A stretch of DNA of 64,000 bases from positions 310,001-374,000 of the forward strand of contig CANKZZ010000005.1 in NCBI GenBank assembly GCA_947488655.1. Reading direction: 5' to 3'. Below, in pieces: positions 1 through 64,000 of this stretch; position 1 is the stretch's first letter, and every line of letters begins with the position of its first letter. The translations under genes and the position numbers were made by a program. The stretch comes from an uncultured Psychroserpens sp. (GTDB taxonomy: Bacteria; Bacteroidota; Bacteroidia; Flavobacteriales; Flavobacteriaceae). Below the pieces are notes generated by a model. That model worked only from the letters and a program-made list of their open reading frames with translations. It searched no databases and had not been told where the DNA came from.

Positions 1-40
1 ACCGCTTAAAAATCTTAACTAATAAAACATATTTAGGGAT

Positions 41-466
41 ATGACAATTTTAAACTCAAACGTGGCTCAGCAAATTGTAAAAGAGGTCAAATCTAATGCT
101 GGATCTATACATTTTTTTAATTATATAGCTGTGGTAGAATTTAACGAAGGTATTCATGCAGATTTACAAAGTGGCAGAGAGATTTTAGACTCTATGATGG
201 ATTACTTCGGAAATTCTAAACCTTTTGGAATTGTAGCAAATAGAATAAACTCCTACTCTATTGCTTTATTAGAGACTACAGAAGTTAGATCTATTTTTCC
301 TAATTTGGTGGCATACGGAATTGTTAGTCATGATCTAGCTGGACGAATGAATGCAGAAATAGAGAGTCAGTTTTGTACTTCCGAAGATATTAGTTTTAAT
401 AATCTTTACGAAGGTTTAGACACGGTCTATAAACGTGTTAAACACAGATCATTGCTATTAGATTAA
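41..466 (+). CDS. Hypothetical 141-aa cytoplasmic protein
   Basis: I do not recognise this family. The 141-residue product has no signal peptide or membrane segment. It shows alternating short beta strands and helices (for example FNYIAVVEF near residues 26-34 and FGIVANRI near 62-69), which would suit a small alpha/beta fold of the STAS/SpoIIAA-like kind. That fold assignment is only an impression. The gene converges with the S1-domain gene and their 3' ends overlap by 9 nt. It carries two copies of the TTCCGAAG word, at 205 and 379, in two different codon phases (F-G-N and S-E-D). An intact reading frame from ATG to TAA with ordinary codon use supports a real gene; the function is open. Confidence 0.8.
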   Translation: MTILNSNVAQQIVKEVKSNAGSIHFFNYIAVVEFNEGIHADLQSGREILDSMMDYFGNSKPFGIVANRINSYSIALLETTEVRSIFPNLVAYGIVSHDLAGRMNAEIESQFCTSEDISFNNLYEGLDTVYKRVKHRSLLLD

Positions 467-1291
467 ACGAATTCCGTCATTATCAATTGTAATTAAACGT
501 TGTTTATACAATGTTCCTATTGCTTTTTTAAACGTTTTTTTACTCATTTGAAGTTCTTGTTTAATGTCTTCTGGATTAGATTTATCATTAAGACCTAAAA
601 ATCCATCTTTACTATCTTCTAGATGTTGTAAAACGAGATCTGCATTAGGTTCTATTTTTCTATACCCAATTTTACCTAGAACTATATCTAATTTATTATC
701 GTCTCGTACTTTTTTAACAAAACCTTTTAAACGGTCTCCAACACTTATATCTTTAAAAATATCTTCTGTAAAGATTAGACCTAAATGTTGATCGTTTACT
801 ATAACATTCATTCCCAAATCTGATGGATGAGATACTATTAAATCTACTTCATCAAATTGCTGTACTGTTAATTCTTTATTATCTAAAAATCGATTAGTCT
901 TGCTAGAAGCTACAAGTCTATTAGTCTCTTCATCTAAATAGCAATGCACGAGATACCATCCTCCTGCTTTCATTTTAAAAGCTTGCTCTTTGAAGGGACA
1001 AAACAGTTCTTTTACCATTCCCCAATCTAAAAACGCACCATGAGTAGTAACTTGATTACAGCGCAATAAGGCAAACTCATCTCGCAAGATATATGGCTCA
1101 TCTGTAACTGCTACAGGACGCTCTTCATTATCTAAATAGACAAAAACCTCTAATTTTTCCCAAATTTGAAATGTCTCTGGCACATACCTATTTGGTAATA
1201 AAATTTCATTATCTTCTGCATCAGACAAGTATAAACCTTGCTCTGTTTCTCGTATAATTTCTAACGTATTGTAATCTCCTATTCTAATCAT
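458..1291 (-). CDS. cvfB: S1-like RNA-binding protein, CvfB family
   Basis: This 277-aa protein matches the CvfB/YitL family in length and layout. There are three successive S1/OB-type segments, at about residues 1-65, 70-135 and 150-210. A small winged-helix-like C-terminus follows (about 215-277, with the helical stretch EDIKQELQMSKKTFKKAIG). Family members bind RNA and affect virulence or stress gene expression in Firmicutes; the target in Bacteroidota is not known. The protein is cytoplasmic, with no signal peptide. Just upstream of the ATG lies a -7-like element TATCTTTG (minus strand 1303-1296), only 4 nt from the start codon, which suggests a very short or absent leader. The 3' end overlaps the convergent gene at 41-466 by 9 nt. 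The family call is firm; the symbol is by similarity. Confidence 0.85.
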   Translation of the reverse strand: MIRIGDYNTLEIIRETEQGLYLSDAEDNEILLPNRYVPETFQIWEKLEVFVYLDNEERPVAVTDEPYILRDEFALLRCNQVTTHGAFLDWGMVKELFCPFKEQAFKMKAGGWYLVHCYLDEETNRLVASSKTNRFLDNKELTVQQFDEVDLIVSHPSDLGMNVIVNDQHLGLIFTEDIFKDISVGDRLKGFVKKVRDDNKLDIVLGKIGYRKIEPNADLVLQHLEDSKDGFLGLNDKSNPEDIKQELQMSKKTFKKAIGTLYKQRLITIDNDGIRLI

Positions 1292-1295
1292 GTGG

Positions 1296-1303
1296 CAAAG
1301 ATA
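1296..1303 (-). promoter_or_regulatory. Putative -7 element TATCTTTG of cvfB
   Basis: On the minus strand the sequence reads TATCTTTG-CCAC-ATG, an exact match to the Bacteroidota -7 consensus TAnnTTTG. No clear TTG is found 19-21 nt further upstream. With only 4 nt to the ATG, a transcript from here would be nearly leaderless. Confidence 0.4.
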
Positions 1304-1403
1304 TGTAAAAAACCGCTTTAGATGCTTTAGTTTTTAACTTTAGATATCTCTCTTTTTGCGTGAAAAAATAATATTGTAAAGTTTAGGTTTAATTTTAAGG
1401 AAT

Positions 1404-1432
1404 AAAAAAAAGCGTCACTTACGCAACGCTTT
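1404..1432 (-). terminator. Rho-independent terminator after the DUF2853 gene
   Basis: On the minus strand a 7-bp stem AAAGCGT/ACGCTTT with a 10-nt loop is followed by a run of eight T. It lies about 20 nt past the stop of the DUF2853 gene. Confidence 0.75.
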
Positions 1433-1452
1433 ATATATTAGAAAAAAGTCTA

Positions 1453-1791
1453 CTAGTATACAGACTCTTTTTTGAAGTGTTTTGTAAGTAAATAATAAAC
1501 TACAGCTCTATATTTATTTCGGTTTGATCTACCGTAAGTTTCCATTACAGAGTCAATTGCCTTGTCTAAATCTGCACTATCCTTGAGACCTAATTTCTTA
1601 ATTAAGAAATTATTTTTAACTGTTGCTAATTCAGACTCATCAGATCCAGAAACTGTTGCTGCATCAGCATTATAAATAGAAGGTCCACAACCAATGGTTA
1701 CCTTGGTTAATAAATCCATGTCAGCTTTTACACCACACTTGTCTTTTAAATCTGCAGCATATTTTACTATTAAATCATCTCTTTTACTCAT
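1453..1791 (-). CDS. DUF2853 family protein
   Basis: The product is a 112-aa soluble protein whose length and sequence character match the DUF2853 family (Pfam PF11015), common in Bacteroidota. A structure is known for the family, but I know of no assigned biochemical role. Visible features are a lysine/aspartate-rich helical N-terminus (KRDDLIVKYAADLKDKCGVK), the central ATVSGSDESELATVKNNFL segment and a C-terminal helix ending in YYLLTKHF. It lies 87 nt downstream of menD on the same strand and is closed by its own strong terminator. It may be read through from menD or be separate. Nothing links it functionally to menaquinone synthesis beyond position. Confidence 0.85.
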   Translation of the reverse strand: MSKRDDLIVKYAADLKDKCGVKADMDLLTKVTIGCGPSIYNADAATVSGSDESELATVKNNFLIKKLGLKDSADLDKAIDSVMETYGRSNRNKYRAVVYYLLTKHFKKESVY

Positions 1792-1878
1792 CTTAGTTGT
1801 TAATTTTTAGGTTAATAAATAATTGCTCTATAAATATAGTTAATTATTAGACACATAAAAACTTAGAATGTCACAATT

Positions 1879-3639
1879 TTATTTGACATATTTAAAGTAA
1901 TCTAAAAGGATGGTATCATTTTCTGTTCTAGGCGTAAACACCTCTAATAATCGTGGTTGTTTAGACTTATTGTAGAATGATTTTAACGAGGTTTCCAATT
2001 CTTGTTCATTGCGTGCTGTAGAGTACTCTAGGTTATACATATCGCACAATTGTTTTGCAGTTAATTGATGCTTAGTTTCAAAAAAATAATCAAAATTGGT
2101 GGTGTTTTTTTCTCCAGGTAAAATTCTAAAAATACCTCCTCCTTGGTTATTAATAACTACAATTCTAAAATTTTTAGGGATGTAATTATTCCATAGAGCA
2201 TTACTATCGTAAAAAAAACTTAAATCTCCAGTAATAAAAACTGTTTGCTTTTGGTTGGCTACAGCACATCCAATTGCTGTAGAAGTGCTGCCATCAATAC
2301 CGCTTGTGCCTCGATTACAATAGACCTCTAATGTAGGGTTAATATTGAATAATTGTGCATATCGTATTGTAGAACTATTACCTAATTGTAAAATAGATTT
2401 ATTGGGTAATGATTTAAATAAGGTACTAAACACCTTAAAATCACTAAACGGAATTATTTTTATATACTCTAAGTGTTTTTTATGACGCCATTGCTTTACA
2501 GCTGTCCAGGTATCTAGGTAATTACTTTTGGCTACATGCGTAATCTTAGGTAAAAACTCAGCAAAAAATGTATTTGGATTTATAACAATATGCTTATCTA
2601 AACAAAAGAAGGTATCATTAGCAGTTTTTTCGCCAATATGCCAATGATGCTTTGGTTGATATTCTCTTAAAAATGCTTTTACTTTTTTAGAAACAATTAA
2701 ACCTCCTATGGTAATTAATATCTCTGGTTGTAAGTTTATAAAATCTGCCTCCTCTAAAGGTGCAATCATTTTATCTATACTAGGAAAAAATTTTTGATGA
2801 TTAATATTTGAAGTTGTTTCTGTAAAAACAATAACACTATCATCATTTGCCAATTCATCTAGCCATTGCTGTTCTATTTGATTTGGTGGCAAAACACCAA
2901 TTAATATTATTTTTTTCTTTGAAACATACCATTCATCAATGCAATCTTTAAGTTCTGCCTGATCTATTTTTAATGGTTTAAAGTCTAAGTCTTCGGTCTT
3001 TGGATGTACCGTTAATTGATCAACGGTATCATAAAGAGGCTCGTCAAAAGGTATATTAATATGTACAGGACCTTTACTATACCTCGTTAAGTTTATGGCT
3101 TTATTGATTTCTTCTTCGTTATAGGACTGTATACTTTGCTGTAGACCTAAAATACGTTCTAATTTGTTTTCTAAACTTTTAAAAATAGGAAGTTCATCTT
3201 TATCTAATGGCTTTTTATCGTCCTTTAAATCTAGTTTTAAGTTTGCCGAATATAGAATATGATTCTCAAAAACCTCTTTTTGATTTATGGTTTGTCCGTC
3301 ACCAATACCAATGAGATGTTTTGGTCTATCTGCCGACAGTACTATTAATGGCACATCGCTATAAAATGCTTCGGCAATTGCAGGATAATAATTAAGTAAA
3401 GCACTACCAGAAGTACAAACAACAGCTGCAGGCTCCTTTGTTTGTTGCGCTATACCTAATGCAAAAAAAGCAGCGCAACGCTCATCAACAATACTATAAC
3501 AATTAAAAAAATCATCATTGCTAAATCCTAATGTTAAAGGTGCATTTCTACTTCCCGGAGAAATTACGATATGCTTTATGTTTTTTAATTTACACAACTG
3601 GATTACAGTTTGTGCAAGCGGTATTTTAGGGTATCTCAT
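1879..3639 (-). CDS. menD: MenD, SEPHCHC synthase (menaquinone biosynthesis)
   Basis: MenD is 2-succinyl-5-enolpyruvyl-6-hydroxy-3-cyclohexene-1-carboxylate synthase. It joins isochorismate and 2-oxoglutarate using thiamine diphosphate, the first committed step of menaquinone synthesis, and is cytoplasmic. The 586-aa length fits the family. Visible landmarks are the N-terminal VISPGSRNAPLT motif (residues 25-36), the catalytic glutamate in VDERCAAFFALG (E53), and the thiamine-diphosphate/Mg motif GDLSFFYDSNAL from residue 471. Isochorismate synthase and a hotdog thioesterase lie immediately upstream on the same strand, supporting a men operon. A 71-nt gap to isochorismate synthase holds a -7-like element, so menD may also have its own promoter. 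Confidence 0.95.
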   Translation of the reverse strand: MRYPKIPLAQTVIQLCKLKNIKHIVISPGSRNAPLTLGFSNDDFFNCYSIVDERCAAFFALGIAQQTKEPAAVVCTSGSALLNYYPAIAEAFYSDVPLIVLSADRPKHLIGIGDGQTINQKEVFENHILYSANLKLDLKDDKKPLDKDELPIFKSLENKLERILGLQQSIQSYNEEEINKAINLTRYSKGPVHINIPFDEPLYDTVDQLTVHPKTEDLDFKPLKIDQAELKDCIDEWYVSKKKIILIGVLPPNQIEQQWLDELANDDSVIVFTETTSNINHQKFFPSIDKMIAPLEEADFINLQPEILITIGGLIVSKKVKAFLREYQPKHHWHIGEKTANDTFFCLDKHIVINPNTFFAEFLPKITHVAKSNYLDTWTAVKQWRHKKHLEYIKIIPFSDFKVFSTLFKSLPNKSILQLGNSSTIRYAQLFNINPTLEVYCNRGTSGIDGSTSTAIGCAVANQKQTVFITGDLSFFYDSNALWNNYIPKNFRIVVINNQGGGIFRILPGEKNTTNFDYFFETKHQLTAKQLCDMYNLEYSTARNEQELETSLKSFYNKSKQPRLLEVFTPRTENDTILLDYFKYVK

Positions 3640-3646
3640 CTGTTTA

Positions 3647-3654
3647 CAAAGTTA
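3647..3654 (-). promoter_or_regulatory. Putative -7 element TAACTTTG of menD
   Basis: The minus strand carries TAACTTTG, matching TAnnTTTG, 7 nt before the menD ATG and inside the 71-nt gap to isochorismate synthase. A TTG lies further up, but its spacing (about 24 nt) is longer than the usual 19-21, so the call is tentative. Confidence 0.35.
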
Positions 3655-3710
3655 TTTAAATTGTCACTTAAAAAAAAACAAGATGTCATACATTTAGACT
3701 GTGTTTTAAT

Positions 3711-4847
3711 CTAATTAAAAAGAGCACCTAACATTGTTTGTGTTTTATTCACCGTTTCCTCCCACTCTAGCTGAGCTATGGAGTCTTTTGTAACTCCACC
3801 ACCAACGTAAATTAGCATATGTTGATCTTTCATTTGCATACAACGTAAATTAACAAATAGCTCACTAGATGTTTTAACTGAGTTATAAGCGTTATTTTCA
3901 ACATTACGACGATTTGTGTTTCTTGATTTTGAAACTTTAAAATTAAGTTCTCCTAAAAATCCTGTGTAAAATTCACGATCATAATTTTCATTTTGAAGTA
4001 TGAAATCTTTTGCATCAGTTTTTGGTAATCCACAAACCGCTGGAGTTGGATGTACTGCTAAAATAACACGATTTAAATGATTAGATTTTAAGACACCATT
4101 TATACGAGATTGCAAATGCAATAGTTGACCAGCTTTAATTGTTTGCACATTAAGTGCTTCTAATTTTTCAACAAATGGTTGTAAAGATTCTAATACAAAA
4201 TTCGTTACTAGCTGTTGTTCATTAATGTTTTTTGCATCCCATTTAATATCCAAACTACCGTTATAAGGCTGTGTACCTGCTAAAGACATAGTTGTAAATC
4301 TTTGACCTTTAATATTTAAAAGTGTCTCTGGTGTAGCACCAAACCACATGCCTATTTGTGGATGAAACCAAATATAAACAAATGCGGTTTTATAAGTTTC
4401 TAATAGAGATTTAAAAATATTAAATGGATTTTCTTCGGAAATTGGCACGTCTTTAACCCTAGATAATACAACCTTCTCAAACCTCTTATTATGAATAGCT
4501 TTAATTCCTTTTTCTACTAATTTGATATGTTGCTCTTGCTCATTATCTACATTATTAATAAACTTCTTATTTAAATCACGAGCATTTGTATTAGAGGTTT
4601 CCGAAAAAAATGTTGACTCAAAAGAAAGCGTTTTACATTTTTCTAAAGGAAATAGTATCGCCTCTTCTCTATTATCAAAAGGAGAAAACACAAAACCATT
4701 TTCGGTAAAATCTTTTACTTTATAAATAGATTTATCATCTTGAAGAATTGCGTTTACCACATTTTCATTTGGCTTTCTATAGGCTACAAAGGGTATTTGT
4801 GCACTATACTGCTCCTCTAATTTTGCAAAGACATCTTGCTCATTCAT
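3711..4847 (-). CDS. menF: Isochorismate synthase (MenF/EntC type)
   Basis: This enzyme converts chorismate to isochorismate, the substrate of MenD. The 378-aa protein belongs to the chorismate-utilising (ADC synthase) superfamily. Visible motifs are LAGTQPYN, with alanine where PabB-type enzymes carry a lysine, and the C-terminal LFVNLRCMQ and YVGGGVTKDS segments that form the Mg/chorismate site. The position between a hotdog thioesterase (3-nt gap upstream) and menD (downstream) selects isochorismate synthase over anthranilate or salicylate synthase. One TTCCGAAG word sits inside (4433), read as S-E-E. The function is well supported by motif and context. Confidence 0.92.
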   Translation of the reverse strand: MNEQDVFAKLEEQYSAQIPFVAYRKPNENVVNAILQDDKSIYKVKDFTENGFVFSPFDNREEAILFPLEKCKTLSFESTFFSETSNTNARDLNKKFINNVDNEQEQHIKLVEKGIKAIHNKRFEKVVLSRVKDVPISEENPFNIFKSLLETYKTAFVYIWFHPQIGMWFGATPETLLNIKGQRFTTMSLAGTQPYNGSLDIKWDAKNINEQQLVTNFVLESLQPFVEKLEALNVQTIKAGQLLHLQSRINGVLKSNHLNRVILAVHPTPAVCGLPKTDAKDFILQNENYDREFYTGFLGELNFKVSKSRNTNRRNVENNAYNSVKTSSELFVNLRCMQMKDQHMLIYVGGGVTKDSIAQLEWEETVNKTQTMLGALFN

Positions 4848-4850
4848 CTT

Positions 4851-5276
4851 CTACTTCTTTTTTGGAAGCGAAATCGTAGACAATCTACAAATAGACACCA
4901 AATTATCATCATCATCTGTAACTCTAATATCTAGCAATTGCGTTGTTCTACCTTTGTGTAAAAATGTTGCTTTTGCATAAATGTAACCTTGAGTAACACT
5001 CTTTAAATGATTGGCAGTAATTTCTAAACCACGAACAAATTTATCTTGCGTATCCATAAAAATATGAGATGCAAAGCTACCAACGCTTTCTGCCAAAGCA
5101 GCAGTTGCGCCTCCATGTAAGACACCGTCTGGTTGATAAACTTTTGAGTTTACAGGCATTCTTGCCACCAAAAAGTCGTCTCCATAATCTACCATCTCAA
5201 TATTTAAGGTTTCCATTAGGGTGTTTTTACTTGCTGCATTAGCTTTATTGAGCACATCTTGTTTAGATATTTGCAT
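4851..5276 (-). CDS. menI: PaaI-type hotdog thioesterase, likely DHNA-CoA thioesterase
   Basis: The 141-aa protein is a single hotdog-fold acyl-CoA thioesterase of the PaaI/YdiI family. The signature QPDGVLHGGATAALAES spans residues 48-64, with the conserved H54-G-G and the likely catalytic E63. In menaquinone synthesis an enzyme of this type releases 1,4-dihydroxy-2-naphthoate from its CoA ester. Its place as first gene of a thioesterase - isochorismate synthase - menD run (3 nt before the synthase) supports that role. Substrate choice cannot be proved from sequence: a general phenylacetyl-CoA or aromatic thioesterase is the alternative. It is divergent from the serine hydrolase, with at most 50 nt between starts. 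Confidence 0.8.
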   Translation of the reverse strand: MQISKQDVLNKANAASKNTLMETLNIEMVDYGDDFLVARMPVNSKVYQPDGVLHGGATAALAESVGSFASHIFMDTQDKFVRGLEITANHLKSVTQGYIYAKATFLHKGRTTQLLDIRVTDDDDNLVSICRLSTISLPKKK

Positions 5277-5296
5277 AGAATTACTGTATTTTTATC

Positions 5297-5962
5297 ATGA
5301 TTTTTTTACAACTACAAAAATACAAAATGAATTCTACAGAAAAGGAAATTTCTTATAACATAACCAATAGTTATTCTACCCTAAATGAATTAACCTCATC
5401 TACAAAAAATGTATGGTTTGTTTGCCATGGCATGGGCTATTTGAGCAGGTATTTTATTAGATATTTTAAAGGTTTAAATACCAAAGAGAATTATGTTATT
5501 GCGCCTCAAGCGCAAAGTAAATATTATATGACTCCTCAGTTTAAACATGTTGGTGCAAGTTGGCTTACTAGAGAAAACACACAAGTAGAAACACAAAATA
5601 TAATGACTTATTTTGATTCTATTATTGAGAAAGAGCAAATTTCCGAAGATAAAAATCTTATTATTTTGGGCTATTCCCAAGGTGTTAGCGTTGCCATGCG
5701 ATATGTTGCAAAAAAACAAATACAGTGTTCACAATTAATAATGCATTCTGGAGGCATACCAAAAGAATTAACTCAACAAGATTTCGAATTTTTTACAGGA
5801 GAATCAAAACTAATTTACGGTACTAATGATGAGTATCTTAATGAGCAGCGCATTAAAGAAGAGCACAATAAAGCGAAAAATTTATTTGGATCTAAACTTG
5901 ATGTTATATCCTTTGATGGTGTACATGAGGTAAATACAACTTTTATTAATCAACTCGTTTAA
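5297..5962 (+). CDS. Small alpha/beta serine hydrolase (esterase/phospholipase-like)
   Basis: The 221-aa alpha/beta hydrolase has a nucleophile elbow G-Y-S-Q-G (S127), an oxyanion-side motif VCHGMG (residues 42-47), and a plausible acid and base at D178 and H210 (DGVHEVN). It resembles the carboxylesterase/YpfH group of short serine hydrolases. The real start may be the second ATG at 5327 (MNSTEKEIS), since the ten residues before it look unstructured; that would leave 50 nt to the divergent thioesterase instead of 20. The stop codon is immediately followed by the ATG of the acetyltransferase, so the two are surely co-transcribed. It is not an obvious MenH. The TTCCGAAG copy at 5641 is read as S-E-D. 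Confidence 0.85.
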   Translation: MIFLQLQKYKMNSTEKEISYNITNSYSTLNELTSSTKNVWFVCHGMGYLSRYFIRYFKGLNTKENYVIAPQAQSKYYMTPQFKHVGASWLTRENTQVETQNIMTYFDSIIEKEQISEDKNLIILGYSQGVSVAMRYVAKKQIQCSQLIMHSGGIPKELTQQDFEFFTGESKLIYGTNDEYLNEQRIKEEHNKAKNLFGSKLDVISFDGVHEVNTTFINQLV

Positions 5963-6535
5963 ATGACTGTTCCAACTTTAGAAAATGAGCGTGTATTACT
6001 AACACCTTTAACAATCGAAAACTATAAGGAGTTGATAACTATTGCTCAAGAGAAAGATTTAATTTACTATTCTCCCAGTATCATTTCCACTAAAGAAACC
6101 TTAAGAGAATACGTTAAAGTTGCTTTGAAAGGGTTAGACAATAAAGCAACACTTCCCTTTATTATTTACGACAAACAACAGAAAAAATTTGCTGGTAGCA
6201 CACGATTTGGACTTATAAACTGGAAAAATAAAGTATTGCACATAGGTTGGACTTGGATTGGACACGAATTTCAAGGTACAGGATTAAATGCTCATGTAAA
6301 ATTTTTAATGCTTAGTTATGCATTTGAAACGCTAATGTTTGAAAAAGTAGAGTTTAGAATAGACCAGCGAAATGAAAAATCTAAAAAAGCAGTTGAAAAA
6401 TTGGGTGCATCATTAGAAGGCATTTTGAGAAAAGATACCCTAATGAATGATGGCTTTAGACGCTCTACCTGTTGTTATGGTATTTTAAAAGAAGAATGGC
6501 CAACCATTAGGTCGACCATTTTTAAAAGCTTCTAG
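5963..6535 (+). CDS. GNAT family N-acetyltransferase (RimJ/RimL-like)
   Basis: The 190-aa protein has the GNAT layout of ribosomal-protein-serine-acetyltransferase-like enzymes. An N-terminal LENERVLLTPLTIENY strand-helix is followed by the central IGWTWIGHEFQGTGLNAHVK acetyl-CoA loop (about residues 92-111). The C-terminal FRIDQRNEKSKKAVEKLGA segment is typical of RimJ/RimL relatives. The cognate substrate (protein N-terminus, small molecule or antibiotic) cannot be told. The start codon directly follows the stop of the serine hydrolase (0-nt gap), so translation is probably coupled. The 3' end overlaps the convergent YtxH gene by 4 nt. Confidence 0.85.
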   Translation: MTVPTLENERVLLTPLTIENYKELITIAQEKDLIYYSPSIISTKETLREYVKVALKGLDNKATLPFIIYDKQQKKFAGSTRFGLINWKNKVLHIGWTWIGHEFQGTGLNAHVKFLMLSYAFETLMFEKVEFRIDQRNEKSKKAVEKLGASLEGILRKDTLMNDGFRRSTCCYGILKEEWPTIRSTIFKSF

Positions 6536-6852
6536 CTTGTTTTTTGCAGCGTTTTATTTTTTTCTTTTAACACAGCTAATTGTTTCTCTAAAAATGTAAT
6601 AGCCTGCTCTGTTTTATGGCTAGACTTAGAAGCAAAATCTTTTAATTCTCTCTTCAAGGTATCTTTGCCAGATGATGCAGCTTTAGTTAAATCTTCTTTA
6701 ACTTCTATAAAATCTGTAGATAATTGATTTTTAATTTCTTTTCCTTCTTTTTTAAGTTTTTGTCTTGTTACACTACCTTTATTAGGCGCTAATAAAACTC
6801 CTGCTGCAGCTCCAATTAAAACTCCTAATATTACGGTTCCTTTATTAATCAT
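6532..6852 (-). CDS. YtxH domain-containing membrane-associated protein
   Basis: The 106-aa protein starts with a short glycine/alanine-rich membrane segment (VILGVLIGAAAGVLLAPNKG, residues 7-26). A long charged helix predicted to form a coiled coil follows, the standard YtxH architecture. Family members are small stress-related envelope proteins, known from the Bacillus general stress regulon; the molecular function is unknown. The LLAPNKG tail of the membrane helix is characteristic. It is transcribed alone, with about 100 nt to the next gene. Confidence 0.85.
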   Translation of the reverse strand: MINKGTVILGVLIGAAAGVLLAPNKGSVTRQKLKKEGKEIKNQLSTDFIEVKEDLTKAASSGKDTLKRELKDFASKSSHKTEQAITFLEKQLAVLKEKNKTLQKTS

Positions 6853-6954
6853 AACTTTTTTCTTTTTAATTCAACATATTTATTTATAAGTCGTTAAACT
6901 TACTGGTTTGTTACAAGCAAACTCTGTACCAATATGTTAGGAGATAGTCATTAA

Positions 6955-8229
6955 TTAATTTAAACAATCAAAACACCCTTCTAATCCATCTAATTCTAAA
7001 TCTTCAGAGCCTTTTAATGGTGATTTCACCATTCCTTGTTTGTCTATTTCTTCTTTAAATTTTATAGCGTACTCAAGCAAGTCATCTCTTCTGTTTTTAA
7101 TTTTGTTTGTAATTTCAATACCGCTTAAAGCGCTAATATTATTTTGCCATACCTCTAGTGAAGCATCGATAACATCATTGGTTAACAAATTTTGGAGTGC
7201 TTTAGCTTCCGCAGTAAAAAAAGTTTCTGGTGTGTTGATTAAAAAATAACGATCAAAAGGGTAAACTAAACCTTCTATATAATCTATATCTTTTTCAAAC
7301 GAGCGCAACTCTGGGACGACATTTTCATTAGATAAAATACTTGGTATTAATCCATCTGTACTAAAAAAAGCATTATCTCTATCTCCAGCAATTGGGTATG
7401 CTATATAATTAAGTTTAGTTTTTTGTATTGCAAATCCCCATTGTTTGGTATGTCGATCCCAATCTCCAATTAAAAAATCAAATAATCGTGCTCTAATAAG
7501 TGCTTTTTTATCAATTAATAAACTGTCTTTTAGGGTTTGCTTGAGTTCTTGCAGGTCTTTGGCCTCAATTATACTTTCAATATTTTTGAGGTTGGTATAA
7601 TTTATATCACCTTCTGTTTCAAATTCTAAGAGAAACAATCGATTTCCAAACTTATCATTGAAATCTTCTAATTTTTTTTGCTTCGGAAGAAAATACACCT
7701 TTGGATTAGTATGTAACACCTCAGCCTCATGTGATAGTTTAGCTGCCAACAGTGCACCATAAGGATGCTGTGCAGAAATACCATCTACAACAATATTTTC
7801 TATGCCTAAAGTTTTAGCAAACTCTGGTATGAGTGGCTCTGGGTCTTTATTAATACTTCTTAATGTATAAATAATACCAGTATTTTTAGCCTTAAGTTTT
7901 AAAGAATGGGTTTGATTGCCTCCTCCTTCTTTTAAGATCGTTACACCACCAAATAGTGTGTCTAAAAATAATACTGGCACTTTAACTGGTGTTGACCACT
8001 CTGCTCTATATTGGCTTCCTTGTATGATTTCTTTCACAAGATTTGGTTGATATAATTGACTGGCTGCCACCAAAACAGAATCATACGCTTTAAAATTGAT
8101 GGTCTCAACATTATCAAAATTAATAAGTGTACTTTTCTCAAAGGTTTTATCTGTACTGGATAGAGACCAGTATATAATGGCAATGAGCGCTAAAAGTATA
8201 ATTATGACTGCTTGTAAAAATCGTTTCAT
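6955..8229 (-). CDS. Membrane-anchored kinase-fold-like protein
   Basis: The 424-aa protein has one N-terminal membrane helix (residues 5-24), so the bulk is probably periplasmic. The C-terminal half contains DFLIGDWDRHTKQWGFAI (residues 251-268) and AGDRDNAF (281-288). These resemble the catalytic loop (D-x-D-R-H-x-x-x) and metal-binding Asp of HipA/FAM20C-like kinases. Upstream, GGGNQTHSLKLK and YTLRSINKDP (about 102-130) could be the nucleotide-binding strands. Similar modules occur in Bacteroidota, sometimes fused to outer-membrane or phosphoesterase domains. Whether it is an active kinase is not known. The neighbouring small membrane protein gene (8311-8751) is on the same strand 81 nt upstream. 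It carries one TTCCGAAG word (7681). Confidence 0.6.
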   Translation of the reverse strand: MKRFLQAVIIILLALIAIIYWSLSSTDKTFEKSTLINFDNVETINFKAYDSVLVAASQLYQPNLVKEIIQGSQYRAEWSTPVKVPVLFLDTLFGGVTILKEGGGNQTHSLKLKAKNTGIIYTLRSINKDPEPLIPEFAKTLGIENIVVDGISAQHPYGALLAAKLSHEAEVLHTNPKVYFLPKQKKLEDFNDKFGNRLFLLEFETEGDINYTNLKNIESIIEAKDLQELKQTLKDSLLIDKKALIRARLFDFLIGDWDRHTKQWGFAIQKTKLNYIAYPIAGDRDNAFFSTDGLIPSILSNENVVPELRSFEKDIDYIEGLVYPFDRYFLINTPETFFTAEAKALQNLLTNDVIDASLEVWQNNISALSGIEITNKIKNRRDDLLEYAIKFKEEIDKQGMVKSPLKGSEDLELDGLEGCFDCLN

Positions 8230-8310
8230 TTAAACTATTATATAATATTCTAAATCTAAACTTTTATAAAGAAATTGGTGAGCGTTATTACAATTTAAAT
8301 TGTCTGATAT

Positions 8311-8751
8311 TCAATTATTAAATAAATCATCTGGAGAACCTCCAGAAAAATAATATTCGAAATCTATGACTTTGCCTGTTCTTAAAGTATCTCGTCCTAT
8401 TAAATAATAGGTATTATCAACATGCATACTGTAATAAGATTTGGCTGAGTGAAAATAAATAGTATCTCCAGGAAAATAATGCTTAACAGATTTTACATCG
8501 TCGCGATCCAGATGAGAAAATTCATTAACAACTAGTGAGTACTGGCTAAACCTTAAATTAGCATCATACCAACGTATAGTAGTTGTGTCTTTAATTTGAT
8601 AAGGTTTGTTTAAAAACGAACTATAATACTCTTGAGTAGAAATATCTTTTTTAGACTCGTAAGCTAACATCCAAACAAAAAATCCTATTACTATAACACC
8701 AACTGCTACAAGAGAAAACAGCGCAATTAAGATTTTTCTAGATCTTGTCAC
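8311..8751 (-). CDS. Hypothetical single-pass membrane protein
   Basis: The 146-aa protein has one strong N-terminal membrane helix (residues 8-29). Its soluble part is tyrosine-rich and probably beta-rich (YYSMHVDNTYYLIGRDTL), likely periplasmic. I do not recognise a family. The start codon touches the last base of the upstream nitronate monooxygenase stop codon (shared position 8751), so the two genes overlap by 1 nt and are probably translated from one message. The link to the monooxygenase is positional only. Confidence 0.75.
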   Translation of the reverse strand: MTRSRKILIALFSLVAVGVIVIGFFVWMLAYESKKDISTQEYYSSFLNKPYQIKDTTTIRWYDANLRFSQYSLVVNEFSHLDRDDVKSVKHYFPGDTIYFHSAKSYYSMHVDNTYYLIGRDTLRTGKVIDFEYYFSGGSPDDLFNN

Positions 8752-9698
8752 TAGTTAACTAATTTAGCAACTATATCTTTTACTGGTAATATCTCTTTAG
8801 TGTGCTCTATACTTGGTCCTGCAACCCAAACTGTTTTATAGGTTGCTTTTTTGGCAGCATTCTCTGTAGCTTTCATGCCTATTGAGAACCTAACCATTTT
8901 TACCCATTTTTTAAGCTTTTTGTTTTTATTAAGTAAGTTTTCTAACCAAGTTGCTTTAGTACCAATTTTCTCAACATAAGGTGTTTTTATAACCGTACAG
9001 GGTGTACCAGAAATACGCTCTGTCATAATAATATCTTCTGCACCATATTCTACACAAGCTTGTTTATACTCGTCTGTAACTCCTGCTTCTACAGATGCAA
9101 TAAAAGGACTTCCAACAGACACACCAGAAGCTCCATAACTTAACATTTTATCTATATCTGCCTTACAACCAACACCTCCTGCCGAAATTACAGGTATACT
9201 CAATTCTTGGCTAAGCAAATTTGTTAATTCTTGTGGTGATAAATTACCTCTATGACCTCCAGCCTCATTGTTTACCGCTATTGCAGCATCTGCGCCTAAT
9301 TGTTCTACTTTTTTAGCAAATCTCAAATCGGTTACGTCACAAAAAACCTTTATACCAACTGCATGTGCCTGGTTTATAGTTTCTTCAGGACTTCCTAATG
9401 AGGTAATAATAAAATCACAACCTTCTTCGCAAATAACCTCTAATTGTCCTTTATATTTAACATTAGATTTATTTACGATTAAGTTAAACCCAAAAGATCC
9501 TCCCTCAACTTTATTTGCTTTTAACTCTCGTATTGCTGCGCGCAACTCATCTAAAGTTCTATAATTTAATGCAGGTATACAACCAGCAATTCCTGCTTTC
9601 ATCGCTTCTGTTACCATAGCAACGTTAGACACTAAAAACATTGGAGCTTTAATAATTGGGTATGTAATATTAAGAAGTTGTGTGAGTTTGGTATCCAT
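8751..9698 (-). CDS. Nitronate monooxygenase / 2-nitropropane dioxygenase family flavoprotein
   Basis: The 315-aa TIM-barrel FMN enzyme begins with the family signature LLNITYPIIKAPMFLVSNV. It contains NNEAGGHRG (catalytic-type His) near residue 146 and the phosphate-binding ISAGGVG and GASGVSVGSPF loops. Nitronate monooxygenases oxidise toxic alkyl nitronates; close relatives include FabK enoyl-ACP reductases, so substrate assignment stays open. It is followed by a 1-nt-overlapping membrane protein gene. A good -7 element and a 14-bp palindrome lie just upstream. Confidence 0.85.
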   Translation of the reverse strand: MDTKLTQLLNITYPIIKAPMFLVSNVAMVTEAMKAGIAGCIPALNYRTLDELRAAIRELKANKVEGGSFGFNLIVNKSNVKYKGQLEVICEEGCDFIITSLGSPEETINQAHAVGIKVFCDVTDLRFAKKVEQLGADAAIAVNNEAGGHRGNLSPQELTNLLSQELSIPVISAGGVGCKADIDKMLSYGASGVSVGSPFIASVEAGVTDEYKQACVEYGAEDIIMTERISGTPCTVIKTPYVEKIGTKATWLENLLNKNKKLKKWVKMVRFSIGMKATENAAKKATYKTVWVAGPSIEHTKEILPVKDIVAKLVN

Positions 9699-9718
9699 GA
9701 CTATTAATTTGAATTGAA

Positions 9719-9747
9719 CAAATATAATAAATATTATGCATGCATAA
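9719..9747 (-). promoter_or_regulatory. Putative promoter with 14-bp palindrome upstream of the nitronate monooxygenase gene
   Basis: On the minus strand TATATTTG (9726-9719) matches the TAnnTTTG -7 element 20 nt before the ATG. A perfect palindrome TTATGCATGCATAA occupies 9734-9747, in the spacer just upstream of the -7 element, where a repressor or activator dimer could sit. Confidence 0.4.
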
Positions 9748-9754
9748 CAGTTTG

Positions 9755-10984
9755 TTAATCTTGAAATTTATAATAGCCACATTTTAAATACGCACCTTCC
9801 TCAAAACCAATAGGATGATCTACATCATGCTGCGTTTTTTGTAATACAGAAAATGAACGTTTTGTTGCTAATAAAGTTTGCTCATTAATATCGTAAAATG
9901 CTGTAGCCGATACTCTAGAAGAGCACGAAGCCAAAACTAAAAATCCTTCTCTCGCTGTTAATTTCTCTCCTAAACGAGCTAACTGCGCATATTTCTTTTT
10001 AGCCAGCTGAATTTCTGATTGTTGTTTTGCAAAACTTGGTGGATCTATAACCACGACATCAAATTTCTTTTTTGCTGAAATGAGCTCTTCTAAGATTTTA
10101 AAGGCATCACCAGCAAGCGTAATATGTTTACCAGAATAATTATTAAGCTCACCATTATGAACCGCAATTTCCAAAGCTTGAGCGCTAATATCTAGACTAG
10201 ACACCTCTTTTGCTCCATTTGCTAATGCATGAACCGAAAAACCTCCAGCGTAAGAAAACACATCTAACACCGTTTTATTTTTACTTAACAACCCAACCTG
10301 CCTTCTGTTCTCTCTATGATCTAAAAAATATCCTGTTTTATGACCTTTAATAACGTTTGCAGAGAAATTAACGCCATGCTCTACAAACTCTACGACTTCA
10401 TGATCTAAAGTCCCATAAACTACTTCTCCATCTTTAAGTTGATGAGAGGTAGATTGTTCTAAGCCACGACTTAATCGTAAAACTACGGTTTTGCAATTTG
10501 AGGTTTTTACTAAACTTTCTAAGATGGTTTTGAGATAAGGTAACCAAATTTGAGAATATAGTTTTACTACCAGTACTGTATCATAGACATCTGCTATTAA
10601 TGAAGGAAAACCATCGTTTTCTCCAAAAATAAGTCTATAGCTGGTAGTATTTGTCTTTAAAAGTGGTAAACGTTTTTGATAAGCGCTTTCTATTTTCCGA
10701 AGAAAAAAAGCATCATCTATTTGAGTAGGTTTTCCTTGATTATAAATTATTTTTATTCTAATTGGAGATTCTGCATCGTATAGACCTATACCAATCATAC
10801 CATTTTTTCGCTTTCCGAAGATTATTGCCAAATCTCCAGTTTGAGCATCATCATTAATTTTAATAATACTATCTGAAAACACCCAAGGATGACCTTGCTG
10901 TACATAATTTTCTCCCTTTGCAGTGAGCTTAACAGCTAAGCGTTTGGCTTGTATATTTCTATGTATTGATGATGAAAAATTCAT
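9755..10984 (-). CDS. rlmI: Class I SAM-dependent rRNA methyltransferase, RlmI/RlmK-like
   Basis: The 409-aa protein has a PUA domain (about residues 15-85, GHPWVFSDSI), a central RNA-binding part and a Rossmann methyltransferase domain. SAM motif I is VLDVFSYAGGFSVHAL near residue 240; the catalytic-site DPPSF is at 314-318; LASCSSRV follows near 350. This is the arrangement of 23S rRNA (cytosine-5) methyltransferase RlmI. The exact base modified is inferred from family only. The first in-frame ATG is used; AKRLAVKL about 12 residues later is where family similarity seems to begin. It holds two TTCCGAAG words 118 nt apart (10695 and 10813), one forcing the otherwise scarce CGG arginine codon. 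Confidence 0.85.
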   Translation of the reverse strand: MNFSSSIHRNIQAKRLAVKLTAKGENYVQQGHPWVFSDSIIKINDDAQTGDLAIIFGKRKNGMIGIGLYDAESPIRIKIIYNQGKPTQIDDAFFLRKIESAYQKRLPLLKTNTTSYRLIFGENDGFPSLIADVYDTVLVVKLYSQIWLPYLKTILESLVKTSNCKTVVLRLSRGLEQSTSHQLKDGEVVYGTLDHEVVEFVEHGVNFSANVIKGHKTGYFLDHRENRRQVGLLSKNKTVLDVFSYAGGFSVHALANGAKEVSSLDISAQALEIAVHNGELNNYSGKHITLAGDAFKILEELISAKKKFDVVVIDPPSFAKQQSEIQLAKKKYAQLARLGEKLTAREGFLVLASCSSRVSATAFYDINEQTLLATKRSFSVLQKTQHDVDHPIGFEEGAYLKCGYYKFQD

Positions 10985-11050
10985 GTATGCATTACTAGTT
11001 TAAGAGACTGCAAATTAGTAGCTTTTTATAACTAAGCAACCATTATATTA

Positions 11051-11090
11051 AAAAAAAAGCGTTTCTATATTTAATTATAGAAACGCTTTT
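11051..11090 (-). terminator. Rho-independent terminator after csbD
   Basis: A 15-bp perfect stem (AAAAGCGTTTCTATA and complement) with a 6-nt loop is followed on the minus strand by T residues. It starts 20 nt past the CsbD stop. A-tracts on both sides may let it work in both directions. Confidence 0.85.
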
Positions 11091-11109
11091 GAAATTTTAC
11101 AATTAATTA

Positions 11110-11295
11110 CTACCAATTGTTAATTTCGTCTTTTAATTCTTCTTTTGATTTGCCATACTTCTCTTGCATTTTTCCTGCAAGTTTTTCCATGCTACCTTCA
11201 GCTTCAGTGTATTCATCATCTGTGATTTTACCGTATTTCTTTTTAAAATCACCTTTTATTTGTTTCCACTTGCCTTTAAATTGATCTTCATTCAT
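11110..11295 (-). CDS. CsbD family stress protein
   Basis: The 61-aa very hydrophilic protein matches the CsbD/YjbJ family. Landmarks are MNEDQFKGKWKQIKGDFKKK at the start, the ITDDEYTEAEG middle and KLAGKMQEKYGKSKEE at the end. These small helical proteins are abundant under general stress in many bacteria; their mechanism is unknown. The length is typical. The gene stands alone between a strong terminator and a 90-nt upstream gap. Confidence 0.93.
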   Translation of the reverse strand: MNEDQFKGKWKQIKGDFKKKYGKITDDEYTEAEGSMEKLAGKMQEKYGKSKEELKDEINNW

Positions 11296-11385
11296 AACTA
11301 TTATGGTTTTTTAAATTATAATTAAAGATACTACCATAATATCTTAATAATTAGTGCAATCAATTTTAGAATTAACTCATTTAAA

Positions 11386-12390
11386 TTAGGCTTTTAAAAC
11401 GACTCTAAATCTCGCCTTACCTTCTTCTAAATGTTCTATGGCTTCGTTAACGTTTGCCATCTCAAACTCCTCTACTGTAGGATAAATATCATGACGCACA
11501 CAAAACTCAAGCATTTTTCTAGTAAGTGCTATGCTTCCTAATGGGCTTCCACCGACAGATTTCTCACCAGAAATCATGCTAAATGCAGGAATTTCCATTG
11601 GCTCTAAAACTGCACCTACAGTATGTAATTTACCTTGAGGCGCTAAAGTGGTTAAAAAAGAGTTCCAATCTAGTTTTACATTTGTCGTATTAAGTATAAA
11701 GTCTAAACTACCTGCGATACTTTCTAACTCTTTAGCATCTGTAGAGTTTACAACATTGTGTGCTCCCATTTTTTTAAGAGCATCTGTTTTATCTTTGTTT
11801 GATGTAAATGCTGTTACTTCACAACCCCAAGCTTTTAAAAACTTAAGAGCCATATGACCTAAACCACCAATACCTATAACACCAACTTTATCTGTTGGCT
11901 GCACACCAGATAATACTATTGGATTAAAAACGGTAATTCCACCACAAAAAAGTGGTCCTGCTTTTGCCAAATCTATGCCTTCTGGTAATTTTGTTACCCA
12001 TGACCAATGGCCACGAACATGATCTGCAAATCCACCATGACGTCCTACAATTGTTCCTTCTGCATCTCCACAAAGGTGTTGTTTACCATCCATACATTGA
12101 TTACAATGCATACAAGATGCAGAGTACCAACCCATACCTACTTTATCACCTACTTTTAAACCTTTTACTTCGCTACCAAGTTTTGTAACTTCTCCTACAA
12201 TTTCATGTCCTGGAACTAATGGGTATTGAGAATTTCCCCAATCATTATTAATCATACTAATATCACTGTGACAAAGTCCGCAGTAATGTACTTTAATATC
12301 TACTTGTTCATTCTCTATTTCAGAAAATTCATATTCAAATTTTTCTAGTTTTGCTTTAGCTTCTTTTGCTGCGTATGCGTTTACTTTCAT
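11386..12390 (-). CDS. Zinc-dependent NADP alcohol dehydrogenase, YahK/CAD type
   Basis: This 334-aa medium-chain dehydrogenase reduces aldehydes to alcohols with NADP(H). Catalytic zinc ligands are visible at C40 (CGLCHSD) and H62-E63 (GHEIVGEV). Structural zinc ligands are C93, C96, C99 and C107. The coenzyme loop GIGGLGHMALK lies near residue 173. The GxGGLGH pattern and overall sequence place it with the YahK/cinnamyl-alcohol-dehydrogenase group, which acts broadly on aldehydes. It is monocistronic. Its exact physiological substrate cannot be read from sequence. Confidence 0.9.
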   Translation of the reverse strand: MKVNAYAAKEAKAKLEKFEYEFSEIENEQVDIKVHYCGLCHSDISMINNDWGNSQYPLVPGHEIVGEVTKLGSEVKGLKVGDKVGMGWYSASCMHCNQCMDGKQHLCGDAEGTIVGRHGGFADHVRGHWSWVTKLPEGIDLAKAGPLFCGGITVFNPIVLSGVQPTDKVGVIGIGGLGHMALKFLKAWGCEVTAFTSNKDKTDALKKMGAHNVVNSTDAKELESIAGSLDFILNTTNVKLDWNSFLTTLAPQGKLHTVGAVLEPMEIPAFSMISGEKSVGGSPLGSIALTRKMLEFCVRHDIYPTVEEFEMANVNEAIEHLEEGKARFRVVLKA

Positions 12391-12491
12391 GTTTAATTTT
12401 ATTTTTTTTTACTTTTTTAAGATACAAACTACAATTGTGATATTGTATTAATTTGTTCTTAAGTTTTTAATTTTCCGAAGAAAAAAGAAAG

Positions 12492-12522
12492 AAAAAACGC
12501 AATCATTTCTGATTGCGTTTTT
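12492..12522 (-). terminator. Rho-independent terminator after dnaK
   Basis: The stem ACGCAATC/GATTGCGT with a 6-nt loop is followed by TTTTTT on the minus strand. It lies about 90 nt downstream of the dnaK stop and upstream of the alcohol dehydrogenase start. A TTCCGAAG word (12473-12480) follows directly. Confidence 0.8.
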
Positions 12523-12613
12523 CCAAATGTTAAATAATTATTTATAAAAGACTCAAAATTAAATTTGAGATTAGTGAGTCATAAAATATGCCAAAACATA
12601 TTTAATGATTTAC

Positions 12614-14533
12614 TTATTTTACTTCTTCAAAGTCTACGTCTTCTACATCGCTACTTTCGTCTGCTGCCTGTCCTTTGGCACCTGCACCTGCATCTGTTGG
12701 TCCACCTTCATTAGCTGGTCCTTGAGCATCTGCTTGTGCTTTGTACATTTCTTCACTAGCAACTTTCCAAGCTTCATTAATTTTTTCTAAAGCTGGCTCT
12801 ATAACTGCGATATCTTTAGTTTCGTATGCTTTTTTAAGTTCTTCTAAAGCGTCTTCAATTGGCTTTTTCTTATCGTCTGATAATTTATCACCAAATTCTT
12901 TCAATTGATTTTCTGTTTGAAAAATCATTGCATCTGCTTCATTTAACTTTTTAGCATTTTCTACTGCTTTAGCATCTGCATCTGCATTAGCTTCTGCTTC
13001 TTGCTTCATTTTAGCAATTTCATCTTCGGTTAAACCAGAAGATGCTTCGATACGAATATCTTGAGTTTTATTTGTTGCTTTATCTGTTGCAGAAACTTTA
13101 ATGATACCATTGGCATCAATATCAAACGTCACTTCAATTTGAGGTGTTCCTCTTTGTGCTGGTGGAATACCATCTAAATGGAAACGACCAATTGTTTTAT
13201 TATCTGCTGCCATAGCACGCTCTCCTTGTAATACATGGATTTCTACTGATGGCTGATTATCTGCTGCTGTAGAGAATACTTGTGATTTTTTAGTAGGAAT
13301 CGTTGTATTCGCTTCAATCAACTTTGTAAACACGTTACCCATAGTTTCAATACCAAGAGATAATGGTGTCACGTCTAATAAAAGAACGTCTTTTACATCT
13401 CCAGATAAAACACCACCTTGAATTGCTGCACCTAACGATACTACTTCATCAGGGTTAACTCCTTTACTTGGCGATTTTCCGAAGAATTTCTCAACCGCTT
13501 CCTGTACTGCAGGAATACGAGTTGATCCACCAACTAAAATAACTTGATCTATATCACTTTTTGATAAACCTGCAGCTTTCAATGCAGTTTCACAAGGCTC
13601 AATTGTACGTTTTACTAAATCGTCAATTAACTGCTCAAATTTAGAACGTGTTAATGTACGTACCAAGTGCTTAGGTCCAGAAGCTGTAGCTGTAACGTAT
13701 GGTAAATTGATTTCAGTTTGCTCAGAAGATGATAATTCAATCTTCGCTTTTTCAGACGCTTCTTTTAAACGTTGTAATGCCATTGGGTCTTTACGTAAAT
13801 CGATAGACTCTTCTGCATTAAACTCATCTGCTAACCAGTTGATAATTTTTTGATCAACATCATCACCACCTAAATGCGTATCACCATCTGTAGATAATAC
13901 TTCAAATACACCATCTCCTAATTCTAGGATAGATACATCGTGTGTTCCTCCACCAAAATCAAAAACTACAATTTTTTGGTCTGTACCTTTTTTGTCCATT
14001 CCATAAGCTAATGCTGCTGCAGTAGGTTCGTTGATAATACGACGAACTTTTAAACCTGCAATTTCACCTGCTTCTTTTGTTGCTTGACGTTGCGAATCAT
14101 TAAAGTAAGCTGGTACAGTAATTACTGCTTCAGTTACTGTTGCTCCTAAATAATCTTCGGCAGTTTTCTTCATTTTTTGAAGTATCATTGCCGATAATTC
14201 TTGAGGTGTGTATAAACGACCATCAATATCTACTCTTGGTGTATCGTTGTCACCTTTTACAACTTTATATGGTACACGTTCTGCCTCTTTTTTAGACTCA
14301 GAATATTTGTTACCCATAAAACGTTTAATAGAATAAACCGTTTTTGTTGGGTTTGTTACCGCTTGTCTTTTTGCTGGATCACCAACTTTAATTTCTCCTC
14401 CTTCTACAAAGGCAATTACAGATGGTGTTGTTCTTTTCCCTTCAGCATTAGGGATAACTACTGGCTCGTTACCTTCCATTACAGAAACGCAAGAGTTGGT
14501 AGTTCCTAAATCGATTCCAATAATCTTACTCAT
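12614..14533 (-). CDS. dnaK: Chaperone DnaK (Hsp70)
   Basis: The ATP-driven chaperone is 639 aa from the start chosen here. The ATG at 14533 gives [20 protein letters not shown], the invariant DnaK N-terminus. An in-frame ATG at 14641 would add 36 unrelated residues and is rejected. Landmarks are the phosphate loops [10 protein letters not shown] and [13 protein letters not shown], the [10 protein letters not shown] adenosine motif, the linker [16 protein letters not shown], and a substrate-binding domain with a lid ending in acidic [10 protein letters not shown]. Neither dnaJ nor grpE is adjacent. Two inverted repeats in the 200-nt gap to sdaA may be regulatory. One internal TTCCGAAG word (13477). 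Confidence 0.98.
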
Positions 14534-14605
14534 AATTATATTTGTTTTTATGTATTTCCTTTTTACTTCGGAAATGTTATGTTCATTTTTATTTACGTTT
14601 ACTAT

Positions 14606-14649
14606 ATGGCAATCATTATGCCATGACAAAATATATGACATGATGTCAT
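14606..14649. promoter_or_regulatory. Two inverted repeats in the dnaK-sdaA divergent gap
   Basis: ATGGCA-7nt-TGCCAT (14606-14624) and ATGACA-3nt-TGTCAT (14635-14649) lie 70-115 nt upstream of dnaK in the shared intergenic region. A further ATGACA half-like site lies between and after them. They could be operators for a dimeric regulator. They do not match the CIRCE consensus. Confidence 0.35.
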
Positions 14650-14702
14650 TTTTTATGACTAAACTTTTAAATGAAAAGCATCAAATTATTTTGAAAACAG
14701 AT

Positions 14703-14710
14703 TATATTTG
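14703..14710 (+). promoter_or_regulatory. Putative -7 element TATATTTG of sdaA
   Basis: TATATTTG matches TAnnTTTG 22 nt before the sdaA ATG. The nearest upstream TTG is only 9 nt away, so no well-spaced -33 element was found. Confidence 0.35.
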
Positions 14711-14732
14711 GCATTCTTAAAACGGTTAATTA

Positions 14733-16157
14733 ATGGAGTGTATATCTGTCTTTGACATGCTTAAAATTGGTGTTGGACCATCAAGTTCTCATACTTTAGG
14801 ACCTTGGCGAGCTGCCGAACGTTGGATTGAAGAACTTAAACTTACAAAGAAGTTTGATAAGGTGGAGAAAATCTCGGTTGATTTATACGGTTCTCTGTCA
14901 TTAACAGGTAAAGGTCATGCCACAGATTATGCTGTCTTATTAGGATTAAGTGGTGCAGATCCAGAATATATACCTGTAGAATCTATTGATGTCATTGTAG
15001 CGTCTGTAAAAAATACCAATACGCTTTTATTCAATAACGAATATCCAATTAATTTTGACGTTAAAACAGATATCGTTTTTAATAGAAAATTTTTACCTTT
15101 TCATTCTAACGGTATGACATTTACTGCTACAATAAAAGGTAGACGATATAAATCTACTTATTACTCTATTGGTGGAGGCTTTGTTGTACAAGAAGAACGA
15201 AAAATATCTAAAAAAAATAAAATTACCTTTTATTGTACGTTTCCTTACCCTGTAGAAAACGGTGTACAATTACTACAATTTTGTGAGCAATTAAAAATGC
15301 CAATCTCTGGAGTCGTATTAGAAAACGAAAAGTCTATTAGACCTATTGAAACCATAGATACCGAAATTCAACGCATTTGGGATACTATGTTAGAATGTAT
15401 GTACGTAGGATGTCATACCGAAGGTAACTTACCTGGCGGATTAAATGTAAGACGTAGAGCATATGACATGCACAAAAGCTTAAAAGGTGATGTCCCATAT
15501 ACTACTCCTGTTGAATGGCTTTACTCTATTAGAAATACCGAGGTTAAATTTAGACAAATCCTTAAATGGGTAAGTTGCTTTGCTTTAGCTGTTAATGAGG
15601 TAAATGCATCTCTTGGTCGCGTAGTTACCGCTCCAACCAACGGAAGCGCTGGCGTTATACCTTCTGTACTTATGTATTATATGGTAATAGAAAATCACGA
15701 TGCTAATTTTGAAGATATTAAGCGTTTTTTACTAGTTGCAGGAGAAATAGGAAGTATCTTTAAAAAGGGAGCAACAATTAGTGCTGCAATGGGTGGTTGC
15801 CAAGCCGAAATTGGCGTATCATCTGCAATGGCTGCAGGTGCACTTTGTGAACTTTCTGGTGGTACACCCGAACAAGTTTTAGTTGCTGCCGAAATTGCCA
15901 TGGAGCATCATTTAGGTATGACCTGTGATCCAATTGGTGGTTTAGTTCAAATACCATGTATAGAACGTAACGCTATGGGTGCAATTAAAGCCATAAATGC
16001 TTGTGAACTTGCATTAGATACAGATCCTAAAAATGTAAAAGTACCATTGGATAAAGTCGTACAAACCATGTGGGAAACAGCAAAAGACATGAATACCAAA
16101 TACAAAGAAACCAGTACAGGTGGTTTGGCTGTTGGTGTGCATTTAAGTGATTGTTAA
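14733..16157 (+). CDS. sdaA: L-serine ammonia-lyase (serine deaminase), single-chain iron-sulfur type
   Basis: This enzyme deaminates L-serine to pyruvate and ammonia using a [4Fe-4S] cluster. The 474-aa chain carries the beta domain (N-terminus [20 protein letters not shown]) and the alpha domain ([18 protein letters not shown]) in one polypeptide, as in E. coli SdaA. Cluster cysteines are in [27 protein letters not shown] and PCIERN. The protein is cytoplasmic. It is divergent from dnaK, with a -7-like element in the gap. No other amino-acid catabolism gene is adjacent. Confidence 0.95.
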
Positions 16158-16291
16158 TCTTAATTTAATCCTCATAACCTTGTCGTAATCGTTTCTTAAT
16201 ATGAAATAGTTATAGTTTACGTTTTATTAAATTTCAAATTACCTTAGATTTAAAGTTCATGTAGATATTTATAGTATTAAATAACTACGCA

Positions 16292-16912
16292 ATGAAAGAT
16301 TTAAAAATACTATTTATCCTACCTGTTTTATTAACAATTACTATTGTTATTGATTGTAATAAAACTAATCTCGAAACAGGTGATATTGCATTTACGTCTT
16401 ACAACTCAAAACATGAAGATAGTTTTTCCTTTGTTACCTTAAAAGACTTAACACCTAATACTACAATATATTTTACAGATTCTGAATGGAATGGGACAAG
16501 ATTTGGCATTAAAGAAAATGATTTGATCTGGAACTCTGGAGGCACCTTTATACCATCTAATACCGAAATAAAGTTTACCCGAATTAAACATAAACCTAAA
16601 GTAAATTTTGGTTTGGCTTTAGGCAGTTTAAATCTAAATATAAAAGGAGATGCAATTTTTGCCTATATAGGAGAAACAGTTAAACAACCTAACAAATTTA
16701 TTGCAGCTGTTTCTAATGATTACAAACAATATGGCACGTTAATTAATACACAATTAGAAGAGGGCAACACTGCCATAACCTATCCAAAAAACACCTATTT
16801 GGCTCATTTTAAAGGCAACCTTAAAACTTCAAAATCTAATCTCTTAAAAATGCTTAGTGATTTTAGTAATTATCAATTAGACCAAATTCATACCGAGTTA
16901 GCTAACAAATAA
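16292..16912 (+). CDS. Hypothetical exported protein
   Basis: The 206-aa protein has an N-terminal hydrophobic segment (residues 4-20). It may be a signal peptide or a lipoprotein signal with C22, but the residue before the cysteine is Asp, which is unusual for a lipobox. The mature part opens with GDIAFTSYNSKHEDSFSFVT and contains IYFTDSEWNG. That beta-rich pattern is often found as an N-terminal module of secreted flavobacterial proteins preceding nuclease or sorting domains. Here it stands alone. No function can be assigned. It ends on the base before the convergent SnoaL-like gene. Confidence 0.7.
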   Translation: MKDLKILFILPVLLTITIVIDCNKTNLETGDIAFTSYNSKHEDSFSFVTLKDLTPNTTIYFTDSEWNGTRFGIKENDLIWNSGGTFIPSNTEIKFTRIKHKPKVNFGLALGSLNLNIKGDAIFAYIGETVKQPNKFIAAVSNDYKQYGTLINTQLEEGNTAITYPKNTYLAHFKGNLKTSKSNLLKMLSDFSNYQLDQIHTELANK

Positions 16913-17365
16913 TTATTTACAATTACGCTGTCTCGTATCTACAATATAAATAATTTGCCAAGTGTCTTTAGCTTTAAAAAGCTGAAATGAATTAACACCA
17001 CAATGACTAAATTTATCGTTAAAATAAAACTTATAAGGTGTCCACACATGTGCCATACTACCATCTATCATGATTTTATAATCTAGAATTTCCTCTCTAA
17101 AAGTATTTTCCTTAGGAATTGAAATAATAGATGCTAAAAAGTCTTCAAATTGTGTGGTGTTTAAAATATTCACACTGTTTTCAAAATTGCTTATACTTTG
17201 CATTTTAATATCCTTGTGAACGGTTCTTAAAATTGACGTACTGTCTTGGTTATGAAAACCTTCAAAAAAATGTTGAATCGTTAATTTCACATTTTCTTTT
17301 TCTGAGGATTGAGAAAATGTAAAACTTGTAATCAAAAAAGTGATGCAAAGGAGATAATGTTTCAT
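16913..17365 (-). CDS. Secreted SnoaL/NTF2-like protein
   Basis: The 150-aa protein has a classical signal peptide (residues 1-18, cleavage before QSSEKENV). An NTF2-like cone fold follows: the helix VKLTIQHFFEGFHNQDSTSI, and the strands MAHVWTPYKFYF and NSFQLFKAKDTWQIIYIVDT. This is the DUF4440/SnoaL-like nuclear transport factor 2 group, common in the Bacteroidota periplasm. Members bind or isomerise small molecules; no substrate is evident. It is convergent with, and directly abuts, the 206-aa exported protein gene. Confidence 0.8.
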   Translation of the reverse strand: MKHYLLCITFLITSFTFSQSSEKENVKLTIQHFFEGFHNQDSTSILRTVHKDIKMQSISNFENSVNILNTTQFEDFLASIISIPKENTFREEILDYKIMIDGSMAHVWTPYKFYFNDKFSHCGVNSFQLFKAKDTWQIIYIVDTRQRNCK

Positions 17366-17469
17366 GATTTAAAATTTCAGAATTATTATAAATTTAAAGG
17401 TTTTTGAGCTTCAGAATAAATATATATTAAGAAATCTCTGTATTTTTACGAATAATAAAATAACAACAC

Positions 17470-18288
17470 ATGTCTGTAGCAAAAAAAGATTATAAAAGAG
17501 TTACCGTAAAATCTCTTGTTGAGATGAAACAAAACAATGAGAAAATTTCTATGTTAACCGCTTACGACTATACCATGGCAAAAATTGTTGATGGTGCTGG
17601 TGTTGATGTAATTTTGGTGGGAGATTCTGCAAGTAATGTTATGGCAGGTCATGAAACGACATTACCTATAACATTAGATCAAATGATTTATCATGCATCA
17701 TCTGTTGTAAGGGCTATTGACAGAGCGTTGGTTGTAGTAGATTTACCTTTTGGTAGTTACCAAAGTGACCCTAAAGAGGCGTTACGATCTGCAATTAGAA
17801 TAATGAAAGAGTCTGGAGGTCACGCTGTTAAAATGGAAGGTGGTAAAGAGGTTAAAGAGTCTATAAAACGTATACTCAATGCAGGAATTCCTGTTATGGG
17901 ACATCTTGGTCTAACACCTCAATCTATTTATAAGTTTGGCACTTACACGGTAAGAGCAAAAGAAGAACAAGAGGCGCAGCAATTAAAAGAGGATGCCATA
18001 ATGTTAGAAAAAGCAGGATGTTTTGGTATTGTTTTAGAAAAAATTCCTGCAAAATTAGCCGAAGAAGTTGCTAAAAGCGTATCTATACCTGTAATTGGTA
18101 TTGGTGCTGGTGGTGATGTTGATGGACAGGTGCTTGTGTTACATGATATGATTGGAATGACTCATGAATTTAACCCAAGATTTCTTAGAAGATATATGAA
18201 TTTATATGAAGAAATGACCACTGCTATTGGACAATATGTAGATGATGTGAAAACTCAAGATTTCCCAAGTGATAAAGAGCAGTACTAA
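17470..18288 (+). CDS. panB: Ketopantoate hydroxymethyltransferase
   Basis: PanB transfers a hydroxymethyl group from methylene-tetrahydrofolate to 2-oxoisovalerate, the first step of pantothenate and CoA synthesis. The 272-aa length is standard. Signatures are the metal-binding [20 protein letters not shown] (from about residue 55), the FGSYQ loop, VKMEGG, and [14 protein letters not shown]. Cytoplasmic. The RluA-type pseudouridine synthase follows 48 nt later on the same strand, a pairing seen in other Flavobacteriaceae. The short gap contains a weak inverted repeat, so read-through is likely. Confidence 0.97.
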
Positions 18289-18336
18289 TATCTAGTTAAC
18301 GGTCTTTTTTTTACCGTTTAAATGCAGTAAACCTCA

Positions 18337-19035
18337 ATGCCTAAAATAGTTTCTAATAAAAATAATCTTCAAGTTGTTTATGAAGATAATCACATTATTA
18401 TCGTTAATAAACGAGCTGGTGATATCGTACAAGGAGATAAAACTGGAGACACACCATTAAGTGATGTTGTTAAAGATTATATCAAAGAAAAATACAATAA
18501 GCCTGGCAACGTTTATCTTGGAGTTGTACATAGATTAGATAGGCCTACTACAGGCATCGTGATGTTTGCAAAAACAAGCAAAGCTTTACCACGACTTAAT
18601 AAACTTTTTGCCGAAAAGAAAGCCAATAAAACATATTGGGCAATTGTAAAAAACGCTCCAGAAAAGCAAGAAGACACTTTAATAAATTGGCTCAAGAAAA
18701 ATCCGAAAAACAATAAATCCACTGCTTACCCTAAGGAAATCAAAGATAGCAAAAAAGCTATTTTACATTATAAAGTGCTAAAAGCCTTAGATAATTATTA
18801 TCTCTTAGAAATTGAATTAGAGACAGGTAGACACCATCAAATTAGAGTTCAATTATCAAATATTGGTTCGCCTATTAAAGGAGACTTAAAATATGGGTTT
18901 GATAGAAGTAATAAAGACGCTAGTATTAGTTTACACGCTAGGCAATTACAGTTTATTCATCCTGTATCTAAAGAAAATATAGATGTTTTAGCAGCTTTAC
19001 CAAATGATCCTATTTGGAAGGCTTGTGAGAATTAA
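18337..19035 (+). CDS. RluA-family RNA pseudouridine synthase
   Basis: The 232-aa protein is the catalytic domain alone, with no N-terminal S4 domain. The signature GVVHRLDRPTTGIVMFAKT places the catalytic aspartate at D68 (HRLD). The ETGRHHQIRVQL segment and the final PNDPIW match the RluA clade. It isomerises uridine in 23S rRNA or tRNA; which position cannot be told. Residues EDNHIIIVNKRAGDIVQGD form the family entry strand. It lies 48 nt downstream of panB and converges with the histidine kinase gene, 21 nt apart. Confidence 0.9.
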   Translation: MPKIVSNKNNLQVVYEDNHIIIVNKRAGDIVQGDKTGDTPLSDVVKDYIKEKYNKPGNVYLGVVHRLDRPTTGIVMFAKTSKALPRLNKLFAEKKANKTYWAIVKNAPEKQEDTLINWLKKNPKNNKSTAYPKEIKDSKKAILHYKVLKALDNYYLLEIELETGRHHQIRVQLSNIGSPIKGDLKYGFDRSNKDASISLHARQLQFIHPVSKENIDVLAALPNDPIWKACEN

Positions 19036-19056
19036 TTATGGCAAGTGATTTTGATT

Positions 19057-19875
19057 TTAAGCAAAAGGGTACACAAGTGTTAACGTTACACCTTTATCAA
19101 TTGCTGATTCTAAGTTAAATTGCGTTTCAATAAGCTCTGCTCTAGCCTGCATATTAATGAGCCCTGACCCTTTTTCTGCGGAAGGTATTTCAAAACCAAT
19201 TCCATCATCTGATGCTTTGATAATCAACTGATTTTCTTGATAATCTAAAATAACTTTGATTTCATTTGCTTCGGAATATTTAACCGAATTGGAAAAGAAC
19301 TCTTGCAAAATCCTGAAAATAATAATTTCATGTTTTTTATCGTTGAGCTCTCTTTTGTTGCCGAGAAGTTCTAATTCTGTAGCAGAGAAATCCATACGTT
19401 TTAAGCGTTGCAATTCGTTTTCAATAGAAGCTTCTAATCCTAAATTTGATAAGACATCGCTATTTAAAGACTTTGAGAGTGCTCGAACCTCTGTTAAACT
19501 GTCTTTGACAATTTGAGTGGTTTCAACAACTTTACCTTTAATATCTTCTGGCACTTTAGCTCCTAAAGCATTGAGTTGCATATTAGCAAATGCGAGTAGC
19601 TGACCAACATTATCGTGTAATTCTCTACCTACATGTTTTAAGGTTTGTTCTTGGATTTCTGTTTGAGAACGTGAGATTTCTTCATCAAACACTTTTTGTT
19701 GTTTGATTTGGTCTAATAAAAGTTTACTTTTTCGTTTTTGAAAGGTTACAAAAAATAAGATAGCCATAATAGAGAGCAAAAAAACAGCAAAAATAACGTA
19801 TGCTATTAATGCTATTTGCTCTTCATTTATTGTTTGCTCTTCTTGAGCGAATACCAAAAACCGAATGCAATACAT
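19057..19875 (-). CDS. Orphan sensor histidine kinase (HisKA_3 type)
   Basis: The 272-aa NarX-like sensor kinase has a single membrane helix (about residues 22-45), a short coiled coil, a dimerisation and phosphoacceptor motif RELHDNVGQLLAFANMQLN (H87), and a HATPase_c domain with FFSNSVKYSEANE (N-box), DDGIGFEIP and GSGLINMQARAE. No sensor domain is present beyond the short N-terminus, and no NarL-type response regulator is adjacent. Its 5' end overlaps the upstream 7-helix-like membrane protein gene by 49 nt in another frame. Sensing may therefore come from that partner, which is inference. FFSNSVKYSEA contains a TTCCGAAG word (19269). Confidence 0.88.
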   Translation of the reverse strand: MYCIRFLVFAQEEQTINEEQIALIAYVIFAVFLLSIMAILFFVTFQKRKSKLLLDQIKQQKVFDEEISRSQTEIQEQTLKHVGRELHDNVGQLLAFANMQLNALGAKVPEDIKGKVVETTQIVKDSLTEVRALSKSLNSDVLSNLGLEASIENELQRLKRMDFSATELELLGNKRELNDKKHEIIIFRILQEFFSNSVKYSEANEIKVILDYQENQLIIKASDDGIGFEIPSAEKGSGLINMQARAELIETQFNLESAIDKGVTLTLVYPFA

Positions 19876-20537
19876 AGATAAGTAAAGATATTAATAAACA
19901 ATAGGAATTTCCCTCTAAACTCTACAAAATTGGTATTTATTTCATAAAAATATGAATCAAATATAAATAATGGTGTCGCACATAAATACCAAATTAATAA
20001 AGCAATACTGATGTAGAATGAAGGTAATTTGTAATAGTTAAGTATCTCATCGCTTCTCATTAACTCAATAAAGTAAAAAATGACATAAATACTTATAGAT
20101 ACAGTACCAAATATAAAACTGTAAGGCAACGATTTGGTAAAAAAACCATCTGTTAACGTAAAAAAAGCAAATGCGAATACTGCATAGGCTATAAAAATAA
20201 CTCTAATACCATTTTTAAATACTTTAGATGTCATTAAATTGGAATAAAATAAACCAATGATACCAATGGCTAAAAAAGAGTAAATATTATATAGCCATGT
20301 ATTAGAGCAAAATACACTATTTTTTAAATTAATGTACCACTCTAAATCATAATTGTTTAATAACAAATACCCATATAGAGCAAAGATTTCAACGAAAACT
20401 GTAATCCAAAGATAATAGACAAAAATTATTAAAACAGAATTTTTTACTTTTGAAATATAATAGCTACCAAAAATGGCAGCCATTATTTCAACTGTATAAA
20501 TTACTAAAAGTCCATTTTTTAATATAAAGTCTATCAC
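19827..20537 (-). CDS. Multi-spanning membrane protein of unknown function
   Basis: This very hydrophobic protein has about seven predicted membrane helices (for example KNSVLIIFVYYLWITVFVEI and YSFIFGTVSISIYVIFYFIE). I prefer the GTG at 20537 (VIDFILKNGLLVIYTVEI), 8 nt after the stop of the upstream lipoprotein-like gene, giving 236 aa. The longer frame from ATG 20645 would run 101 nt inside that gene and add an unlikely N-terminus. Its last 49 nt overlap the histidine kinase gene. Position and topology resemble seven-helix membrane sensor modules (7TMR type), so it could be a sensory partner of the kinase. No family was recognised. Confidence 0.7.
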   Translation of the reverse strand: MIDFILKNGLLVIYTVEIMAAIFGSYYISKVKNSVLIIFVYYLWITVFVEIFALYGYLLLNNYDLEWYINLKNSVFCSNTWLYNIYSFLAIGIIGLFYSNLMTSKVFKNGIRVIFIAYAVFAFAFFTLTDGFFTKSLPYSFIFGTVSISIYVIFYFIELMRSDEILNYYKLPSFYISIALLIWYLCATPLFIFDSYFYEINTNFVEFRGKFLLFINIFTYLCIAFGFWYSLKKSKQ

Positions 20538-20544
20538 ATAAATC

Positions 20545-21066
20545 TTATTGAGGATAATTGATTCCTGGTGGCATTCCTTGTGTACCATGATCCAATCCAA
20601 AACCTCCTGGTATATCAGGAGTGCCTCCTCCCGTTTGAAGAGCAAAGTTAAACATTTTTCCTTCAGATGTCATAGGTGTTCCTGTCGGAACAAATAATAA
20701 TGTAGTGTAACCTGGTACATTACCAGACATTGGCTGAGCACCTAAATACAAACGCACACCATCCATAGTAAAGCCTAAATCACTTGCTTGATTTTCGGCA
20801 ATGGTTAAATAATTTCTCACATCTTTTAATGAATACCATGAAGATCTATTATCTCCACCCTTTACATCCTTAAAAACAGTAGCGTTGATACTGTCATATC
20901 TAGAATTGTAAGCTTGAGTTAATGCTGTTATTTCAGCTGGTTTAATAATACCTTTTGGCGTGGCTGGTTCCATCCCTTCTAATGAACCATCATTACTTTG
21001 ACAATAAAAATACATTGCTAGTGCTCCTAAAATAAATCCAAGAATAAGTAGTAGTAATTTTTTCAT
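20545..21066 (-). CDS. Hypothetical membrane-anchored protein
   Basis: The product has 173 aa from the ATG at 21066 (MKKLLLLILGFILGALAM). The ATG 42 nt upstream adds a non-signal-like stretch and is rejected. The N-terminal helix (residues 3-21) serves as signal or anchor. The mature protein is soluble with a conserved-looking SSWYSLKDVRNYLTIAENQA segment and a glycine/proline-rich tail (GGGTPDIPGGFGLDHG). I do not recognise a family. It is the first of three same-strand genes (this, a membrane protein, a histidine kinase) with 8-nt spacing and then overlap, so they probably work in one envelope-signalling unit. Confidence 0.75.
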   Translation of the reverse strand: MKKLLLLILGFILGALAMYFYCQSNDGSLEGMEPATPKGIIKPAEITALTQAYNSRYDSINATVFKDVKGGDNRSSWYSLKDVRNYLTIAENQASDLGFTMDGVRLYLGAQPMSGNVPGYTTLLFVPTGTPMTSEGKMFNFALQTGGGTPDIPGGFGLDHGTQGMPPGINYPQ

Positions 21067-21160
21067 AATTTGTTTGTTTTGAATTAATTGCGAGCGTAAT
21101 GTATGCAAAATCTTAATACAAAACTACTATTTATGTTAAATTCGTTCTTTTTTCCTACGA

Positions 21161-22006
21161 TTACTCACATTTAAACGCAATTTTACAACCTATTAACTGT
21201 TGAGATAGATTATTTATAGATTTTTCGGTTAGCTGCAAAACTCTTGGATATCCTCCTGTAATTTGAGCATCTCTCATTAAAACTATAAGCTTGCCTGCAG
21301 GAGTTAGTTGTACTGTTCCTGGCAGAACTAACGATGTAATTATACCTTTTAAAGGATTCTCTAATGTATCATCAAATTGATATGCCATTCTATTACTATC
21401 TTTATTAATAGTAAATGCAGTATGTAACAGTTTATGTTGTACGTCAACATTTAATTTATCAAACTCAGGACCTTTTAATACATTTAGCTGAGTCATTCTA
21501 AAATGATTATTATCTATTTTAACTGCAGAAAACGATGGCTTTAGGTTCGTGTTTAATTTTAAGATAGGCAATTCCACCCCTTTAATTATTCTGCTAAGCG
21601 CAGTAACCTCTTTATACATACTACGACTCCTCATTACAATCTCTGTTTGAAAACCTCCCAAAACAGCTAAATAGGCTCTACAACCATACTTGCATTTACC
21701 ATATTTTATAATATCTCCAACCTCTACTTTATATATAGAATTAGTTTTAATTTCTATATCATTAAGTTTCACACTCATATCTGCACCAGATATACAAATA
21801 AATATCTCTTGCGTGAATTTTAATTGCGGACCTACTAAAACAGACTCTAAAACCGCAGCATCGGCAGTGTTGCCTAAAATAGAATTAGCCAAAGTCGCAG
21901 CATAACGATCCATAACTCCAGATATTGGCACACCCAAATCTTGGTAACCGTTTCTACCTAAATCTTGTATGGTATCAAACAAACCCGCTTTTAAAACCTC
22001 AACCAT
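21161..22006 (-). CDS. pxpC: 5-oxoprolinase subunit C
   Basis: PxpC (former KipA/YbgK, biotin-dependent carboxyltransferase family name) is the large partner of PxpB in ATP-dependent opening of 5-oxo-L-proline to glutamate. The 281-aa protein starts with the signature GLFDTIQDLGRNGYQDLGVP and contains PISGVMDRYAATLAN and the C-terminal VLPGTVQLTPAGKLIVLMRD. It is slightly shorter than typical members (about 310). The start overlaps the end of pxpB by 8 nt. It is the last gene of the operon. Confidence 0.95.
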   Translation of the reverse strand: MVEVLKAGLFDTIQDLGRNGYQDLGVPISGVMDRYAATLANSILGNTADAAVLESVLVGPQLKFTQEIFICISGADMSVKLNDIEIKTNSIYKVEVGDIIKYGKCKYGCRAYLAVLGGFQTEIVMRSRSMYKEVTALSRIIKGVELPILKLNTNLKPSFSAVKIDNNHFRMTQLNVLKGPEFDKLNVDVQHKLLHTAFTINKDSNRMAYQFDDTLENPLKGIITSLVLPGTVQLTPAGKLIVLMRDAQITGGYPRVLQLTEKSINNLSQQLIGCKIAFKCE

Positions 22007-22730
22007 CTATGTCCTCATTTTCAATTATAAAATTGCCACTGTTAATTTTAACGACAATATCATCATAATCTAATCTAGACACTGGTATAAATTTCACCTT
22101 GTCTCCTGCGCTCGCAAAGCATGGTGTTTCTTTCTTCGGAATAAAAAACTCTAACGGACAATTACCAATAATATTCCAGCCACCAGGACTTACGTTAGGG
22201 TAAATACCAGTTTGTTGTCCGCCAATTGCAACTGCACCTTTTTTAATAACTTGTCTTGGATTTTTTTTCCTCGGAAAATGGAGTTGCTTATCTAATCCTC
22301 CTAAGTATAAAAAACCAGGTAAGAATCCTATAAAAAAAACCGTGTACACAACTTGAGAATGTAGGGCTATGATTTGAGATATTGGTAGTTGTTTTTCTGC
22401 AGATATTATTTCTAAATCTAAACCAAATTCTTCATCATAACATACAGGGATTTTGAATAATTTAGAGTTACTTTTTTTTACTATATTACGTTGTCTATAA
22501 TGAGTTTTAAGCTCTGTAATTTCACTATAGACATCATCAATAGTGAAATTATAAATAATTAGTAATGAATTATATGCGTTATTTATTTGAAGTATAGATT
22601 TAACATCTAAAGTAGCGAGATACTGTTTAAAAAGAAGTACATCTTTAAGTATAAATTCATCAATATTTTGTGGCCATTCTACTAAAATAGATTGCTCTGA
22701 AAAACGTCGATATGATAATTCAAAATTCAT
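21999..22730 (-). CDS. pxpB: 5-oxoprolinase subunit B
   Basis: PxpB (former KipI/YbgJ, allophanate hydrolase subunit 1 family) has 243 aa from the ATG at 22730 (MNFELSYRRFSEQSILVEWP), 7 nt after pxpA. An ATG 33 nt upstream would overlap pxpA and is less likely. Family landmarks are FFIGFLPGFLYLGGLDKQLH, AIGGQQTGIYPNVSPGGWN and the C-terminal ASAGDKVKFIPV. It acts with PxpC and PxpA to convert 5-oxoproline to glutamate. It overlaps pxpC by 8 nt. One TTCCGAAG word (22134) is read here as I-P-K. Confidence 0.95.
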   Translation of the reverse strand: MNFELSYRRFSEQSILVEWPQNIDEFILKDVLLFKQYLATLDVKSILQINNAYNSLLIIYNFTIDDVYSEITELKTHYRQRNIVKKSNSKLFKIPVCYDEEFGLDLEIISAEKQLPISQIIALHSQVVYTVFFIGFLPGFLYLGGLDKQLHFPRKKNPRQVIKKGAVAIGGQQTGIYPNVSPGGWNIIGNCPLEFFIPKKETPCFASAGDKVKFIPVSRLDYDDIVVKINSGNFIIENEDIDG

Positions 22731-22737
22731 CAATTTT

Positions 22738-23478
22738 TCATGAAATATGAATAGCGTTAGCATTCAGTTTTTTTATTAAAAAACGTAAATTTTTAATTAC
22801 ATTTTTTCCATCGCTATGTACACAAATGGTATCTACTTTTAACTTCACTTCTACTTCATTAATGGTCGTTACATTTCCGAAGTAAACCATATTATAAACA
22901 TGATTAAACATCGCAGTTGCGTTGTGAATTAATGCCTTTGGGTGCTTTCTAGAAACTAATGTAAGATCGTCATTGTAATTTCTATCTGCAAAGCCTTCGT
23001 ACATAATAGAGATGCCATTTTGATGTGCCAGTTTTGAAATTACAGACCCATAAGGCACGTATAAGACAAGATTTTTATCGATTGCCCTAATTACACTTAC
23101 AACAATTTTTGCAGTGTCTACATCCACAGAGGCTAAATTGTACAAAGCGCCATGTAGTTTTACATGATGTAATTGTAATTGCTGGTTTTCTACAATAGTT
23201 TTTAAATTTTCAATTTGCAAATTTATAGTGTCAAATAAATCTTGAGGCGACATTCTCACAGTGACTCTTCCAAAGTTCTCCTTATCTGGAAATGAAGGAT
23301 GTGCGCCAATTTTTACATTATGAAGTTTAGCTAATTTAACAACAGTTGTCATGGTATCAACATCTCCTGCGTGTCCACCACAAGCTATATTACACGAAGA
23401 AATCAAAGGCATTAACGCAGACTCATTACCTACACCTTCTCCTAAATCACAATTAATATCTATAGTTTTTACTAACAT
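22738..23478 (-). CDS. pxpA: 5-oxoprolinase subunit A (LamB/YcsF family)
   Basis: The 246-aa PxpA has the opening DINCDLGEGVGNESALMP (residues 7-24) and SCNIACGGHAGD (28-39), the hallmark of LamB/YcsF proteins. These form the ring-opening subunit of prokaryotic 5-oxoprolinase. KIGAHPSFPDKENFGR and LHHVKLHGALYN follow. The start codon directly follows the Nramp-like gene stop (0-nt gap), so the genes are translated as one unit. 5-Oxoproline arises as a damage product of glutamine and glutamate and from peptides, and can serve as a carbon and nitrogen source. Confidence 0.96.
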   Translation of the reverse strand: MLVKTIDINCDLGEGVGNESALMPLISSCNIACGGHAGDVDTMTTVVKLAKLHNVKIGAHPSFPDKENFGRVTVRMSPQDLFDTINLQIENLKTIVENQQLQLHHVKLHGALYNLASVDVDTAKIVVSVIRAIDKNLVLYVPYGSVISKLAHQNGISIMYEGFADRNYNDDLTLVSRKHPKALIHNATAMFNHVYNMVYFGNVTTINEVEVKLKVDTICVHSDGKNVIKNLRFLIKKLNANAIHIS

Positions 23479-24684
23479 TTATAAAAGATCAAACACCTTT
23501 AAAATACTTTTAACACCTAGAAATAAGGCTATTCCGAAGATAAGAAATCCAATTACATTTTGAAATAATGTATTTTTAAACTTCCCGAGAATTGATGACT
23601 TATTCATTACCCAGAGTAAAAATCCTGCTATTAATGGTAATAATAAACCATTCGCAACTTGAGCAAATTGAATTATTTCTATAGACTTTAAACCAATTGA
23701 AGAAAATAAAACGCCTAATCCCAAGATAGTCATCCACACTAATCTAAATTTTAAAGACTTTAATTGAGAACTCCAACCCAAACAACCCGTTGCTACATAT
23801 GCTGCTGCTAATGGCGCTGTAATTGCGCTAGTAATGCCAGCAGCAAACAAACCAATAGATAAAAAATACTTAGAATACACTCCAAACAAAGGCTCTAAAC
23901 CTTTTGCTAAATCTGCTGCATTTGTTATTTGAACATCTTTAATTGCTGCTGCAGAAATTATTATACACATAGAAACTAGTCCTCCCAGCGCTACAGCAAT
24001 CACAGTGTCTTTTCTCGCAAATTTTAAATCTGAGGTGGTTTTCCATTTTTCCTTTACCAGAGACGCATGTAAAAACAAGTTATAAGGCACAACCGTAGTA
24101 CCAACCAAGGCTATAACGGTCAATACATTTTCATCTGAATAATTTGGAGTAAATAAACCTTTAAATATGAGAGATAAATCTGGTCTGGTTAATATCGCAG
24201 TTGTTAAAAACGCTACACTCATTAAGACAACTAATGTAATCAGTGCTTTTTCAAGCACTTTATAATTACCAATATATAGCAATACAAAGGCTATAATACC
24301 AATTACCATACTCCAAAGAGCTCCATAACTATTCCCAAATAAAGCTTCTAAACCTAAAACACCTCCACTAATATTTCCTGCCTCATAAGCTGCATTACCA
24401 ATTACTATAGCAGATAGAATGAGAAATAGAGTTAAAACTTTAAAAACAGGATTAGAAATCTCGGTCCTGATAACTTCAGATAATCCTTTTTGAGAAACAA
24501 TACCCAAACGAGCCGACATTTCTTGTAAAACGATTGTTGCAACTATAGACAATAGCATTGCCCAAAGCAGTGTAAAACCATCGTTAACACCTGCAATAGT
24601 GCAAACCGTAACTGTACCAGGTCCTATAAATGCTGCAGCAACCAAAGGTCCAGGACCAATATTTTTAAACCAGTTTTTAATCAC
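23479..24684 (-). CDS. Nramp-superfamily transporter lacking the metal-binding motifs
   Basis: The 401-aa membrane protein has about 11 helices and the Nramp/LeuT-fold pattern. The metal-coordinating residues of true Nramps are missing: helix 1 has GPGT (residues 21-24) where DPGN is expected, and helix 6 has V199-P200-Y201-N202 where MPHN is expected. It is bound in an operon with pxpABC (0 nt to pxpA, 8-nt overlap with DUF2891). Bacillus subtilis ycsG, also Nramp-like, sits in the equivalent ycsFGI-kip cluster. The likely inference is an uptake carrier for 5-oxoproline or a similar small organic acid rather than for Mn2+. Annotating it as a metal transporter would be risky. Confidence 0.85.
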   Translation of the reverse strand: MIKNWFKNIGPGPLVAAAFIGPGTVTVCTIAGVNDGFTLLWAMLLSIVATIVLQEMSARLGIVSQKGLSEVIRTEISNPVFKVLTLFLILSAIVIGNAAYEAGNISGGVLGLEALFGNSYGALWSMVIGIIAFVLLYIGNYKVLEKALITLVVLMSVAFLTTAILTRPDLSLIFKGLFTPNYSDENVLTVIALVGTTVVPYNLFLHASLVKEKWKTTSDLKFARKDTVIAVALGGLVSMCIIISAAAIKDVQITNAADLAKGLEPLFGVYSKYFLSIGLFAAGITSAITAPLAAAYVATGCLGWSSQLKSLKFRLVWMTILGLGVLFSSIGLKSIEIIQFAQVANGLLLPLIAGFLLWVMNKSSILGKFKNTLFQNVIGFLIFGIALFLGVKSILKVFDLL

Positions 24685-25795
24685 GCTCTACCGTATTTAA
24701 TGCATAAATAGCAAAGCTTCCTAACCAATGACCACCTTCATAACTATCTCCAACTATACTTGGTAATGAATAATTAATGTGCTGGTTGGCAATATTTTTA
24801 AGATGATTATACTCTGGCAAATCTTTAGCAATCTCATTTAAACTCCACGCTCTTGAAAAGTTAACACCATCTAAATGTACCAGCTTACCATCTGTTCTAT
24901 CACTAACCTTACCTGTTTCTATAGAAAAATTCTCATCTTTTAATTGAGGAAGAAATTCGCTAAGCCAACTTTTAAATTCTTCTTTAGGCAAGACACGCTT
25001 CATAAGAGCTGCTTCTTCAAAACAAGGTGATAAAAAATCAAAACCGCTAGGCTCCCAACTTAAAGGGCAATTAACATCTTTCAAATAAAAATCTTTAGCG
25101 CGCTCCTCTATTAAAAATTGTAATTGCTCATTACCTAAAGATTTAGCATAATCGTAAGCAAATGACAACCCAAAGGCGGTATTTGGGTGTTCTCCTACTC
25201 TAATAGGATAATTTAATTTAGGAATAAAATCAATATATTTTTCAACAATTAAATCGGTTAATGGTTTTAAATTAGATTCTAACTCTTTAGAGACTGGGTC
25301 TCCCCATTTATGGAGTTCTTCTGTAAGTTTTAGTAACCAAGCCCAACCATATGTTCTCTCGTAAGTTGCGTTGTAAGGCTCAAAAAAATAAGCAACCTCT
25401 GCCTTTATATTTTTTGCAGATAAGTTTTCTAACAACATACCTTTTATCTCATCTGCATTATCGAGATTAGGGTATTGTCTTAACAAACTCACTAAACTCC
25501 AATGACCATGTACTGCAGAGTGCCAATCAAAACAACCATAAAATGCAGGATGTAAGTTTTTAGGCGACTTTAAGTCATCATCTCCACCTATGGTTTGATT
25601 TAGTTTATTAGGATATTCAGTTTGAATACAATGTATAGGCAGTTGTGCTAATCTATTTGCTTCTTCTATGTTAATTACAGGCACTTTAACCTGTTCAACT
25701 TCAATTTTTGATTGAGGCATTTCTTTTTTATTTTCTTGCGTTGTGTTGCAGCCAAAAATCAACACCATAAAACTTAATAAGTAGATATATTTCAT
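24677..25795 (-). CDS. DUF2891 lipoprotein
   Basis: The 372-aa protein has a lipoprotein signal ending in L-I-F-G-C (C16), so it is probably lipid-anchored in the envelope. The remainder matches DUF2891: IGGDDDLKSPKNLHPAFYGC, FDWHSAVHGHWSLVSLLRQY (residues 92-111), and a helical repeat that suggests an alpha/alpha toroid. The conserved His-rich DWHSAVHGHW looks like a possible metal or catalytic site. No activity is known to me. Its 3' end overlaps the Nramp-like gene by 8 nt, making it the first gene of the 5-oxoproline operon. A role in releasing pyroglutamate from peptides is possible but unproven. Confidence 0.85.
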   Translation of the reverse strand: MKYIYLLSFMVLIFGCNTTQENKKEMPQSKIEVEQVKVPVINIEEANRLAQLPIHCIQTEYPNKLNQTIGGDDDLKSPKNLHPAFYGCFDWHSAVHGHWSLVSLLRQYPNLDNADEIKGMLLENLSAKNIKAEVAYFFEPYNATYERTYGWAWLLKLTEELHKWGDPVSKELESNLKPLTDLIVEKYIDFIPKLNYPIRVGEHPNTAFGLSFAYDYAKSLGNEQLQFLIEERAKDFYLKDVNCPLSWEPSGFDFLSPCFEEAALMKRVLPKEEFKSWLSEFLPQLKDENFSIETGKVSDRTDGKLVHLDGVNFSRAWSLNEIAKDLPEYNHLKNIANQHINYSLPSIVGDSYEGGHWLGSFAIYALNTVERD

Positions 25796-25830
25796 GTTTT
25801 AAATTTAAGATTATAAATTTTACGGTTCTT

Positions 25831-27369
25831 TTATCCTAACCAACCTTCGCGATCCATACTTCGGTATTGGATGGCTTCGGAAATGTGAGAACCGTTAATA
25901 GTGTCTACACCCTCTAAATCTGCAATAGTTCTAGATACTTTTAAAATTCTATCATATGCTCTTGCAGATAAATTTAATCGCTCCATTGCTGTTTTTAAAA
26001 GTTGCATTGATGCATCATCTAATTTACAATGTTGTCTTAAAAACTTAGTATTCATTTGCGCATTATAGTGCACTTTATCAGAATCTTTAAATCGATTTGT
26101 TTGTATCTCTCTTGCTGCAGTTACACGTTTTCTAATCTCTACAGACGTTTCACCTTTACGTTCATCTGCTAATTTATCAAACGGTACAGGAGTAACTTCT
26201 ATATGAATATCTATACGATCTAATAAAGGTCCAGAAACCTTACTCAAATACCGTTGCATTTCTGCAGGAGAAGATGTCACTGGCGCATTTGGATCATTAA
26301 AATAACCTCCAGGACTAGGATTCATACTCGCTACCAACATAAATGACGAAGGATAGGTTACTGTAAATTTAGCCCTAGAAATAGTAACTTCACGATCCTC
26401 TAACGGTTGACGCATAACTTCTAAAACCTCACGCTTAAACTCTGGTAACTCATCCAAAAATAAAACTCCGTTGTGTGATAATGAAATCTCTCCTGGTTGC
26501 GGATAACTTCCGCCTCCAACTAAGGCTACATTACTAATCGTATGATGCGGACTCCTAAATGGTCTCTGAGCCATTAATCCTGTATGTTCCTTTACTCTAC
26601 CAACTACAGAGTGAATTTTAGTAGTTTCTAATGCTTCATGCAATGTCATTGGTGGCAATATAGATGGCAATCGTTTAGCCAACATAGTTTTACCTGCTCC
26701 TGGCGGACCAATTAAAATTATATTATGACCTCCTGCAGCAGCAATTTCCATACATCTCTTAATACTTTCCTGACCTTTTACGTCACTAAAATCAAACTCT
26801 GGGAAATCTAAATTTTTATAAAACTCTTCTCTTGTATTTATTATAGTTTGTTCTAAAGGTTCTCCAACATCAAAGAAATTAATAACTTGAGATATATTAT
26901 CTACGCCAAAAACTTCTAAACCATCAACGATAGCTGCTTCTTTTGCATTTTGCTTCGGAAGTATAAAACCCTTAAAACCTTCTTCTCTAGCCTTAACTGC
27001 AATAGGAAGCGCACCTCTAATAGGTTGTAAATTTCCGTCGAGAGATAATTCTCCCATAATGAGATATTTATCAATATCATCTCCTTTTATTTGGTTGGTG
27101 GCTACAAGTATACCAATGGCCAAGGTAAGATCATAGGCAGAACCTTCTTTGCGCAGATCGGCAGGCGACATATTAATAATAATTTTTTTTCCTGGTATTT
27201 TATAACCGTTATTTTGTAGTGCAGCAGCAATTCTAAAATTACTCTCTTTTATAGCGTTATCTGGAAGTCCTACAAGGTGATAACCAATTCCTGAATCTAC
27301 GTTGACCTCAACAGTTATTGTGGTGGCCTCAACGCCAAAAACAGCGCTTCCATAAACTTTTTTAAGCAT
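25831..27369 (-). CDS. comM: YifB/ComM family Mg-chelatase-like AAA ATPase
   Basis: The 512-aa protein has three parts: an N-terminal Lon-protease-like domain (residues 1-175, including VEVNVDSGIGYHLVGLPDNA), an AAA+ domain with Walker A GPPGAGKTML (221-230) and Walker B VLFLDELPEF (near 305), and a C-terminal chelatase-like helical domain ending RTIADLEGVDTINGSHISEA. In Haemophilus and Vibrio, ComM is a branch-migration helicase that promotes integration of DNA in natural transformation; elsewhere the family is widespread with unclear roles. It stands alone 35 nt upstream of the pxp operon. It carries two TTCCGAAG words (25875 and 26953). Confidence 0.93.
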   Translation of the reverse strand: MLKKVYGSAVFGVEATTITVEVNVDSGIGYHLVGLPDNAIKESNFRIAAALQNNGYKIPGKKIIINMSPADLRKEGSAYDLTLAIGILVATNQIKGDDIDKYLIMGELSLDGNLQPIRGALPIAVKAREEGFKGFILPKQNAKEAAIVDGLEVFGVDNISQVINFFDVGEPLEQTIINTREEFYKNLDFPEFDFSDVKGQESIKRCMEIAAAGGHNIILIGPPGAGKTMLAKRLPSILPPMTLHEALETTKIHSVVGRVKEHTGLMAQRPFRSPHHTISNVALVGGGSYPQPGEISLSHNGVLFLDELPEFKREVLEVMRQPLEDREVTISRAKFTVTYPSSFMLVASMNPSPGGYFNDPNAPVTSSPAEMQRYLSKVSGPLLDRIDIHIEVTPVPFDKLADERKGETSVEIRKRVTAAREIQTNRFKDSDKVHYNAQMNTKFLRQHCKLDDASMQLLKTAMERLNLSARAYDRILKVSRTIADLEGVDTINGSHISEAIQYRSMDREGWLG

Positions 27370-27457
27370 AATTAGTTGGTTTGCTTAAATGTAGGGAATT
27401 TGATTGAAGTTTGTAATAATTGTTTTGAATTTATACCAATTCAAAATCATTTTTATT

Positions 27458-28966
27458 CTATGGTTGTCCAAAATTAGTTTTTAAAAACTGTTTAGCATTT
27501 GTATGGCTTATCATATAAAATAAATCTTCTCCAATGTAACTTCTCAGGTTTTGAAATAAGGCCTTTTCTGTGTTTTTTTGAGCTACCACGTAATAATCGG
27601 TACCAAATATTATTTTATGCTTTACCTTATCATCTTGAAGTAAATATTTTAATAATGGAAATAATTCTTCATTAAAGACTATAAAACTAATATCTGTATA
27701 AACACCATCATATTTAATCATTAAATCATAAATTATAGATAGCCAGCTCGCATTCCACCATATTGTGCGAGTACTACCATGAGTGAGCGTATTTTTAATT
27801 TTACTATTAAAATAAGCTTGCCTAGAGCTGTGAGAAATGTTATTGTTATAATTATTCCAATTATCATCTGTATATCTCAACCACTCCTTTGAGCCACCAA
27901 AGTGTGCTAAACATATTTTAAGCTTACTCAAATCTATTTCTTCACCCAAATACGAACTCAAAAGATCTTTATCTAACAAACAATGATAATTTAAAGGATG
28001 CGAGAAGTTTGTGGTAAAATCAAAATTTTTGGTTTGAGGTAAAGGTATTGGGATAGGTCCTTCTGCTTTCTTTTTAGTGTATTTTAAAATAGGATGATGA
28101 CTCCATTCTTTTTTCTTTTTTCCGCGATAAAAAACCGTTCCCTCAATACAATGTGTTGTAATTGGAATTTGATGTTCTTGCGCAAATTTATAAGTTTCGA
28201 TTAAATTTTTATCAAAAGGATAATAACCTAAAGCTGGATACATTTTAATACCGTAGAACTTCTGTTTTAAAAGATTACTCTTAACATACTTTTGATAAGA
28301 AAAACCATTAAGATTAATATTTACATCTGTAATTCGTCTAGGATCTACAAACACAAATGGCAACAATTGATCTTTATTATTACTGGTTACTTTTAACAAT
28401 TCTTGCAGCTGCTCCATATAGTTTGCTATAGGCTTACCAGCTTCCATATAATCCATATCCATTGGCAGAACTACAAATTTTGTATTCGTATCGTAAGTTT
28501 TTTCTAATAGATCAAACACTTTACGTTGACCAGATTTACTGTAAGTTGCATATCTACCAATAGTTGTAAAACGTTTAAAGGCAGCTTTACTTTGAGGACT
28601 AAACAAGTTACCTAAAGCCAATAAATTAACTAACATTTTAAAAAACCAATTTAAGAAGAACAACACAAGGGTATAAATCCAGTGTAGTACAACCGTAAAT
28701 TTGAGTATGTCTATAAAAAAATGCTTTATTTTATTGCATCTGTGCAAAAACCGCTTGTAGTTATTATTGCGATATGTTAAATTTAAGTAATACCATTTTA
28801 CAACCTTCATTGTAATTACCTGATACAAAATTGGCATTACTTTTTTACCAAAATTATTTGGCACATGGTCTATTGTAAAAGTATGCGTATGACAATTGTA
28901 AACCGTATATTCTTTTGGAGTCTTTATTTTTTCGTCGGAAATGTGCTGCAAAGAAGTATCGTTCAT
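27458..28966 (-). CDS. Amidohydrolase-like metal hydrolase with an inserted membrane hairpin
   Basis: The 502-aa protein shows the TIM-barrel amidohydrolase (PF04909-like) metal signature: YNCHTHTF (H26, H28), KMYPALG (K241, possible bridging lysine), ITTHCIEG (H272), LAHFGGS (near 355) and GTDYYV (D457). Unusually, residues about 85-120 form a strongly hydrophobic stretch (FTVVLHWIYTLVLFFLNWFF) between the HxH strand and the rest of the barrel, so the enzyme may be membrane-attached. The substrate is unknown. It is last in a same-strand run with a 107-aa protein (4 nt upstream), a lipoprotein and an M15-like peptidase, all closely spaced. Confidence 0.75.
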   Translation of the reverse strand: MNDTSLQHISDEKIKTPKEYTVYNCHTHTFTIDHVPNNFGKKVMPILYQVITMKVVKWYYLNLTYRNNNYKRFLHRCNKIKHFFIDILKFTVVLHWIYTLVLFFLNWFFKMLVNLLALGNLFSPQSKAAFKRFTTIGRYATYSKSGQRKVFDLLEKTYDTNTKFVVLPMDMDYMEAGKPIANYMEQLQELLKVTSNNKDQLLPFVFVDPRRITDVNINLNGFSYQKYVKSNLLKQKFYGIKMYPALGYYPFDKNLIETYKFAQEHQIPITTHCIEGTVFYRGKKKKEWSHHPILKYTKKKAEGPIPIPLPQTKNFDFTTNFSHPLNYHCLLDKDLLSSYLGEEIDLSKLKICLAHFGGSKEWLRYTDDNWNNYNNNISHSSRQAYFNSKIKNTLTHGSTRTIWWNASWLSIIYDLMIKYDGVYTDISFIVFNEELFPLLKYLLQDDKVKHKIIFGTDYYVVAQKNTEKALFQNLRSYIGEDLFYMISHTNAKQFLKTNFGQP

Positions 28967-28970
28967 GATT

Positions 28971-29294
28971 TTAAATAACTACTGTAATTACAGTATTTAC
29001 AATAGTTTTAATTATTTTATTTTTTAAATGACCTAAACGTAATTTTGAAACACCAGCCTGGTTTAAAGCGTTTAGAATTAATAAATCTTTTTGACTTTGC
29101 AACAACCATTCATAATCTGTTGGAGTTAAATCTCCATTTTGCAAAAGATTTGTCCAGCGTTCTAGTTTTACTTTAGACAAGGTTAGAAATGACTCAATAT
29201 CTTTTTTAGTTTCGGTTTTATAATCTGCATAACTTTCGCCTAAAACTTTAAGCAATTCGTCTTTAAGTAATTTTATAAGTGCTTCTATATCCAT
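28971..29294 (-). CDS. Hypothetical 107-aa helical protein
   Basis: This small, mostly helical protein has an amphipathic start (MDIEALIKLLKDELLKVLGE), a central YEWLLQSQKDLLILNALNQA and a hydrophobic C-terminus (TIVNTVITVVI) that may touch the membrane. I do not recognise the family. It sits 4 nt upstream of the amidohydrolase gene and 9 nt downstream of the lipoprotein gene on the same strand, so it belongs to that four-gene cluster. Confidence 0.7.
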   Translation of the reverse strand: MDIEALIKLLKDELLKVLGESYADYKTETKKDIESFLTLSKVKLERWTNLLQNGDLTPTDYEWLLQSQKDLLILNALNQAGVSKLRLGHLKNKIIKTIVNTVITVVI

Positions 29295-29303
29295 AGTTTT
29301 TGT

Positions 29304-29804
29304 TTAATTACTTCCTATAAAATTAAGAATACTTGTTTCATTAGTTCTATTTTTCTTGGCTTCATATTTAATAATTAAATCTAATGCCTCTGCAATTTGA
29401 AGTTTAGCCTCTTGTGTAAAACTTGAAGAGAGTTGATCATCTGCTTGCCAACGCTTAAAAAAACCAGCTAACAAATTTTTATCTTTGTTGGCAATGAGAT
29501 TCCACATGGCATAACTTACCTCGTTATTGGGTTTATTTTTTTCGTATTCTACCATTTTTTGAAGTTCTAACATAAGCTCTTCAACTTCTACCTCATATGT
29601 GTTATAAGATTGTGTTGCCTCATCCATAAGATTTAGACTTTCTACTTTTAACGAAATAGCTTGTTGATAAGAGTATTGATCAAAAATTGCTGTTTTTAAA
29701 CTTTGGCAACCTATAAAGAAGACTCCAAGAACAACTAATACTAAACACTTTTTAAGCGTATTTAAATGTTGTTTAATAATTTTTGAAGCGTGTTTTACAA
29801 TCAT
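29304..29804 (-). CDS. Hypothetical lipoprotein
   Basis: The 166-aa protein has a long basic n-region, a hydrophobic core and the lipobox-like F-F-I-G-C (C33), so it is probably a lipoprotein. The mature part is helical and charged (VEELMLELQKMVEYEKNK; FTQEAKLQIAEALDLIIKYE), suggesting a coiled coil. No family was recognised. It lies between the M15-like peptidase gene (15 nt upstream) and the 107-aa gene (9 nt downstream). An alternative start at the internal lysine-rich region cannot be excluded, but no better ATG precedes the signal. Confidence 0.72.
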   Translation of the reverse strand: MIVKHASKIIKQHLNTLKKCLVLVVLGVFFIGCQSLKTAIFDQYSYQQAISLKVESLNLMDEATQSYNTYEVEVEELMLELQKMVEYEKNKPNNEVSYAMWNLIANKDKNLLAGFFKRWQADDQLSSSFTQEAKLQIAEALDLIIKYEAKKNRTNETSILNFIGSN

Positions 29805-29819
29805 ATTATTCTATATTTA

Positions 29820-30641
29820 TTAAGAGATAACACTATCTATAACAGCCTCCAAATCATGACTATCTGTTAGTGTGCTAAACCAATTTTGAGTTTCAGTATG
29901 CAATACAAACGAGTTTAAGGCTTGCCTTACCTCGTGTTTGTTAGTTGTTGGAAGATCATCTACTACAGCCTCTAAATTTTCTAACAAATCTAAAGGCGTT
30001 ACAGCATCTTCACTGAGCTTAAAGGCAATTTTACCTGTAATAGTTAAAAATTTTTTATAATTAACAATAGTTGTTATTGGTGTATTTATATTAAGTCTTG
30101 CAAAAACCTCATCAACCAAAGTACTTGTTTGTTTGCCCCAAACACCATCAATTATTAAAGATTTACCATATACATATTGCAATACGAGTTGTACATATAA
30201 AGTTTCAGATTTTGCATTGGTATCATAATCTACAGGTACACTAGTGTCTACATGCCAATGATCTGCGTGATTAGGATAGAAATGATTAAGTACAATACCA
30301 AAATGCTTCCGAAGAAAAGATTCTATACCTAAATAAAGTACCTTTTGATGAATAAAATTATTAGTTATTAAGCTATGGTTATCCCAAAAAATAGCATCTA
30401 AATCAAAAGCTTTACCATGACGATGTTGCCCTGGTTTTATTACTTTAATACCTGCTGTAGTAATAACTTTTGGTGCACCTAAAGGACAATGATCAAAAAC
30501 CTCTTTTAAAGCAGCTTTAAGTGTAATCAAAAATTGATCGTCAATTTCAAACACTCTATGAACACCTATGGTACCATAAGGATGACTGGTCGTTCTTGCA
30601 TAATGTAAGTTGATACCGTTGATAGCATTAATAGTTTTCAT
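29820..30641 (-). CDS. M15/extensin-like peptidase-fold protein
   Basis: The 273-aa protein contains the metal-binding pattern of M15-type DD-/LD-carboxypeptidases: H73-x-x-G76-x-A78-x-D80 in QHRHGKAFDLDA, then HWH (H128, H130) in HADHWHVD. This closely resembles the extensin-like C-terminal/VanY group. It lacks a recognisable signal peptide, so either it is cytoplasmic, or it acts on another amide or is exported by other means. A segment around residues 148-175 (VYGKSLIIDGVWGKQTSTLV) looks like a peptidoglycan-binding (PGBD-type) repeat, supporting a cell-wall target. It is the first gene of the four-gene cluster. Confidence 0.7.
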   Translation of the reverse strand: MKTINAINGINLHYARTTSHPYGTIGVHRVFEIDDQFLITLKAALKEVFDHCPLGAPKVITTAGIKVIKPGQHRHGKAFDLDAIFWDNHSLITNNFIHQKVLYLGIESFLRKHFGIVLNHFYPNHADHWHVDTSVPVDYDTNAKSETLYVQLVLQYVYGKSLIIDGVWGKQTSTLVDEVFARLNINTPITTIVNYKKFLTITGKIAFKLSEDAVTPLDLLENLEAVVDDLPTTNKHEVRQALNSFVLHTETQNWFSTLTDSHDLEAVIDSVIS

Positions 30642-30817
30642 ATGACATAATTTACAAATTAATAAGCCTATTAATTACTATTAGGGAGAATTTAAAATTA
30701 CAAAAAGTTTTACACTTTATAAGTCTATATTTAATCCTAATTAATAATTTAATATTTAAATAAAGCATAAGATTAAGCGCTTTTAATTTATATATTAGTC
30801 TCTACAAGTTTTAATTT

Positions 30818-32287
30818 ATGAACCTCTCTAAACGCATAGGTCTGGTATTGGGACCAACATTATTTGTGTTGATTCTTTTATTTTTTAAACCAACAGGCTT
30901 ATCACCTCAAGCCAACGCTGTTTTAGCTTGTACTGCCTGGATTGCTGTATGGTGGATTACTGAGACTATACCAATTGCTGTTACTGCATTGTTACCAATT
31001 GTATTGTTTCCATTAACCAGAGGTTTAGATTTAGCAACAACCACGAGTGCCTTTGGACATAAATATGTGTTTTTATACCTAGGAGGTTTTATCATTGCAA
31101 TAGCTATTGAGAAATGGAATCTCCATAAACGTATAGCCTTAAATATCATAAATATTATTGGCAGCGATGTTAGAAAAATCATTCTCGGTTTTATGCTAGC
31201 TACTGCATTTTTATCTATGTGGATTTCAAATACCGCAACCGCTGTAATGATGTTGCCAATTGGGATTGCTATTATTAAACAGCTCAAAGACAATCCTAAT
31301 ACTATTGAGAACGAAAATAATATCTTCGGAAAAGCACTAATGCTCGCCATTGCGTATAGTGCATCAATTGGAGGCATTGGCACACTAATAGGCACTCCTC
31401 CAAATTTGGTTCTTGCTGGTGTTGTATCTGACATATACGGATATGAAATCACGTTTTTTCAGTGGTTCATTTTTGGATTTCCAATAGCCATGATACTTTT
31501 ATTTATTTGTTGGCAGTACCTCACAAAATTTGCTTTTAAATTTAAACAAACCGAATTTCCTGGAGGCAAACAAGAAATAAAACGCCTCCTCAATACCTTA
31601 GGAAACATCTCTTACGAAGAAAAAATTGTTGCAATCGTTTTTGCTCTTACCGCCTTTTGTTGGGTAACGAGATCTTTTTTACTCAACCGTATTTTACCAG
31701 AATTAGACGATACTATTATAGCGCTCTTTTTTGCAATACTATTATTTTTAATACCTACAAAACACAAAAAAGAACAACTTATAAATTGGGAAGATGCTAC
31801 AAAATTACCTTGGGGAATTATTTTGCTCTTTGGTGGCGGAATGGCACTTGCACAAGGTTTCCAAACTAGTGGATTAGCAGAGTGGATTGGCGCTCAAATG
31901 ACTTTATTAGCTGGCGTCACTACCATATTACTTATTTTGTTACTTGTTGCTGCTGTTAATTTTTTAACCGAAATTACTTCAAATTTAGCCACTACTGCAA
32001 TGCTTTTACCTGTATTAGCTCCAATGGCAATAACAGTAGATATGCACCCTTTCATATTAATGGTTGGTGCAGCTGTAGCTGCATCATGTGCTTTTATGCT
32101 ACCTGTTGCAACACCTCCAAATGCTGTAGTATTTGGATCTGGTTATTTGAGAATTCCAGATATGGTTAGTAAGGGTATTGTTATGAATATAATATCAATA
32201 CTTATCGTTACTCTTTTTGTTTACTTTGTTTTACCAGAGGTTTGGGGTATAGTAGTTACTGAGTTCCCTTTAGAATTGAAACAATAA
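30818..32287 (+). CDS. DASS-family sodium:dicarboxylate/anion symporter (SLC13)
   Basis: The 489-aa inner-membrane carrier has about 11-12 helices and two SNT-type substrate/sodium motifs: MWISNTATAVMMLPIGIAI (near residue 130) and EITSNLATTAMLLPVLAPM (near 388). It also has GGIGTLIGTPPNLVLAG and CAFMLPVATPPNAVVFGSGY. These are diagnostic of the divalent anion:Na+ symporters, which take up succinate, malate, citrate or sulfate with sodium. The exact substrate is unknown. The gene is single and convergent with the aldose epimerase gene (1 nt apart). One TTCCGAAG word is at 31324. Confidence 0.93.
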   Translation: MNLSKRIGLVLGPTLFVLILLFFKPTGLSPQANAVLACTAWIAVWWITETIPIAVTALLPIVLFPLTRGLDLATTTSAFGHKYVFLYLGGFIIAIAIEKWNLHKRIALNIINIIGSDVRKIILGFMLATAFLSMWISNTATAVMMLPIGIAIIKQLKDNPNTIENENNIFGKALMLAIAYSASIGGIGTLIGTPPNLVLAGVVSDIYGYEITFFQWFIFGFPIAMILLFICWQYLTKFAFKFKQTEFPGGKQEIKRLLNTLGNISYEEKIVAIVFALTAFCWVTRSFLLNRILPELDDTIIALFFAILLFLIPTKHKKEQLINWEDATKLPWGIILLFGGGMALAQGFQTSGLAEWIGAQMTLLAGVTTILLILLLVAAVNFLTEITSNLATTAMLLPVLAPMAITVDMHPFILMVGAAVAASCAFMLPVATPPNAVVFGSGYLRIPDMVSKGIVMNIISILIVTLFVYFVLPEVWGIVVTEFPLELKQ

Positions 32288-32288
32288 T

Positions 32289-33275
32289 TTAGTTTGTCAG
32301 TTTAAATTTAAAACTGGTTTTATTCTCATAAGTTGCATTTGGCAACAATAATGAAGATGGAAAATTTATATGATTTGGCGCATCTGGATAATTTTGTGCT
32401 TCAAAACAAATTGCAGGAAATTCTCCATAAACTAATCCTTCTTTAAATGATATGCCTTCAAAATTTTTGGGCGTAAATACTACAAACGTTGGTTGATTAG
32501 TATTAACAATCATTTCGATTCCTGTTTCTTCACTTATTAAGGTAGCACTATCTTTTTCCGAAGATAAAATAAAAGTATCATCAAAACCTTTGAAGTCACC
32601 TCTATCTATACTCTCTAAATTATTTCTATCTACACGCGTGTTTATCGATGATAAAATTTCTCCAGATGGTATTGTTTTAGAATCTACTTCTAAGTAAGAA
32701 TTACTTTTTATTTGAAGTTTATGGTTGCAAATAGTCCCATTTCCATTTAGATTAAAATAAGAATGATTGGTTAAATTTACGTGTGTTGGTTCATCTGTTT
32801 GAGCAGTGTAGGTTATAACAAGCTCATTGCTTTCTAAAATTTGATACACGACTGTTACTTTTAAATTGCCTGGATGACCTTCTTCTAAATGCTTGCTTGT
32901 GTATGATAATGTAATGGTAGGATTTTCGTTTCTCTCAACAGTTTCAAAACTCCAGTATTTTTTATCAAATCCATTAAAACCACCATGCAAATGTTGCCCA
33001 TTATGTTGTGATAGCTCATAAAATTGACCATCAATTTTATAACCTCCTCCCGAAATTCGCCCAGCGTATCTGCCATTAGAACTTCCTAAACATCTATTTT
33101 GATTGAGATAGTTAGTTTTGAGATAATCTAAGGGAGACGACAAACCAACAACAACATCTGTCAATGTTTTTTGTTTGTTTGGCACTTTTAGACTTAGAAT
33201 GGTTGCTCCAAAATTTGACACGTGGAGCTCCATACCATTAGCGTTAGAGATTATTGCAGTTTTAAGCGATGACAT
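32289..33275 (-). CDS. galM: Aldose 1-epimerase
   Basis: The 328-aa mutarotase interconverts alpha and beta anomers of hexoses. Family motifs are NRCLGSSNGRYAGRISGGGY, LHGGFNGFDKKYW, LTNHSYFNLNGNG (catalytic-site His), and FEAQNYPDAPNHINFPSS near the C-terminus. No signal peptide, so cytoplasmic. It lies directly downstream (0-nt gap) of the large secreted FG-GAP protein gene on the same strand. That suggests co-transcription, although no other sugar gene is present. One TTCCGAAG word is read as S-S-E (TCT TCG GAA). Confidence 0.93.
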   Translation of the reverse strand: MSSLKTAIISNANGMELHVSNFGATILSLKVPNKQKTLTDVVVGLSSPLDYLKTNYLNQNRCLGSSNGRYAGRISGGGYKIDGQFYELSQHNGQHLHGGFNGFDKKYWSFETVERNENPTITLSYTSKHLEEGHPGNLKVTVVYQILESNELVITYTAQTDEPTHVNLTNHSYFNLNGNGTICNHKLQIKSNSYLEVDSKTIPSGEILSSINTRVDRNNLESIDRGDFKGFDDTFILSSEKDSATLISEETGIEMIVNTNQPTFVVFTPKNFEGISFKEGLVYGEFPAICFEAQNYPDAPNHINFPSSLLLPNATYENKTSFKFKLTN

Positions 33276-36200
33276 TTAGTTTTTAATAAACTTTACAGTT
33301 TGTTTTAAGTTAGTTGAATTAATGTTTAGAAAATATATTCCGTTGGCTAAATTTACTATATCTAATGACATTATTACCTCTAAATTATCATTTAATACCG
33401 TTTTTAAAACTCTACCATTAATATCTACAATAGTTAAACTATCAAAACCAAATTTACTATTTACTGTTAAATTAGATTTGGCAGGATTTGGATATACAGC
33501 AAACATATTTGTCTCAAAATCTTCTAAAGATAATGAATTCACAATTTCTGTAGCTACTGTGTTTGTTGAGATTGCAGGATTAAAATCAAAAAATATATCT
33601 GCAGTATTATAAAATATATCTCCTATAACCACATTTGTTTTAGGCTTAATTTTATAAGCAATAAAGCCATGAGAATTGGACTCGTCACTTCCAGCATCTG
33701 GCAGATTTATATTGTCAAAAATAAAACTCACATTTGTTTGATTAGTAATTTCTATATGACCATTATGACTTAAACTTTCTATTTGTAAAGTTGTCCAATC
33801 TAATTTATCATCTAAAATATTGTCTACTCTAACATTTATTGCACTAGCATTTCCTGTATTTTGAAAACGAATAAGATAATGCAAATATTTACTGGCATCG
33901 TCTATAGAGATTTCTTCGCCTTCTAGGACAGCTATATCATTTGGGTCGTAAGAACCTATTACTATTTGTTCTAAAATAAAGGTGTTATCGTCTTCTGTTT
34001 CATCTCCAGACACAGGACTTATTGTTGCCGAAGAGATTAAAACATCATCTATATTTGTTGTAGGTGGAGGATACACTACAAATTCTAAATCAATTGTTCT
34101 AGTTTCGAAAGGATTGATATCTTCAAAATCAAAAGTTAGATTACTATTAGATTGTGAAGAAATTGTCTGGCTAGCCGATGAGAATTGTATTTTAGAGTCG
34201 TCAAAATCAAAAGATACCATACCACTTAACACAGTTGTACCAACATTCTTATAAACAATTTGATACGTAGTAATAAAGCCAGGTCTTGGTTCATTAATAG
34301 ATGGATAAATGGCAATATTTAAATCATTAACAACTGCATTAGACTCTACACAAAAATTAAACGTATCCTCGTTATTTACGTTTGTATAACTGGATGCATA
34401 TGACATTGGAGAATAATCAAAATAATAGGCTAAACCTTCTAACTGTGTTGTAAAATCTCCTTCGTAAACATGGGTTTCAAAATTACCATTCGTATCTGTA
34501 AGAGTTGACACCACATCTGATCCATTTATTGTAGAAACAATTTGATTTGGAACAACTATAGCGCTAGAATCACAATTTCCGTTAGAATCATAAAGTACTT
34601 GGCCTGATATTTTATTGGTTACTATTTTATTTTTGTACCAAACAATTTTATAGTCGTTGTTACCAGATTCAGAAAATAACGTAATAAAATCATTTGCATT
34701 ATTACTATTTATATCTTCTACAAGTATTTGTTTAGCAGTGGTAAATGTGTTGTCTATAACCGTTTGGTTTCCAAATTGTCCTGCTCCATCTAAATTTTCA
34801 TACCACGTAAGGTTGTTGTCCTGACTAGAAATAATATCAATATCTCCATCTGCATCAAAATCTGTAGCATTTATGGATTTTGGTTGATTATTAATTTCCG
34901 AAGAAATTAAAATCTCGTCGCTAAACATTCCTAAACCATCTGTGTTATCAAACCAAGCTATTCTATTTCCTGAAGCTGAAATCACATCAATATTACCATC
35001 TCCATCTACATCTTCTATATTAATATTATGCGTATTAGCAAGTGATGTTGTTATGATATTTGGTGCGCCAAAACTACCATTTGTATTTTCATACCATTGT
35101 ATTGAATTTCTAAAAGACAATAATAAATCCATATCATTATCATTATCTAAATCTACTTGAAAAACATCTTGAGGACTCATAATATTGGAGTCTAAAATAG
35201 TTTCTGCCCCAAAGGCTCCTGTTCCATTTGTGTTTTCGAACCAAACCATTTTACTATCAAATTGTGATAATGCAACTATATCAAAATCTGTATCATTATC
35301 TAGGTCCAAAGATACGACAGATGTAATACCAGATAAGTTAGACGTAACTGTAGTAGCTGCTCCAAAATCTCCTAAGCCATCTAAATTTTCGTACCAATTA
35401 ATTGTACTAAAGGCATAGGAAACAGATATGAGATCCATATCTCCATCTCCATCTAAATCTGCTGCAAAAAGTGTTTCAAAATCTTCATCGCTTTCTACAA
35501 TAGACTGAGGAAAACCAAATGACTCACTATTATCCAGATATTCATACCAATTAATTTTACCAGTATTGGATGCAGAAATGATATCTAAATCTCCATCTCC
35601 ATCAATATCTGTTTTAATAATTGCTTTTAGACCTTGTACACCAAATGCTAAATTTTGCTGCTCTCCAAATGTACCTAAGCCATCTGTGTTTTGGTACCAC
35701 GCAACTTTATCATCTATACTGGATGCAGACAATATATCTATAAACCCGTCATTATTTAAATCTGCTGTATGGCAAAACTCACCTTCGTTAATTGATGTAG
35801 ATATGATTTGCCTATTACCAAAATCTCCTAAACCATCTGTGTTTTTATACCAAGATACTTCGTTTCCTGCAACAGATACAACATCTAGAGTATTATCATT
35901 GTCTATATCTGCAACAGAAATTGATTTTGCAAAACCGCCTTGAGTATTAATATCTTGACTTACACCAAAATTTGCAGAGCCATCATTTTGACACCAAAAT
36001 ATTTTTTGATTTATAGAAGATGTTATTACTAAATCTACACCATTTATATTATCAATATCTGCCACAACGACTTCTAGTATGCCATCTGCTGCAGTATCAA
36101 TATCATTAGCAGCCCAAGAAGTTGCGTTGCCATTTAAATTGTTAAGCCATCTAACTTCGCTGTTACTATGACTAAAGAGGATGTCTAGGTCTCCATCGTT

Positions 36201-36794
36201 ATCCATATCTTCTGTCAAAACATAAATCGAATAACTATTATTATCTAGTATAACTTGTGCTCCATAATTACCTAAGCCATCTAAATTTTCTAACCAATAT
36301 ACATTAGAGTTTGATGTCGCTAGTATATCTAAATCGTTATCTCCATCTATATCTGCTACCGCAATAGAGAGATTTAAACCACTTAAAGTGTTGGTAATAA
36401 TTTGTTGATCGCCAAAGATGCCTAAACCATCTATGTTTTCAAACCAAGAAATTGCACTATCTCCAATTGAAGCTGATACGATATCTAAGTCACCATCATT
36501 ATCGATATCATGAGCAAGTAGAGCAGTTGGAGTATCTGCACTAGTACCTATAATTTTAAGTTTAGAATAAGTACCTAAGCCATCTAGATTTTCAAACCAT
36601 GATAATTTATCATCATTTCTAGACGCTGTAATAACATCTAAATCTCCATCGCCATCTATATCTGCAGATACAACAGTTAATGGATTATCTACACCAAACG
36701 TCTCATCAATTATAGCTGTTTTTTCAAAACCATTTTGAGCATAAACTAATTGAAAACAAAAAATGAATAAAATAATAGAGTAGATATTTTTCAT
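33276..36794 (-). CDS. Secreted FG-GAP/VCBS repeat protein with T9SS sorting domain
   Basis: The 1172-aa protein has a signal peptide (cleavage after residue 19, ...VYA). Fourteen FG-GAP-like blades of about 50 residues follow (to about residue 735). Each combines a calcium-type loop such as DIDGDGDLDII with a strand such as SWFENLDGLGTFG. Then come a carboxypeptidase-regulatory-like segment (ISGQVLYDSNGNCD), a repeated-beta DUF11/DUF7619-like region with GSYDPNDIAV, and a type A T9SS C-terminal domain (YPNPAKSNLTVNS ... NGIYFLNINS, last about 75 residues). It is probably attached to or released from the cell surface; the ligand is unknown. Fourteen blades suit two seven-bladed propellers. 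Confidence 0.93.
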   Translation of the reverse strand: MKNIYSIILFIFCFQLVYAQNGFEKTAIIDETFGVDNPLTVVSADIDGDGDLDVITASRNDDKLSWFENLDGLGTYSKLKIIGTSADTPTALLAHDIDNDGDLDIVSASIGDSAISWFENIDGLGIFGDQQIITNTLSGLNLSIAVADIDGDNDLDILATSNSNVYWLENLDGLGNYGAQVILDNNSYSIYVLTEDMDNDGDLDILFSHSNSEVRWLNNLNGNATSWAANDIDTAADGILEVVVADIDNINGVDLVITSSINQKIFWCQNDGSANFGVSQDINTQGGFAKSISVADIDNDNTLDVVSVAGNEVSWYKNTDGLGDFGNRQIISTSINEGEFCHTADLNNDGFIDILSASSIDDKVAWYQNTDGLGTFGEQQNLAFGVQGLKAIIKTDIDGDGDLDIISASNTGKINWYEYLDNSESFGFPQSIVESDEDFETLFAADLDGDGDMDLISVSYAFSTINWYENLDGLGDFGAATTVTSNLSGITSVVSLDLDNDTDFDIVALSQFDSKMVWFENTNGTGAFGAETILDSNIMSPQDVFQVDLDNDNDMDLLLSFRNSIQWYENTNGSFGAPNIITTSLANTHNINIEDVDGDGNIDVISASGNRIAWFDNTDGLGMFSDEILISSEINNQPKSINATDFDADGDIDIISSQDNNLTWYENLDGAGQFGNQTVIDNTFTTAKQILVEDINSNNANDFITLFSESGNNDYKIVWYKNKIVTNKISGQVLYDSNGNCDSSAIVVPNQIVSTINGSDVVSTLTDTNGNFETHVYEGDFTTQLEGLAYYFDYSPMSYASSYTNVNNEDTFNFCVESNAVVNDLNIAIYPSINEPRPGFITTYQIVYKNVGTTVLSGMVSFDFDDSKIQFSSASQTISSQSNSNLTFDFEDINPFETRTIDLEFVVYPPPTTNIDDVLISSATISPVSGDETEDDNTFILEQIVIGSYDPNDIAVLEGEEISIDDASKYLHYLIRFQNTGNASAINVRVDNILDDKLDWTTLQIESLSHNGHIEITNQTNVSFIFDNINLPDAGSDESNSHGFIAYKIKPKTNVVIGDIFYNTADIFFDFNPAISTNTVATEIVNSLSLEDFETNMFAVYPNPAKSNLTVNSKFGFDSLTIVDINGRVLKTVLNDNLEVIMSLDIVNLANGIYFLNINSTNLKQTVKFIKN

Positions 36795-36831
36795 GTAAAG
36801 GCGTAGTTAGTTAGTTTTATCACTTAGAAAA

Positions 36832-37797
36832 TTACTTCTTTTTAAGTCCATTTACAAACTCTAACGCTCGTTTTTCGTTATAATAATAGTCTCCTTTTTC
36901 AATAAAACCAACATGACCACCATAGTTTGGGGTTTCTAAATAGAGATTTTCATTTTCTTTAGCCTCCTTTAAAGGATAACAAGATTTAGATAAAAAAGAA
37001 TCGTTAAGCGCATTAATAACCAATGTTGGTATTTTAATATTTTTTAAAAATTGTAAACTACTCGATTTTGAATAATAATCCATCGCATCCTCAAAACCAT
37101 GCGCTTTTGACGTGTAAAATTCATCAAACTCTCTTAGCGTTTTAATGCTATTTAAATTGACATCTTTAAGTATTTCTGGAAACTGCTTTTGTTTAACTCT
37201 AAGTTTATCTAACAAATGTTTTCTAAACCTAATGGCAAAAGCTTTATTTTTTAATTTATGTAACTCTGTTGCAGAGCCATTAAGATCTAAAGGTACAGAA
37301 ATAGCTATAGCAGCTTTAATTTGTGAAGCTAACACACGATTTTCTCCAACATACTTAAGTGTAATATTGCCACCAAGGCTAATACCTTTTATATAAATTT
37401 TAGTGTATTTTTTTTTCTCAATACAATGGTTAACAACATCATCTAAATCGTTTGTAGCACCAGAGTGATAACTACTATAAAATCTATTATCTTCTCCACT
37501 ACACCCTCTAAAATTAACACAAACAGCATCAACTCCATTGTTATTAAATAACTTGGCAGTACCAGTTACATATGGTCGTTGAGCATGACCTTCTAAGCCA
37601 TGAAGTAGAATTATAACTGCATTTGATTTTTCTTCGGAAAAACTCCAGTCTAAATCTAAAAAATCTGCATCTCGAGTTGCTATTCGCTCACGAGTTTGAT
37701 CTAGTTTCACTTTTCTAAATAAACCAGAATATACGGTAGATACAAACCCGTTTCTAAATTGAATTCTAGGCTTAAAAGTTGATTTTATAAATGGCAT
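36832..37797 (-). CDS. YheT-family alpha/beta hydrolase
   Basis: The 321-aa protein starts from ATG 37797 (MPFIKSTFKPRIQF), the usual YheT start. The ATG 126 nt upstream adds an AT-rich hydrophobic leader that looks non-coding and contains the intergenic TTCCGAAG at 37851. Signatures are LLHGLEGHAQRPYV (oxyanion region), GISLGGNITLKYVGE (nucleophile Ser), and GGHVGFIEKG (catalytic His). YheT proteins are putative esterases or acyltransferases without a settled substrate. The gene is divergent from the Ca2+/Na+ antiporter gene. Confidence 0.88.
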   Translation of the reverse strand: MPFIKSTFKPRIQFRNGFVSTVYSGLFRKVKLDQTRERIATRDADFLDLDWSFSEEKSNAVIILLHGLEGHAQRPYVTGTAKLFNNNGVDAVCVNFRGCSGEDNRFYSSYHSGATNDLDDVVNHCIEKKKYTKIYIKGISLGGNITLKYVGENRVLASQIKAAIAISVPLDLNGSATELHKLKNKAFAIRFRKHLLDKLRVKQKQFPEILKDVNLNSIKTLREFDEFYTSKAHGFEDAMDYYSKSSSLQFLKNIKIPTLVINALNDSFLSKSCYPLKEAKENENLYLETPNYGGHVGFIEKGDYYYNEKRALEFVNGLKKK

Positions 37798-37907
37798 TTT
37801 TAAATTTGCAATTTTCGGTTTAACAGTTACTGCTTTATGAATTTTAAAGTTTCCGAAGAAAAAAAAGCTACAAGTCACGAAAATAAAATATATATGGCTT
37901 ATTAGTT

Positions 37908-37915
37908 TAAATTTG
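37908..37915 (+). promoter_or_regulatory. Putative -7 element TAAATTTG of the antiporter gene
   Basis: TAAATTTG matches TAnnTTTG 17 nt before the antiporter ATG. No well-placed TTG is visible 19-21 nt upstream. Confidence 0.3.
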
Positions 37916-37932
37916 CACAACAATTTTTTTAT

Positions 37933-39075
37933 ATGACAATTCTATATTCTTTAGCCTTAATTTTAATTACATGCATCATTATTTGGCGTGCTTGTGATGG
38001 TTTTGAAATGGCTTCTAATTATTTAGGAAGACATATGAAAGAAGGAATTAAAGGCGCTACAATAAATGCTATTGGTAGTAGTTTGCCAGAGCTGTTTACC
38101 ACTTTATTTTTTCTGTTTGTGCTTAAAGACAAAGATGGGTTTGCTGGCGGAATTGGCACCACAGCTGGTAGTGCTGTATTTAATGCTATGATAATTCCTG
38201 CAGTGGTTATAATGGTTGTTATTGGCAAAAACATTTCGTCTAAAATAGAAATTTCACGAAAAGTAATCTTAAGAGATGGTATTGCATTAATTCTTGCAGA
38301 ATTAGCTCTAATATTTGTTATCACGGGTTCTACTCTAAATTATACTCACGGTCTCATTTTAATGATATTATATTTTGCATACGTTGCATATATGTTATTA
38401 AGTCAAGGCGCTGGAGTTGTAGACAACAACTATGAGGAAGAGGCAGATGGTGGTTATAGAACTGTTGCACTTATAAAAGGAGATTTAAGTACCGCAGTTT
38501 TAGGAGACAAAAAAATAAATAAAACCAAAGCAGTTATTCTCCTTATTTTATCTGTAATTTTTATTGGTATGGCATGTTTTTGGCTCGTACAAGCATGCGA
38601 ACAATTAGGAGATGCTATTGGGATGCCAATTTATTTTGTATCTGTAGTTTTAGCATCGGCAGCTACAAGCGTTCCTGATACAATTATTTCATACAAAGAT
38701 GCTATGAAAGGTAATTATGATGATGCTGTTGCCAATGCGCTTGGTAGCAATATTTTTGATGTTTGCTTTGCGTTAGGTTTACCTCTTTTTCTATTTACTC
38801 TAATTTATGGACCAATAGAGATGAGTGCAGAAACTATTGAAAATGTTGGCCAATTACGTGTACTCCTTTTGCTTTTAACTGTGATTGTATTTTTAATTTT
38901 CATCTTTGCGAGAAAAGGAATTAAGCGTATTCATGCTTATTTACTTATTACACTTTACATTGTTTTTGTTGCGTACTCTATAGGAAAAGGTATTGATTAT
39001 AATTTACCAGTGATTAAAGAAGTCTCTGCTTTTTTATCTTCAATTTCTAATTGGTTTACTTCGTTAGTAGAATAA
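37933..39075 (+). CDS. Calcium/sodium antiporter (YrbG-like)
   Basis: The 380-aa inner-membrane exchanger has two inverted alpha-repeats. Repeat 1 carries NAIGSSLPELFTTLFFLF. Repeat 2 carries ASAATSVPDTIISYKDA and NALGSNIFDVCFALGLPLF. In repeat 2 the usual Glu after Pro is Asp (VPDT), a conservative change in the ion site. About ten helices are predicted, with a soluble loop near residues 165-200. It exports Ca2+ against Na+ or H+. Monocistronic. Confidence 0.9.
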   Translation: MTILYSLALILITCIIIWRACDGFEMASNYLGRHMKEGIKGATINAIGSSLPELFTTLFFLFVLKDKDGFAGGIGTTAGSAVFNAMIIPAVVIMVVIGKNISSKIEISRKVILRDGIALILAELALIFVITGSTLNYTHGLILMILYFAYVAYMLLSQGAGVVDNNYEEEADGGYRTVALIKGDLSTAVLGDKKINKTKAVILLILSVIFIGMACFWLVQACEQLGDAIGMPIYFVSVVLASAATSVPDTIISYKDAMKGNYDDAVANALGSNIFDVCFALGLPLFLFTLIYGPIEMSAETIENVGQLRVLLLLLTVIVFLIFIFARKGIKRIHAYLLITLYIVFVAYSIGKGIDYNLPVIKEVSAFLSSISNWFTSLVE

Positions 39076-39116
39076 TATAAAGCTGTTAAGCGTCATACAC
39101 ATATAATAACTATACT

Positions 39117-40739
39117 TTAAACCTCTAAATTAACAAACTCAAAATCTTTACCATTAAATAAGCCTTTATCACTTAATTTTAATGAAGGTATTACTAAAAG
39201 CGCCATAAAAGATAAGGTCATATATGGTGCGTTTAGCGTGCTCCCTAATTGTTTTGCCATATCATCTAATGCTGCATAAGCCTTGCCAATGGTTTCTCCA
39301 TCTTGGTCACTCATAATACCTGCCACTGGTAATGGAACTATTTTTTCTTCGGAAACATCAACTGCGCAAATACCTCCTTTATTTTTAATAATTAGATTGA
39401 CAGCCTTACAAATCAACTCATCATTTACACCTACTGCAATAATATTATGAGAGTCATGACCAACAGACGACGCTATTGCTCCTTTTTTTAAACCAAAATT
39501 TTTAATAAATGCCATGGCAGGTTTATCATCATTATAACGATTTACAACTGTCATTTTTAAAATATCATTTTCAGTATTAGAGACTAAATTTTGGTTTTCT
39601 ATGGTGGCCTCTTCTTTTAATTCGTTAGTTACTAGTTGACCCTCGAGTGCTTCAATAACTCTTATTTTTTCTGCCTGGGATGGCACTTTAAAATCATTAA
39701 TGTTTTTCTCTGTTGTCTTAAAATTATTTAGATTTTTAAAAGTAATAGTTTGTAGTTTAGAATTTCCCTGGTCACTTACTAATTCTCCATTAATATAAGT
39801 TTGAAGTACTTTAAAGTGTTTTAAATCTTCAACAATAATACAATCTGCATCATCACCCTTTTGTAGTAAACCAACATCTAAGTTATAATGTTTAACAGGG
39901 TTTACACAAGCTGCTTGCAATACTTTAAAAACATCAATTCCCTTTGCTACAGCTCTTGCACATAACTTATTTATATGGTCAATAATTAAATCATCTGGAT
40001 GCTTATCATCACTGCAAAACATCATGTTCTCATAATGATCTGGAAGCAAATCTATTAAAGCATCAAAATTTTTAGCAGCACTACCCTCTCTAATAAGAAT
40101 TTTCATTCCTTTTTGTAGTTTTTCTAAACCCTCTTCATACGTAAAACATTCGTGATCTGTAGAAATTCCTGCATTAATATATTTAGTAATATCATCACCA
40201 ACAACTCCTGGCGCATGGCCATCAATAGGTTTATTATAATGTTTTGCCCATTGTAATTTTTTAAGCACCTCGTCATCATCAAATAAAACACCTGGATAAT
40301 TCATCATTTCTGCCAAGTATTTTATATCTGGATTTGCCATAAGTTGCTTAATTCCATCTGCGTCTATAACCGCTCCAGCCGATTCAAAACTCGTTGCAGG
40401 CACACAAGAAGGTGCTCCAAAATTGAATTTAAATGGTGTTTTTTTACCATTCTCTATCATAAAGTTAACGCCTTCTATCCCTAAAACATTAGCAATCTCA
40501 TGAGGATCTGAAACCGTAGAAACCGTACCGTGATTTACCGCTATTTTAGCAAATTCTGTAGGGACCAACATAGAGCTTTCTATATGTATATGAGCATCTA
40601 CAAATCCTGGTAGTATGTATTGGTTAACATCATGTTCTTTTTTCTCAATACTTAAAATTTTACCTTGCGAGATTGTAATTTCTCCTTTGTAAATGGTTTT
40701 ATTTTGTATATCTACTATTTGTCCTTGTAATGTCTTCAT
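39117..40739 (-). CDS. ade: Adenine deaminase
   Basis: The enzyme deaminates adenine to hypoxanthine and ammonia for purine salvage. The 540-aa protein is of the amidohydrolase-type Ade family: [20 protein letters not shown] (metal His), [34 protein letters not shown], and the C-terminal [17 protein letters not shown]. The N-terminus is a urease-like beta sandwich ([20 protein letters not shown]). It is the last gene of a same-strand run pabB - hydrolase - tilS - ade, 29 nt after tilS. One TTCCGAAG word is read as S-E-E (39347). Confidence 0.95.
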
Positions 40740-40768
40740 TTAAAATATATAATATAAATCTCGTTGAT

Positions 40769-42088
40769 TTAAAACAACTGATCTAATGTGATTTTTAAAA
40801 TATTTGTTGTACTCTTCTTGGCCACAAAACGCTCATCAACTCTCTTACCTAGCACCCAAACAATAGCGTCTCCATTGCATAACAACCAAGTTTGGTCTTT
40901 ATCTACGATTGAGAATTTTTCATCTTTAAAATATTTACTTAATTTCTTTTTACCTCTCATACCAGAAGGGTAAAAATAATCTCCTTCTCGCCACCTTCTA
41001 AGCGTTAAAGGAAAGCTCATTGCATCTTGGTCTATAAAAACTACATTAGCACTTTGTCCTAATATAGCATCGGCTTCATCAAAAAGTAAATTTCCTATTG
41101 GTGTTTTAAATTGCTTATCACTTTTTGCAATGTTATACACCTTATCATCTTTAGCAGCTATATCTGTTAAGATTAAGTGCTCTCTATCTTTTACAAGTCT
41201 ATAGGTGTTAGAGAACACTTGTTTTCCAGATTGCGCATCTAACAAATTAACTATATCATCCCATTGTGTAAATCCATAAGTCTGAAACACACCAAAAAGA
41301 TAAGCTTTGGGATTTTTTACTTTTTTGAATTCTGAAATTTTAAACTTTAATTGCAAACTGTCACAAGACACTATTGCATTTTCTGCGAATTGAGAAATTC
41401 TATCATTTACAATATCTGTAGTATCACTAAGATTATCTACAGTAGTATTAAAATTTTGAAGTAGTGTAGGATTTATTTCCTTTAAGATAGGTATGACCTC
41501 ATGACGTAATTTATTACGAAGGTATTTATTAGAGGCATTACTACTATCTTCTCTCCATTTTATATTTGTATTGTTAGCATAAAGCTCTAGTTCTTCTCTA
41601 GAAAAAGGTAATAATGGTCTAACTATATTATCATTAATTTCTGGAATACCTGTTAACCCACTTAAACCTGTGCCTCTTGTGAGATTTATTAATACGGTTT
41701 CTAGATTATCATCTGTATGATGAGCAGTTAGAATGTAATCAAAATTTAACGTTTTTGCGATATCAAAAAACCAATTATATCGTAATTCTCTAGCAGCTAA
41801 TTGTGTTGAGAGTTTATGTGTTTTCGCATAGTCTTCCGTAGAAAAATTTTGAATAAAAACCTCTAAGCTCAAATCGTTTGCTAAATCAATCACAAATGCT
41901 TCATCTGCATTGCTCTCATCACCTCTTAAATTAAAATTGCAATGTGCTAGAGTTATATTTAAATTTAATGTTTTGCATAATTGGGTTAGCACCACACTAT
42001 CCAATCCTCCCGAAATAGCAATTAGTAATTTTGCGTCATTAAGAAATGATAAATTTAAATGTATGTGATTTTTAAACTTGTGTTGCAT
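40769..42088 (-). CDS. tilS: tRNA(Ile)-lysidine synthase
   Basis: TilS adds lysine to C34 of the CAU-anticodon tRNA-Ile, converting its specificity from Met to Ile; it is essential. The 439-aa protein has the PP-loop ISGGLDSVVL (residues 25-34, S26-G-G-x-D-S), LAHCNFNLRGDESNADEAFV, TAHHTDDNLETVLINLTRGTG, and a C-terminal TilS domain (LTLRRWREGDYFYPSGMRGK). Cytoplasmic. It follows the lipase-like hydrolase by 3 nt in the pabB operon, a common flavobacterial neighbourhood. Confidence 0.97.
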   Translation of the reverse strand: MQHKFKNHIHLNLSFLNDAKLLIAISGGLDSVVLTQLCKTLNLNITLAHCNFNLRGDESNADEAFVIDLANDLSLEVFIQNFSTEDYAKTHKLSTQLAARELRYNWFFDIAKTLNFDYILTAHHTDDNLETVLINLTRGTGLSGLTGIPEINDNIVRPLLPFSREELELYANNTNIKWREDSSNASNKYLRNKLRHEVIPILKEINPTLLQNFNTTVDNLSDTTDIVNDRISQFAENAIVSCDSLQLKFKISEFKKVKNPKAYLFGVFQTYGFTQWDDIVNLLDAQSGKQVFSNTYRLVKDREHLILTDIAAKDDKVYNIAKSDKQFKTPIGNLLFDEADAILGQSANVVFIDQDAMSFPLTLRRWREGDYFYPSGMRGKKKLSKYFKDEKFSIVDKDQTWLLCNGDAIVWVLGKRVDERFVAKKSTTNILKITLDQLF

Positions 42089-42091
42089 ATG

Positions 42092-42913
42092 CTAATTTAC
42101 GTTTTCTAACCAAGATAAAACGGTTTGCATAAACTCTTCTTTACAAGTATCATGATGTAACTCATGATAACCATTTTCAAAAAGTTTTATATCTGCTTTT
42201 GATGAATTTTTGCAAAACCCAACCGAGCTCTTATAATCTGTAATTTTATCTCCAGTACCATGCAAAACGAGCATAGTTGTGTCTAGTTTATGTGCATTTA
42301 AAATTGCCCATTCTCCTGCTTTTATAACAGGAAAAGTATACAAAGCACTAACTTTATCATGTACCAAAGCATCATTAGTATAATGCTTTACTTCATCTAA
42401 ATCTCTTGATATTGCCTTTACATCCAATGCACTAGGCAAGGTTAATGAAGGCGCAATATTAAGCAATAGTTTACCTATTAACATTTTCCATTTTGGTGGT
42501 TGAAATGCTAATTGTAAAAAAGGACTAGAAGCTATTACACCATTTAAATTATGTTGTCTTTTTAAGGTATAATTTATAACTAAATTACCTCCCAAACTAT
42601 GACCATATATATATAATGATAGATTAGGAAATAAATTCTCAGCTTTATTAATAACAAAACCTATTGCATCTAAGAGCGCTTCATAACTGGGACATTGCCC
42701 TCGTTTTCCGTTTGTTTTACCATGACCAAACAAATCAAAAGTTACAACTGCAAAGTTTTTATCAATTAGATGTGGTATGACTGATGTTTTATAGCGACCA
42801 AAATGCTCACCCATTCCATGAACCAAAACTATAACACCAACGGTATTTTGAGGTTTCCAATACGCTCCAAATAATGTCGTATCATGCAAGTTAAAAGTAA
42901 AAGTATTATCCAT
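42092..42913 (-). CDS. Monoacylglycerol-lipase-like alpha/beta hydrolase
   Basis: This 273-aa serine hydrolase is of the Hydrolase_4 / lysophospholipase L2 group. Motifs are VLVHGMGEHFGRYKT (oxyanion), FDLFGHGKTNGKRG, YGHSLGGNLVINYTLK (nucleophile Ser near residue 115), LVLHGTGDKITDYKSS (Asp), and NGYHELHHD (His). It probably cleaves acylglycerols or lysophospholipids. No signal peptide is seen. It is squeezed between pabB (4 nt upstream) and tilS (3 nt downstream), so it is surely co-transcribed although functionally unrelated to either. Confidence 0.88.
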   Translation of the reverse strand: MDNTFTFNLHDTTLFGAYWKPQNTVGVIVLVHGMGEHFGRYKTSVIPHLIDKNFAVVTFDLFGHGKTNGKRGQCPSYEALLDAIGFVINKAENLFPNLSLYIYGHSLGGNLVINYTLKRQHNLNGVIASSPFLQLAFQPPKWKMLIGKLLLNIAPSLTLPSALDVKAISRDLDEVKHYTNDALVHDKVSALYTFPVIKAGEWAILNAHKLDTTMLVLHGTGDKITDYKSSVGFCKNSSKADIKLFENGYHELHHDTCKEEFMQTVLSWLENVN

Positions 42914-42917
42914 TTTT

Positions 42918-44225
42918 TTAGTTTTCTAAAACCTCACGCATTGCTTTTGCTTTTACCAGGCATTCTTCATATTCTTTAAGCGGTTCACTCTTAGCAGTTA
43001 TGGCACCACCAACCGAGTAGGACACATATTTATTGGTTTCATTATATAAAATACTACGTATCACAACATTAAAATCAAAGTCATTATCAGGCGAAAAATA
43101 TCCAACAGCACCAGAGTAGAGTCCGCGTTTTGTTTCTTCCAACTCTTCAATTATCTTCATTGCCGAAATTTTTGGAGCTCCAGTCATGCTTCCCATAGGA
43201 AATGTTGATTTAATTATATCTACAGGATGTGTACTCTCATTTACCTGAGAGGTTACTGTAGATATCATTTGATGAACTTGATCAAAGGTATAAACCTTAC
43301 ACAACTCTTCTACTTTAACGCTTCCTTTTGTTGCTGTTTTTGATAAATCATTTCGTACCAAATCTACAATCATTACGTTTTCGCTTCGCTCCTTAATATC
43401 CTCTGTTAAGTGTTTTATTAATGCTTGGTCTTCTTTTTTATTTGAAGATCGCTTAGCGGTTCCTTTTATAGGCTGTGATATAATTTTTAAACCTTCCTTT
43501 CTAATGTAACGCTCTGGCGATGCACACATTAAATAGTTGTCATAGGCACGCATAAAGGTTGCAAATGGTGGTTTAGAGATAGTATTAAGTTTAAGATAGG
43601 TTTCTAACGGGTTAATTATTGTGTTTTCTGCATAAAACTCTTGGCAAAAATTAGCCTCGTAAATATCTCCTCTATTAATGTGAGACAGTATTTGGTTAAG
43701 TTTATTAAAATAGTCGTCTTTATGAATTCTTAATTTTATTTTAATAGTTTTTTCTTCGGAAACAGGCTTACTCAAATCCAAGTCTTTTTGAGTATAAATT
43801 GAATCTAAATCACCCTTTAGCTCATCTTCAACAAAATTTAGGTAATGCGTCTCTAGCACATTTCCTTTTAAAAAGAATATTTTTTTAGGCTGAAAGAAAA
43901 ACAAGTCTGGAAATCCTAACCCATCATAATTATTAGAGATTAAGCGCTCAACATCATTTTTTAAATCGTAAGACAGGTAACCAAAAACCCAATCGTTTGT
44001 GGTCGTTTGATATTCTTTGAGTTGATTGTAGGCATCATAATAGTCGGTTTGAAAAACTGTAAATGCTTCTACAGCCAAAACTGCATCATACGACCCGTGT
44101 TTTTGAGCATAGTTATTACTATCTAACCATACCACTTCATCAAATTGTGCACTCCAATACAGGAGTTGCTTTTTAAAAGTTTCGGGATTAGAAATATGTT
44201 GGGTTTTAACTTGTCTCAAGATCAT
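42918..44225 (-). CDS. pabB: Aminodeoxychorismate synthase component I
   Basis: PabB converts chorismate plus ammonia to 4-amino-4-deoxychorismate in folate synthesis. The 435-aa protein has ISQPIKGTAKRSSN with lysine K254, the residue that marks ADC synthase rather than anthranilate or isochorismate synthase (which have alanine). It also carries SENVMIVDLVRNDLSKTA, STFPMGSMTGAPKISAM and YSVGGAITAKSEPLKE. No pabA or pabC is adjacent. It is first gene of the run to ade; TTCCGAAG words lie inside (43754) and in the upstream gap (44278). Confidence 0.92.
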   Translation of the reverse strand: MILRQVKTQHISNPETFKKQLLYWSAQFDEVVWLDSNNYAQKHGSYDAVLAVEAFTVFQTDYYDAYNQLKEYQTTTNDWVFGYLSYDLKNDVERLISNNYDGLGFPDLFFFQPKKIFFLKGNVLETHYLNFVEDELKGDLDSIYTQKDLDLSKPVSEEKTIKIKLRIHKDDYFNKLNQILSHINRGDIYEANFCQEFYAENTIINPLETYLKLNTISKPPFATFMRAYDNYLMCASPERYIRKEGLKIISQPIKGTAKRSSNKKEDQALIKHLTEDIKERSENVMIVDLVRNDLSKTATKGSVKVEELCKVYTFDQVHQMISTVTSQVNESTHPVDIIKSTFPMGSMTGAPKISAMKIIEELEETKRGLYSGAVGYFSPDNDFDFNVVIRSILYNETNKYVSYSVGGAITAKSEPLKEYEECLVKAKAMREVLEN

Positions 44226-44293
44226 AATTAATGAAAAACAAATTTCCGAATTAATGTGGTCAATGACAACTATATTATTCCGAAGTAAAAAAT

Positions 44294-44301
44294 TATCTTT
44301 G
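44294..44301 (+). promoter_or_regulatory. Putative -7 element TATCTTTG of the DEAD-box helicase gene
   Basis: The sequence reads TATCTTTG-CACC-ATG. The element matches TAnnTTTG exactly and sits 4 nt before the start codon, implying a nearly leaderless message. No TTG is found at the -33 position; a TTCCGAAG word (44278-44285) fills the spacer. Confidence 0.4.
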
Positions 44302-44305
44302 CACC

Positions 44306-45670
44306 ATGGAACAACAAACCTCTTTTACCGATTTAAATTTAAATACACCATTATATAATGCTCTAGGCGATTTAGGTTTTGAGTACCCAACTCCTATCCA
44401 AGCTCAGGCATTTAACATAGTATCATCTGGAAAAGATGTTGTTGGTATTGCGCAAACAGGTACTGGTAAAACGTTTGCTTATATGTTACCTATATTGCGT
44501 CATTTAAAATATTCTAAACAAGATAACCCAAGAATATTAGTGCTTGTACCTACTAGAGAGTTAGTTGTGCAAGTTGTTGATGAGATAGAAAAACTTGCTG
44601 CGTATATTAATGTGAGAGTTTTAGGTGTTTATGGTGGCACAAATATTAACACACAAAAGCAGGCAGTTGCTGCGGGACAAGATATTATTGTGGCTACTCC
44701 AGGTAGACTTTTTGATTTGGCTGTGAGTCATGTATTACAATTAAAATCTATACAAAAACTGGTTATTGATGAGGTTGATGTGATGTTAGATCTAGGTTTT
44801 AGACATCAATTATTAAATATTTTTGACATTTTACCTCCTCGCAGACAAAATATTATGTTCTCTGCAACGATGACTCAAGACGTCGATGATTTAATTGTAG
44901 ATTTTTTTAAAAAACCAGAGAAAGTTACTATTGCTGTTTCTGGAACTCCTTTAGACAATATTGAACAAGAACGCTATGACGTTGCTAATTTTTATACAAA
45001 AGTAAATTTATTAGAGCACCTATTACAGGACAAACAAACGTATAATAAGGTGCTCATTTTTGTGGCTTTTAAACGCATGGCAGATTTGTTGTTTGATCAG
45101 TTAGAAGAGTTATTTCCTGATCAATCATGCGTTATACACTCTAATAAAACTCAAAATTATAGATTACGCAGTATAGAACAATTTAGAGCTGGAGAAAATA
45201 GAATATTGATTGCTACAGATGTTATGGCTCGTGGATTAGACATTGAAAATATTAGCCAAGTAATTAATTTTGACACACCAAAATATGCCGAAAATTATAT
45301 GCATAGAATTGGTAGAACAGGTCGTGCAGAGCAACCTGGTCATGCCATTTCATTTTCTACAGAAAAGGAGCAAGAATCTATTAAAGATATTGAGGCTTAC
45401 ATGAACATGACAATTAACTTGCTTGATTTCCCTGAAGATGTAAAACGTTCTCAAGAATTAATTGAAGAAGAACGACCTCAAATAAGAGAACACAACAACC
45501 CAATTAAACAAAGAGATTTAGACGCTCCTGGACCTGCTTTTCATGAAAAAAAGGACAAAAATAAAAAGGAAAATCTTGGTGGTTCTTACAAATTTAAAAT
45601 TGCTGCAAAATATAAAAAGCCTAAAACAAGAGGCGATAAAAACTACAATAAACGAAACAAGAAAAAGTAA
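44306..45670 (+). CDS. DEAD-box RNA helicase with DEVD motif II (RhlE-like)
   Basis: The 454-aa ATP-dependent RNA helicase has the Q motif near residues 24-32 (FEYPTPIQAQ), motif I AQTGTGKT (49-56), motif Ia PTRELVVQV, motif II D155-E-V-D instead of DEAD, motif III SAT, motif IV-V region ATDVMARGLDI, and motif VI HRIGRTGRAE. The C-terminal tail of about 50 residues is lysine/arginine-rich (KKPKTRGDKNYNKRNKKK), which would bind RNA. Such helicases help ribosome assembly or cold growth. The Ala-to-Val change in motif II is unusual but need not abolish activity. Confidence 0.93.
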   Translation: MEQQTSFTDLNLNTPLYNALGDLGFEYPTPIQAQAFNIVSSGKDVVGIAQTGTGKTFAYMLPILRHLKYSKQDNPRILVLVPTRELVVQVVDEIEKLAAYINVRVLGVYGGTNINTQKQAVAAGQDIIVATPGRLFDLAVSHVLQLKSIQKLVIDEVDVMLDLGFRHQLLNIFDILPPRRQNIMFSATMTQDVDDLIVDFFKKPEKVTIAVSGTPLDNIEQERYDVANFYTKVNLLEHLLQDKQTYNKVLIFVAFKRMADLLFDQLEELFPDQSCVIHSNKTQNYRLRSIEQFRAGENRILIATDVMARGLDIENISQVINFDTPKYAENYMHRIGRTGRAEQPGHAISFSTEKEQESIKDIEAYMNMTINLLDFPEDVKRSQELIEEERPQIREHNNPIKQRDLDAPGPAFHEKKDKNKKENLGGSYKFKIAAKYKKPKTRGDKNYNKRNKKK

Positions 45671-45746
45671 CCTCTACTTATCTTTGAGGCTGAAATATGC
45701 TTAATATCTTTTCTTTAATAATCTTACAAACCTATTATTATAAACA

Positions 45747-46526
45747 ATGAAATATTCTTTTATAGTGCTATTTTTTATTGTGTTTACTACTAATGTAAAT
45801 GCAGAAACACCTCCTGTTTGGGGACAAACTGGTCATCGTGTTGTTGGAGCTATTGCAGACAATTACTTAAATGGCAGTACTAAACGCCAACTCAAAAAAT
45901 TACTTAATAATGAGTCGTTAGCGTTTGTATCTACATTTGCAGATGAAATTAAAGCAGACCCTCGTTTTAATCAGTTTAAAACTTGGCACTATCTTAATAT
46001 GTCTTTAGATGATAATTACGAGACCTCTAAAAAAAATCCAGAAGGCGATATTGTAACTGGAATAGCATATTGTAAAAGTATAATTACAAATAAAAACTCT
46101 ACAGATGATGATAAAGCTTTTTACTTAAGGTTGCTTATACATCTCATTGGAGATTTACATCAACCTATGCACATTGGTCTACTTGAAGATCGTGGAGGAA
46201 ATGATTTTGATGTACAGTGGTATTATAAAGACTCTAACTTACATAGAGTATGGGATACTCAAATGATAGAATCTTACGGTATGAGTTTTTCTGAATTGGC
46301 AGATAACGCAGCATTTTTATCAAAAACAGAGGTGAAAGCTATAAAAAAAGGTACTGTTCTAGATTGGGTTGCCGAAACACACATTTTAACTAACGAGATA
46401 TATGCCTCAGCAAAAAAAGGAGAAAACTTACGTAGTAGATATAGTTATAAATATTTTACAGTTGCAAGGTCTCAAATGCAAAAAGCTGGTATTAGACTGG
46501 CAGCAGTATTAAATGATATTTTATAA
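45747..46526 (+). CDS. Secreted S1/P1-type zinc nuclease
   Basis: The 259-aa protein has a signal peptide (cleavage after residue 19, VNA). It is a S1/P1 nuclease: WGQTGHRVVGAIADNYL at the mature N-terminus (the Trp and His are zinc ligands), FADEIKADPRF, TWHYLNM, LLIHLIGDLHQPMH, EDRGGNDFDVQW, NLHRVWDT. These enzymes degrade single-stranded DNA and RNA outside the cytoplasm with three Zn ions, releasing 5'-nucleotides and phosphate for uptake. Length is typical. It is followed by a bidirectional terminator. Confidence 0.93.
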   Translation: MKYSFIVLFFIVFTTNVNAETPPVWGQTGHRVVGAIADNYLNGSTKRQLKKLLNNESLAFVSTFADEIKADPRFNQFKTWHYLNMSLDDNYETSKKNPEGDIVTGIAYCKSIITNKNSTDDDKAFYLRLLIHLIGDLHQPMHIGLLEDRGGNDFDVQWYYKDSNLHRVWDTQMIESYGMSFSELADNAAFLSKTEVKAIKKGTVLDWVAETHILTNEIYASAKKGENLRSRYSYKYFTVARSQMQKAGIRLAAVLNDIL

Positions 46527-46557
46527 TTAAATACACAATCGTTTTTAGTTTAACAAT

Positions 46558-46598
46558 AAAAAAACCCTCATCAAATCAATGATGAGGGTTTTTTTTTA
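46558..46598. terminator. Bidirectional rho-independent terminator
   Basis: The stem AAAACCCTCATC/GATGAGGGTTTT with an 8-nt loop is flanked by A-rich sequence on the left and nine T on the right. It lies between the convergent S1/P1 nuclease and MscS-like genes and can serve both. Confidence 0.85.
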
Positions 46599-46604
46599 GA
46601 CCTT

Positions 46605-46632
46605 TTACACCAATTAATTATAATTGGTGTAA
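46605..46632. repeat. Perfect 12-bp inverted repeat
   Basis: TTACACCAATTA - ATTA - TAATTGGTGTAA lies between the terminator and the end of the MscS-like gene. There is no T-tract, so it is probably not a terminator itself. It may be an operator, a transcript 3'-end stabiliser or the remains of a repeat element. Confidence 0.55.
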
Positions 46633-46650
46633 CGTATAATTTCTATATTA

Positions 46651-47478
46651 TTAGTCTACGACTTTAATATGGTTTTCTACAATATCTTTAACTGGCACAA
46701 TAACTTTACCTTCTATACCTTTTAATACAACAGAAATGTTGTTTATAGAATCTATTTCGTAAACTTTACCTTCAAATTCTATTTTTTTACCTACTTCAAA
46801 CGTTTTTCTGGTGTAAAATGTTTTTAGTAAATCTCCTACTACTTCTCTCGCTCCTAAGCCAAAAGCCAATGAAAAAGCTAATAAAAAGGCAGCTAAAATC
46901 ATTGTTAAATTACTCGTAATAATCTCTGTATTAATACCTGCTTGATTTAAAGCTGTTATAGAAATAAAGGTTAGCAATAGAAAAAACACCAATTGACTTA
47001 GCATTTTGCCTCCAGAGAGATCCATAGAATCGAATAATGATAATAATCCTTTTTTAACAAAATTCGCAAATAATAATCCAATCATAAAAATGACCAGAGC
47101 TACTAATAATTTTGGTAAGTAACTTAAGAAATCACCAATCTTTTCTGATAACATTGCGAGTCCCAAAACATCTGCAATAACAATTATTACCATTATATAA
47201 ATGATAAACTTCACAAATTTTGTGACAACATTAATAGTATTAAAATTAAGCTGTTTGCCTTCTACAATCTCAATCTCATTAATTTTATCGTCTAATCTAT
47301 TAACCTGAGCTAGTTTAAGAGCTTTTTTAATGATTCTTGTTACAATTTTCACAACTAGCCAACCAATAACAAGAATTACAATAGCTATAACTATGTTAAT
47401 GGCTATATTAATTACTTCTGGCCACATGCTAGAAAGCGAATTCATAATTGCGTCTTTATATTCTGATAGTTTGTCCAT
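46651..47478 (-). CDS. Mechanosensitive channel-like protein (MscS / TM-helix-repeat type)
   Basis: The 275-aa inner-membrane protein has four predicted helices grouped around TM-helix repeats (IVIAIVILVIGWLVVKI at 29-45; LVALVIFMIGLLFANFV). These are followed by the glycine/alanine-rich pore-like helix LAAFLLAFSLAFGLGAREVVGDLL and a short beta domain (VGKKIEFEGKVYEIDSINNI). This matches the conserved TM-helix family of small mechanosensitive-like channels, which lack the large MscS C-terminal cage. It lies 34 nt downstream of the 58-aa gene and ECF sigma factor gene on the same strand, so expression is probably linked to that sigma unit. Confidence 0.85.
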   Translation of the reverse strand: MDKLSEYKDAIMNSLSSMWPEVINIAINIVIAIVILVIGWLVVKIVTRIIKKALKLAQVNRLDDKINEIEIVEGKQLNFNTINVVTKFVKFIIYIMVIIVIADVLGLAMLSEKIGDFLSYLPKLLVALVIFMIGLLFANFVKKGLLSLFDSMDLSGGKMLSQLVFFLLLTFISITALNQAGINTEIITSNLTMILAAFLLAFSLAFGLGAREVVGDLLKTFYTRKTFEVGKKIEFEGKVYEIDSINNISVVLKGIEGKVIVPVKDIVENHIKVVD

Positions 47479-47512
47479 GATTAATTATTATTTATTTAAT
47501 AGCTTATTTTGA

Positions 47513-47689
47513 TTATTTTTTATCTCTCTTACTCATTACTGTTTCAATAACATCTCCTAGATTATACGAGAACAGCTCAGCCAACTCCATAATGAGTTTA
47601 GCTATGGCGATATCGTTCATAACTTTAGACTTCAGTTCTGGAGGAACCGATTTCAATGGCTGATCTATATTTTTAAAAGGATTTTCCAT
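47513..47689 (-). CDS. 58-aa protein translationally coupled to the ECF sigma factor gene
   Basis: A short gene begins at ATG 47689 and shares its first base with the sigma factor stop codon (TAATG on the minus strand), an arrangement that couples translation. The 58-residue product starts MENPFKNIDQPLKSVPPELK, continues through KSKVMNDIAIAKLIMELAELF, and ends in lysine-rich SKRDKK. It is cytoplasmic and mostly helical with no membrane segment. Small proteins of this kind, with a VPPxLKxKVMxD pattern, follow ECF sigma genes in other flavobacteria in my recollection. A sigma-binding or anti-sigma role is an inference. It precedes the MscS-like gene by 34 nt. Confidence 0.75.
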   Translation of the reverse strand: MENPFKNIDQPLKSVPPELKSKVMNDIAIAKLIMELAELFSYNLGDVIETVMSKRDKK

Positions 47690-48264
47690 TAGTTAAGATT
47701 ATTATCATAAACAGTTAATAATTTAGCTTTAGCACGTTTTATTCTCATTTTTACTGCACTTTCCCCAACACCTAAAACGCTTTCTATTTCTTTAATAGAA
47801 AGATTATCTTGATATTTTAGCAAGAGTATCATTTTATCATTTGGTGATACTTGCTCTAAAGCTATTTTGAGTTTATCAACTCTCATGTCATTAAAATCTG
47901 ATGAGTCATCTTCTTCTTCAGATATGTTTTCTATATCTGCATAATCTACAGATTGCTTTTCAAACTTTTTAGCGGTACTTCTTGTCACATAATTAACACA
48001 ATGGTTGTATGTAAATGCATATAACCATGTAGAAAATTTAGACTTACCTTTAAAACTTGCTAGCTTAACAAAAAGCTTTAAAAACACATCTTGAGTTAAA
48101 TCTTTAGCCTCATCTCCATCTTTTGCAAAACCATAACATTTATTGTACACTAAAGTCGCAAATCGATCATACAATACTTCAAAAAGCATAGTATCATTTG
48201 TCTTAACAATAGCTTGTACCAGATCCTCATCTGATAGTTTCATAATGTCTTTAGAGGGTTGCAA
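47689..48264 (-). CDS. ECF-type RNA polymerase sigma factor
   Basis: The 191-aa sigma-70 family protein has region 2 (LYDRFATLVYNKCYGFAKD, then LTQDVFLKLFVKLASFKG and FSTWLYAFTYNHCVNYV) and region 4 (SPNDKMILLLKYQDNLSIKE, ESVLGVGESAVKMRIKRAKA). An acidic linker EDDSSD joins them. It directs a stress-type regulon that cannot be named from sequence. No transmembrane anti-sigma factor is adjacent. Instead a coupled 58-aa gene and an MscS-like channel gene follow on the same strand. Confidence 0.93.
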   Translation of the reverse strand: MQPSKDIMKLSDEDLVQAIVKTNDTMLFEVLYDRFATLVYNKCYGFAKDGDEAKDLTQDVFLKLFVKLASFKGKSKFSTWLYAFTYNHCVNYVTRSTAKKFEKQSVDYADIENISEEEDDSSDFNDMRVDKLKIALEQVSPNDKMILLLKYQDNLSIKEIESVLGVGESAVKMRIKRAKAKLLTVYDNNLN

Positions 48265-48386
48265 AAAATATATTTGATTTTAATAGTTAGTATTAAGACA
48301 CTCCTATTATAAACAAGTCACATTTCATTTGACTCGAATGTTAAAATTATGAAATTAAACAATTAATTGCATTAAAAATTTGACAT

Positions 48387-48413
48387 AAAAAAAGCGAACT
48401 TATGAAGTTCGCT
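48387..48413 (-). terminator. Rho-independent terminator after the TolQ/MotA-like gene
   Basis: On the minus strand AGCGAACTT-CAT-AAGTTCGCT is followed by seven T, 20 nt past the stop of the proton-channel-like gene. It separates that gene from the sigma factor unit downstream. Confidence 0.85.
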
Positions 48414-48433
48414 CTTAAACATTTAATTATTAT

Positions 48434-48856
48434 TTATTTGGCCATATCCTTTGGCGATATTAAAAGCCTTAATACCATAATGCCTATTCTAGAAATTACA
48501 AACGTAAAGAGACCAAAAGTTGCTGTTAGTAATGAGATTTTGAGTCCGCCAGCAAAAACTTCAGGGTTAGGATTTCCCATAGCTTCTATAGAATCAAATG
48601 CAGAAATTAGCCCAATCACCGAGGCTAGAAAACCCATAGTTAATCCAAGCAAACTGGCATCTGATGCTAATTGAAGCATTTTTTTTGACACTGCAGATGA
48701 TTTTTTTAAACTTATAAAACCCTTTACTATAAAAAATAAAGCAGCTAATAAGCATAATAAAATCAAGGTCATAAATAAGGAGCCTCCATCTGTAAAGAGA
48801 TTAGCTGCAATAGTTTGGGTGTATAAACCTTTAAATGTAATTGTTAGTGTGTTCAT
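48434..48856 (-). CDS. MotA/TolQ/ExbB-like membrane protein
   Basis: The 140-aa inner-membrane protein has three helices: LFMTLILLCLLAALFFIV (27-44), a central LLGLTMGFLASVIGLISAFDSIEAMG (69-94), and LLTATFGLFTFVISRIGIMV. The GxxxSVIGL and ATxGL patterns are those of MotA/TolQ/ExbB proton channels, but it is about half the usual length and has no ExbD/TolR/MotB partner nearby. It has its own terminator and is divergent from the LytS-type kinase gene with a 214-nt gap in which I see no clear element. Confidence 0.85.
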   Translation of the reverse strand: MNTLTITFKGLYTQTIAANLFTDGGSLFMTLILLCLLAALFFIVKGFISLKKSSAVSKKMLQLASDASLLGLTMGFLASVIGLISAFDSIEAMGNPNPEVFAGGLKISLLTATFGLFTFVISRIGIMVLRLLISPKDMAK

Positions 48857-49070
48857 AGTTTTTAAATTTAGTTTAATTTTTAATTAATGATAACATCCTG
48901 TTGTTTTTTTGATTGTGATTTCAAATCTATAAACATCATTTCATGTTTTGTAACTAATGCGACCAACAACCATTTTTCTATTGGATTTAACCGCAATGTC
49001 AAAACGCTTGCTAAATTGGTAGTTCGTCTTAATTTAAATCTATTGAGTATAAAATTATAGTATTATTGTA

Positions 49071-50147
49071 TTGTTAAACGCATTTATGTTTACTAAACAA
49101 TTTATTTTTAAAAAAACAGGTCAAGTACTTCTACACCTCATCTTTTGGGTTTGTGTATTGTTTTTTTACACCTATTTTTTTGGTGTGAGCAGCTCAAATT
49201 ACAATGACACGTTAAAGTTTTCTTTATTTTTAATGCCTATCACAATATCTACCACATACGTTTCTACTTATAAATTAATACCAGAATATTTAATTACAAA
49301 ACGGTATATACGTTTTGGTGTTTACACGCTTTTCACATTAATTATCTCGTTGTATTTACTCATGGTTTCTATATATTTTAGTTTTATATATATATCAAAT
49401 TTTGAGTATGCAAATATGAATCCTGCTACCAAGAATATTGTTTTTATTAGTACTGCAGTTTATTTGGTTGTCGTTATAGTGAGCGCTTTTAAATTGTTGA
49501 AACTTAATTTAAAACAGGCATCAAAAACAAAAGCTCTAGAAACCAAAATTTTAAATACTCAACTTAAATTAAAGGAGCAAGAGCTTAACTATTTAAAAAT
49601 GCAAATTCATCCGCATTTTTTGTTTAATACTTTAAATACGATGTATGGTTTGGCTTTAAAAAAGGCAGAGCAAACGCCTGATATGATTTTAAAACTGTCT
49701 AATTTATTAGATTACTTACTGTATCAGACTGAAAAACCTATCGTTCCCATTTCCGAAGAAATTGAACATATTAAAGATTATATCGCTTTAGAAAAAATGC
49801 GTTTTAATGATACGCTAGCTATTAATATGATTGTTAATTTAGAATCAAAAAATCTAACTATTGCTCCAATGTTACTGCTTCCGTTTATAGAAAATAGTTT
49901 TAAGCATGGTAGTATTACAAATGGAATTTTAAATATTGACATTGAATTAACAGCAGGTTTGGATCAGGTTCATTTCCGTATAAAAAATTCTAAGTCTCAA
50001 AGTAAATCTTCTCAAAATGGTATTGGATTAGAAAATATTAAAAAGAGACTAGAATTATTATATCCTAAAAAGCATGACATAACAATACATAATGATGGTG
50101 ATACTTTTGAGGTAGATTTGCATTTAAACATAGTAAGCAATGATTAA
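49071..50147 (+). CDS. LytS-like sensor histidine kinase (His_kinase family)
   Basis: The 358-aa sensor has four membrane helices (residues 18-37, 50-66, 82-108, 122-140), a coiled-coil linker, and the His_kinase phosphoacceptor motif MQIHPHFLFNTLNTMYG (H182). A HATPase domain follows with PMLLLPFIENSFKHGS and NGIGLENIKKRLELLYP. A second ATG at 49086 (MFTKQFIF) is an equally plausible start. It overlaps the LytTR regulator gene by 8 nt, so this is a complete two-component pair. The signal is unknown. One TTCCGAAG word (49751) is read as S-E-E. Confidence 0.92.
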   Translation: MLNAFMFTKQFIFKKTGQVLLHLIFWVCVLFFYTYFFGVSSSNYNDTLKFSLFLMPITISTTYVSTYKLIPEYLITKRYIRFGVYTLFTLIISLYLLMVSIYFSFIYISNFEYANMNPATKNIVFISTAVYLVVVIVSAFKLLKLNLKQASKTKALETKILNTQLKLKEQELNYLKMQIHPHFLFNTLNTMYGLALKKAEQTPDMILKLSNLLDYLLYQTEKPIVPISEEIEHIKDYIALEKMRFNDTLAINMIVNLESKNLTIAPMLLLPFIENSFKHGSITNGILNIDIELTAGLDQVHFRIKNSKSQSKSSQNGIGLENIKKRLELLYPKKHDITIHNDGDTFEVDLHLNIVSND

Positions 50148-50856
50148 TACTCACATGATTTCTTGTTTGATTGTTGATGATGAATCTATTGCGAGAGAAA
50201 TCATTGCAACGCATTTATCAAAGATTAAAAACATTAACGTAGTTGGGAGTTGCAGCAATGCATTAGAGGCGTTTAACCATATTAGTAATCAACAAATTGA
50301 TCTCGTGTTTTTGGATATAAATATGCCTGAAATTTCGGGAATTTCATTTGCCAAATCTATTAATTCTAATATTAAAGTAATTTTCACAACTGCATACAGA
50401 GATTACGCTGTAGAGGGTTTTGAGCTTAAAGCGGTTGATTATTTATTAAAACCCATATCTTTTAAAAGGTTAGAGCAAGCTTTACAAACTTATTTTGATA
50501 TCTACGGAAATATTACAGACACAAAACCGTCTACTTTTGAAGTAACAGACTTTATGTTTGTAAGGTCTGAGCGTAAAATGATTAAGATTGATTATAGCTC
50601 AATTTATTATATAGAAAGTTATAGTGATTACTTAAAAATACACTTAGACAACCAAACAATTGTTACCAGAGAAACCATTAGTGCCATTGAAGCAAAGCTA
50701 CCAAAGCACTTATTTATAAGGATTCATCGCTCTTACATTATTTCAATTCATTTTATTCAATCCTTTACTAATGAATATATTACTGTACACAACAAAGCAT
50801 TACCCATTAGCAGGTCTTACAAGAAAGAAGTTTTAAAGCAACTTGAAAAATTTTAA
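50140..50856 (+). CDS. LytTR-family response regulator
   Basis: The 238-aa regulator has a receiver domain with acidic pocket D13-D14 and phosphoacceptor D59 (VFLDINMPEISG), a FTTAYRDYAVEGF switch region, and a C-terminal LytTR DNA-binding domain (DFMFVRSERKMIKIDYSSIYYI; PKHLFIRIHRSYII). ATG 50155 (MISCLIVDD) may be the true start, since LIVDD is where the fold begins. Its partner kinase overlaps upstream. LytTR regulators often control envelope or exopolysaccharide genes; targets are not evident, though the downstream GYF-type gene is 71 nt away on the same strand. Confidence 0.93.
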   Translation: MINTHMISCLIVDDESIAREIIATHLSKIKNINVVGSCSNALEAFNHISNQQIDLVFLDINMPEISGISFAKSINSNIKVIFTTAYRDYAVEGFELKAVDYLLKPISFKRLEQALQTYFDIYGNITDTKPSTFEVTDFMFVRSERKMIKIDYSSIYYIESYSDYLKIHLDNQTIVTRETISAIEAKLPKHLFIRIHRSYIISIHFIQSFTNEYITVHNKALPISRSYKKEVLKQLEKF

Positions 50857-50927
50857 AGTCTTATTCAATAAATGCTTAATTTAGACGTTGCTTTATTAAT
50901 TACCATTACTTTAAAGTCTGCTTATTA

Positions 50928-51518
50928 ATGAAAGAATACCTACACAACGCAATCCCTAATTTAAAACCTTTTAATCATTCGCTTCATTATGAAGACTTGT
51001 TTATTAATAAAACGTGGGTTTTGGTTAACGGTATTTCTAAGAAAAAATCAACATACAGGTTTAAAGACGATAATATTCTTGAAATTTCTAGAAAAGATCA
51101 CACCATAGAGACGTCATGGACGATAGATATACAAAACGTTTTTTCTATTGAAACCGAAGATGGTCTCATTACTGTTAAAGTCTATTTTAAAGATGATGAT
51201 GTTTTAGTACTTAACCATCAAAACAAAAAAGAATTTGCGCTTTTTATTAATACAACAAATTATACTGATGATTTAGAAAACGTTGAAGATATACAACGCT
51301 TTTTGCGAGAAAAGTATAAGAAAAAAGTCACCAATTTAATATACGATCACGAGTTTTACTACATAGAAAAATCTAGAGAATTTGGACCTTTTACAGTAGA
51401 AGAGTTATCTCAAAAAGTTAAAAAAGAACAAATAAGTATGTATTGTTTTGTTAGAGATGTTAACGAATATGATTATAGCAATCGTTTAAGAATTTATGAT
51501 TTAATTAAAGAGTTATAA
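50928..51518 (+). CDS. Hypothetical protein with C-terminal GYF_2-like domain
   Basis: The 196-aa soluble protein has an N-terminal two-thirds that is beta-rich with repeated short strands (TYRFKDDNILEISRKDHTIE; DGLITVKVYFKDDDVLVL). The C-terminal part contains FYYIEKSREFGPFTVEELSQ (from about residue 145), the pattern of GYF_2 domains that bind proline-rich or membrane-linked partners. No catalytic motif is visible. It follows the LytTR regulator by 71 nt on the same strand and may belong to its operon or regulon. It converges with the DUF6090 array, 4 nt apart. Confidence 0.75.
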   Translation: MKEYLHNAIPNLKPFNHSLHYEDLFINKTWVLVNGISKKKSTYRFKDDNILEISRKDHTIETSWTIDIQNVFSIETEDGLITVKVYFKDDDVLVLNHQNKKEFALFINTTNYTDDLENVEDIQRFLREKYKKKVTNLIYDHEFYYIEKSREFGPFTVEELSQKVKKEQISMYCFVRDVNEYDYSNRLRIYDLIKEL

Positions 51519-51522
51519 TCTG

Positions 51523-52296
51523 TTATTCTTTTAGTTCTTTGTCAATTAAGCCTATAATTTCTGTAGTTAATCTTAATAAACCATATTTAATCCATATTTC
51601 ATCAGATGTACTAAAATAGTATATTTGATGTAATTTCGAATAGGTTTTAGCAGACTTTACTATACGCTCTAACTCTTCATTATTGTTTATAAAATCTGGA
51701 TGCATAACTATAGGTTTTTGTACGTAGTATTTGTTAGGAAATTCTGGAAAAGCATTGAGACTAAGATATAACTCTGTAACTTCATCATTTGTATCTACTG
51801 TGATTTTATCTAAATTTTCTCTCATTTTCTTTCTAGATATTGTATAATCGTTTAGTAGGGATAATTTTTGTTTTAGGCTGTCACTTAACATCTCAAATTT
51901 ACCAGCAGAAATGGCCTCATCCAGAACCGAGTTTAACATTGATAATGTTATTGGATAAACTATTTTTGAAGCGTAAAGCTTAACACTATCGCTTGGTAGT
52001 TCTATAGCACCTGCAGAATAATTAATGAGCCTATTAAATTGCGCATTGTTTTTGTGCAAGCCAACCAAATGATTCTCTAATGCATTTTTATTAATTAGAA
52101 ATTCTTGTTTTAAAGCAAACATTAATTTTTGTTTGTCATTTTCTAATTTACGGTTTTCGTTCCAGTTATTAATCTGCAATGCAATTAAAATCCCAATAAC
52201 CACAAGGACGATTTCACCAATTGCATATTTAAAATATTTAGTTGTTTTTCCTTCAAAAATGTAACGTTGCCTTATATGTCTAAAAAATTTAATCAT
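51523..52296 (-). CDS. DUF6090 family membrane protein, paralogue 3
   Basis: The 257-aa protein is third in a tandem of three. The N-terminus MIKFFRHIRQRYIFEGKTTK is followed by the conserved anchor YAIGEIVLVVIGILIALQIN (residues 26-45) and NWNENRK, the DUF6090 hallmark. After that the protein is helical and diverges strongly from its neighbours. No function is known for DUF6090; topology suggests one membrane helix with a periplasmic or cytoplasmic coiled coil. Its start overlaps the stop of paralogue 2 by 4 nt (ATGA). Its first 120 nt are about 96% identical to those of paralogue 2. Confidence 0.88.
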   Translation of the reverse strand: MIKFFRHIRQRYIFEGKTTKYFKYAIGEIVLVVIGILIALQINNWNENRKLENDKQKLMFALKQEFLINKNALENHLVGLHKNNAQFNRLINYSAGAIELPSDSVKLYASKIVYPITLSMLNSVLDEAISAGKFEMLSDSLKQKLSLLNDYTISRKKMRENLDKITVDTNDEVTELYLSLNAFPEFPNKYYVQKPIVMHPDFINNNEELERIVKSAKTYSKLHQIYYFSTSDEIWIKYGLLRLTTEIIGLIDKELKE

Positions 52297-52300
52297 TTTT
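52181..52300. repeat. Direct repeat copy 1 (5' part of DUF6090 paralogue 3)
   Basis: This stretch matches 52891-53010 in the same orientation, offset 710 nt, with five mismatches in 120 nt by eye. It covers the membrane-anchor coding part and the ATG. Two of the mismatches turn the TTCCGAAG word of the other copy into a non-match. Confidence 0.85.
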
Positions 52301-53006
52301 TACGTCTTTCAATTAGCTTTCTAATTTCAGATATTTTAGAAATTGTTTTCCCCATATATTCCACTTGGCCAGATCTATTATCTTTAAATAGTTTAAAAAG
52401 TATAATTGTAGATGGCTTTTCAAAAAAGCTTTTAGAATCAATAGGTACGCAAAAATGCTCCCACTTAAAATCTAAAAATTCTTGTTTTATAATTGGTGTC
52501 CAATCGGCAATAAAGGACTCCTCTACATCGAGTGTGCTCTCAGATACCTTAAATAGAAATTCATCATAATATGATATCAATGCTAATTGTAATTCATTAT
52601 CAGTAATATTCTCAATACCTTTAGATTTTAATACTTCAAATGCACTCGACTGAGATTTAAACCGCTGAAAATTTATGATTTTACCCATCATGTAATTTAG
52701 GCTATCATTATAGTTGCCTTGTTTAACCTGGTTAAGTAAAAGGTCTGTTGATTCTACTGCTAACTTTGCTTTTTTAAGTTCAATAGATAATGAAATAGAA
52801 TCCTGCACAAGATTATTATCAATTAGTGCAATAATTTCAGATTCAAATAAATTTTTCTTTCTGTTTTCATTCCAATTGTTAATCTGTAGAGCAATTAAAA
52901 TCCCAATAACCACAAGGACGATTTCACCAATGGCATACTTAAAATATTTAGTTGCTTTTCCTTCGGAAATGTAACGTTGCCTTATATGTCTAAAAAATTT
53001 AATCAT
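52293..53006 (-). CDS. DUF6090 family membrane protein, paralogue 2
   Basis: The 237-aa member of the tandem array has the N-terminus MIKFFRHIRQRYISEGKATK, then the shared anchor YAIGEIVLVVIGILIALQIN and NWNENRKKN. The remaining approximately 190 residues are helical and unlike those of the neighbours. The start overlaps the stop of paralogue 1, and its own stop overlaps the start of paralogue 3, each by 4 nt (ATGA). The three genes are thus one translationally coupled unit. The RYISEGK motif is where the TTCCGAAG word (52961) sits; paralogue 3 has F in place of S. Confidence 0.88.
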   Translation of the reverse strand: MIKFFRHIRQRYISEGKATKYFKYAIGEIVLVVIGILIALQINNWNENRKKNLFESEIIALIDNNLVQDSISLSIELKKAKLAVESTDLLLNQVKQGNYNDSLNYMMGKIINFQRFKSQSSAFEVLKSKGIENITDNELQLALISYYDEFLFKVSESTLDVEESFIADWTPIIKQEFLDFKWEHFCVPIDSKSFFEKPSTIILFKLFKDNRSGQVEYMGKTISKISEIRKLIERRKK

Positions 53007-53010
53007 TTTT
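52891..53010. repeat. Direct repeat copy 2 (5' part of DUF6090 paralogue 2)
   Basis: Partner of 52181-52300, about 96% identical by eye. The corresponding part of paralogue 1 (about 53690-53806) is recognisably related but much more diverged at synonymous sites. Confidence 0.85.
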
Positions 53011-53806
53011 TTAATTCTGAAATAATTTGATTTTGTAATTGTATGGCTTTCTGTTTCAAACTTTCATTACCAGATTTTTGAATCTTTGCCAAACCATTTC
53101 TAAAAGCAACATTATTGATAAGTTGAAGCTTAAATTTTGGTTCGTCTAAAGTTTGATTTGAAAACTCAGCTAGCTGAGTGTCATTAACCGTAGAAAATTG
53201 AATAGGAACATGTTTTTGAAATTGTTCTTTCATGCGTTCAGAATAACCTGCATGAGCATAATTTGTAGTATTTATAATATTATGGGCAATTATATTATCA
53301 ATCAAATTTGTATTATTATTTAATGTGTTGCTCGCAAACCTTTGTACTAGTTGATTAAACTCCATTAAGTTTTTTTTCAACTCCTTATTTCTAATAAGGT
53401 TAATTTGTCCTGAGTTTATCATTTCTAAAAGTGTTGTGTTAGCATTTACAAAAGTCCATCTCACAGTCAAATCACTTAATTTTTGATAAATGCTGTCCAT
53501 ATTATGAAATCCTTTTTGGGTTTCGTAATGTGCAATTATATCTGTGCAGTCTTGTATGATAATCTCTTCAAAATCTATATAAATATTTTGAGATTGTATT
53601 TGTACTTCCAAATCTTCTTTTAGGTTTTCTAGGTAGATGATTTCTTGTTGTTTATATTTTCTGTTTTCATTCCAATTGTTAATCTGTAGCGCAATTAAAA
53701 TACCTATAACTACAAGAATAATTTCGCCAATGGCATAGATAAGATATTTCGAAAACTTGTTTTCGGAGAGTAAGCGTTGCCTAAATCGGCGAAGTAATGT
53801 AATCAT
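53003..53806 (-). CDS. DUF6090 family membrane protein, paralogue 1
   Basis: The 267-aa first gene of the tandem array has the N-terminus MITLLRRFRQRLLSENKFSK, then the anchor YAIGEIILVVIGILIALQIN and NWNENRK, then a long helical region (KQQEIIYLENLKEDLEVQIQ). It shares the protein-level DUF6090 head with the other two, but its DNA is clearly more diverged there. The gene is preceded by about 195 nt holding the lpdA terminator. Function is unknown. Confidence 0.88.
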   Translation of the reverse strand: MITLLRRFRQRLLSENKFSKYLIYAIGEIILVVIGILIALQINNWNENRKYKQQEIIYLENLKEDLEVQIQSQNIYIDFEEIIIQDCTDIIAHYETQKGFHNMDSIYQKLSDLTVRWTFVNANTTLLEMINSGQINLIRNKELKKNLMEFNQLVQRFASNTLNNNTNLIDNIIAHNIINTTNYAHAGYSERMKEQFQKHVPIQFSTVNDTQLAEFSNQTLDEPKFKLQLINNVAFRNGLAKIQKSGNESLKQKAIQLQNQIISELKK

Positions 53807-53916
53807 TTACTTTGGTTGGAAAGTAAATCAAGTTGATAACTGTAGAGAGGAGGCTAGTTAACTATATGTGTTTAAAGATATTAAATAGTTACAGATAATT
53901 GAATAAAACAAATAAA

Positions 53917-53959
53917 AAAGCGAACCTTACTAATACAATATTAGTATTTGGTTCGCTTT
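53917..53959 (-). terminator. Rho-independent terminator after lpdA
   Basis: The long hairpin AAAGCGAACC ... GGTTCGCTTT encloses a second stem TACTAATA/TATTAGTA. It is followed by TTTTTTATT on the minus strand and lies about 40 nt past the lpdA stop. Confidence 0.85.
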
Positions 53960-54000
53960 AATAAAAATTAAGATTAACTTTTAAATGCAGTTACTATTTG

Positions 54001-55398
54001 CTAAAAATGTAAAGCAATATCATCTACATCTAATGCTGCTTCTTTGATAGCCTCTGTAAATGTAGGATGCGCATGAGACATACGAGATATATCTTCGGCA
54101 GATGCTCTATACTCCATGGCCACAACAGCTTCAGCAATCATATCTGCTGCTCGAGCTCCAATCATATGAACTCCTAAAATTTCGTCTGTTTTTGCATCTG
54201 CTAGAATTTTTACAAAACCATCAGTATCCATACTTGCTCTACTTCTTCCTAAGGCACGCATAGGAAATTGACCTGTTTTGTAAGCAACACCAGCTTCTTT
54301 TAACTGCTCTTCGGTTTTACCTACAGCAGCAACTTCTGGCCAAGTGTAAACAACACCAGGAATTAAATTGTAATCTATATGTGGTTTTTGACCTGCTAAT
54401 TGCTCTGCAACCAAAACACCTTCTTCTGAGGCTTTGTGAGCCAACATTGTTCCTTTTACCACATCACCAATAGCATAAATATTTTTAGCAGTTGTTTGTA
54501 AGTGTTCATTGGTTTCAACCTGTCCTCTATCTGTTAGTTTAACACCTGCAGCTTCTGCATTTAAACCATCTGTGTAAGGGCTACGACCAACAGCTACGAG
54601 GCAGTAATCTCCTTTAAACTCTACAATCTCTCCTTTTTTGTTTTCGGCTTTTACAATGACTTCATCACCAGAGCGCTCTACAGAGGTTACTTTGTGTGAC
54701 ACATTCATTTTAAATTTTGCCTTTTTAAATACTTTATTAAGCTCTTTAGATAAACCAGCATCCATACCAGCAATGATACGATCCATAAACTCCACAACAG
54801 TTACCTCAGAGCCTAAACGCTTGTATACTTGACCCAGCTCTAAACCAATAACTCCACCTCCAATAACAATTAGATGCTTAGGTATTTCTTTAAGTTTCAA
54901 TGCTTCGGTAGAGGTAATAATTCGTTCTTTATCTAACTTAATAAATGGTAAATTAGATGGCTTAGATCCTGTAGCAATAATGGTGTTTTTTGCTTCAATT
55001 TCGGTTTTATCTTTTCCGTCTATAATAATATGCGTAGCATCTTTAAAGCTACCCAAGCCTTCATAAACATCAATTTTATTTTTCTTCATTAAAAAATCAA
55101 TTCCGCTTGTAGTTTGGTCAACTACAGATTGTTTTCTGGCAATCATTTTTTCTAGATTTACCTTAACGTCTCCAGGAATTTCTATACCATGTTCTTCAAA
55201 ATGCTTAATAGCATCTTCATAATGATGAGATGAGTCTAAAAGCGCTTTACTTGGTATACAGCCTACGTTAAGACACGTACCACCTAGTGTAGAATATTTT
55301 TCAATAATTGCAGTTGTCATGCCTAATTGTGCGCAACGAATTGCTGCTACATATCCACCAGGTCCAGAACCAATTACTGCTACATCGTATGATTTCAT
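54001..55398 (-). CDS. lpdA: Dihydrolipoyl dehydrogenase (E3)
   Basis: The 465-aa FAD enzyme reoxidises dihydrolipoamide of the pyruvate, 2-oxoglutarate and branched-chain dehydrogenase complexes and passes electrons to NAD+. Motifs are FAD-binding IGSGPGGYVAAIRCAQLG (residues 9-26), the redox disulfide GGTCLNVGCIPSK (C42, C47), NAD-binding VIGGGVIGLELGQVYKRLG, YAIGDV, and the C-terminal dimer-interface HAHPTFTEAIKE with active-site H444. Length is typical. It is transcribed alone, with a strong terminator and a plausible -7 element. Confidence 0.97.
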   Translation of the reverse strand: MKSYDVAVIGSGPGGYVAAIRCAQLGMTTAIIEKYSTLGGTCLNVGCIPSKALLDSSHHYEDAIKHFEEHGIEIPGDVKVNLEKMIARKQSVVDQTTSGIDFLMKKNKIDVYEGLGSFKDATHIIIDGKDKTEIEAKNTIIATGSKPSNLPFIKLDKERIITSTEALKLKEIPKHLIVIGGGVIGLELGQVYKRLGSEVTVVEFMDRIIAGMDAGLSKELNKVFKKAKFKMNVSHKVTSVERSGDEVIVKAENKKGEIVEFKGDYCLVAVGRSPYTDGLNAEAAGVKLTDRGQVETNEHLQTTAKNIYAIGDVVKGTMLAHKASEEGVLVAEQLAGQKPHIDYNLIPGVVYTWPEVAAVGKTEEQLKEAGVAYKTGQFPMRALGRSRASMDTDGFVKILADAKTDEILGVHMIGARAADMIAEAVVAMEYRASAEDISRMSHAHPTFTEAIKEAALDVDDIALHF

Positions 55399-55435
55399 AA
55401 GAAAATATTTATCTGTTTTTTAATAATATCGACTA

Positions 55436-55443
55436 CAAAAATA
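55436..55443 (-). promoter_or_regulatory. Putative -7 element TATTTTTG of lpdA
   Basis: On the minus strand TATTTTTG matches TAnnTTTG about 38 nt before the lpdA ATG. A clear -33 TTG is not seen. Confidence 0.35.
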
Positions 55444-55497
55444 CGATTTTGATTTTTGAATTGCGAACCTCATTACTTGTTTTTTCTTCGGAAATAT

Positions 55498-56124
55498 CTA
55501 CGACGGAAAACCTAGCATCTCTCCCATCCCAACCGTAAATAACCAACAACCATAAATGGCATGCTCTATAGAAACTAAAAGTGTAGATTTCGTCTTTTTA
55601 TACGTAAGTGCAAAGAGGATTCCGCCAATAAAAGTTAAAATCATTACAAGCCCATTTTTAAAGAATAAATGCGCTAAAGAAAACAGCATGGCATTGAGTA
55701 AAATAAAGAGAGTTTTATTTTTAAATAAGCCTTGATAGCGTTGAAAAAAAAAGGTGCGATATATTAACTCTTGAGGATATACAGAAAAGAAGCTATAAAA
55801 AAACAATATCATTAACCATAGTAATGGTTTATTTAAAACAACAACATATAAGTTTGGTTTATCTACCAACCACATATAAATGGTGGTTAAAATTGCAATT
55901 AGGATGAGCTGAAAAAACGTCCATTTAAAAAACATTTTCCAATTTAAATGAGGTGCTATTTTAAATTTATTTTTATGAATTCGCAGGAGTACGTAAAGAA
56001 TATATAAAAAGCCTAAAATCCCAATTACCATTTTTATCCAAACAGGATATTCAATTGCAAAACTTATTGGTACTAAAATAAAAATTACAAATAATTCTAA
56101 AAGTTTATAAACGGTAGACTGCAT
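55498..56124 (-). CDS. CPBP-family intramembrane protease-like protein with QE instead of EE
   Basis: The 208-aa protein has about six membrane helices and the CPBP (CAAX protease / bacteriocin-processing) layout. Motif 1 reads YPQELIYRTFFFQRY: Q118-E119-x-x-x-R123 where the family normally has E-E-x-x-x-R. Motif 2 is FSLAHLFF (H152); motif 3 is the C-terminal EHAIYGCWLFTVG. Loss of the first glutamate could weaken or alter proteolysis, or mark a flavobacterial subfamily. A TTCCGAAG word (55486) lies in the gap between this gene and lpdA. Confidence 0.82.
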   Translation of the reverse strand: MQSTVYKLLELFVIFILVPISFAIEYPVWIKMVIGILGFLYILYVLLRIHKNKFKIAPHLNWKMFFKWTFFQLILIAILTTIYMWLVDKPNLYVVVLNKPLLWLMILFFYSFFSVYPQELIYRTFFFQRYQGLFKNKTLFILLNAMLFSLAHLFFKNGLVMILTFIGGILFALTYKKTKSTLLVSIEHAIYGCWLFTVGMGEMLGFPS

Positions 56125-56147
56125 CCTTTAAAGATAATGATAAATAA

Positions 56148-56609
56148 TTACACACTAATGGCTGTAGTGTGCTTTACTTCACTAATCATAAAAGCACTTT
56201 GAGTGCTACCAATATGACTAATAGTAGTTAGTTTTTTAACCATAAATTCTCTAAACTCGTCCATATCTGCGACAATAACTTTGAGTAAATAATCATAGTC
56301 TCCACTAATATGATAACATTCTAAAACCTCTTCTAACTGCTTTACTTCTTTTTCAAATTGCACAACGTAATCTTTTGTGTGTTGTAATAACTTAATACTG
56401 CAAAATGTAACAAAAGCTCTGTCAACCGACTTTTTATCTATAAGTGTAACATATTTGGCAATTATGCCTTCGCGCTCTAATTTTTTAATACGCTCATATA
56501 CTGCTGTAACAGATAAGTTTAACTTACCTGAAAGTTCTTTATTAGTTTGTTTACTATCTTTTTGAAGTAAATGAAGTAATTTTTTATCTATATCATCTAA
56601 TTGAATCAT
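56148..56609 (-). CDS. Lrp/AsnC family transcriptional regulator
   Basis: The 153-aa regulator has an N-terminal winged helix (LDDIDKKLLHLLQKDSKQTN, KLNLSVTAVYERIKKLEREG) and a C-terminal RAM/AsnC ligand domain (VLECYHISGDYDYLLKVIVADM). Such proteins respond to amino acids. It is divergent from the flavin monooxygenase / trans-sulfuration / OsmC run, with 142 nt between starts, the classic place for a regulator of a neighbouring amino-acid pathway. Its effector may therefore be a sulfur amino acid; this is inference. The small membrane protein gene 55498-56124 follows on the same strand after 23 nt. Confidence 0.92.
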   Translation of the reverse strand: MIQLDDIDKKLLHLLQKDSKQTNKELSGKLNLSVTAVYERIKKLEREGIIAKYVTLIDKKSVDRAFVTFCSIKLLQHTKDYVVQFEKEVKQLEEVLECYHISGDYDYLLKVIVADMDEFREFMVKKLTTISHIGSTQSAFMISEVKHTTAISV

Positions 56610-56751
56610 GAGCTCGAAAGATTTTCAGTTTAAAGTATTAAATTTTCACAATCAAAGCAAATATAACTAATATAATAAGCTTTATCAGTTTTATTTTCTA
56701 AACAAATCTATCTATCTTGTTTTTTAATCTAATAAAGAAGACATTTGATTC

Positions 56752-57834
56752 ATGAAAGATTTTATTATTATTGGAGCAGGACAAGCTGGATTATCTATGG
56801 CTTATCATCTTACTCAATTAAAAAAAGATTACATAATAGTTGATGCTAATAGTGAGACAGGTGCACCATGGTTAAAGCGATGGGATTCTTTAAAATTATT
56901 TACACCTACTCAGTTTAACCATTTACCTGGTTTAGATTTCCCATCTAAGAAGGGATACTATCCAGATAAATATGAAGTAGCAGCTTACCTAAAATCATAT
57001 GTTGCAAAATTTAAGATTCCAATACTATTTAATCAAAAAATTACAGCTTTAAAAAAAGAAGATGATCATTTTACTCTAAAGAGAAATTCAAATATGTTTA
57101 AAGCTAGAAATGTAGTGGTTGCTACTGGACCTTTCCATAAACCTTTTACGCCTTCTTTTCATTCTAAAATTTCAGAAGATATTATTCAAATTCATAGTGA
57201 GCATTACAAAAACCCAGAGCAACTGCAAGAAGGTGATGCATTGGTGGTTGGTGCTGGAGATTCTGGTGTTCAAATTTTAAATGAAATTTCAAATACTAAG
57301 AGACAGGTATATTTTTCTGGAGACACAAACATCTCTTCTATTCCTCAAGAAATTTTAGGTAAAACATTATGGTGGTGGTTTAAAAAGATTGGTTTTTTAT
57401 CGGTTAGCAAATTTTCATTTATAGGAAAAAAATTGAGTAAAGGCGGACAACCTATTATTGGCACTGATGTAAAATCTTTGCTAAAAAAAGAAAACGTTAT
57501 TTGTGTTGGCAGGACGTTAGGCGCTAATAATAAAGAATTGCATTTTGAAAAAGGAAACTACAAGAGTATAAAAAATATTATTTGGGCCACAGGATTTAAA
57601 CCAAATTTTGAATGGATTGATGGAGTCACGCTTAATGACGATAAATACCCAAAAAATTATAGAGGTGTTAGCGATATTGAAGGACTTTACTTTTTAGGTC
57701 TCCCTTGGCTTTACACGAGAGGCTCTGCAACTTTGGGTGGTGTAAAAAAGGATGCTAAATTTTTGAGTGATTACATAGAAAAACTAGAAGAAGAACCAAC
57801 ATATAACATGATTTTAAAGAAACAGTTTGCATAA
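56752..57834 (+). CDS. Flavin-containing monooxygenase-like NAD(P)/FAD oxidoreductase
   Basis: The 360-aa enzyme has an N-terminal FAD site GAGQAGLSMAYHL (residues 8-20), a middle ATGPFHKPF (FMO-type ATG motif), an NADPH site VVGAGDSGVQIL (from about residue 166), and a C-terminal WATGFKPNFEWIDG. It resembles YUCCA/CzcO-like monooxygenases, which hydroxylate nitrogen or sulfur atoms or run Baeyer-Villiger oxidations. The gene lies 16 nt before the trans-sulfuration enzyme gene and is divergent from an Lrp regulator, so a sulfur or amine substrate is plausible. No definitive substrate motif is visible. Confidence 0.85.
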   Translation: MKDFIIIGAGQAGLSMAYHLTQLKKDYIIVDANSETGAPWLKRWDSLKLFTPTQFNHLPGLDFPSKKGYYPDKYEVAAYLKSYVAKFKIPILFNQKITALKKEDDHFTLKRNSNMFKARNVVVATGPFHKPFTPSFHSKISEDIIQIHSEHYKNPEQLQEGDALVVGAGDSGVQILNEISNTKRQVYFSGDTNISSIPQEILGKTLWWWFKKIGFLSVSKFSFIGKKLSKGGQPIIGTDVKSLLKKENVICVGRTLGANNKELHFEKGNYKSIKNIIWATGFKPNFEWIDGVTLNDDKYPKNYRGVSDIEGLYFLGLPWLYTRGSATLGGVKKDAKFLSDYIEKLEEEPTYNMILKKQFA

Positions 57835-57850
57835 TTTAATTTTGTAGCAT

Positions 57851-59161
57851 GTGAAAAAAAGTTATCAAGATATTGAAGAAAAAAGAGAGCAAGGTAATAT
57901 TTGGTTTAATGATCTTAAACGTAAACGCTCTCAAGGACCATCGTTACATACAAATAGATATGAGAACTATAAGGAGTCTACCAAATCTATTCATGCTGGC
58001 CAATATGATGATCCAACAACTGGTGCGCTTGGAACTCCCATTTTTCAATGCTCAACATTTTACTTAAATGAGTCGTCTTATGAAGCTATTGAAGAAGGAC
58101 GCGGAAGAGATGAAATGATTTACTCTCGTTATGGCAACCCTTCTCAATGGAGTGTGCAAGAAAAATTGTCTGCTTTAGAAAATGCAGAGAGTTCTATTGT
58201 TTTTTCATCTGGAATGGCTGCTATTTCTACTGCAATACTTGGTATGTTAGATAAGGGAAGTCATATTGTTTCATCCAGAGACATTTACGGTGGGACCTAC
58301 AATTTTTTATATGAAGATTTAGATAAATATGGTATGTCGGTAACTTTTACTTCTCCTACAAATATTGAAGAGATTGAAGGCGCTATACAAGATAACACCA
58401 AAATATTATATTTTGAGTCTTTAACCAATCCGCTCTTAAAAATCGTCCCTTTAGAGGCTATTGTAGCTTTAGGTAAAAAACATAAATTACGTGTAATTAT
58501 AGATAATACATTTTTAACACCTTTTAATATTAAGCCTTTAGATTTAGGTGTAGACTTAGTAGTTAACTCTGCCACTAAATATTTAAATGGTCATTCAGAT
58601 TTAATTGGAGGTACAGTATCTGGTTCTAGAAAATTAGTAGACCGTTTATGGCCTCAAATGCTTAAAAATGGTGGCTCATTAGACCCTCATGCTTGTTTTT
58701 TACTAGAACGAAGCTTAAAAACTTTTGCTTTACGCATGAGAACTCATAACTCAAATGCCATGAGTTTGGCAACATATTTAGAAAATCATAAACACATTAA
58801 AAAAGTATATTATCCTGGTTTAGCTAGTCATAAACAACACGATTTAGCAATTACGCAATTAAAAGGCAAATACTCTGGGATGATTAGTTTTGAAATAGAA
58901 GGTGGAGACTACAACGCACACTCGCTTCTAAAACTGCTTAAATTACCTAAAGAAGCTACAAGCCTTGGTGGTGTAGAGAGCTTAATTTCTTTACCGTATA
59001 ATACCTCACAAGCCTCTTTAACTAAAGAACAACAAAAAGCTATTGGTATAAATGATGGCTTAATACGTTTATCTGTTGGTGTAGAAGATATTGAAGATTT
59101 AATTACAGACTTTGAACAAGCACTAAGTATCATTTTTAAAAAACAACCCAACTATGCTTAA
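57851..59161 (+). CDS. Trans-sulfuration (Cys/Met metabolism) PLP-dependent enzyme
   Basis: The 436-aa protein starts at a GTG; the ATG two bases earlier runs into a stop at once. It has an unusual N-terminal extension of about 45 residues (KSYQDIEEKREQGNIWFNDL) before the family body STKSIHAGQYDDPTTGA. PLP lysine K243 lies in VVNSATKYLNGHSDLIGG; DIYGGTYNFL has G148 where methionine gamma-lyases carry a catalytic cysteine. That points to cystathionine gamma-lyase/synthase or a related enzyme rather than a typical methionine gamma-lyase. It overlaps the OsmC gene by 8 nt. A -7-like TAATTTTG lies at 57837. Confidence 0.88.
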   Translation: MKKSYQDIEEKREQGNIWFNDLKRKRSQGPSLHTNRYENYKESTKSIHAGQYDDPTTGALGTPIFQCSTFYLNESSYEAIEEGRGRDEMIYSRYGNPSQWSVQEKLSALENAESSIVFSSGMAAISTAILGMLDKGSHIVSSRDIYGGTYNFLYEDLDKYGMSVTFTSPTNIEEIEGAIQDNTKILYFESLTNPLLKIVPLEAIVALGKKHKLRVIIDNTFLTPFNIKPLDLGVDLVVNSATKYLNGHSDLIGGTVSGSRKLVDRLWPQMLKNGGSLDPHACFLLERSLKTFALRMRTHNSNAMSLATYLENHKHIKKVYYPGLASHKQHDLAITQLKGKYSGMISFEIEGGDYNAHSLLKLLKLPKEATSLGGVESLISLPYNTSQASLTKEQQKAIGINDGLIRLSVGVEDIEDLITDFEQALSIIFKKQPNYA

Positions 59162-59693
59162 TAATATAAATATTGCAGGTTTAAGCGAATATGCTAATGA
59201 GGTAAAAGAACAAATTAGTGAGGGTAAAGCCTCTTACGGTGTTAAGCTTCACTGGGAAAGTGGAACTAAAACAACTGTATTTACTAAAAACATGGTCTTA
59301 GGTGAACACAAATTAATAAGAGATTTTAAGTTTACTATAGATGAACCAAATGAATTATTAGGTGTAAATAGTGCGCCAAATCCTGCCGAATATATGCTTG
59401 GAGGTATGGCTGGCTGTATGGCTGTAACGTTTATGGCTGGTGCAACTGCAATGAATATTCAAATTAACCAATTACAACTTGAGATTGATGGAGAGCTTGA
59501 TTTACAAGGTTTTTTAGGTTTAGATCCTGATGTGAATCCTGGTTTTCCAGAATTAAAATTTATATTTAATGTGCAAGGTAATGGTACACAAGATCAATAT
59601 GAGAAATTGTTAGAACGGGTAACAAAACACTCTCCTAATTACAATACCATAAAAAATGAGGTAAGATTAATTGGAGATTTGCGAACTGACTAA
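59154..59693 (+). CDS. OsmC-family protein with a single conserved cysteine
   Basis: The 179-aa OsmC-like protein has EYMLGGMAGCMAVTFMAGA with C88. The second cysteine that completes the thiol-peroxidase pair in typical members is replaced by serine in KHSPNYNTI. The protein may therefore bind or transfer a thiol rather than act as a standard two-cysteine peroxidase. The start overlaps the end of the trans-sulfuration enzyme gene by 8 nt, so the two are coupled and probably share a pathway, perhaps handling a reactive sulfur product. Start MLNNINIAG is the only reasonable ATG. Confidence 0.85.
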   Translation: MLNNINIAGLSEYANEVKEQISEGKASYGVKLHWESGTKTTVFTKNMVLGEHKLIRDFKFTIDEPNELLGVNSAPNPAEYMLGGMAGCMAVTFMAGATAMNIQINQLQLEIDGELDLQGFLGLDPDVNPGFPELKFIFNVQGNGTQDQYEKLLERVTKHSPNYNTIKNEVRLIGDLRTD

Positions 59694-59863
59694 AGTATAC
59701 CCAAGACATTTTTTATTCTAATACTTAAGTTGGGTTTATATGCCACAAAAATAATTTATGAGTTTAGTGAAGCTATAAATATAATAGTTGATATTGTAAA
59801 ATGTATAATTCGTAAGAGACAAGAAAAAATTATCATCAAAATACACTGCATTAAAATTGTTTG

Positions 59864-60247
59864 CTATTTATAATTTGCAATTTTGTAAGCAAGCTCAACG
59901 GTTATTTGCTGGACTTGAATTTTAATAGATTTACACTCCTCCCTAAATTTTGGCAATCCAATGTCGTATCTGGATTCTAATTCTGCTAGAAAAGCTAGTG
60001 TTTCTAAGTTTTTTTTAAGTTTCCATTTAATTAAATCCATTGTAGGATTAGGGTCAAATGCATTTTCTATATTGGCTGATTTAATACATGTTACTGTAAT
60101 TGGAGAAACCACTTCAATATCCTGCAAAACAACATTTGATGTCGTTACTGCTAAAAGTCTATTTTTAAAAAATTCTTTAAGTTGATTAAAAAAAGAGTTT
60201 AAAATTATTTTAGTAGAGAAAATTGCGGTGAGATTAAAAGTTAACAT
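59864..60247 (-). CDS. Possible hypothetical 127-aa protein
   Basis: This 127-aa reading frame stands in an otherwise empty stretch (59694-60419). The product has a hydrophobic start, a central SPITVTCIKSANIENAFDPN and a charged helical end (LESRYDIGLPKFREECKSIK). Composition and codon use look coding, but no family was recognised. There is no clear promoter and the opposite strand also has a 74-codon frame. I keep it as a moderate-confidence hypothetical gene. The flanking gaps hold only a loose inverted repeat ACCCAA...TTGGGT near 59700-59735 and AT-rich sequence. Confidence 0.5.
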   Translation of the reverse strand: MLTFNLTAIFSTKIILNSFFNQLKEFFKNRLLAVTTSNVVLQDIEVVSPITVTCIKSANIENAFDPNPTMDLIKWKLKKNLETLAFLAELESRYDIGLPKFREECKSIKIQVQQITVELAYKIANYK

Positions 60248-60419
60248 GTTGATATCTAATAAATTGTTGCTCTTTATTAGACACTCAAGCTAAATTAAGT
60301 CACAAGATTTCGATATAAAGCATATTTTAATGATTAAATAGAGTAAAAATCCGACTAAATGTATTTATTATCAAATCGTTACAGTTATAGAAATTATATG
60401 TTTATATGTCTATATGAAA

Positions 60420-61529
60420 TCAAATACCTTTTATACGCAACCATAATGCTGTTAACGTAAATTTTAAATCATCTATCTCTGGTGCAAACGATTTCATATC
60501 TAGACGATTATTCGATTTATACAATTTCAAATTAAACACAGGTTTAAAACCATCTCTCGTTTCTACTAATGGGTATCGTAAATCTTTGTACATATATTCT
60601 CCTGATGCAATCTCCTCGACACTATAATAATTGTTACTAAACCAAGCTAAGTCTCTAAGGTCTTTAAAATCTTCTTCTTTTAACGCTCTTTTCTTCGGAA
60701 GCGTTTTCCATCCAGAAAAAGTGTTTAACTCGTCAAATAATGAGTAATAAGCAACTTTATAGCTATCTTCTGTTTCTGCTACTCCATACCACAATATATT
60801 GTTTAATATTGAAGGTTGAGTACTAAATCTTTGATGAACTATTCCTTCTTTTTCCAGAGAGGAAGTAAATAAACTATCTATATAAATTTTGTTACACACT
60901 GTTAAAAGCATGTAAAACGAACTCAAACCAATACCAATTTTTAACCATAGTCTTCGTTTCATATTTTGCCTTTTAAAAAACATTAATACAATCATAGCTA
61001 TCAAAAAAGGTAGTGTATATAATGGATCTGCTACTGCAATATTATTAAAGGCAACTCGATAATTTGAAAATGGTGCAAATAATTGTGTGCCATATGGTGT
61101 AAAACAATCTAAAATAGGATGTGTGAATAATGACCAGAAAAATAATTTAACCCAATCTTTTTGAGTTGTATTGATTTCTTGTTTATGTCTATTATAAGAT
61201 GTATTTAAAAATCTACTAATTTGATAAGTGCCTAAAAATGAAAACATCGACCCAAGAAAAGTATTTTGTTTTAAATTTTCATAGGCCTTATACATTAGCC
61301 AACCCAATAAAAATGAAGCCAAAACTGAGAATAGAATGGAGTGCATAAAGCCTCTATGAAATAGCATAATATCTATCTCATTGCTATAAAATATTTTTCC
61401 GAAGAAAACATCCAAATCAGGTATAGTACCACCAATTGCTCCAAATAGTAAAGCCTTATTTCCTATTTTTTTTCCAAGAACAGCTTCTCCACAAGCAGCA
61501 CCTAATACGATTTGAGTTAGTGAGTCCAT
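60420..61529 (-). CDS. YdjM-type membrane-bound metal-dependent hydrolase (DUF457)
   Basis: The 369-aa protein starts MDSLTQIVLGAACGEAVLG and contains GGTIPDLDVFFGKIF, FHRGFMHSILFSVLASFLLG and FTHPILDCFTPYG, the aspartate/histidine set of the LexA-regulated YdjM/DUF457 family. About four to five membrane helices are predicted in the first 230 residues, followed by a soluble C-terminal domain of about 140 residues (GWKTLPKKRALKEEDFKDLR) that is longer than in E. coli YdjM. The substrate is unknown. TTCCGAAG words occur at both ends (60693 and 61397). It is divergent from the NhaC gene. Confidence 0.88.
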   Translation of the reverse strand: MDSLTQIVLGAACGEAVLGKKIGNKALLFGAIGGTIPDLDVFFGKIFYSNEIDIMLFHRGFMHSILFSVLASFLLGWLMYKAYENLKQNTFLGSMFSFLGTYQISRFLNTSYNRHKQEINTTQKDWVKLFFWSLFTHPILDCFTPYGTQLFAPFSNYRVAFNNIAVADPLYTLPFLIAMIVLMFFKRQNMKRRLWLKIGIGLSSFYMLLTVCNKIYIDSLFTSSLEKEGIVHQRFSTQPSILNNILWYGVAETEDSYKVAYYSLFDELNTFSGWKTLPKKRALKEEDFKDLRDLAWFSNNYYSVEEIASGEYMYKDLRYPLVETRDGFKPVFNLKLYKSNNRLDMKSFAPEIDDLKFTLTALWLRIKGI

Positions 61530-61631
61530 TTATAATTTTACAATTAAAGGGTAAATGTACACAACTATTACCATTTGCAGAATAGACAACAAAATCGTAA
61601 CATTACAATGCAAAAATAACACTACAACCAA

Positions 61632-63299
61632 ATGAGCAACGACAATAATATTTCAGATTTTAAAGCTAAAGATCAAAACATTGTTGAGAATAAGGAACTT
61701 AACTTTTTTGAAGCCTTAATTCCTGTTATTATTTTAGTAGGTATGTTAGCTTATAATATCTTTTTTGTTAAAGATCAAGAATGGTTTGGTGGTTATACTA
61801 ATCAAATAATTCTTTTATTAGGAGGTGCTGTAGCTGCAATAGTTGGTTTTTTAAATAAAGTTTCTATCTCAAAAATGATTAAAGAGGTATGGGAAAACCT
61901 CAAAAGTGTTTTTGTACCAATTATGATATTATTTTTTGTAGGTGCACTCGCAGGTACTTGGCTTATAAGTGGTGTAATTCCTGCCATGGTTTATTATGGT
62001 TTACAAGTATTAAACCCAGCAATATTTTTACCAGCATCTGTAATAATAGCTGCAGTAATATCTATAGCCACAGGTAGTAGCTGGACAACATCTGCAACAG
62101 TAGGTATAGCACTAGTTGGTATTGGCACCGCTTTGGGTATCAATCCTGGAATGATTGCTGGTGCAGTAATCTCTGGTGCGTATTTTGGTGATAAAATGTC
62201 TCCCTTGAGTGACACTACAAATCTTGCTCCAGCAATGGCAGGAACAGATTTATTTACGCACATAAAATACATGTCGTATACAACTGTGCCTACAATTATT
62301 ATTACTCTTATTATCTTCGGAATAATAAGCGCATCTATAGACACAACAGGAAATGCAGATATTACGCAAATTTTAGAAATCATTAATGCAACATTTAATA
62401 TTACACCTTGGTTATTTTTAGTTCCTGTGGCTGTAGTTGCTTTAATACTATTAAAAACAAAACCTTTAATAGCATTAGGAACAGGTGTGGTATTAGCCAT
62501 TATTTTTGCATTTATTTTTCAGCCAGAAGTGTTAGAAAACGTAACAGGCTCTAAATCTAAAACAGTTGTAAATGCTATATTTACAGATACAAATATACCA
62601 ATAGATGATTCTGCCTATGTTGCAAATTTAAGTCCTGCAGACATTGAGATTATCAATACAAATGAAAGTCTAGAATCGCTCTTTAAAGATGGCGGAATAG
62701 AAAGAAATTTTACTACTGAAGAATTACTAGAATCTTTTGCGCATGGAAACTATGACAAAGAAACATTAGATTTAAAAACTGAAAGTTTAAGCAGATTATT
62801 AACAATTGATAAACTTAAACAACTATTTAATGCTGGAGGAATGAATGGGATGCTCTGGACTATATACCTTATAATTTGTGCCATGGTTTTTGGAGGTATA
62901 ATGGATGGTATTGGTGCATTATCTAGAATTACTAAAGCCTTACTCTCAATCGCGACCTCTGTATTTGGCTTATTTTTAAGTACTGTTGCCAGCTGTTTAG
63001 GTTTAAATATTATAGCTTCAGATCAATATTTAGCAATAGTTATACCAGGTAAAATGTTTAAACAGGCTTACGAAGACAGAGGACTCGCACCAGAAAATCT
63101 CTCTAGAACATTAGAAGACTCTGGTACCGTAACATCTGTTTTAATTCCTTGGAATACGTGTGGTGCTTATCAATCTGGTGTATTAGGAGTTGGTGTTGGC
63201 GAGTATATTTTCTATGCCATATTTAACTGGTTAAGTCCATTTACAACACTACTATTTGCTGCATTAAATATTAAAATAAGACAATTAAAAGCTAAATAA
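61632..63299 (+). CDS. nhaC: NhaC-family Na+/H+ antiporter
   Basis: The 555-aa inner-membrane antiporter has about 11-12 helices and the family segments ISIATGSSWTTSATVGIALVG, GAYFGDKMSPLSDTTNLAPA (ion-site Asp) and LEDSGTVTSVLIPWNTCGAY. A soluble insertion of about 90 residues (from near 310 to 400, PIDDSAYVANLSPADIEIIN) sits between membrane halves; it is longer than in Bacillus NhaC and may be regulatory. It exports Na+ in exchange for H+, fitting a marine habitat. A strong terminator follows. One TTCCGAAG word is at 62315. Confidence 0.92.
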   Translation: MSNDNNISDFKAKDQNIVENKELNFFEALIPVIILVGMLAYNIFFVKDQEWFGGYTNQIILLLGGAVAAIVGFLNKVSISKMIKEVWENLKSVFVPIMILFFVGALAGTWLISGVIPAMVYYGLQVLNPAIFLPASVIIAAVISIATGSSWTTSATVGIALVGIGTALGINPGMIAGAVISGAYFGDKMSPLSDTTNLAPAMAGTDLFTHIKYMSYTTVPTIIITLIIFGIISASIDTTGNADITQILEIINATFNITPWLFLVPVAVVALILLKTKPLIALGTGVVLAIIFAFIFQPEVLENVTGSKSKTVVNAIFTDTNIPIDDSAYVANLSPADIEIINTNESLESLFKDGGIERNFTTEELLESFAHGNYDKETLDLKTESLSRLLTIDKLKQLFNAGGMNGMLWTIYLIICAMVFGGIMDGIGALSRITKALLSIATSVFGLFLSTVASCLGLNIIASDQYLAIVIPGKMFKQAYEDRGLAPENLSRTLEDSGTVTSVLIPWNTCGAYQSGVLGVGVGEYIFYAIFNWLSPFTTLLFAALNIKIRQLKAK

Positions 63300-63342
63300 A
63301 TTTTCTTTATAGTTTTTAAATTTTACTATAGTTAAAAGTTAT

Positions 63343-63383
63343 AGCCTAATAAGATTTTAAAATTTTATTAGGCTTGTTTTTTT
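63343..63383 (+). terminator. Rho-independent terminator after nhaC overlapping the ahpC promoter
   Basis: AGCCTAATAA...TTATTAGGCT forms a stem of at least 10 bp, extending into the AT-rich loop, and is followed by TTGTTTTTTT. The TTG at its foot also serves as the -33 element of the next promoter. Confidence 0.8.
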
Positions 63384-63403
63384 AGTGTTCCACTGTATCT
63401 TTG
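63374..63403 (+). promoter_or_regulatory. Bacteroidota promoter of the peroxiredoxin gene
   Basis: TTG (63374-63376), a 19-nt spacer and TATCTTTG (63396-63403) match the -33/-7 consensus in both sequence and spacing. Transcription would start near 63408, leaving a leader of about 38 nt before the ATG. It is the best-matching promoter in the window. Confidence 0.7.
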
Positions 63404-63445
63404 CACCCTTAAAAATAAACTAATAATTATAAAATTTAAACACAA

Positions 63446-64000
63446 ATGGCTATAGTAGGAAAACAATTTCCAGATTTAAACGTAGACGCAATGAACGAAA
63501 TGGGTGATACCTTTAAATTAAACGTTCTTGAAGAAGCAAAAAACAACAATAAAAAAGTATTATTATTCTGGTATCCTAAAGATTTCACTTTTGTTTGTCC
63601 AACAGAGCTACACGCTTTTGAAGCTGCAAAAGAAGAATTTGCTAAAAGAAATACGATTATAATTGGTGCATCATGTGATACTCCAGAGGTTCACTTTGCA
63701 TGGTTAAACACACCAAAAGATAATGGTGGTATAGAAGGAGTTACTTATCCTTTATTAGCAGATTCTAATCGTAATCTTGCTAACACTTTAGGTATTTTAG
63801 ATATTACCAACGAAAGATATAATGAAGAAACCGGAGTTGTTACCGTAGATGGAGACAACGTTACCTATAGAGCAACTTATGTTATAGATGAGGATGGTAT
63901 CGTGCAGCACGAAGGTGTAAACAATATGCCAATTGGAAGAAATGTAAATGAATTTTTACGTATTATCGATGCTTTAACTCATGTACAAGAGAAAGGTGAA
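63446..64000 (+). CDS. ahpC: 2-Cys peroxiredoxin (AhpC/Prx1 type), cut by window end
   Basis: The partial gene shows 185 codons with no stop before the window edge. The product starts MAIVGKQFPDLNVDAMNEMG and contains WYPKDFTFVCPTELHAFEAA with the peroxidatic cysteine C51 and T48 of the catalytic triad. It continues through GASCDTPEVHFAWLNTPK, YPLLADSNRNLAN, ATYVIDEDGIVQHEGVNNMP and GRNVNEFLRIIDALTHVQEK. The resolving-cysteine motif (usually VCPANW) would begin right after the last visible residue. It reduces hydrogen peroxide and organic peroxides. It has its own well-formed promoter and is not part of the nhaC transcript. Confidence 0.95.
   Translation, partial: MAIVGKQFPDLNVDAMNEMGDTFKLNVLEEAKNNNKKVLLFWYPKDFTFVCPTELHAFEAAKEEFAKRNTIIIGASCDTPEVHFAWLNTPKDNGGIEGVTYPLLADSNRNLANTLGILDITNERYNEETGVVTVDGDNVTYRATYVIDEDGIVQHEGVNNMPIGRNVNEFLRIIDALTHVQEKGE

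Follow-up and report, generated by a model that had tools for sequence, protein, structure and literature searches.

The window, a 64-kb stretch of a Psychroserpens genome (the source genome, G000), carries 31 exact copies of the octamer TTCCGAAG between positions 205 and 62322, 15 on the plus strand and 16 on the minus strand, the same total and division by orientation as counted in the initial annotation. Two of them share the ORF 41-466 (205..212, minus; 379..386, plus), another lies in the ORF 3711-4847, which encodes a chorismate-binding enzyme (4433..4440, minus), and two plus-strand copies (10695..10702 and 10813..10820) run antisense in one Methyltrans_SAM/PUA methyltransferase gene, which we take by name to be RlmI-like. 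An HSP70 gene holds one antisense copy (13477..13484, plus) and one sense copy (14566..14573, minus). Two minus-strand copies (25875..25882 and 26953..26960) are found inside the gene of an Mg-chelatase-like ATPase (25831..27369, minus; Mg_chelatase at 5e-93, ChlI and Mg_chelatase_C), presumably of ComM type to judge from these domains; ComM is a competence gene in other bacteria. With ORFs of at least 90 aa as the reference, 28 copies are genic and three intergenic, not five as had been claimed, the latter located at 12473..12480 (plus, followed by AAAAAA), 44278..44285 (plus) and 55486..55493 (minus). The other plus-strand copies occupy 5641..5648, 22875..22882, 23532..23539, 30307..30314, 32556..32563, 34896..34903, 37851..37858, 49751..49758 and 61397..61404, and the other minus-strand copies 7681..7688, 19269..19276, 22134..22141, 31324..31331, 37632..37639, 39347..39354, 43754..43761, 52961..52968, 60693..60700 and 62315..62322.

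In 100 dinucleotide-shuffled versions of the window the mean was 0.97 copies (maximum 4), the order-2 Markov expectation is 0.34, and TTCCGAAG ranks first among the 8-mers of the window. The heptamer TTCCGAA occurs there 33 times, followed by G in 31 cases, once each as TTCCGAAA and TTCCGAAT, matching the two or so A/T-ended forms noted earlier, and never as TTCCGAAC. The further suggestion that all eight bases are selected does not hold, as C and T are tolerated at position 6 both in the window and in the genome sample. Four such variants are exactly matched in the window: TTCCGCAG, of a class enriched in the genome samples, at 7207..7214 (plus) and 19176..19183 (minus), and TTCCGTAG at 41834..41841 (plus) and 50502..50509 (minus). 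Within genes, the word is read in the same five codon settings as first described, namely TCC GAA (11 copies, previously 10), TTC GGA (9, previously 8), CCG AAG (4), CTT CGG (2) and TCT TCG (2).

The proposal of a genome-wide signal word was upheld well beyond the 64 kb, the whole source genome holding 1194 copies of TTCCGAAG (0.33/kb) against 119 of the reversed word. In samples of 464 kb from G000 and 480 kb from G006, a single-contig congener (about 13% of each genome), it was the top over-represented 8-mer, with 170 copies observed and 3.8 expected in the former (0.37/kb) and 297 observed and 7.6 expected in the latter (0.62/kb). The excess survived comparison with synonymous-codon shuffles, the coding copies numbering 142 in G000 (shuffle mean 7.5, maximum 15) and 255 in G006 (mean 15.1, maximum 24). 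Copies fall in six of six phase/strand classes as well as between genes, where their density is 1.6-2 times the genic one in both genomes. TTCCGAAG is thereby confirmed as a genome-wide, strand-symmetric over-represented word, present in and between genes.

The octamer, which is not its own reverse complement, forms the core of a longer motif, T-TTCCG(A>C,T)AG followed by roughly 9 bp rich in A, in both G000 and G006. The 5' T reaches a frequency of 0.63-0.70 in the two genomes independently, and the tract at +9..+17, which extends to both samples the A-rich 3' side first seen in the window, has A frequencies of 0.47-0.80 in G000 (background 0.34) and 0.42-0.72 in G006 (background 0.33). The flanks are weaker in G029, G148 and G098, and the 5' T is stronger in G161. 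The position-6 C and T variants exceed synonymous shuffles 7.2- and 5.9-fold in G000 and 13.4- and 7.7-fold in G006, and their A-rich flank is similar to that of the exact word, if somewhat weaker; TTCCG(A/C/T)AG as a whole occurs 223 times in the 464 kb of G000 and 465 times in the 480 kb of G006. Degeneracy at two other positions was rejected. At position 4, the G form TTCGGAAG follows C, and hence overlaps an opposite-strand word, in 25 of 29 cases (G000) and 55 of 57 (G006); of the position-2 forms TGCCGAAG, TACCGAAG and TCCCGAAG, the first two were compared with synonymous shuffles and stood at 0.6-3.5 times the shuffled level across ten genomes, the peak being TGCCGAAG in G000 (3.5x). 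Only position 6 therefore holds as a graded core position. The base preceding the word is C, completing CTTCCGAAG, in only 15% of the copies in the G000 sample. For four words of 8-10 bases in the two genomes, the ratio of perfect copies to single mismatches was 0.54-0.69 against an expected 0.02-0.03, about 20-30 times expectation, yet perfect copies were not the majority. Together, the T at the 5' end, the A-rich stretch on the 3' side and the tolerance of C or T at position 6 point to a reader that spans about 17 bp.

Among relatives, enrichment ranges from 1.1x to 18x across 23 congeners and reaches at least 3x in 17 of the 235 Flavobacteriaceae genera sampled. Aligned window word sites were identical in 37 of 72 comparisons with related genomes against 906 of 6651 for control 8-mers, these comparisons not being independent owing to shared ancestry. 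In a survey of the phylum (118 genomes), none of the 107 genomes outside the family reached one third of the 332 copies/Mb of G000; 11 of these 107 exceeded the reversed-word control more than threefold, some since that control is rare there. The low-word congeners G012 and G002 keep residual copies (22 vs 3.1 and 18 vs 2.7, respectively), and no comparable substitute word was found in the low-word G014, where CTTCAGAA stands 2.5x over synonymous shuffles, without flanks.

Taken with its flanking bases (T-TTCCG[A>C,T]AG plus the roughly 9-bp A-rich tract), the word is probably a DNA uptake signal sequence. In this reading, the competence machinery would include a surface protein, with the DUF5689 protein and the outer-membrane protein paired with it as candidates, that binds the core in duplex DNA; the A-tract might help to bend or open the DNA at the word, and fragments bearing it would enter cells more often. 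Recombination of imported fragments could then accumulate the word over time, a process already suggested for the USS of Haemophilus and the DUS of Neisseria. The origin of uptake sequences is debated. The initial annotation had held an uptake- or HIP-like word to fit better than Chi or KOPS, and the uptake part of this judgement is favoured by strand symmetry, the graded position 6, the 3' A-tract, variation among species and the finding, in this genome, of those competence genes that were looked for; the HIP-like part is less apt, because cyanobacterial HIP1 is a palindrome and TTCCGAAG is not.

The Pasteurellaceae USS (AAGTGCGGT or ACAAGCGGT) likewise combines a short core with one-sided AT-rich segments on its 3' side and no orientation bias, differs between species by substitution and has a word common to a subclade (PMC1626085, PMC7811141). 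The core of TTCCGAAG, a putative uptake word, is unrelated, and it belongs to a different phylum, perhaps with a different uptake machine. Its exact copies are sparser than the near 1/kb described for the USS (PMC1626085, PMC7811141) and than the H. influenzae density, and it has a single A-rich tract where the USS has two AT segments. Singly mismatched forms of TTCCGAAG are more numerous than perfect ones, whereas among the Pasteurellaceae 9-mers the perfect copies predominate, a reported property rather than a definition (PMC1626085). The Neisseriaceae DUS (GCCGTCTGAA) is also genome-wide and unbiased in orientation, and, unlike TTCCGAAG, it lacks flanking motifs (PMC1626085).

Among the other explanations weighed, it is unlikely that the word is a site of sequence-specific DNA modification, kept by an orphan methyltransferase-like system, or the product of a word-making mutation or repair bias. 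HIP1, an octamer repeated over a genome and its relatives, is suspected to be a product of such a mutation or repair bias, and Vsr-type repair is a like case; the presence of words in all phase/strand classes and between genes would suit this origin, as would the mild scarcity of the one-step neighbour TTCCAAAG (20 vs 29 in G000, 23 vs 44 in G006). Against it, TTCCGAAG is non-palindromic and carries a one-sided A-rich tract, unlike HIP1, the motif suggests the longer reader outlined above, and TTCTGAAG shows no depletion in G006 (1.2x) and hardly any in G000 (0.8x). Moreover, 18 of the 35 non-identical aligned sites differ at two or more positions, so that these sites are not all one repair step from the word.

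Binding by an abundant nucleoid-associated or chromosome-organising protein, distinctly unlikely in our view, would accommodate a genome-wide, strand-symmetric word that is denser between genes, and A-tracts are characteristic of bent DNA sites. Sites bound by proteins of this kind tend to be less exact, however, and the strong variation among congeners, with most genera unenriched, would be odd for a structural role.

Very unlikely is a signal for recombination like Chi or for segregation like KOPS, which AddAB/RecBCD or FtsK would read in one direction along the chromosome. Both are over-represented genome-wide octamers, and Chi typically shows such a surplus of one exact octamer, but Chi and KOPS are strand-biased, KOPS being polarised from origin to terminus, and TTCCGAAG is divided 15:16 in the window and, relative to the replication strand as judged by GC skew in place of mapped origin and terminus, 68:70 in G000 and 103:108 in G006, on which ground this explanation was rejected. 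The degeneracy at position 6 and the A-rich tract are not Chi-like either, and the breadth of enrichment inside one genus also counts against it. We know of no Chi word for Flavobacteriaceae, and one literature search yielded a single, unrelated paper.

An RNA-level element, in which the complement TTTC-TTCG-GAAA would fold as a UUCG tetraloop hairpin, can be drawn with a cUUCGg loop but is extremely improbable and was rejected because stem covariation is absent (first pair 0.52 observed vs 0.53 expected, other pairs alike), sense and antisense copies being nearly equal (71:74 in G000, p 0.87; 113:142 in G006, p 0.08; neither significant) and tandem, divergent and convergent gaps alike in density in G000, though in G006 the divergent gaps have roughly half the density of the other two kinds. 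Hardly credible, too, is a codon, codon-pair or protein-motif effect, already dismissed in the initial annotation and rejected here since, although Ser-Glu and Phe-Gly are the commonest readings, about 95% of coding copies vanish under the synonymous shuffle, all six phase/strand classes are used and the word is denser between genes.

For the uptake signal, the gene set of Riemerella offers a point of reference: transformation there requires proteins of the ComEC, DUF5689/CarboxypepD_reg and ComM kinds (PMC8459023), a role for ComM being described in two reports (PMC7965970, PMC8459023). R. columbina is reported to favour its own DNA, raw k-mer counts yielding no word (PMC7965970), and attempts to transform Flavobacterium johnsoniae, which carries homologues of this gene set, failed under the conditions used (PMC7965970, PMC8459023). 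Part of this set is carried by G000, namely a ComEC domain (G000:C2:359395-360195), a DUF5689/CarboxypepD_reg pair in L133, where a DUF5689+DUF5017 protein adjoins a 957-aa CarboxypepD_reg protein, and the ComM-type gene. Of 57 genomes (G000 included), 52 have ComEC and 45 have DUF5689, and their presence failed to separate enriched from unenriched genomes among these 57. Since word-free genomes occur among both sets, and the ComEC family is found in 10 of 14 control genomes, the presence of the machinery leaves word density unexplained.

A candidate receptor is P0001, a second, T9SS-tailed DUF5689 protein (G000:C2:104286-106034), whose match to solved structures was restricted to the secretion tail region. 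It or a relative is present in eight of 23 congeners, including G021, where the domain was found by the domain search but not by the protein scan, and the word ratios of these eight tend to be higher than those of the other 15 (Mann-Whitney p 2.9e-5). On a tree of 22 genomes (G018 being left out for want of an RlmI match, and G014 only 34% filled), no more than three changes of the trait are seen; the sister pair G005, with a P0001-type protein, and G010, without, have equal word ratios (3.2), and G008, also without, reaches 4.7. Beyond Psychroserpens, one enriched genome (G143) has a full-length relative, as do the unenriched G264, G155 and G176. P0001 thus tracks word density but is confounded by phylogeny, and is a hint at most.

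A broader reading, which we put forward tentatively and hold to be possible rather than probable, is that TTCCGAAG-A(n) might serve as a family-level password for self-recognition during uptake in Flavobacteriaceae, read at the surface by DUF5689/outer-membrane-receptor machinery instead of type IV pilins, gained or lost repeatedly among genera, and would raise to three the number of times that uptake sequences arose independently. That pili take no part is a guess modelled on Riemerella. To our knowledge, uptake sequences have been described only in Pasteurellaceae and Neisseriaceae, our literature search found no uptake signal described in Bacteroidota, and we know of no uptake assay for Psychroserpens. 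For the DUS, the reader is ComP (PMC3868556). If the uptake reading is true, a third, unrelated case would be added in Bacteroidota, possibly with a different uptake machine; the biased-uptake model would become directly testable, as one genus spans from about none to 18-fold enrichment; adding the word could be a practical aid to the genetics of marine flavobacteria; and the self-DNA preference reported for R. columbina (PMC7965970) could be touched by it.

The arrangement of copies along the chromosome was also considered. Close pairs on opposite strands (starts within 32 bp) are few, with four in the G006 sample and zero in that of G000, and there is little tendency to even spacing (p 0.03 in G000; no significance in G006), both being counted against the uptake reading. 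One of 24 stretches of G006 is word-poor (2 copies vs 12.4 expected) and resembles an acquired island, an observation counted in its favour.

The 31 copies of the octamer TTCCGAAG (the word) counted in the window by the initial annotation were confirmed at their positions, 15 on the plus and 16 on the minus strand; dinucleotide shuffles gave a mean of 0.97 and a maximum of 4 (n = 100). The order-2 Markov expectation for the window was 0.34, and the word was the top over-represented 8-mer there. It was not confined to these 64 kb: across the whole Psychroserpens genome (G000; 3.6 Mb in 20 contigs, the window being contig 5, 310001–374000) it occurred 580 times on the plus and 614 times on the minus strand, against 57 and 62 for the reversed word, ruling out a count near expectation and upholding the proposed genome-wide signal. 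The word was likewise the top 8-mer in a 464-kb sample of G000 comprising the window and 20 stretches (170 copies, 3.8 expected) and in a 480-kb sample of the single-contig congener G006 (297 copies, 7.6 expected).

Codon usage does not account for this excess, which outlasted the exchange of synonymous codons within each gene: 142 coding copies were found in G000, compared with a mean of 7.5 and a maximum of 15 in 100 shuffles, and 255 in G006, compared with a mean of 15.1 and a maximum of 24. With genes taken as predicted ORFs rather than annotations, copies used all six phase/strand classes, sense and antisense counts being 71:74 in G000 and 113:142 in G006 (p = 0.08), while copies between genes numbered 25 of 170 in G000, where such DNA makes up 8.6% of the sequence (p = 0.009), and 42 of 297 in G006, where it makes up 8.2% (p = 0.0006). 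Compared with random placement, spacing was a little more regular in G000 (p = 0.03) but not in G006. One of the 24 G006 stretches was word-poor (contig 1, 3420001–3440000; 2 copies, 12.4 expected); eight of its 20 ORFs of at least 120 aa were scanned, and these included ParB, DUF932, two HlyD-type, OEP efflux, TauE and rhodanese/metallo-beta-lactamase-fold proteins, a content that looks like acquired, island-like DNA.

The motif extends beyond its core, and the flanking pattern agrees between the two genomes: a T directly precedes the core in 0.70 (G000) and 0.63 (G006) of copies, and an A-rich stretch follows from +9 to about +17, with A reaching 0.80 and 0.72 over backgrounds of 0.34 and 0.33, respectively. 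Among single-base variants, only those at position 6 survived correction, TTCCGCAG being 7.2-fold (G000) and 13.4-fold (G006), and TTCCGTAG 5.9-fold and 7.7-fold, in excess of synonymous shuffles; A at +9 to +14 was 0.49–0.55 for these variants, compared with 0.62–0.66 for the exact word. The position-4 G variant was rejected as an overlap artefact, and the position-2 variants tested as largely tracking codon use.

The window's methyltransferase protein (9755–10984) shares 83–88% identity with homologues from Arcticiflavibacter luteus and several Psychroserpens, and the genus group of 23 genomes is inferred to include P. damuponensis, P. burtonensis and P. algicola, among others; on this basis the window is assigned to Psychroserpens (Flavobacteriaceae). 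With the reversed word as a rough control, the word/reversed-word ratio in this group ranged from 1.1 (G014, 293/269) to 18.4 (G006, 2174/118), and was at least 3 in 11 genomes. Counts were 1520/175 in P. damuponensis, 1060/173 in P. burtonensis, 707/220 in P. algicola, 1240/376 in Subsaximicrobium wynnwilliamsii and 847/256 in Algibacter miyuki. Across the family, in a survey taking in a few incomplete genomes (down to 68%), the ratio was at least 3 in 20 of 249 genomes and 17 of 235 genera, most others being at or below 1. The word was the top 8-mer among those present in at least 60% of stretches in G029 and in three further genera (G148, G098, G161), the 5' T and 3' A preference being strong in G161 and weak in the others; the small sample of G113, one 20-kb stretch, held two copies. 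At 11 sites in the first 21.5 kb of the window, aligned with 13 relatives, the word was identical in 37 of 72 comparisons, and control 8-mers containing a CpG and four G+C in all were identical in 906 of 6651, although comparisons share ancestry and are non-independent; the 35 non-identical comparisons for the word comprised 17 single changes and 18 with two or more. Separately, CGTGTATA occurred 26 times (2.4 expected) in five of eight stretches of G002 (L156, L173–L179), possibly as a dispersed repeat family, and TTCCGAAG 199 and 201 times in two genomes of another family of the phylum (G377, G411; reversed word 8 and 20), an excess possibly due to composition.

The best-supported reading of these patterns is that the word may act as a DNA uptake signal: a surface receptor would bind it, the A-tract could have a role in uptake, and copies would accumulate through biased uptake. 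As described, the Pasteurellaceae USS likewise lacks orientation bias, has an AT-rich flank on one side and has a consensus common to a clade (PMC1626085, PMC7811141); unlike in that system as there described, perfect copies do not exceed single mismatches (ratio 0.54–0.69 here), and exact-copy density is below that of Haemophilus influenzae. In the open-access literature searched, no description of a Bacteroidota uptake word was found. It is also possible that the word originated through modification or repair bias, or that it is the site of a chromosome-organising protein. Chi and KOPS were rejected on strand symmetry, the word's strands relative to GC skew being 68:70 (G000) and 103:108 (G006) once stretches with absolute skew below 0.02 were omitted, and an RNA hairpin was rejected for its lack of covariation. 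GC skew itself changes sign in the last 8 kb of the window (56001–64000), where it is +0.041 after -0.057 in the 8 kb before.

An uptake signal would require transformation machinery. Transformation of Riemerella anatipestifer requires a DUF5689 protein and an outer-membrane protein bearing a carboxypeptidase-regulatory domain, as well as ComEC, DprA, ComF, RecA, a helix-hairpin-helix protein and a DUF1343 protein, and falls about 130-fold in the RS07335 mutant (PMC8459023), a locus listed as ComM elsewhere (PMC7965970); mutation of tonBA or tonBB also reduces it, an effect that in the case of tonBB the authors attribute to a shortage of iron (PMC8383284). In G000, a DUF5689+DUF5017 protein (476 aa) adjoins a 957-aa CarboxypepD_reg protein (L133), ComEC is present, and a ComM-type gene lies at 25831–27369 of the window. 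Related genes also occur in relatives without the word, and the machinery therefore permits the uptake reading without proving it. R. columbina prefers its own DNA, but among the rows listed the raw k-mer counts contain only A/T-rich repeats, and the authors leave the matter undecided (PMC7965970).

A hint of a receptor comes from P0001, a T9SS-tailed DUF5689 protein of G000 (contig 2, 104286–106034), whose locus runs histidine kinase, response regulator, surface protein, LuxE-like protein, TyrRS. Among 23 congeners compared, a few cut by contig ends, eight carry a P0001-related T9SS-tailed protein with a DUF5689 domain there, the others having a similar tail with no DUF5689 match in the centre; Pfam scans covered P0001 and 10 further proteins from nine of the 22 other loci, and the domain did not show in that of G021, counted among the eight. 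Word ratios tend to be higher in these carriers (p = 2.9e-5), but the trait is clustered on the tree and the only close sister pair gives no support. The T9SS-sorted protein position (L095:4283–6034; also L136, L137, L139–L143 and L153–L167) is a variable surface-protein locus, at which the tail is conserved and the N-terminal and central parts vary between Psychroserpens species (LTD, CBM_4_9, DUF5689 or nothing recognised). The adjacent TyrRS (L095:1271–2623 in G000) falls into two classes, one with 85–94% identity to the G000 copy (L136, L137, L140, L142, L154) and one with about 71–75% in the remaining loci holding TyrRS; because the locus neighbours split less sharply, this suggests allelic replacement by recombination.
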